Shown: positions 1 to 20,076 of the stretch, in pieces
How positions within the stretch are numbered: position 1 is the stretch's first letter
Layout of the letters: the number at the start of each line of letters is the position of its first letter
Origin: a virus
Virus record (IMG/VR): IMGVR_UViG_3300010412_000104
Location: 1-20,076 of that record
DNA length: 20,076 nucleotides
Reading direction: 5' to 3' (one strand)
Program-made: the position numbers and the translations under genes
Notes under the pieces: model-generated
What the model saw: only the letters and a program-made list of their open reading frames with translations
Told to the model about the DNA's origin: nothing
Databases searched by the model: none

Positions 1-22
1 AAAATATTTTTGGAGAGTTTAA

Positions 23-247
23 ATGAGTGAACAATACACGGCCAACCAACAAGATTTAACAAAGAATCAATTGGGTTTAATTATAAACTCACAAACCAGA
101 ATGATCGAAGAAATGCAATTTGAAATTTCTAAGCTTAAGAAGCTTATTTATAAAATGTCTCATTCTTTGGAGCTTAAAGACGAAGAACTCGCGGACGTTT
201 TGCTTGAATCGATAAAAATATGTAATGAGGTTGAAAAATATGAGTGA
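23..247 (+). CDS. Hypothetical 74-residue coiled-coil protein
   Basis: I do not recognise this protein. It is 74 residues long, acidic and charged, and its middle and end (about residues 25-70) read as amphipathic helix or coiled coil, with leucine, isoleucine and methionine at heptad-like spacing. The start is supported by GGAGAG about 7 bases upstream of the ATG. Its stop codon lies 8 bases inside the next gene, so the two are probably translationally coupled. A small helical protein at the left end of a phage early operon could be a DNA-binding or regulatory accessory, but nothing in the sequence shows that. I am confident it is a gene and make no claim about its function. Confidence 0.75.
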   Translation: MSEQYTANQQDLTKNQLGLIINSQTRMIEEMQFEISKLKKLIYKMSHSLELKDEELADVLLESIKICNEVEKYE

Positions 248-836
248 ACAAGTTCAAAAAATAATTGGCCAGGCCGGAGACTTAACAATTGAGAAAATCG
301 ACTGTGCTTATCACGATCTTATAAGTGTTGATTGGTTGGCGACTCGGTTCGATCCGGAAAATTGCAATCGGCATTCATTGGAGCAAATCGAACTCGCGGC
401 GAATACCATAAAGGCAAACGGGTTTCGCGAGGCGGTTATTGTTGATAAGTCGAACGAATGTCTTGTTTCGGGAGAGTGTCGAACGCTTGCGGCCTTAAAG
501 CTTGGTTGGAAATGTCTTCCAGTTCAATGGCAATCTTTTAAAGGAAATCAAAGGTTCTCTTATAGTGTTGCGGCCAATGAGCTTGGGAAACACGCTTCGC
601 TTGACGGGTTCAAGTTTATTGAGAAGTTTAAGGGGTTGGGAGACGAGACACTTCTTCCGACGTTTTGCCTTCGAAAGAATCCTTTTGATATTAAGAAGGA
701 CGAACCACAAGAACAACTTCCGACAACTAAAATCAAATTAACGATCTCGCTTGACTACGGCGAAGACGAAGAGGCGGAAAAGTTATTTAAAGAATTAACG
801 GCGAGGGGTTATTCATGCAAGGTCAAGATTCCTTAA
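240..836 (+). CDS. ParB-like nuclease-fold protein (phage ParB/sulfiredoxin superfamily)
   Basis: The protein has 198 residues. Residues about 15-95 follow the ParB N-terminal domain layout: an opening 'I..I' strand, a helix ending in KANGFREAVIVD (about 58-69), and the diagnostic box SGECRTLAALKLG (77-89), equivalent to the GxxR..AA..lG phosphate-binding motif (G78, R81). It continues into a helical segment (SVAANELGKHASLD). A short C-terminal alpha/beta unit (about 167-198) ends in ELTARGYSCKVKIP, a tail I associate with phage ParB-type proteins. Phage members of this family are often found beside DNA methyltransferases and may act as nucleases or nucleotide-dependent DNA clamps. Which applies here is unknown. 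I prefer ATG 240 over the in-frame ATG 225, because GAGG at 228-231 is well placed for 240 and the extra five residues add nothing. No ParA partner is visible, so plasmid-style partitioning is unlikely. Confidence 0.82.
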   Translation: MSEQVQKIIGQAGDLTIEKIDCAYHDLISVDWLATRFDPENCNRHSLEQIELAANTIKANGFREAVIVDKSNECLVSGECRTLAALKLGWKCLPVQWQSFKGNQRFSYSVAANELGKHASLDGFKFIEKFKGLGDETLLPTFCLRKNPFDIKKDEPQEQLPTTKIKLTISLDYGEDEEAEKLFKELTARGYSCKVKIP

Positions 837-1027
837 GCGAAAAGATCGCCGGCCAGGCCATTGAGGATCAAAAGACCTTGTGGTTTTATAGTTTGCTTGA
901 TTTGTTTACTTTTATCCAATGCGAGAAAACTCAAGGTTATTTTGTTAAATATATTTTAAGAACTTCAAATCCTGAATTGGAACAAGGAATCGTTGTTCTC
1001 GAAAAGGTGAAAAATATTTATGTATAA
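815..1027 (+). CDS. Hypothetical 70-residue protein
   Basis: The product is not recognised. Its start overlaps the end of the ParB-like gene by 22 bases and has GAGGGG upstream at a normal distance, which argues for a real, coupled gene. The sequence has a polar N-terminus followed by an aromatic, hydrophobic stretch (WFYSLLDLFTFI, about residues 23-34) that looks like an amphipathic helix more than a membrane span. A charged C-terminal segment follows. Its last 8 bases overlap the next gene. It contains one of the eight GGCCWGGCC words (851-859), reading Gly-Gln-Ala. I make no functional claim. Confidence 0.65.
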   Translation: MQGQDSLSEKIAGQAIEDQKTLWFYSLLDLFTFIQCEKTQGYFVKYILRTSNPELEQGIVVLEKVKNIYV

Positions 1028-1340
1028 GAAAGAAGAAATGAAAGAAAGACTCGAAGAAAGGTTAAAGCTTTTAAGAGAGGCCGATCTTAAAAAGAGAATG
1101 AAAACTTTATTCAATAAGTTTTTAAAAGAGAGAGCGGAGAATAATTTTTTAAGGGCGAGGGTTCAATTTCTTGAAAATCAAATGCAACAACTCGCTTCAA
1201 ATTTTATGGCCTATAAGAAAGAAAAAGAGGCCGCTCCGGTTTACGAATCTTGGTTCGTCAACGACGTTTCGGTCACAAAAGAAGAGTTTTTAAAAGCAAA
1301 AGTAATGCAATCAAAAGAGACGGAGAGTTTGAATGAATAA
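1020..1340 (+). CDS. Hypothetical lysine/glutamate-rich coiled-coil protein
   Basis: The protein has 106 residues. The first 70 are almost entirely helix-forming and highly charged (repeated Lys, Glu, Arg and Leu), typical of a coiled coil. The last third (from about residue 72) is less regular, with a short aromatic piece, VYESWFVNDVSVTKEEF. Part of that piece resembles small phage proteins with a VxxxEF..A core, but this is too weak to name a family. The start ATG follows AAGG and overlaps the previous gene by 8 bases. The stop overlaps the next gene by 8 bases. It is probably a structural or regulatory accessory of the early operon, with function unknown. Confidence 0.7.
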   Translation: MYKKEEMKERLEERLKLLREADLKKRMKTLFNKFLKERAENNFLRARVQFLENQMQQLASNFMAYKKEKEAAPVYESWFVNDVSVTKEEFLKAKVMQSKETESLNE

Positions 1341-1524
1341 GAAGAAGTGTAGTTCTTGCAAAGAAACAAAATTTTTAAAACATTTTTCAAAAATATCGGG
1401 AAGAAAAGACGCTTATCGCTCGCAATGCCGAGCTTGTCGTTGCGTCTCAACTAAAAATTATAGATGGAAAAAATACGCGGAAAGGGACGGAGAAGAGTTT
1501 AAGCCGATCCCTTATAGGGGTTAA
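1333..1524 (+). CDS. Small four-cysteine zinc-finger phage protein
   Basis: This 63-residue basic protein has two CxxC pairs, CSSC at 6-9 and CRAC at 33-36, separated by about 23 residues, with one more Cys at 38. The arrangement KxCxxC-K-x-FL-x-HF ... QCRAC follows the pattern of small zinc-binding proteins common in phages and also found at the N-terminus of some HNH and endonuclease VII-type proteins. The HNH catalytic part is absent here, so nuclease activity is not implied. A nucleic-acid-binding or adaptor role is the usual guess for such stand-alone fingers. GGAGAG upstream supports the start, which overlaps the preceding gene. The following gene begins 1 base after its stop. Confidence 0.8.
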   Translation: MNKKKCSSCKETKFLKHFSKISGRKDAYRSQCRACRCVSTKNYRWKKYAERDGEEFKPIPYRG

Positions 1525-1525
1525 T

Positions 1526-1861
1526 ATGGCCGAAAGATTAAAGCACGGCGACAAAGTAGTCATTGAAGTTGAACTTGCGAATAAGTTGTCTTATCAAACT
1601 GACAATCTTTGGATCGTGTTGGACGGGAAAAGAGTCGGTTATTTGCCAAGGACTTTTTTGGAGTCTTCGCCGAACGTCGTTCGTTCCGGATTTGGAATCG
1701 TTACTTTTCACGACGAAAAAACGGGAAGTATTCTCGATTCAAGTATTTTAAGAAGAAAAAAATTCTCTTCAAAAGAGGATTTCGAAAATTGGACAAATGA
1801 AAATGAATTAACTCATTTTCGATTTATAAGCATAACTCAATCAAAGGAGATTAAAAAATGA
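1526..1861 (+). CDS. Hypothetical 111-residue protein, possibly HIRAN-like
   Basis: The product is not firmly recognised. The N-terminal half alternates strand-like segments (KVVIEVELA; DNLWIVLDGKRVGYLPR at about 26-42). The GKRVGYLPR stretch resembles the 'lGYlPr' turn of HIRAN domains, which bind DNA ends, but the rest of that domain is not convincing, so this is only a suggestion. The C-terminus (about 75-111) is charged and probably helical. AGGGG lies upstream of the ATG at a normal distance. The stop codon overlaps the next start in an ATGA arrangement, which indicates coupled translation. Confidence 0.7.
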   Translation: MAERLKHGDKVVIEVELANKLSYQTDNLWIVLDGKRVGYLPRTFLESSPNVVRSGFGIVTFHDEKTGSILDSSILRRKKFSSKEDFENWTNENELTHFRFISITQSKEIKK

Positions 1862-2151
1862 GTCACGGAATGCGAATTAATGGTGAAAGAAAAGATCGAA
1901 TGATCGCGAAAATTGTCGGTTTAATGTTGGCGAATCCCGATTTTTTGCCGGAAGAAAAAAAAGCTCGAGATCGTTACTTTCGAAACCTTGAAGCTCAACT
2001 TCAAACGACGCCGACAAAATACTTGAGCGGGGTTTATTCGAGCTTAATCGTTTCGGCGAAGAAGTTTAAGGCGGAAAACAAAGGGACGCTTATAAGTTCA
2101 AAAGATGTCTCAAAAGTTAAGAAATTTTTTAAGAAAATTTTAGGGGTTTAA
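1858..2151 (+). CDS. Hypothetical 97-residue basic helical protein
   Basis: I do not recognise this protein. It is strongly basic, with many Lys and Arg residues and little beta propensity. A first helix (about 8-25) is hydrophobic on one face (MIAKIVGLMLANPDF). A linker follows, then a second helical region ending in a Lys-rich stretch (KVKKFFKKIL). The charge would suit nucleic-acid binding, but no motif proves it. It is coupled to the preceding gene by the ATGA overlap, with GGAG in the upstream coding sequence, and the next gene starts 1 base after its stop. It belongs to the same run of small early genes. Confidence 0.72.
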   Translation: MSHGMRINGERKDRMIAKIVGLMLANPDFLPEEKKARDRYFRNLEAQLQTTPTKYLSGVYSSLIVSAKKFKAENKGTLISSKDVSKVKKFFKKILGV

Positions 2152-2152
2152 C

Positions 2153-2611
2153 ATGAGTTCTCACAACTTCGGCCCAATTGTACCGGTTGGGATTAAAATT
2201 TTAAAAGCTCCCTTTATTGTTAATGGAAGTCACTTTCAAGCGTTCGACGATTATGTCGGAATGGTTTTGTCGGGTTTTATTCATAGAGAAGCTTGGTCTT
2301 TGTCAAGAAAACTTTATTTAAACGACATAGCTTATGGTGGAAGTTTTTTTATTGACCAATGGAACGAAGGAGAAGTTTCAAGAATAAATGAATTTTTTCA
2401 AATTGAATGCGAACTCGCCCCTTCATTTGTTCTCGATCATAAAAGAATCGAACACGACGAAGAGACTAAAAAATTGCATATTGAAATCGAGAGACTTGTA
2501 AAAACGACCGAATTATTGTCTTCGGAAAATGAACAATTATTTAAAGAAAGAGAGCAAATCGACCTTCAAAAATACTTAGGAAATCCGAAAGAGGTTCTTT
2601 TAAAATGGTAA
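2153..2611 (+). CDS. Hypothetical protein with C-terminal coiled coil
   Basis: The protein has 152 residues in two parts. Residues 1-100 look globular and mixed alpha/beta, rich in aromatics and glycine, with a strand-like opening (FGPIVPVGIKILKAPFIV). Residues about 105-140 form a charged heptad-like helix (KKLHIEIERLVKTTELLSSEN), a likely coiled coil that could mediate dimerisation. No family is recognised. AGGGG upstream of the ATG supports the start. The last 7 bases overlap the start of the methyltransferase gene, so the two are probably translated together, but a functional link to methylation is only an inference from position. Confidence 0.75.
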   Translation: MSSHNFGPIVPVGIKILKAPFIVNGSHFQAFDDYVGMVLSGFIHREAWSLSRKLYLNDIAYGGSFFIDQWNEGEVSRINEFFQIECELAPSFVLDHKRIEHDEETKKLHIEIERLVKTTELLSSENEQLFKEREQIDLQKYLGNPKEVLLKW

Positions 2612-3477
2612 CAAGAAAAGACAAAATAAAAGTAATCTCGACATTTACAGGAATAGGCGGGTTCGAGTTGGCAATGGCCAACATTAATCAAGAACTCGAA
2701 ATGCAATTATTTAATCTCGTCGCTTATTCCGAAATCGATAAGAAGGCCGCAAAGGTTTTTGAGAAGAGATTTCTTTTATTGCAAGCGGAAAATCTTGGAG
2801 ACATTGAAACCGCTTCTTTTGGCCATGTTGGAAATGTTGACTTATTGGTTGGCGGTTCGCCTTGCCAAGACTTATCGATCGCAAAAGGAAAAGGACGTCA
2901 AGGCCTGGCCGGAGAGAAGTCTCGTTTGTTTTATGCTTGGTTAAGAATACTTGAAGAAAAAAGACCTCGATTTTTCATTCTCGAAAACGTTGCTTCAATG
3001 TCTTCTTCGAGTCGCGATAAGATAACCGAAGAGATCGCTCGAGTAACGGAAGGCGAGGTTTATTTAACCTTAATCAACTCTTCTCTTGTGACCGCTCAAA
3101 ATCGAAATCGATATTATTGGACGAACTTTCCAGTCTCTCAACCGGAAGACTTGGGAATCAAGATTGAAGGTTTAACCGCTTGGTCGAGATCGACACGTTA
3201 TCCGGAAGGAAAAGAACCCTATTGGGAAGACCGGACAAGATCGGACGGAAAGGCGAACACTTTAACGACGGGGGCGGGTTGCGGTTCATTCTCTTCGAAG
3301 AATTTCTTAAACGGCGATCAATTGACTCCGGAAATTTGCGAAGAACTTCAAGGTTTCCCAAGAGGTTGGACAAATGTCGAAGGAAATTCTTTGTCTCAAC
3401 GTTATAAACAAATAGGGAACGCGGTCACAGTTCCGGTCATTGAGCATATTTTGAGAGAGCTTATAAAGAATTTTTGA
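2605..3477 (+). CDS. Orphan DNA (cytosine-5-)-methyltransferase
   Basis: This enzyme transfers a methyl group from S-adenosylmethionine to carbon 5 of cytosine in a specific DNA sequence. The conserved C5-methyltransferase motifs appear in order: motif I FTGIGGFE (14-21, cofactor binding), motif IV GGSPCQDLS with catalytic Cys87, motif VI ENV (127-129), motif VIII QNRNR (165-169), an ANTLTTG block, and motif X around GNAV (271-274). At 290 residues it is short, with a small target-recognition region (about 175-225), a size common among phage-encoded enzymes. The motif VIII segment NSSLVTAQNRNRYYWTN is also of the phage type. No restriction endonuclease gene is adjacent, so it probably protects phage DNA from host restriction or serves an epigenetic role. 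Specificity cannot be read from sequence. It overlaps the preceding gene by 7 bases. Confidence 0.95.
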   Translation: MVTRKDKIKVISTFTGIGGFELAMANINQELEMQLFNLVAYSEIDKKAAKVFEKRFLLLQAENLGDIETASFGHVGNVDLLVGGSPCQDLSIAKGKGRQGLAGEKSRLFYAWLRILEEKRPRFFILENVASMSSSSRDKITEEIARVTEGEVYLTLINSSLVTAQNRNRYYWTNFPVSQPEDLGIKIEGLTAWSRSTRYPEGKEPYWEDRTRSDGKANTLTTGAGCGSFSSKNFLNGDQLTPEICEELQGFPRGWTNVEGNSLSQRYKQIGNAVTVPVIEHILRELIKNF

Positions 3478-3502
3478 TTTTCGCTTATGTTTTTCTTATG
3501 AT
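3474..3502 (+). promoter_or_regulatory. Possible sigma-70-type promoter before the packaging genes
   Basis: TTGATT (3474-3479) and TATGAT (3497-3502) are separated by 17 bases, a good match to the -35 and -10 consensus with optimal spacing. They lie in the only sizeable gap between the left operon and the terminase genes. A transcript would begin near 3509 and carry the hairpin at 3508-3532 at its 5' end. AT-rich DNA yields such matches by chance, so this remains a candidate. Confidence 0.35.
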
Positions 3503-3507
3503 TAAAT

Positions 3508-3532
3508 AAGGGGCCGGAGAACTTCGGCCTTT
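3508..3532 (+). terminator. GC-rich hairpin, possible terminator or leader structure
   Basis: GGCCGGA (3512-3518) pairs with TTCGGCC (3523-3529) across the tetraloop GAAC. Weaker G-U and A-U pairs extend the stem outward. Only three Ts follow before TATAAATTT, so it is a weak intrinsic terminator at best. It may end the left operon, or may be a 5' leader hairpin if the overlapping promoter candidate is real. Confidence 0.45.
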
Positions 3533-3559
3533 ATAAATTTAACTCATTGGAGAAGTCAA

Positions 3560-4033
3560 ATGAGCGATAAAAAAAAGAAGAAAAAAGAGAAGTCCAATTC
3601 TTCAAAACAACGCAACCGGTCGGACATTGCCAAGGTGAAAACTCAAGCAAGAGAACCAAACGGCTTTTTTAAAACGTCTTATGATCCTATTTATTGCCAA
3701 AAAATAATTGAGTTCGCTCAACAAGACGGGCGAAGCTTCACTTCATTTTGTACGGAAATCGGGATCGCAAGATCAACGGGTTTTCTTTGGATTGAAACTT
3801 ATCCCGAATTTGCTCAAGCAAAAAAAGAGTTCGATCAAATCGCCTATTCAAAACTTGAAAAGCTCGCATTCGCTCAAGCGACGGGTTATAACAAGGGAAA
3901 TTCAAGAGTCTTATTATTCATTCTTAATGGAAAAAGATTCAAAGAATTGGATTGCTTACAACAAGTTCAACAAACGAAAGAGGCCGAGTCGGACGATCTT
4001 TCAAATTTAACGTTGGCCTATTCGCTTGACTGA
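3560..4033 (+). CDS. Terminase small subunit
   Basis: The small terminase subunit recognises phage DNA and hands it to the large subunit at the start of packaging. This 157-residue protein has a very lysine-rich N-terminus (about 1-30). A helix-turn-helix region follows (about 40-85), with the family's typical text: YCQKIIEFAQQDGRSF, then FCTEIGIARSTGFLWIETYPEF, corresponding to 'ekI...g.sl..v..elGisrsT.y.W...hPEF'. Helical segments after it (EFDQIAYSKLEKLAF) match the oligomerisation part. GGAG lies 7 bases before the ATG. It is followed, through one small gene, by the large subunit, the normal order in tailed phages. Its end overlaps the next start. Confidence 0.9.
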   Translation: MSDKKKKKKEKSNSSKQRNRSDIAKVKTQAREPNGFFKTSYDPIYCQKIIEFAQQDGRSFTSFCTEIGIARSTGFLWIETYPEFAQAKKEFDQIAYSKLEKLAFAQATGYNKGNSRVLLFILNGKRFKELDCLQQVQQTKEAESDDLSNLTLAYSLD

Positions 4034-4244
4034 AAATGAACTTCCCGACGATTTTAAAAATATCGTTGAACTTGACGACTATCGTCCGCTTGAAGACCTT
4101 CTTCAAAGAAGAGTTGGAAATAAGTTCGCAATTTGTTTTTGGTTGAAAGACAAGGTTTATTCGTTCGTTTCGAGCGATCTTGACGACGTTGAATTTTGTT
4201 ATTTAATCGATTCACTTAAGAAAAGGCGAGATCGTGGACTTTAA
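4026..4244 (+). CDS. Hypothetical 72-residue protein between the terminase subunits
   Basis: The product is not recognised. The reading frame opens with TTG at 4026, inside the last codons of the small terminase gene, and runs 11 bases into the large terminase gene. No in-frame ATG is available and no good Shine-Dalgarno sequence precedes the TTG, so translation probably depends on coupling to the upstream gene. The small protein is acidic at the front (ELPDDFKNIVELDDYRPLED), has a strand-rich centre (KFAICFWLKDKVYSFV) and a basic helical end (LKKRRDRGL). The compact overlap on both sides and the lack of a competing gene here argue that it is real. It might be a packaging accessory, but that rests on location alone. 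Confidence 0.65.
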   Translation: MTENELPDDFKNIVELDDYRPLEDLLQRRVGNKFAICFWLKDKVYSFVSSDLDDVEFCYLIDSLKKRRDRGL

Positions 4245-5583
4245 AAAGACCGCTTCTTCAACTCCGCTTCTTCAAAACTTCAATCCGAAACTCATTCCGT
4301 TTCAATTTAAAGTCGTTCGTTTGGTTCGAAAAGAATTTGATTATTCCAACGGATCGCTTGAAATCCTACTCTCCGGATCGGTTGGTTCGGCGAAGTCGTT
4401 GCTTGTCGCTCATTTGGCCATAACACACGCAATGAATAACGCGGGAGCGGGAGTTTTAATCGGGAGAAGAACTTTAAAGGATTTGAAAAATACAATTTGG
4501 AGCGTCCTTTTAAAACATTTTCCTGGCCTTAAAAAATATTGGAATAAGCAAGAAATGAAAATTTCCCTTCCGAACGGATCGGTCATTTATGGGGTTTCTT
4601 GGGACGACGGAAACTATGACAAATTTCGTTCTTATGAACTTTCATTTATTGCCATTGAAGAGTTAACGGAAAACTCGGACAAAGAAATTTACGACGAATT
4701 AAGAATGCGTCTCGGCCGTCTTCCGCATATTGAAGAGAACGTTTTCATTTGTGCAACGAACCCCGACTCTCCCGCTCATTGGGCCTATAAATATTTCATT
4801 GAAAATCAATCGGAAGAAAGAAGAGTTTTTTACTCCAAGACTTCGGACAATCCGTTTCTTCCGCCGACTTATATTCGACAACTCCGATCAACTCTTGACG
4901 AGAAACAAGCGAAGAGAATGCTCGAGGGAGTTTGGATCGAAATAAATCAAGAAATCGTTTACTATAATTATTCGGCCGAAAGGAACTTTAAAAAGGGCGT
5001 CGTTTACGAGTTTGATCCGAACCTTCCCGTTGATATAATGCACGACTTTAACATTGGATTTGGAAAACCCATGTCGTCCGCAATTGGCCAATTCAAAAAC
5101 GGCGTCTTTCATGTTGCCAAAACCTTCCTTGTTCAAGGGGCGAGAACGCTCGACATTTGCGAAGAAATGGACTTGTTTGGTCAATTCACGCCGAACCGAG
5201 AGATTCGGATTTTCGGCGACGCGACGGGATCGCATAACGACACAAGAAACAATCAAAACGACTACGACATTATTTTAAAATTTCTTGGCCGGAAAAATTG
5301 CAAGGCAAGAATGAACGTCAATCCTTCGAACCCAAGAATCCGAGATCGTAACAACTTGGCGAACGCCTTTTTCTTTAATGATCTTGGAGAAGTTAAGGTT
5401 CTTTTATACGAAGAAGCTAAGGACGCGGACGAGGGGTTTCGATTGACCAAATATAAAAAAGGAGCGAATCTTATTGAAGACGATAGTTTTGAAAAGCAAC
5501 ACGTCACGACGGCAATAACTTATTGGATATATCAAGTAACGCATTTCACAAATAAACCAAAAGGAAGGATTCAAATTTTATGA
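4234..5583 (+). CDS. Terminase large subunit (ATPase-nuclease)
   Basis: This 449-residue protein is the packaging motor and DNA-cutting enzyme. The N-terminal ATPase has a Walker A-type loop GSVGSAKS (48-55), where the usual glycine before lysine is alanine, a deviation seen in terminases. Walker B with the catalytic acidic pair is FIAIEE (138-143), and the coupling motif is CATNP (173-177). The C-terminal RNase H-like nuclease begins with the strand DIMHDFNIG (acidic D), followed by IRIFGDATG (second D). A final H-x-TTAITYW region stands where the family often has a third acidic site. The GTG start is supported by AAGGCGAG immediately upstream. The gene overlaps the preceding unknown gene and ends inside the portal start, so packaging and portal proteins are co-translated. 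Confidence 0.94.
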   Translation: MDFKKTASSTPLLQNFNPKLIPFQFKVVRLVRKEFDYSNGSLEILLSGSVGSAKSLLVAHLAITHAMNNAGAGVLIGRRTLKDLKNTIWSVLLKHFPGLKKYWNKQEMKISLPNGSVIYGVSWDDGNYDKFRSYELSFIAIEELTENSDKEIYDELRMRLGRLPHIEENVFICATNPDSPAHWAYKYFIENQSEERRVFYSKTSDNPFLPPTYIRQLRSTLDEKQAKRMLEGVWIEINQEIVYYNYSAERNFKKGVVYEFDPNLPVDIMHDFNIGFGKPMSSAIGQFKNGVFHVAKTFLVQGARTLDICEEMDLFGQFTPNREIRIFGDATGSHNDTRNNQNDYDIILKFLGRKNCKARMNVNPSNPRIRDRNNLANAFFFNDLGEVKVLLYEEAKDADEGFRLTKYKKGANLIEDDSFEKQHVTTAITYWIYQVTHFTNKPKGRIQIL

Positions 5584-7046
5584 TCGACATTTTAAACTTA
5601 ACCGAATGCGAAAGAATAATAACCGAGATCGAAAGTTCTTCGAATGTAAAAAGAAAACAAAACGAGTTCGCTTCTTTCGAATGCTATTCGGGAAACATTG
5701 GAAGCTATGTCCAAGAGTCGATTAAAAAAATGTTTCCGTTGACATGGCAAAACTACACTATCGCCGAATATTCGGTTTTAAAAAAGATCGTTGATAAGAA
5801 GGCCAAGGCGTATAAAACGCCGCCAATGAGAAAACTTTCAAACGATAACGAATCAAAAAACTATCAAGAAATTTTAAAGAAGTTTAGATTTAACGACGCA
5901 ATGAGAGAGATTGACAAGTCTTTCAATCAACACAAATATTGTGGCCTTTTAATGTTTAAAGAACTTAATGAGCTTGGCGAATATCGACTTAAATTTATGC
6001 CGCTTCGTCCTTATGAGTTCGACGTTGTTCGTTGTGACGAAGACGGATCGGTTGAGTGTTTAATTCTTTCTTATCCAAGCTCTCAAATCACGGGAGCAAA
6101 ACAAAATTTAACGATCTCCGGAGAGTATCAATCGGAAGGCGTGACCGAAAAGATTTATACTTTTTGGACGGAAGAGAATCACGTTGTCGTTAAAGTTGAA
6201 ACCGAAGAAACAAAAGACGGAGAGAAGAAAAGTGTTTCATTTCTTGAGATCGACGACAACCCGAACAACTTAAATCCTTGGGGCGTTATTCCGTTCGTAT
6301 TCCTTCCTTATGATTTTTCGGAAGACTATCCGGTCGCCTCGCCTCTTGCGAGTCAAGCGGTTAATTTGAACGCGATCATTTCGGTTTATTTAACTTCTTC
6401 AAATATGCAAGTTGGAACGTTGACGTTATCTTATCCGGAAGACATGACAATTGATTCCGTCGCTCATGGTTTAATGACCGCGATCAAGCTTCCGCAATCT
6501 CTTAACCCGAACGCAAAAGAAACAAAGGCCGATTATATTTCACCTGGCCCGAACTTAACGGGACATAGAGAAGCGATCATTACTTATCTTTCAATGATAC
6601 TCGACGAACAAGGGATCAACTCGAATCAAATTGTAAACGCCAACGCGGAGAATTTTAATTCGGGATTTGATCGTTTACTTGCTTCGGCCGACGTTCAAAA
6701 TATTATTGAAGAAAACCAAGACACTTATTCAAGATTCGAACAAGACGTTTTCAATGTTATTAAGGCAATGCTTCCGAATGAATTTTCAAGCGACGTCTTA
6801 ACAGTTGTCTACGAAAAACCGAAAGTTCTTGTCACGGATAGCGAAAGACTTAACAACATTGAAAAGCTTATAAAGCTTGGTTGCATTGAGGATTGGGAAA
6901 AGTTAACGATCTTGAATCCGAACCTTTCCGAAGACGAGGCCAAGGCGAAACTTGCAAGAATAAATGAAAAGCAAAATTTAATTGTTAACAAGTTGACGGG
7001 CGGAAATAATGGCAATAACCAAAACCAAAACAACGTCAATCCTTGA
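5580..7046 (+). CDS. Portal protein
   Basis: The portal forms the dodecameric ring at one capsid vertex through which DNA enters and leaves. At 488 residues it has the usual size. Supporting signs are its place directly after the large terminase and several family-like blocks. These are an early helix ending in VLKKIVDKKAKAYKTPPMRK (about 68-87), the clip/stem-like region with LMFKELNELGEYRLKFMPLRPYEFDVV, a later PWGVIPFVFLPYD stretch, and a long helical C-terminal half with VNLNAIISVYLTSSN and NAENFNSGFDRLLAS. The C-terminus is Asn/Gln/Gly-rich and probably disordered. The start overlaps the terminase stop (TTATGA), with GGAAGG upstream. The last 38 bases overlap the next gene. Confidence 0.9.
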   Translation: MIDILNLTECERIITEIESSSNVKRKQNEFASFECYSGNIGSYVQESIKKMFPLTWQNYTIAEYSVLKKIVDKKAKAYKTPPMRKLSNDNESKNYQEILKKFRFNDAMREIDKSFNQHKYCGLLMFKELNELGEYRLKFMPLRPYEFDVVRCDEDGSVECLILSYPSSQITGAKQNLTISGEYQSEGVTEKIYTFWTEENHVVVKVETEETKDGEKKSVSFLEIDDNPNNLNPWGVIPFVFLPYDFSEDYPVASPLASQAVNLNAIISVYLTSSNMQVGTLTLSYPEDMTIDSVAHGLMTAIKLPQSLNPNAKETKADYISPGPNLTGHREAIITYLSMILDEQGINSNQIVNANAENFNSGFDRLLASADVQNIIEENQDTYSRFEQDVFNVIKAMLPNEFSSDVLTVVYEKPKVLVTDSERLNNIEKLIKLGCIEDWEKLTILNPNLSEDEAKAKLARINEKQNLIVNKLTGGNNGNNQNQNNVNP

Positions 7047-7467
7047 AGTTGACATAAGCGAACTTGAACTCGATTCAAAAGAAAGAAAAAAGCTTGCCGC
7101 CGACGTTGGCGACTATTTGGTCAATTCGATTCTCGACTATGTTGGCGAGGCGAAGAGTCCCGTTTCGGGCGGAAAATATAAAGCGAAATTGTCTCCGGAG
7201 TACGCAAAAGAAAAAGGAACGACGCTCGCAAATCTTGACCTTAACGGCGACATGCTCTCTTCACTTGAGTTCGTCCCGCTATCTTTAACAAAAGACAAAA
7301 TAGTTCTCGAAGTTGGAATATTCGACGAAGACCAAGCGATCAAATCTTATAATCACAACAAGGGCGACACTCTCCCACAACGTCAATTTATACCGGACAA
7401 GGGAGAGAAATTTAAGAAAGATATTTTAAACGGACTCGAGGACATATTAAATGACTATCGAAATTAA
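7009..7467 (+). CDS. Minor head/neck protein, gp10 or virion-morphogenesis-like (copy 1)
   Basis: This 152-residue protein is probably a small head or neck component. It shares a signature with its downstream neighbour: KSPVSGGKY (about 49-57), LNGDMLSSL (78-86), and a C-terminal HNKGDTLPQRQFIP region. An N-terminal helix, an SPV/Y segment, the GDML turn, and an H-x-G...P.R.F.P block before a final helix are typical of phage neck or tail-completion proteins of the HK97-gp10 and virion-morphogenesis families. Exact assignment is uncertain. The start is inside the portal gene, 38 bases before its stop, with GGGCGGA as ribosome binding site. Its end overlaps the next gene by 17 bases. Confidence 0.65.
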   Translation: MAITKTKTTSILEVDISELELDSKERKKLAADVGDYLVNSILDYVGEAKSPVSGGKYKAKLSPEYAKEKGTTLANLDLNGDMLSSLEFVPLSLTKDKIVLEVGIFDEDQAIKSYNHNKGDTLPQRQFIPDKGEKFKKDILNGLEDILNDYRN

Positions 7468-8116
7468 AATCAAAACGAAGAGCATTCTTAAAAAGAAAGA
7501 GCTTCTCGACAATGCGATTATTTCGTTTCATAAAGACGCCGGAAAAATGCTCGTTCCGGTTTTAAAAGATTTAATCGGGAAAGGGATTTCTCCGGTTAAA
7601 GGAATCAATAAGTTTCAAAAATATTCAAAAAATTATATCGAACAAATTGAAGGGAAGGCGAAGTTTATAACTTTAAAAAACGGATATGTTTTAAAGTTAA
7701 CCCCCAAGCTCGAGATCAAGGCCGGAGTCACAAAAGGAGTCGGCGAAGGGAAATCGAGAAGGGCGAGATTTCAAAACCCCGAAACGGGCGTCTCTTATCG
7801 AAAAGGAGCTTCTTCAAAAATATCTTATCGAAAAGAACAATTCGAAAAGGGCCTTGGGGTTGGAAAACTAAAGTCTCCCGTCAATCTTAAAGTCTCGGGC
7901 GACATGCTCAATTCACTTCAAACAAGCTCGGGCCGATTTATAACAAGAGTTTATTTCACGGACAAAAAGGCAAGATGGCACAACGAAGGAACGAAAAAGA
8001 TTCCGCGTCGTCCAATGCTCCCAACGAGAAGCAATGAAGAGTTTTCTCCAATCGTCCGGAAGAAAATAATTGACCTCTTAAATCAAAAATTGAGAGAATT
8101 TGGATTAAAAAAATAA
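7451..8116 (+). CDS. Minor head/neck protein, gp10-like paralogue (copy 2, with insertion)
   Basis: The protein has 221 residues and looks homologous to the preceding one. SPV occurs at 47-49, SGDMLNSL at 149-156, and the C-terminal block WHNEGTKKIPRRPMLP precedes a closing helix. The spacing between SPV and GDML is about 100 residues, against about 30 in copy 1. The extra segment (about 65-140) is very basic and Gly/Ser-rich (KGVGEGKSRRARFQNPETG). A second KSPV lies immediately before the GDML turn. The RRPMLP motif is the stronger of the two matches to phage neck or tail-completion proteins. GAGG precedes the ATG, which lies inside copy 1. Which copy does the head-completion job is unclear. 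Confidence 0.65.
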   Translation: MTIEIKIKTKSILKKKELLDNAIISFHKDAGKMLVPVLKDLIGKGISPVKGINKFQKYSKNYIEQIEGKAKFITLKNGYVLKLTPKLEIKAGVTKGVGEGKSRRARFQNPETGVSYRKGASSKISYRKEQFEKGLGVGKLKSPVNLKVSGDMLNSLQTSSGRFITRVYFTDKKARWHNEGTKKIPRRPMLPTRSNEEFSPIVRKKIIDLLNQKLREFGLKK

Positions 8117-8117
8117 C

Positions 8118-8147
8118 TTGTCGCAATTAAGCGATCATGTTTAAAAT
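8118..8147 (+). promoter_or_regulatory. Weak promoter candidate before the scaffold gene
   Basis: TTGTCG (8118-8123) and TAAAAT (8142-8147) are 18 bases apart in the short gap before the scaffold gene. The small dyad TCGC-AATTAA-GCGA (8121-8134) lies between them. A separate start for scaffold and capsid mRNA would make sense for abundance, but the -35 match is poor. Confidence 0.22.
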
Positions 8148-8162
8148 AAAAGGAGAAGAGCA

Positions 8163-8726
8163 ATGAGCGATCAAGAACTTGATCACGGCGAAGGCCAACT
8201 CGAAGACTCGAAAGAAAACGTTTCTTTAAGACTTTTGGAAGAGTCCAAACTTAACAAGAAAAAGGCCCAAGAACTTAAACAACAAAACGAAGAATTGTTA
8301 AAGTTCAAACAGTCAAAACTTGAAGAAGAAGGAAAATTCCGCGAACTTTTGGAGAGCGAACGAGGCGACAAAGAGAAGCTTCAAGGTGAAATGAAGGCGT
8401 TAAGAGATAAGGTTCTTAAGTCAAATATTGTCTCGACTATTACAAAATATGCTCAAGACGTTAACGACATTGAAGACCTTATTAATCAACCAAAATTCGC
8501 CGAAATATTAAAAGGCGGACTTGATCTTGAAAGTTTAACTTTAAGCGACGACGCGGCCCAAGACTACGTTAAAAAAGTCACGGAAGCGAAACCTTGGTTA
8601 AAGAAACCAACAACCCAAGCGGGATTCGTTGGCGGAAAACCAAAGGGCGACATGAAAAAAGAGGATTCAAAACCTCTTGATTCAATGTCGAAAGAAGAAC
8701 TGTTGAAACTTTTAAAGACAAAATAA
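8163..8726 (+). CDS. Capsid scaffolding protein
   Basis: Scaffolding proteins direct procapsid assembly and are then lost. This 187-residue protein fits by position (immediately before the major capsid gene) and composition. It has an acidic start (DQELDHGEGQLEDSKE), a long charged coiled coil (about 22-90) with the family-like KFRELLESERGDKEKLQGEM segment, and a flexible region. The Lys-rich C-terminal end (MSKEELLKLLKTK) would be the expected capsid-binding helix. No protease motif is visible, so prohead maturation may use another mechanism. AAAGGAGAAG lies before the ATG. Confidence is good for the role, although sequence conservation in this family is low. Confidence 0.85.
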   Translation: MSDQELDHGEGQLEDSKENVSLRLLEESKLNKKKAQELKQQNEELLKFKQSKLEEEGKFRELLESERGDKEKLQGEMKALRDKVLKSNIVSTITKYAQDVNDIEDLINQPKFAEILKGGLDLESLTLSDDAAQDYVKKVTEAKPWLKKPTTQAGFVGGKPKGDMKKEDSKPLDSMSKEELLKLLKTK

Positions 8727-8747
8727 CAACTTTTTCATGGGGGATTT

Positions 8748-9587
8748 ATGGGAGTTGGCGGAAACACAGAATTAGGAGCTACAAAATCGGACATTATTTC
8801 AACTTTAGTATTGAAAGAATTGGCCGTTAACGCGGGAAAAATTCTTGCACACGTGACGGACGTTTCTCCGTTCGCAATCAAGGGAGCGAAATCAATTTCT
8901 TTCCCGAAATTTGGTTCTTTTACAGTTGAAGAAAGAGCTTCGGCGACTCAAGGGACTATTCAATCTCTTGCGGCTTCGACTGAAAAAATGGACTTAAACA
9001 TTCCGGCTTATGTTTCTTGGTTGTATGACTCGAACGACCTTTATCAGTCAAGCGTTGAAGGGCAACAACTTTTCATTGAAAGAGCGACAAAGGCACACGC
9101 TCGTTATGTTGAACAAAAATTAATCGCGGCAATCTTAGCTTCGGCGGGATTTGACACGGGTTTAACTACAATCACAAGAGACGCGGTTCTTGACATGATC
9201 GAATTTGTTGAGAAGAACGACGGGAATCTTGAAAATTGCGTTCTTGCGATTTCACCAACACAAAGAAAAGAAATGTTGAAAATCCAAGAGTTCACAAGAG
9301 CCGATATTTACGGAAGTTCAAACGTTCCAATGGGAACGATTGGTTATGTTTACGGAGTTCCGGTTATAACTTCAAATAGTTTAACGGCTTCTCAAGCGGC
9401 GTTATGGGACAAAGACGCGGTAACAATCGGCTTCCAAAAAGGGGCGGCGTTTGGAGAACAAGATAAGCTTGAGTACGGCGTGGGAAGCAAGCTTGCGGCA
9501 ATCGATATGCTTTACGGGGTTAAAACTTTATTTATTGGCGACAAAGGCGTTGCTCCAACGAAGTCGGCTTTAATCGCTTCTTTATAA
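8748..9587 (+). CDS. Major capsid protein (HK97-fold family)
   Basis: This 279-residue protein is the expected shell subunit. After a short N-terminal arm it shows a VTDVSPFAIKGAKSISFPKFG strand region (about 38-58), then EERASATQGTIQS, like the E-loop and P-domain of small HK97-fold capsids. A long spine-like helix region (FIERATKAHARYVEQKLIAAI), a VLAISPTQRKEML turn, and NVPMGTIGYVYGVPVITSN (about 195-213) follow, the last being a very common signature in phage capsid proteins. Placement after the scaffold and the strong GGGGGA ribosome binding site 4 bases before the ATG fit high expression. No separate decoration protein is obvious, but small genes follow that could serve. Confidence 0.92.
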   Translation: MGVGGNTELGATKSDIISTLVLKELAVNAGKILAHVTDVSPFAIKGAKSISFPKFGSFTVEERASATQGTIQSLAASTEKMDLNIPAYVSWLYDSNDLYQSSVEGQQLFIERATKAHARYVEQKLIAAILASAGFDTGLTTITRDAVLDMIEFVEKNDGNLENCVLAISPTQRKEMLKIQEFTRADIYGSSNVPMGTIGYVYGVPVITSNSLTASQAALWDKDAVTIGFQKGAAFGEQDKLEYGVGSKLAAIDMLYGVKTLFIGDKGVAPTKSALIASL

Positions 9588-9594
9588 GGTTAAC

Positions 9595-9810
9595 TTGGAA
9601 AAGTTCTTTATTCCGAATTTTTTACAGGCGGAGAGTTTAAAAGCTCTTCGCCTTTTAATGTTAAAGAAGAACGTTGAGAGAAAAACGACGTTCGTTTATT
9701 TTAACATTCAATTTGTCGAGGGTTTTTGGTACGCTTTTTATAACGACGACCTCGACTTGAATGATCCTATTTTCGAAGGACTTAACGGAGTCGAAAAGAA
9801 AGAGAGTTAA
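9595..9810 (+). CDS. Hypothetical 71-residue protein after the capsid gene
   Basis: The product is not recognised. The frame starts with TTG, preceded by AAGG 6 bases upstream, and has no in-frame ATG near the front. The small protein is aromatic-rich in its second half (TFVYFNIQFVEGFWYAFYNDD, about 32-52), which could form two antiparallel strands. It begins with a helix containing several Leu (LKALRLLML). It sits where many siphoviruses have a small head-tail connector or a capsid-associated gene, but it is shorter than typical connectors and lacks their motifs. The gene itself is moderately certain because it fills the space between two well-supported genes with correct spacing. Confidence 0.6.
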   Translation: MEKFFIPNFLQAESLKALRLLMLKKNVERKTTFVYFNIQFVEGFWYAFYNDDLDLNDPIFEGLNGVEKKES

Positions 9811-9813
9811 TTT

Positions 9814-10266
9814 GTGACAATGCCGACAACTTCGCAACAAAGAGAATATAATAAGTTTCGGCCTGGCCAAAATGACCAAACGAAAGTCGCAACGACAATC
9901 GAACAAGATTCTTCAAATCCTATTCCAACTATAGAACAACAAGGGCAACCTTTCTTTGAATCGGGAGAAGAAATAACTTCTCCGGCGAGCGAAGTTTTGG
10001 TTTTGTCTTTTAATTATTCCGGATCACTTCAAAGAAGAATGACAAAATTTGGAGTCTCTTCAAGCGTTGAAGGGGTTGCTTCTTTATATATCGACGGGAA
10101 TAAAGTTTACTCGATAAGAACAAACGCGGCGATCTCGAATCCCGAGTTTTGTTTTGATCCTTATAAGATCATAAGCGGGTTAATTGAGTTGAAGTTTAGG
10201 GCGAGAGAAAATTCACCAATAACGGCGGTTAATGCCTTTATTTGTGGCAACGATTTAACAATATAA
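9814..10266 (+). CDS. Hypothetical beta-rich virion protein
   Basis: The family is not recognised. The protein has 150 residues. The first 50 are polar and low in hydrophobics, rich in Gln, Thr and Pro, like a flexible anchor. Residues about 55-150 alternate strand-like segments (VLVLSFNYSG, ASLYIDGNKVYSIRT, IELKFRAREN, AVNAFICGNDLTI), suggesting a beta sandwich. I infer a virion surface or accessory component from its position between capsid and tail genes. The GTG start (9814) has AGAGAG upstream. The ATG two codons later (9820) is an equally possible start. It carries a GGCCTGGCC word at 9860-9868, reading out of frame across Arg-Pro-Gly-Gln. Confidence 0.65.
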   Translation: MTMPTTSQQREYNKFRPGQNDQTKVATTIEQDSSNPIPTIEQQGQPFFESGEEITSPASEVLVLSFNYSGSLQRRMTKFGVSSSVEGVASLYIDGNKVYSIRTNAAISNPEFCFDPYKIISGLIELKFRARENSPITAVNAFICGNDLTI

Positions 10267-10274
10267 AACGGGGG
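10267..10274 (+). promoter_or_regulatory. Recurrent AACGGGG ribosome binding site
   Basis: AACGGGGG follows the TAA stop of the previous gene directly and lies 4 bases before the next ATG. The same stop-AACGGGG-start layout recurs at 12309-12315, and without the first A at 19730-19736. It fixes the start of the following gene. Confidence 0.6.
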
Positions 10275-10278
10275 TTTT

Positions 10279-10827
10279 ATGGCACACGTAAGAGAATCAT
10301 TTCCAACATTGGAAGACGCAACAACAAAAGAAGGCGTCGCCGCTCATAAGTCGGAGAACGGAGACAATTCGGCCGGAAAAATCGGATTAACGTCTTGGGT
10401 TTTTAAGGATCATTTAGGAAAACTTGTTCACCCGACATTGACTCCGGAAGGAAAAATCGCGGTTGATTTCGAAGGGGCGGGAGTTCCAAAAGACGCTTCT
10501 TCAAACGGAGAGATCGCCGGAGCTTTAACATTAACAACAATTTGCGAAGTCGCTTTAAACACAAATAAAACGCACGGAAAAATTAAAGCGAACGGAGCTT
10601 GTTTTAAAGAAGCGATTTTTTATCTTGTTCACGTTGACGACGTAACGGAAAAAATCATTGGTTCTTTTATTGTTGGGCCTGGCCAATATTCATTCGGCAT
10701 TGATTTGGGAATGAAAGAAGTTGTTTCGGGATCAACCGGAACTCAAAAACTTATTTTAAAAGCTAAGAACTTAAACAAAGAATCGGATTTCTTGGGAGAT
10801 ATTTCGGCCCTTGAATTTGCGGTTTAA
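10279..10827 (+). CDS. Hypothetical virion protein
   Basis: I do not recognise this 182-residue protein. The N-terminal 30 residues are polar and acidic. A Gly-rich mixed region follows (SWVFKDHLGKLVHPTLTPEGKIAVDFEGAGVP), with strand-loop character like repeated structural motifs. The C-terminal half (about 85-182) alternates strands (ALTLTTICEVALN, EAIFYLVHVDDVTEKIIGSFIVGPGQYSFGI, KLILKAKNL), consistent with a beta-sandwich domain. Placement among other small beta-rich genes between capsid and tail suggests a head decoration or accessory role, which is an inference. The start is fixed by AACGGGGG upstream. It contains the GGCCTGGCC word at 10676-10684. Confidence 0.7.
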   Translation: MAHVRESFPTLEDATTKEGVAAHKSENGDNSAGKIGLTSWVFKDHLGKLVHPTLTPEGKIAVDFEGAGVPKDASSNGEIAGALTLTTICEVALNTNKTHGKIKANGACFKEAIFYLVHVDDVTEKIIGSFIVGPGQYSFGIDLGMKEVVSGSTGTQKLILKAKNLNKESDFLGDISALEFAV

Positions 10828-10840
10828 TCGAGTTTAGTTA

Positions 10841-11176
10841 ATGGCCCACCAAACGCCCGATTTTGAAACAAAAGACGTTTTAGGTAAGACTAAACACTTC
10901 AACGGAACTCTTTTGACAACTTCTTCGAACCTTATTCCAAGCGTGACCGAAGGGAAAATCTCTTCGGTTATTGTTCGGAATCCGGCAACGAATCAAGTTA
11001 ATGACAAAATTTATGTCGCATTTGACGGCGGGACTACTTATTTAACACTATCAAGGGGCGAGTTCGTCGGTTGGAGTCCAAAGAGCAATTCTTCCGGAAC
11101 TCCAATTCAACAAATTCGCCTTTATTCTTCAAGGGACGGAGCGGCCTTCGAGTCGATCTTTGATTTCGAACCATGA
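10841..11176 (+). CDS. Hypothetical beta-rich virion protein
   Basis: This 111-residue protein looks like one small beta domain. After a polar N-terminus come the strand segments SSVIVRNPATNQVNDKIYVA, FDGGTTYLTLSRGEFVGW, and QIRLYSSRDGAAFESIFDFEP. The 'NPATN..ND.IYV.FDGGTTY..L..GE' text resembles small structural proteins found in phage head or tail-tip clusters, but I cannot attach a family name. The ATG at 10841 has only weak Shine-Dalgarno similarity (GAG further upstream). The stop overlaps the next start in ATGA form, so these two genes are translated together. Confidence 0.65.
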   Translation: MAHQTPDFETKDVLGKTKHFNGTLLTTSSNLIPSVTEGKISSVIVRNPATNQVNDKIYVAFDGGTTYLTLSRGEFVGWSPKSNSSGTPIQQIRLYSSRDGAAFESIFDFEP

Positions 11177-11664
11177 TTATTTTTGGAAGAACTCAAGACG
11201 CCTTTCAAACTCCCTTTGAACCGAACCGAAACGGATCGGAGATCGAATCTTTAACAGTTCAAGAGGCGATCGAAGAAGCAAAACAAGACGCCTTAAACAA
11301 CGATCGCTTTATCCTTCTTTGTTCATACAACGGAAATGCGAACGTTGGCCGTTATCTTGAATTTTTTTCGGCGATCGATTCTTCAATTGCTCCAATATTT
11401 CTTGCGGCTTCGGCAAAATGCTTGACGCTTGTTATTGCGGCAACGGCAAACTCGAACGGAACGATCGGGATTTTCAATCTATCGGTTTCTTCAACGACTC
11501 CGGTTTATTCGATTTCATACGGAAACACGGCAAGAGTCGTTCGGGTTGGTTCGGCAATCGCCCCTCTTTTTTCTCTTCCGGCGAACTCACAAATTGCTTT
11601 AAGAGTGACGAGCGGATCGGCCAATCGTCCTCATGTTTATTTTTCTCTTTCGGCGAGTACCTAA
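11173..11664 (+). CDS. Hypothetical beta-rich virion or adhesin-like protein
   Basis: This 163-residue protein is not recognised. Near its N-terminus is SLTVQEAIEEAKQDAL (about 26-41), a short linker helix of the 'VQeAI' type that phage tail and fibre proteins often use between domains. The remainder (about 45-163) is Ser/Thr/Ala/Asn-rich with regular strands (FILLCSYNGNANVGRYLEFF, TLVIAATANSNGTIGIFNLS, QIALRVTSGSANRPHVYFS). This looks like a jelly-roll or similar sandwich. The start shares an ATGA overlap with the preceding gene. The role is inferred as a virion surface component that may contact the host or decorate the head, and a binding target cannot be read from sequence. Confidence 0.65.
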   Translation: MIIFGRTQDAFQTPFEPNRNGSEIESLTVQEAIEEAKQDALNNDRFILLCSYNGNANVGRYLEFFSAIDSSIAPIFLAASAKCLTLVIAATANSNGTIGIFNLSVSSTTPVYSISYGNTARVVRVGSAIAPLFSLPANSQIALRVTSGSANRPHVYFSLSAST

Positions 11665-11666
11665 AA

Positions 11667-12308
11667 ATGAAAATTATAAAAAACATTTCAAACGAATCTT
11701 TAACAGTTGGCGGGGTTTTAATCCCTTCCGGAAATTCTTATTCTTGCTTAATGAGGGAAGAAGAGGTTTATTTTGCAAATAGCGACGCCTTTATTTTGGC
11801 GTTAACACAAAACAAACTTGAGGTTTACAACGACACTTTAAAGATAAGCGGGGTTTCAAACGCGATTAATTTCTTAAAGGGCGAGCTTGTTGATTCGGCC
11901 GGAGTTCCGGTTCTTGTTCAAATGCCTTTCGCTTCAAAAACAATGAACGGAAAAAAGCTCTTCAAAAGAGTTCACGGAATGCAAGTTAATTGCGTTCAAG
12001 GTGAAAATATTTTTGAATTTGTGATTCCTTATGGCCAGGTGAAAATAAACGGCCTTGAAATGATCGGCGGACAAAACAACGACAAGGTTGATCTTGAAGT
12101 TTACGACACTCCGACGGGACTTGTTTCCGGATTTCCAAACGTTAAATTAAATCAATTTGGTTTTTCGGTTAATGTTTCAAAAGATTTTTACGAGCATAAA
12201 TCGGAATACGACGCGGACTTATTTTTGAATATGAAGCTTGAAGTTCATTATTTCGCCCAACAAGCGGGACTTATTGGAATAAACTTTTTACTTAATGAGT
12301 TAAAATAA
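11667..12308 (+). CDS. Hypothetical virion protein, 213 residues
   Basis: The family is not firmly recognised. I start the gene at ATG 11667, because GGCGAG stands about 8 bases upstream. The reading frame is open back to 11418, but that part overlaps the well-formed preceding gene in another frame. The N-terminal 60 residues resemble a small beta domain (NISNESLTVGGVLIPSGNS). A central region follows (GELVDSAGVPVLVQMPFASKTM), and then a longer beta-rich segment with YGQVKINGLEMIGGQNNDKV and FGFSVNVSKDFYEHKSEYDADL, ending in an amphipathic piece (GLIGINFLLNEL). A head-fibre or adaptor role is an inference from context. Confidence 0.68.
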   Translation: MKIIKNISNESLTVGGVLIPSGNSYSCLMREEEVYFANSDAFILALTQNKLEVYNDTLKISGVSNAINFLKGELVDSAGVPVLVQMPFASKTMNGKKLFKRVHGMQVNCVQGENIFEFVIPYGQVKINGLEMIGGQNNDKVDLEVYDTPTGLVSGFPNVKLNQFGFSVNVSKDFYEHKSEYDADLFLNMKLEVHYFAQQAGLIGINFLLNELK

Positions 12309-12315
12309 AACGGGG
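12309..12315 (+). promoter_or_regulatory. Recurrent AACGGGG ribosome binding site
   Basis: AACGGGG directly follows the TAA stop at 12306-12308 and lies 5 bases before ATG 12321. It matches the sites at 10267 and 19730 and fixes the hydrolase start. Confidence 0.6.
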
Positions 12316-12320
12316 TTTAA

Positions 12321-12791
12321 ATGATCGTCGCGGCTTCAAGACCAAAAGATTTTAAAATCGGAGCTTGGTTGATCATGGCCGGAACGAACTCCGACTTTTC
12401 CCATGTCTTATTAATCGACAACGACGCTCTCGTTCTTCAAGCTTCGCACGGCTTTGTTAATGCGACGGCCTTCGAAGTTTTCATTGAAGAAAACGATCTA
12501 ATTTCATGCTTCGAGATTCCCGATTTTTACGTCGATTTGAAATTTGCAAAATCACAACTTGGGAAAAAATACGGAAAATTTCAACTTGTTAAGGCGGCGT
12601 TAAAAATACTTTTTAAAAAGCTATTCTTTAAAGACAATGGAAATGCTCGATTCATTTGCTCGGAATACGTTGGAAAGGTTCTTCATTTGAAATGGGTTAA
12701 TGATACAACAACGCCCGCCGAAATAGTGGACTACTTAAAAACAATCGGCGAGAATATATCGAGAGAAGAAGTTTTAAAAAGGTTCTTATAA
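12321..12791 (+). CDS. Permuted papain-like (NlpC/P60, YiiX/YaeF-type) hydrolase
   Basis: This 156-residue protein has the layout of the circularly permuted NlpC/P60 families, where the histidine strand comes first and the cysteine helix last. It shows DFSHVLLID with His28, then VLQASHGFV (38-46), an FEVF segment, AKSQLGKKYGKF, and FICSEYVG (111-118) with candidate nucleophile Cys113. The same order occurs in YiiX/YaeF-like proteins (SHV ... GkpY ... yCSElV). Such enzymes cut peptide or amide bonds, or act on lipids. In a phage structural cluster, a peptidoglycan peptidase carried in the virion is the simplest idea, but the substrate is not shown. No signal peptide is evident. It lies between beta-rich virion genes and the connector gene. 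Confidence 0.75.
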   Translation: MIVAASRPKDFKIGAWLIMAGTNSDFSHVLLIDNDALVLQASHGFVNATAFEVFIEENDLISCFEIPDFYVDLKFAKSQLGKKYGKFQLVKAALKILFKKLFFKDNGNARFICSEYVGKVLHLKWVNDTTTPAEIVDYLKTIGENISREEVLKRFL

Positions 12792-13586
12792 ATGGAAAAA
12801 TTGAAAATAAACATAAAAGGCGAAGACTATAGTTTAAAGCTCGAAGAATATCACGTCGGACAATATGGTTTCTCGTTCTTAACAAGTGATTCGATCTTTA
12901 TTGGATTTTCAAAACCCGTGACGAATCTTTGGATTGAGCTTGGCCAGGCCAAGAATATAAACGCCGGATCAATTGTCGTTAAAAACGACACTTCAAGCGG
13001 TCAATCTATAGTTGAAGAACTCGAGGACAACACTTTTAATTTTAGCAAGTCGGGAAATATTTCTTGGAAGCTGGCCAGCGACAAAGAACAAAGGAAGGTG
13101 ACAAGATTCGGAGTCGAGCTTTTTTGGTATGAAATAACGTTTTCAAATGACACTTCTTCGATCGACATTTGCGGGATCAATAAGGTTTTTTCAAAAGACG
13201 ACGACCTTATTGAAGAATACCCGTCAATAATTAAGTTTCTTCCGGAAGGAAAGGAATCTTTTATCGCATTTCACCAATCGGCGAGAAAAGACATTGTTCA
13301 AGCTTTTCGCAATAAAGGAAGACTTAACTCTCGCTTATTAACTCAATATGACATTTTAGAAAGTGAAGAGGTTCGGGCCGCTTCAAAATATTTAACACTA
13401 TCAAAAATTTTCTCTTGGTTATCGGACGCTCGCGACGACAATTGGGCCAAAAAGGCCGAAGAGTTTTATCAAGACTATTCGAATTTTATAAATCTCGCCG
13501 TTGTTACAATTGACGAAAACAACGACGGAAAAGTTTCAAGCGAAGAAAAGAAGAACGTTCAATTCGTTCAAGTTGTGAGAGCATAA
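12792..13586 (+). CDS. Head-tail connector-like protein with EF-hand loop
   Basis: The protein has 264 residues in two parts. The N-terminal half (about 1-140) is beta-rich (YGFSFLTSDSIFIGF, NLWIELGQA, FNFSKSGNISWKL, FGVELFWYEITF), like domains seen in phage structural proteins. The C-terminal half is helical, with AASKYLTLSKIFSWLSDARDDNWAKKAEEFY, resembling adaptor or connector proteins that join portal and tail. Near the end is a perfect EF-hand calcium loop of twelve residues, D241-x-N-x-D-G-x-V-x-x-x-E252. Position immediately before the tail terminator supports a connector role, although I cannot match a named family. The start abuts the previous stop, with AAGG upstream. Confidence 0.65.
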   Translation: MEKLKINIKGEDYSLKLEEYHVGQYGFSFLTSDSIFIGFSKPVTNLWIELGQAKNINAGSIVVKNDTSSGQSIVEELEDNTFNFSKSGNISWKLASDKEQRKVTRFGVELFWYEITFSNDTSSIDICGINKVFSKDDDLIEEYPSIIKFLPEGKESFIAFHQSARKDIVQAFRNKGRLNSRLLTQYDILESEEVRAASKYLTLSKIFSWLSDARDDNWAKKAEEFYQDYSNFINLAVVTIDENNDGKVSSEEKKNVQFVQVVRA

Positions 13587-14027
13587 ATGAGCTACGTTGA
13601 AGAAATAGTTTCGGGAATCGAGACAAAAATTGTCAACATTTTGGGAGCTTCTTATAAGAAGAGCGATTTTGTTTATTTCGTCGAGAAGACCAATACAAAA
13701 ACTTCAAACGATATTTTCCGCGTCTCAATGGGATCGGGAAAAAGAGTCGAGGGATCGTTAAGAACGACCACAATTCAACAAGAATTTTACGTTCAATTAA
13801 CAAAACAATTCACCTTAAAAGGCGACACGGACGTTGATTTAAGAACAAAAATCTTTGAAATTTACGACGACCATGAGAAGCTTTATAAAGAAAGTCTCTT
13901 TGGAAATTTTGACGTTCAAAGAGTTGTTTTGATAAGTGAGTTTGATATTTCAGGGCCGGAGATCGATCTTGAAAATTCAACGATAACAATTGGGGCGACT
14001 TATATTATAAACTATAGACAAGGATAA
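13587..14027 (+). CDS. Tail terminator protein
   Basis: Tail terminator proteins cap the tail tube and form the joint with the head. This 146-residue protein has the expected size and pattern. An N-terminal helix (YVEEIVSGIETKIVNIL) is followed by strands SNDIFRVSMGSG and QQEFYVQLTKQFTLKGDTDVD. A second helix follows (LRTKIFEIYDDHEKLYKESLFG), then paired strands NFDVQRVVLISEFDISGPEI and NSTITIGATYIINYR. It lies between the connector-like protein and the tail tube gene, the normal location. GTGAGAG stands upstream and the start abuts the preceding stop. Sequence conservation in this family is low, so the call relies on pattern and gene order. Confidence 0.75.
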   Translation: MSYVEEIVSGIETKIVNILGASYKKSDFVYFVEKTNTKTSNDIFRVSMGSGKRVEGSLRTTTIQQEFYVQLTKQFTLKGDTDVDLRTKIFEIYDDHEKLYKESLFGNFDVQRVVLISEFDISGPEIDLENSTITIGATYIINYRQG

Positions 14028-14032
14028 GATTT

Positions 14033-15211
14033 ATGACCGATTTTTTAGTCAAGAATAAAAGTGTTGTTTTCGTTAAGCAAGAAGTAACCGAAGGCGTTTA
14101 CAATGCCCCTTCAACAACGGACGATGCTCTTGAAGTTTTATCGAGCGGGGCCGAATCTCAAATGAAAAGATCGGTTATCGATCGCTCGGTTTTATCTCCA
14201 ACAATCGAAGAAGTTGAAAAGCGGCCAGGCCTAAAAGAAGTAACCGGAAGCTTGCCGGTTGAATACAAGGCCGGAAAAATTGAAGGTCAAGCTCCAAGAG
14301 AGAGAGTTTTATATAAGTCAACTCTTGGGGGCGAGCGTGTCGGAGCGGGAGCGGTAACGACTTTAACAGGTCACACGGCTTCGAAGCTTAACATTGGAGA
14401 CGCGGACATTTCGAAGTTTAAAGTTGGCGATTCGGTTCTTGTAAAAGAGGCCGGGAAGTATGAAGTTCGACCAGTTTCGGAAGTCGATCAAACTCTTGGT
14501 TCGGCGAGCGTTACCTTTCGCTTCCCTTTGGACGGCGGCGTTCCTTCCGACAACGTTGTCGTTGTTCCTTCAACAACATATTTCCACGACGAAGAATCGC
14601 CTTCGTTCTCGGTTTCATACTATGAAGGCGGAAAAATTAAAAAAGCTTCTCTTGGGGTTAAGTGTTTAACGGCTTCTCTTGAGTCATGGGAAACGGCAAA
14701 AATCCCAAGTTGGAAATTTGCATTCGCTGGCCTTGACCTTGTTGAATCGGTTGAAGCTCCTTCGATAACTCCGGACTTTTCGGGAGACGCAAAGGCCCCA
14801 ACAATGCTCGAAGCTTGCGTTTGGATTAACGGCGTTGAAGTTGATTACAACAAGCTTGGATTAAATTTAAACAACGAAAAAACCGATCTTTTATCGGCTT
14901 GTTCAACTGGAAAAATTGCTTCAAGAAAGACAAAATTTTCGGTTGAAGGTTCAATCAATCCTTATAAGTCGGCGGTTGACGTTAATCGTTTCAACGCATA
15001 CAACAACGATCAAGAAATTTATTTATTCGGTTATGCTTTTTATAGCACGGGCGTTGCCGGAGAGTTCAAGAACGTTGTCGCTTTTTATATCCCACAAGCA
15101 AAAATCACGGAACTAGGAGCGGGAGAAGAAGGCGGAGTTATCACGGACGAGATTAAGTTCAACGCGTTCAAGAAACTTGGGAAAGATACTATTTTCCTTT
15201 CATTTATTTAA
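14033..15211 (+). CDS. Major tail tube protein
   Basis: The protein has 392 residues and is the predicted subunit of the tail tube. It starts with KNKSVVFVKQEVTEGVYNAPSTTDDAL, the usual opening of siphovirus tube proteins ('...kqE.tyG...p..adaiev'). EVEKRPGLKEVTGSLPVEYKAG (about 58-79) follows. A middle insert (about 115-165) resembles an extra beta domain (KLNIGDADISKFKVGDSVLV). The C-terminal half shows regular beta strands (KFSVEGSINPYKSAVDVNRF, FKNVVAFYIPQAKITELGAG). At 392 residues it is longer than simple tube proteins, in line with the insert. A rho-independent terminator lies just downstream, which would favour high relative expression. It contains GGCCAGGCC at 14223-14231. Confidence 0.85.
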   Translation: MTDFLVKNKSVVFVKQEVTEGVYNAPSTTDDALEVLSSGAESQMKRSVIDRSVLSPTIEEVEKRPGLKEVTGSLPVEYKAGKIEGQAPRERVLYKSTLGGERVGAGAVTTLTGHTASKLNIGDADISKFKVGDSVLVKEAGKYEVRPVSEVDQTLGSASVTFRFPLDGGVPSDNVVVVPSTTYFHDEESPSFSVSYYEGGKIKKASLGVKCLTASLESWETAKIPSWKFAFAGLDLVESVEAPSITPDFSGDAKAPTMLEACVWINGVEVDYNKLGLNLNNEKTDLLSACSTGKIASRKTKFSVEGSINPYKSAVDVNRFNAYNNDQEIYLFGYAFYSTGVAGEFKNVVAFYIPQAKITELGAGEEGGVITDEIKFNAFKKLGKDTIFLSFI

Positions 15212-15215
15212 TTAT

Positions 15216-15236
15216 AAGATCAATTAAAAGATCAAT
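15216..15236 (+). repeat. Short direct repeat AAGATCAAT
   Basis: AAGATCAAT occurs at 15216-15224 and again at 15228-15236, separated by TAA and placed just before the terminator stem. It may be chance, or a protein-binding or RNA element linked to termination. Confidence 0.4.
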
Positions 15237-15238
15237 CG

Positions 15239-15267
15239 AAGAGGGGTTTTTTTGCCCCTCTTTTTTT
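15239..15267 (+). terminator. Rho-independent terminator after the tail tube gene
   Basis: AAGAGGGG (15239-15246) pairs with CCCCTCTT (15255-15262) across an eight-base, T-rich loop, followed by a run of seven Ts at 15261-15267. This is the strongest intrinsic terminator in the window. The tail chaperone gene follows after only about 20 bases with its own GGAG, so termination is probably partial. Confidence 0.88.
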
Positions 15268-15287
15268 ATTTTCAAAGGAGAAATAAA

Positions 15288-15671
15288 ATGAAGGTTATTC
15301 GTTCGAGTGATTTAATCGTTGTTCACTATAAAGAAGTGAAGGTTAAAGTTAAGCCGTTGACTTATGTCAAATCAATTGAAATGGCCGCCTATTGTCAACC
15401 TGAAGGCCAAAAATACGACTACGAAAAACAAACTATTTTCATGTTGAAAAATTGTATTGTTGACGTTGAAGGCCTTGAGTATCACGACAAGAAAAAATTT
15501 GTTATTAAAAAAGACGAAGCGGGAGAACTTTCCGAAGAAACTCTCGACGAACTTATTTCAGCATTCGACAACGAAGAGCTTATGACCGCCTTTATTTGGT
15601 CATGTCGTAAAAAAATCGACAAGAAAATTGAAGGAATCAAGTTCTCAATTGAACCAATGGGAAACGACTAA
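15288..15671 (+). CDS. Tail assembly chaperone, short form (gpG-like)
   Basis: This 127-residue protein is the predicted short tail assembly chaperone, which together with the longer frameshift product guides tube assembly around the tape measure. It lies between the tail tube and tape measure genes, as expected. The N-terminal part is beta-like (VKVKVKPLTYVKSIEM). The C-terminal part is helical and acidic (SEETLDELISAFDNEELMTAFIW). I start at ATG 15288, after GGAG. The frame is open 12 codons further to TTG 15252, but that lies inside the terminator. Its final codons hold the slippery heptamer GGGAAAC. Confidence 0.82.
   Translation: MKVIRSSDLIVVHYKEVKVKVKPLTYVKSIEMAAYCQPEGQKYDYEKQTIFMLKNCIVDVEGLEYHDKKKFVIKKDEAGELSEETLDELISAFDNEELMTAFIWSCRKKIDKKIEGIKFSIEPMGND
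15659..15665 (+). promoter_or_regulatory. Predicted -1 ribosomal frameshift site GGGAAAC
   Basis: In the chaperone frame the codons read ATG GGA AAC, so the heptamer G-GGA-AAC fits X-XXY-YYZ exactly, like the lambda G-T site (GGGAAAG). It lies two codons before the stop. The -1 frame is open from here to 16078. A nested weak stem (15691-15695 with 15721-15725, and 15698-15703 with 15709-15714) lies downstream, further away than usual stimulators. Confidence 0.85.
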
Positions 15672-16078
15672 AAACTCTCCTTGATTTAATTGCTCTTGAG
15701 ATTTATTCAATCTCTTTCTTGAGCATTGAAGAGAAGGCGTTCTTCGCGGCGACTTATAAAGTTCTTTGCGATCAAGAATTTCGTTGTTTTTTATGTAAAC
15801 AAAAATATTCCATTGAGCAACGAAACGGATCGAAGGCGTGTGAAAAACCAACGAAAAAAGTCGTTTTTCGCGACGCTCGAGGGATTCAATTCAACAAATG
15901 CGTCGGCAATTTTTACGTCGAATCTTATTCTCATTGGTTCGATATTTTTCGACATTATTCAAAAGGCGTGTCAATATTTAAGGGAGCAATGGAAGAATGG
16001 CCGAATAAAAACGTCGAGGCGATTCAATTCATTGAATTGTTGGAATACGAAAGGCAACGAAGGGAGCTTGAAAAATGA
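15665..16078 (+). CDS. Tail assembly chaperone, T-domain expressed by -1 frameshift (gpGT-like)
   Basis: After slippage at 15659-15665 the ribosome enters the -1 frame at CGA 15665 and adds 137 residues to the first 126 of the short form, giving a fusion of about 263 residues. In this frame the sequence runs RLKTLLDLIALEIYSISFLSIEEK... without a stop. The T-domain begins helical and has a cysteine-containing centre (FRCFLCKQKYS; further Cys in SKACEKP and NKCVG). It ends in a helix (FIELLEYERQRRELEK). Independent translation from TTG 15719 is possible but has no Shine-Dalgarno sequence. The stop overlaps the tape measure ATG (ATGA). Confidence 0.82.
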   Translation, partial: RLKTLLDLIALEIYSISFLSIEEKAFFAATYKVLCDQEFRCFLCKQKYSIEQRNGSKACEKPTKKVVFRDARGIQFNKCVGNFYVESYSHWFDIFRHYSKGVSIFKGAMEEWPNKNVEAIQFIELLEYERQRRELEK

Positions 16079-18213
16079 GCGACACGCAAGTTGAGATTAC
16101 AGTCAACGACGGCCCCGCGATAAGGGCCTTAAAAAATATTCAAAACCAAGTTGACACTTTTTCGAAGTCTTTTAATGACCAAATAAAAGGTTCTTCAACT
16201 ATCTTTCAAAACTTCTCGACTGTTATGCTTGGCCAATTGGCGGCGGACGGAATAAAGGGAGCTTTAAACCTTGCGGCGGACGCGGCGAAGGGATTATTCA
16301 ACACTTTTATAATTGACGGAGTTCAAGCGGCCCAAGCTTATGAAGAAAGTCTTCTCGGGGTTAATGTTGCCCTTGCGGCTTCCGGACAATATACGGCGAA
16401 GGCGTCAAAAGAACTCGAAGTTTTCGCTTCGAAAATTCAAGAGACGACAAAATACTCGGACGATCAAGTTCTTGCGGCGGCAAGAACGATTGAAACTCTT
16501 GGAAAATTAAACGGGGCGGAGTTAATACGAGCAACGAACGCCGCGATCCAACTTGCGGCGGCGAGAAATCTTGACCTTGCAACCGCTTCGGAACTTGTTG
16601 CAAAGGCAAGTGAAGGCGTTACTCAAGGACTAAGAAGGCAAGGGATCGTTATTTCGGACAACATACCGGCCGCAAATAAATTTGAAGCTCTTTTAAAATT
16701 AATCGAAAGAGATTTTGGAGACACGGCCCAAAAGAACGCCTCTTCTTATTCGGCGGAAATTGCAAAATTAACTCACCAATTCGAAGACGTTCAAAAACAA
16801 ATCGGTTTTGTTATCACTAAAAACCCCGCCCTTCGCGGAGCAATCGAAGCGGCGAAAAAAGTTTTTAAGGATTGGACGGGAGAAATCGAAGGATCACAAG
16901 TAGTGTTGAGCGGACTTGTGACAAACGGAGTTTTAAAATTCATTGAAGCTCTTGGGCCAGCGATTACTTTTGTTGATCGACTTGGAAGACTTGGAACTTT
17001 TGTTTTTAACATATTCGCGGCGGGATTTAGCACGATTTTAACTCTTGGCGGAGAGTTGACCGGAACTTTGTTGACTCCAATCGAAAAAGTTGTTTCGGTT
17101 ATTGAGTCCGCAATGGGAGATCGAACCCCTTCGGCAATTAAGAAAACTCGTCTTGCGTTGGACGCCGTAAACGCAACAACGGCGGAGTTCGCGGGAGACG
17201 TTGTTCAAAATTGGGACAATATAAGCAAGGCGTTTAATGAGAAATCATTTCTTGAACAAGCTTCAAACGAAGTTAAAAAGTTCGCTCGCTTAACAAAAGA
17301 AGAAACGGCGAAAATTGTTTCGGAAGTTGGCCAGGCCGAAGTCCCAACAAACAACGCCAATGTCGATAAAAAACTTGAAGCGGTTCGCGAGTCGGAAAGA
17401 AAAGCTCTTGAGATCGGAAATGAAGCGAGAACTTTAAGAGAACAAGCGGCATTGGAAGACGAACAAAGAGAATTAACATTACAACAAGCTCGCGGAGACA
17501 TGAGAACCGCCGATCTTGAAAGTTTATTTGCATTTGAACAAAAGAAAATTGAGATCACTTATCAGGCCGAACTTGATAAGGCGAACAAAATAGTTGAACC
17601 CCTTGAGAGAAAAGCGGCGATTGAAAAAGCGGACGCGAATCGATCTCTTGCATTGGCCAAGGCGACAACGAAATCAAAACTCGACCTTCAAGCTCTCGAC
17701 CTTAAACAACAAAACGATTTCTTGAATACGGCGGCGACACTATCAAACGCAAAAAATAAAGAACTTGCGGCAATAGGAAAAGCGGCGGCGATAACACAAA
17801 TCGCGATTAAGACTCCGCCCGCGATCGCTTCTTCTTTCGAGTTCGGAACTAAGCTCGGCGGCCCGCCTCTTGGATTTGTTTTTGGAGCAATTGCGGCGGC
17901 GGCAATGGCAAGTCAAGCCGCTTCGATAGCCGGAGTCAAGTTCGCGGCGGGGGGCCTAGTTGATTCCAACTCTCAAAACGGAGACTATATTTCCGCAAGA
18001 CTTAACGGCGGAGAAATGGTTTTAACAAAACAAATGCAAGCGAACCTTCTTTCAATGGCAACAACCGGCGGCGGAACGAGCGGAGACTTAATTTCCGCAA
18101 TCAACTCGCTTGGAGATAGAATCGAAAGAATGAATATTGTCGTTCAAGCAAATGGAAGGGAAATCGCGAGATTGATTAAAGACGAGACTCGAGCGGGATT
18201 CTCTTTTTCATAA
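16075..18213 (+). CDS. Tail tape measure protein
   Basis: This 712-residue protein sets tail length and is ejected during infection. Features are an N-terminal helical region (ALKNIQNQVDTFSKSFNDQI) and long Ala/Lys-rich helices (about 75-270). A hydrophobic stretch (about 280-345, GVLKFIEALGPAITFV, TFVFNIFAAGFSTILTL) could insert in membranes. A charged coiled coil follows (about 410-570). An Ala/Gly-rich hydrophobic segment (about 579-625) leads to KFAAGGLV, followed by GDYISARLNGGEMVLTKQM, a typical end of siphovirus tape measures. By the usual rule of about 0.15 nm per residue the tail would be near 105 nm. It is the largest gene in the window and directly follows the frameshifted chaperone, with an ATGA overlap. 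No lytic transglycosylase or peptidase domain is seen. Confidence 0.92.
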   Translation: MSDTQVEITVNDGPAIRALKNIQNQVDTFSKSFNDQIKGSSTIFQNFSTVMLGQLAADGIKGALNLAADAAKGLFNTFIIDGVQAAQAYEESLLGVNVALAASGQYTAKASKELEVFASKIQETTKYSDDQVLAAARTIETLGKLNGAELIRATNAAIQLAAARNLDLATASELVAKASEGVTQGLRRQGIVISDNIPAANKFEALLKLIERDFGDTAQKNASSYSAEIAKLTHQFEDVQKQIGFVITKNPALRGAIEAAKKVFKDWTGEIEGSQVVLSGLVTNGVLKFIEALGPAITFVDRLGRLGTFVFNIFAAGFSTILTLGGELTGTLLTPIEKVVSVIESAMGDRTPSAIKKTRLALDAVNATTAEFAGDVVQNWDNISKAFNEKSFLEQASNEVKKFARLTKEETAKIVSEVGQAEVPTNNANVDKKLEAVRESERKALEIGNEARTLREQAALEDEQRELTLQQARGDMRTADLESLFAFEQKKIEITYQAELDKANKIVEPLERKAAIEKADANRSLALAKATTKSKLDLQALDLKQQNDFLNTAATLSNAKNKELAAIGKAAAITQIAIKTPPAIASSFEFGTKLGGPPLGFVFGAIAAAAMASQAASIAGVKFAAGGLVDSNSQNGDYISARLNGGEMVLTKQMQANLLSMATTGGGTSGDLISAINSLGDRIERMNIVVQANGREIARLIKDETRAGFSFS

Positions 18214-18222
18214 GGTGAAAAA

Positions 18223-18984
18223 ATGAGTTTAATTTTTTACGGGTATAATTTAACAAAAAATGCAACGATAACGGCGACAAATGAAAACGCCGAATTTCCA
18301 ATTTCAAACATTAAAGACGACCGAAGAACGAAAGTTTTTAGATCGACAACAAACGACGATTCGGTTGTTTTTGATTTTGGTTCTCTTGTTCCAATTGATT
18401 CCTTTGTTATTGTCCCGCATACTTTAAACGGGTTTTTAGTCTCGGGAATAACAGTTCAATTCAACAACTCAACCAATTGGACAAGTCCGGCATTTTCACA
18501 AGTTGTTTCGTTGGACTACGAAAACGGATTCGGATTCGTTGAGCTTCCAAGCGTGACTTCTTATCGTTATGCGAGAATTTTAATGACCTCTTCGCTTGGT
18601 TTTTGCGAACTTGGAAAGGTTTATTTTGGCCAAAAATTAAAAGAAGAAGAGTTCGATTTTGCCTATCCTTTGGACTTCGATCCGAACAATATATCAATCG
18701 TTCAAAAGAATAGGTTGGGCCAAAAATTTATTGACGAGATTGGAGAGCAACGAATTATTTCCGGAAAGGTCGATTATTTGTCTCCGGCAATTTATGAAGT
18801 CGCTCAAAACTTTTGTTCTTATCACTCAAAAACAATTCCGTTTTTTGTTCGATTTGATTCGACAACTCTTTCAACTAATATAAATCGACTTAATGGAATG
18901 TTTTACTTTAAAGACGATCCGAAGTTTCAATATGTAGTCGGAAATTATTGGACGACTTCTTTAACACTTGAAGAGGCGAATTGA
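18223..18984 (+). CDS. Distal tail-type protein with discoidin-like domain
   Basis: The protein has 253 residues and comes immediately after the tape measure gene, where siphoviruses encode the distal tail or tail-tip hub protein. Its N-terminal half follows the F5/8-type (discoidin-like) layout seen in phage tail proteins: EFPISNIKDDRRTKVFRS, then VVFDFGSLVPIDSFVIVPHTL and the closing YARILMTSSLGFCELGKVYFG (about 116-136). The C-terminal half is a second beta-rich domain (about 145-253), ending in YWTTSLTLEEAN. The discoidin-like part may bind sugars or protein partners, which I cannot tell from sequence. AAGGTG lies upstream of the ATG. The stop overlaps the next start. Confidence 0.75.
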   Translation: MSLIFYGYNLTKNATITATNENAEFPISNIKDDRRTKVFRSTTNDDSVVFDFGSLVPIDSFVIVPHTLNGFLVSGITVQFNNSTNWTSPAFSQVVSLDYENGFGFVELPSVTSYRYARILMTSSLGFCELGKVYFGQKLKEEEFDFAYPLDFDPNNISIVQKNRLGQKFIDEIGEQRIISGKVDYLSPAIYEVAQNFCSYHSKTIPFFVRFDSTTLSTNINRLNGMFYFKDDPKFQYVVGNYWTTSLTLEEAN

Positions 18985-19430
18985 TGTCAACTCTTATCGT
19001 GGACGAATTAATCACGGAACTTGAACAAGAGATCATTGTCAAAGAAGACATTTTAAACGGGGTTATTTTTAAACCTTGGTTATATATTCACAACGCCCCA
19101 AGCGGAACTTTTAAGTTTGGAGTTTACGAGGGAACGAATCTTTTATTTGAGAAAACATTTGATTCGGCGTTTATAAAAAGCGAACTAAACACGACCGACA
19201 ATTTCGCTCATTTATTCTTGTCCTTGCCTTTTCCGAATGAATCATTAAGGGCCGGAGTTTATAAAATGAAACTTTCTTCGGTTGGTTATGTTTTTAATTC
19301 AAATTCTTGGTTGGGTTGGATAAAAGATTTCGAGTCGAATTTTGAAAAAAACAACGATCTCGAATCTATTGAGTTTACTCAATACCCGTTAACGACTAGA
19401 ATTTTAGTTATGAAACGAAGGGAGTTTTAA
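18984..19430 (+). CDS. Hypothetical tail-tip protein
   Basis: This protein has 148 residues from the ATG at 18984. A TTG directly before it is the only alternative and adds one residue. GAGGCGA upstream supports initiation here, and the previous stop overlaps by one base (TGATG). The front 25 residues are acidic and helical (DELITELEQEIIVKEDI). The rest is strand-rich with many aromatics (FKPWLYIHNAPSGTFKFGVYEG, AHLFLSLPF, AGVYKMKLSSVGYVF). It is probably a small beta-sandwich component of the tail tip or fibre base. No family is recognised. Confidence 0.68.
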   Translation: MSTLIVDELITELEQEIIVKEDILNGVIFKPWLYIHNAPSGTFKFGVYEGTNLLFEKTFDSAFIKSELNTTDNFAHLFLSLPFPNESLRAGVYKMKLSSVGYVFNSNSWLGWIKDFESNFEKNNDLESIEFTQYPLTTRILVMKRREF

Positions 19431-19432
19431 CA

Positions 19433-19729
19433 ATGCTTCGGAGAGTTGATTTTTCGGACGGATTCACAAGTTCTTCAACCCCTTCCGTGACTTCGGTCGT
19501 CGGAATACAGGTCGGGACTCATAACGTAAACTTCACAACACTTGTGAACGGATTTTTCACGCTTCCTTCAACTCCAAGTTTGCCGGCGACTTTTTCAATG
19601 TCTTGGCAAGGAGTCGAACAATATGAGAACGAGGCGTTTGTTTTAATCGGAGACAAGGTTCAACTTAACGGATATTCAATTTTTGATTTCCTTGAGGTTG
19701 GCGACATTGTAAAATTTTCTTATCAATAA
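19433..19729 (+). CDS. Hypothetical small tail protein
   Basis: This 98-residue protein opens with MLRRVDFSDGFTSSSTPSV, a polar Ser/Thr-rich leader. It continues with repeated strand-like segments (VGIQVGTHNVNFTTLVNGFFT, EAFVLIGDKVQLNGYSIFDFLEVGDIVKF), consistent with a compact beta domain. No family is recognised. It starts 2 bases after the preceding stop, with GGGAG upstream, and is followed by an ACGGGGG ribosome binding site for the fibre gene. Placement between tail-tip and tail fibre genes suggests a small adaptor, chaperone or spike-associated protein, as an inference. Confidence 0.65.
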   Translation: MLRRVDFSDGFTSSSTPSVTSVVGIQVGTHNVNFTTLVNGFFTLPSTPSLPATFSMSWQGVEQYENEAFVLIGDKVQLNGYSIFDFLEVGDIVKFSYQ

Positions 19730-19736
19730 ACGGGGG
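19730..19736 (+). promoter_or_regulatory. Recurrent ACGGGGG ribosome binding site
   Basis: ACGGGGG follows the TAA stop directly and lies 5 bases before ATG 19742. It is the third member of the stop-ACGGGG-start arrangement. Confidence 0.55.
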
Positions 19737-19741
19737 CGAAT

Positions 19742-20076
19742 ATGCAAATTGACAAAAGACTTGTTAAGCAAGACGGATTGGACGACACAAATTTAAAGCT
19801 AAGAAATAATCAATATTTTAGGGCGAGAAACAACGCCGGAACGTCGGACGTTGGAGCGTTTAAAGTTAATGCTTCGGACTTGTTTGAATTTGGTTTAAAA
19901 CCTCAATCGGCATTCACTCCGGCAAGTTCAAATGACCTTGTTAACGTTTCTTATTTGCAATCTTATGTTGCCGGAATGCGTGACCTTAAAGACGCGGTTC
20001 GAGCGGCTTCAACGGGAGACGTTTCGATTTCTTCAATGCCGGCGACAATTGACGGCGTTACTCTTTTAAGCGGAGA
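19742..20076 (+). CDS. Tail fibre-type protein, 5' part (runs off the window)
   Basis: The reading frame is open from ATG 19742 to the end of the window (111 complete codons), so only the N-terminus is visible. The first part (KRLVKQDGLDDTNLKLRNNQYFRARN) is polar. It is followed by a segment that pairs domain boundaries (NLFD/VNVSYLQSYVAGMRDLKDAVRAAS at about 70-90). DVSISSMPATIDGVTLLSG then matches the repeated 'vr.ATt.nitls..qtiDGv.l..GDrVLvk' text I know from phage tail fibres. Such proteins carry receptor-binding parts further downstream, which are not visible here. The start is fixed by ACGGGGG upstream. Confidence 0.75.
   Translation, partial: MQIDKRLVKQDGLDDTNLKLRNNQYFRARNNAGTSDVGAFKVNASDLFEFGLKPQSAFTPASSNDLVNVSYLQSYVAGMRDLKDAVRAASTGDVSISSMPATIDGVTLLSG

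What the first reader, a model, noticed from the sequence alone, without database searches (positions are those of the whole stretch)
267..17337. Eight copies of the 9-mer GGCCWGGCC scattered through genes
GGCC[A/T]GGCC is seen at 267, 851, 2902, 9860, 10676, 12942, 14223 and 17329. From base composition I would expect well under one copy in 20 kb, and even given the abundance of GGCC the expected number is below one. The word is its own reverse complement except at the central base. It sits in different reading frames (Gly-Gln-Ala in some genes, Pro-Gly-Gln in others), so protein sequence does not explain it. Possible roles are a double modification site, a binding site for a phage or host protein, or a Chi-like or packaging word.
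Basis: partly seen in the sequence, partly recalled or inferred. Interest (0 to 1): 0.75.

Follow-up and report, generated by a model that had tools for sequence, protein, structure and literature searches.

The report
Favoured GGCCWGGCC word in word-purged phage
A phage genome that has rid itself of an unusual number of short DNA words keeps and multiplies one nine-letter word, GGCCWGGCC, possibly because two overlapping GGCC sites make an otherwise forbidden CCWGG site safe; the excess is real, but its function is unproven.

Summary
In detail: GGCCWGGCC occurs 8 times at the stated positions. Chance gives 0.017 (order-1), 0.05 (codon shuffle) or 0.08 (random DNA purged of the window's 30 most avoided motifs). 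109 other fetched loci (1.36 Mb) hold 6 copies, 5 of them in one GC-rich contig. The sites lie in two reading frames across eight ORFs, so no single protein motif explains them.

The word belongs to a larger oddity. The phage avoids about 30 short-word classes covering 35% of 7-mers: CAG/CTG 45 of 293 expected (both strands), GCGC 0 of 102, GATG/CATC 5 of 101, GAATTC 0 of 17. Sixteen comparison loci avoid 0-11 classes. All 15 CCAGG/CCAGC words are preceded by GG (expected 11%; 5.7% in other loci). Every GGCC-making flank of a CCWGG that the genetic code permits is used (19 of 19).

Best reading: GGCCWGGCC is a CCWGG-type target shielded by overlapping GGCC modification, plausibly laid by the phage's lone C5-methyltransferase (2605-3477). 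Shielding alone predicts about 0.2 copies, so the excess implies positive selection, perhaps for a protein-binding or modification site. Enzyme specificity and host are untested. Packaging or Chi roles have no support.

The parts
267..275 (.). GGCCAGGCC, Gly-Gln-Ala in the ParB-like ORF 225-836
   Evidence: exact match; coding
851..859 (.). GGCCAGGCC, Gly-Gln-Ala in the small ORF 815-1027
   Evidence: exact match; ORF
2902..2910 (.). GGCCTGGCC, Gly-Leu-Ala inside the methyltransferase gene
   Evidence: exact match; coding
9860..9868 (.). GGCCTGGCC, Arg-Pro-Gly-Gln in ORF 9814-10266
   Evidence: exact match; coding
10676..10684 (.). GGCCTGGCC, Gly-Pro-Gly-Gln in ORF 10279-10827
   Evidence: exact match; coding
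12942..12950 (.). GGCCAGGCC, Gly-Gln-Ala in ORF 12792-13586
   Evidence: exact match; coding
14223..14231 (.). GGCCAGGCC, Arg-Pro-Gly-Leu in ORF 14033-15211
   Evidence: exact match; coding
17329..17337 (.). GGCCAGGCC, Gly-Gln-Ala in the tape-measure ORF 16075-18213
   Evidence: exact match; coding
4522..4528 (.). CCTGGCC: CCWGG with GGCC on one side; the other flank (Phe codon) cannot supply GG
6543..6549 (.). CCTGGCC: CCWGG with GGCC on one side; the other flank (Ser codon) cannot supply GG
12033..12039 (.). GGCCAGG: CCWGG with GGCC on one side; the other flank (Val codon) cannot supply CC
13070..13079 (.). GCTGGCCAGC: two CCAGC words sharing one GGCC
14726..14732 (.). GCTGGCC: CCAGC overlapped by GGCC
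16955..16961 (.). GGCCAGC: CCAGC overlapped by GGCC
2605..3477 (+). C5-cytosine DNA methyltransferase, 290 aa, HaeIII/DNMT3-like motifs; candidate writer of GGCC methylation (specificity inferred, not shown)
   Evidence: Pfam PF00145 E 3.9e-45; PDB matches M.HaeIII and DNMT3A; TIGR00675; phrog_116
225..836 (+). ParB-like protein, a candidate reader of the word in the binding-site rival
   Evidence: phrog_620 E 1.2e-12

Best explanation
GGCCWGGCC is the shielded form of a CCWGG (more broadly CCAGG/CCAGC) site in a phage under very strong selection against many short words. Shown: CAG/CTG is removed almost everywhere; every surviving CCAGG or CCAGC overlaps a GGCC; wherever the genetic code lets the flanks of CCWGG become GGCC they do, giving exactly GGCCWGGCC when both can; and the word is more frequent than mere tolerance predicts. 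Inferred: GGCC carries 5-methylcytosine written by the phage's own solitary C5-methyltransferase. Two overlapping GGCC sites then put a methyl group on the outer cytosine of CCWGG on both strands, which would stop a host endonuclease that reads CCWGG/CCAGS. Also inferred: because the excess goes beyond tolerance, the doubly modified site is itself useful to the phage, for a reason unknown.
For: CCAGG/CCAGC: 15 of 15 preceded by GG against 11.4% expected and 218 of 3796 in other loci. 19 of 22 CCWGG flanks make GGCC against 156 of 2936 elsewhere, and the three exceptions cannot be coded synonymously. GGCC is the strongest rescuing flank among all depleted words in the window, and none of the other loci of 9.5 kb or more shows a comparable rescue. 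All five Pro-Gly dipeptides, which must contain CCNGG, are written CCWGGC and followed by a C-initial codon. A solitary C5-methyltransferase is encoded. GGCC is enriched while much else is purged.
Against: Tolerance of shielded sites predicts only about 0.2 copies (my estimate from the counts), and the purge model gives 0.08. At Gly-Gln-Ala, 12 of 32 encodings made only of common words were available, and they need no CCWGG at all. The methyltransferase specificity is unknown: no match constrains its target-recognition part, and the structure model is poor there. CCAGC is not a CCWGG site, and the methyl group would lie next to CAGC rather than in it. No host nuclease has been identified. Whether methylation of the outer cytosine blocks CCWGG enzymes was not checked.
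Confidence: 0.38

Rival explanations
1. GGCCWGGCC is a positively selected recognition site for a phage or host DNA-binding protein (for example the ParB-like protein at 225-836, or a regulator) or for a modification enzyme, unrelated to shielding. It is kept at spread positions along the genome.
For: The excess is 40-fold or more over tolerance. The word is used although many acceptable synonymous encodings existed. It is palindromic, as expected for a dimeric protein, and is the single most extreme palindromic 9-mer. A ParB-like protein is encoded, with a site in its own gene.
Against: Does not explain why all seven other CCAGS words also carry GGCC, or why one-sided CCWGG sites sit exactly where the second flank cannot be coded. 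No relative carries the sites. Sites lie inside genes with no visible arrangement.
Confidence: 0.3
2. By-product of vocabulary restriction: so many short words are banned that the permitted ones, GGCC included, become frequent, and GGCCWGGCC has no role of its own.
For: 35% of 7-mers are purged. Purging 30 motifs alone doubles GGCC in random DNA (29 to 58). For Pro-Gly peptides every encoding contains avoided words and GGCCWGGCC is among the best. Other permitted palindromes are enriched too (TGGCCA, TTATAA, CTTATAAG).
Against: The purged random-DNA model gives 0.08 copies, maximum 2. Gly-Gln-Ala and Gly-Leu-Ala had 12 and 33 encodings of common words, and the observed one ranks 18th and 45th. 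The word exceeds even an order-4 Markov model that includes its own counts (1.07).
Confidence: 0.2
3. The word reflects the host: a host genome signature (uptake, Chi-like or iterated palindrome) that the phage has adopted.
For: Iterated palindromes such as HIP1 of cyanobacteria are a known kind (own knowledge).
Against: The Bdellovibrio MAG that holds the nearest cellular TerL relative has 14 copies in 3.5 Mb, control 6. In 241 genomes of that phylum the densest has about 134 per Mb, against about 400 per Mb in the window. A Desulfovibrio MAG has 670 in 3.0 Mb against 53 for the control, but its TerL relative is distant (31%) and that contig is 63% GC. The true host is unknown, so this is not excluded.
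Confidence: 0.06

Closest known systems
Restriction-site avoidance in phages (Rusinov et al. 2018, PMC6286503)
   Same: Short words are eliminated on both strands and in all frames; four- and six-base palindromes such as GCGC and GAATTC are absent
   Different: About 30 classes, most of them non-palindromic, against a published picture in which avoidance is almost confined to palindromic orthodox type II sites; one long word is enriched rather than avoided
Phage self-protecting C5-methyltransferases, such as the multispecific enzymes of B. subtilis phages SPR and phi3T (GGCC plus other sites; own knowledge)
   Same: A solitary C5-methyltransferase encoded by a phage
   Different: Short protein with no sign of several target-recognition parts; specificity unknown; here protection would come from overlap of GGCC with another site
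Overlapping-methylation blocking of restriction enzymes (laboratory phenomenon; own knowledge)
   Same: Modification of one site blocks cutting at an overlapping site
   Different: Here it would act as a natural strategy shaping the genome sequence; not demonstrated
Over-represented functional words (Chi, DNA uptake sequences, KOPS, HIP1; own knowledge)
   Same: A short word far above expectation, placed within genes in different frames
   Different: Palindromic with no polarity, confined to one phage record, not over-represented in the bacterial phylum searched

Membership tests
Restriction-site avoidance | Recognition-like words far below expectation | tested here: met
   30 motifs; GCGC 0/102, GAATTC 0/17, CAG 45/293
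Restriction-site avoidance | Confined to palindromic type II sites | tested here: not met
   25% of non-palindromic 6-mers absent on both strands (2% expected)
Restriction-site avoidance | Matching restriction systems in the host | not testable with these tools
   host unknown; nearest cellular TerL relative is in a Bdellovibrio MAG at 47%
GGCC-specific C5-methyltransferase (M.HaeIII type) | C5-methyltransferase catalytic motifs | tested here: met
   PF00145 E 3.9e-45; M.HaeIII best PDB match over residues 10-175
GGCC-specific C5-methyltransferase (M.HaeIII type) | Target-recognition domain specific for GGCC | tested here: inconclusive
   M.HaeIII match does not cover the target-recognition part; DNMT3A matches over the whole length; model pLDDT below 50 at 192-270
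Shielded-site model | Avoided sites survive only when overlapped by GGCC | tested here: met
   15 of 15 CCAGS; 19 of 19 codable CCWGG flanks
Shielded-site model | Frequency explained by tolerance alone | tested here: not met
   0.08 to 0.2 expected, 8 seen
Shielded-site model | GGCC methylated in virion DNA | not testable with these tools
   no methylation data held
Chi-like or packaging word | Polarity, or clustering at the terminase genes | tested here: not met
   palindromic; central A in 5 and T in 3; none between 2911 and 9859, which holds the terminase genes
Host-wide iterated word | Over-represented in the host genome | tested here: inconclusive
   not at the window's density in 241 genomes of the phylum of the Bdellovibrio MAG, but the host is not known

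The most novel reading that the evidence does not exclude
The phage uses overlapping self-methylation as a shield: the CCWGG/CCAGS targets it keeps are embedded in GGCC, whose methylation by its own enzyme blocks a host nuclease, and it has been driven to use the doubly protected word at nearly every codable position. This would be a strategy between site avoidance and site modification.
Probability: 0.28. Interest if true: 0.8.

Novelty: new variant of a known kind. Interest (0 to 1): 0.6.

Why it matters
If right, a phage can combine avoidance and self-modification at single overlapping sites, so the words that survive in a purged genome reveal what its methyltransferase writes. That would give a sequence-only way to predict methyltransferase specificity. 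Separately, a phage that avoids about 30 mostly non-palindromic word classes does not fit the view that avoidance is essentially limited to palindromic type II sites, and it points to an unusually hostile host or a non-classical sequence-specific defence.

Tried and rejected
Chance, base composition, codon usage and a shared protein motif: rejected. Survival by elimination alone: rejected for Gly-Gln-Ala and Gly-Leu-Ala, partly valid for Pro-Gly. Chi-like or packaging word: rejected on symmetry and position. A host-wide iterated word in the phylum of the Bdellovibrio MAG: not found. Very-short-patch repair raising CCWGG: considered and rejected, since such repair makes CAG from TAG whereas CAG is depleted here. 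A Microcystis-type host, suggested by its many restriction systems (PMC8262939): Microcystis phages MaeS and Mic1 also avoid words, but largely different ones, so left open. Searches that led nowhere: phage nucleotide match, capsid and tape-measure relatives, single-sequence TerL search of genomes, portal in the phage collection, structure model of the methyltransferase (too poor for a fold search).

Full report
OBSERVATION. The eight GGCCWGGCC sites are exact. Null expectations are 0.00 (dinucleotide shuffles), 0.017 to 0.115 (Markov order 1 to 3) and 0.05 (codon-preserving shuffles, maximum 1 in 2000, against 7 in the genes used). GGCC is enriched (90 against 31), but pairs of GGCC occur at spacing 5 eight times, always around W and never S, and at every other spacing up to 40 at most twice. 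Among palindromic 9-mers the word is 70-fold over order-3 expectation and the next best is 5.8-fold. The window is a 20,076-base virus record, the only piece held. It carries a ParB-like protein, a C5-methyltransferase, small and large terminase, capsid and tail genes.

THE LARGER ODDITY. The window avoids short words to a degree that no comparison locus reaches. Both-strand counts against order-1 expectation: CAG/CTG 45/293, GCGC 0/102, GATG/CATC 5/101, GCAG 0/57, CAGA 2/109. 75 five-mers and 68 six-mers stand at 0.15 or less of expectation, and 34 of 64 six-base palindromes are absent where 8.2 would be expected. A greedy motif search finds 30 avoided motifs covering 35% of all 7-mers; 16 other loci (TerL relatives, methyltransferase-bearing contigs, Microcystis phages, a cyanophage) give 0 to 11 motifs and at most 8%. 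25% of non-palindromic six-mers are missing on both strands (2% expected; 1-8% in five other loci). The pattern is uniform along the window (each 4-kb piece correlates 0.88-0.92 with the rest), and codon shuffles show that it is not codon usage. Strong restriction-type selection should look like this, but a published survey finds avoidance almost only for palindromic type II sites (PMC6286503).

HOW THE WORD FITS IN. CAG/CTG is nearly banned, yet CCWGG is not rare overall (11 against 11.5 expected). What survives follows a rule: all 11 CCAGG and all 4 CCAGC words (both strands) are preceded by GG, making GGCCAGS. The expectation is 11.4%, and the other fetched loci show 218 of 3796 (5.7%); for CCAGA and CCAGT it is 0 of 5. 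Seen from CCWGG, 19 of 22 flanks make GGCC, against 156 of 2936 in the other loci. The three exceptions are positions where Phe, Ser or Val codons cannot supply the needed bases. All five Pro-Gly dipeptides, which unavoidably create CCNGG, are written CCWGGC and followed by a C-initial codon. A scan of depleted words and flanking dinucleotides finds this GGCC rescue as the strongest effect in the window (p about 1e-10), with no comparable case in the other loci of 9.5 kb or more.

TOLERANCE IS NOT ENOUGH. In a random-DNA model with the window's dinucleotides and the 30 motifs purged at their observed rates, GGCC rises from 29 to 58 (observed 90), but GGCCWGGCC only to 0.08. From the counts I estimate about 0.2 copies if CAG after GGCC were simply free. 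At Gly-Gln-Ala, 12 of 32 encodings consist only of common words, and at Gly-Leu-Ala 33 of 96 do. GGCCWGGCC ranks 18th and 45th, yet it is used in four of five Gly-Gln-Ala (counting ORF 815-1027) and in the only Gly-Leu-Ala. For the Pro-Gly peptides no encoding is free of avoided words, so the word is partly forced there. One caution: the peptides may exist because of the word rather than the reverse, so these are not independent opportunities. Either way the site is favoured, not only allowed.

MECHANISM. The most economical reading is that GGCC is modified. A C5-methyltransferase with HaeIII/DNMT3-type motifs is encoded at 2605-3477. If it writes GG(m5C)C, then GGCCWGGCC is exactly the form of CCWGG whose outer cytosine is methylated on both strands; a one-sided GGCC gives only one strand. 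Steps shown: the avoidance, the GGCC dependence, the use of every codable flank, the excess, and the presence of a methyltransferase. Steps inferred: its specificity, the host nuclease, the blocking effect, and any further benefit that would explain the excess. A DNA-binding site is the main rival and cannot be excluded. A residual by-product of the purge is also possible because the list of avoided words is incomplete.

RELATIVES AND HOST. The nearest relatives by terminase are metagenomic virus contigs at 40-62% identity. The closest (L005, with L038 and L039 from the same record) has a similar set of structural genes and shares a few avoided words (GCGC, CCCGG, GGACC, GACCC) but not the CAG ban or the word. 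Across 1.36 Mb of other loci there are six copies of the word, five in one GC-rich contig. The nearest cellular record is a Bdellovibrio MAG (47%). That genome has 14 copies in 3.5 Mb, and no sampled genome of its phylum approaches the window's density. Several relatives (L054/L056, L100, L050) also ban different sets of short words, so strong vocabulary restriction may be a trait of this phage group.

VERDICT. I rate the finding as a new variant of phage anti-restriction sequence adaptation, interest 0.6.

Noticed in passing
window 1-20076: Extreme avoidance of about 30 short-word classes (35% of 7-mers), mostly non-palindromic, uniform along the window; the most extreme of all loci examined.
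   Followed up: partly
L054, L056, L100, L037, L050: TerL relatives that strongly avoid other sets of short words (GAAC, GATC, CAAC, GTGA, CACA, CTTC), while some over-use CAG; a possible trait of this phage group.
   Followed up: partly
window, all genes: The Gly codon is nearly dictated by the next base: GGC or GGT before A in 5 of 121 cases, GGC before T in 3 of 81, GGC before C in 30 of 51.
   Followed up: no
window, palindromes CTTATAAG, TTATAA, TGGCCA: Other enriched palindromes: CTTATAAG 5 against 0.18, TTATAA 29 against 6.7, TGGCCA 14 against 1.6.
   Followed up: no
window, 9-mers AGGTGAAAA and ACCGGAACT: Each occurs 5 times against about 0.15 expected at order 3; AGGTGAAAA looks like a ribosome-binding-site word and may explain why GGTG survives mainly as GGTGAA.
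   Followed up: no
L035 (Microcystis phage Mic1) and L033 (Microcystis phage MaeS): Mic1 nearly lacks GGCC (1/58) and GATC (3/96) and lacks CGCG and CCAGG; MaeS lacks CCWGG in 40 kb and nearly lacks CNCAG.
   Followed up: no
Genome of L047 (Desulfovibrio MAG): 670 GGCCWGGCC in about 3.0 Mb against 53 for the reversed control pattern.
   Followed up: no
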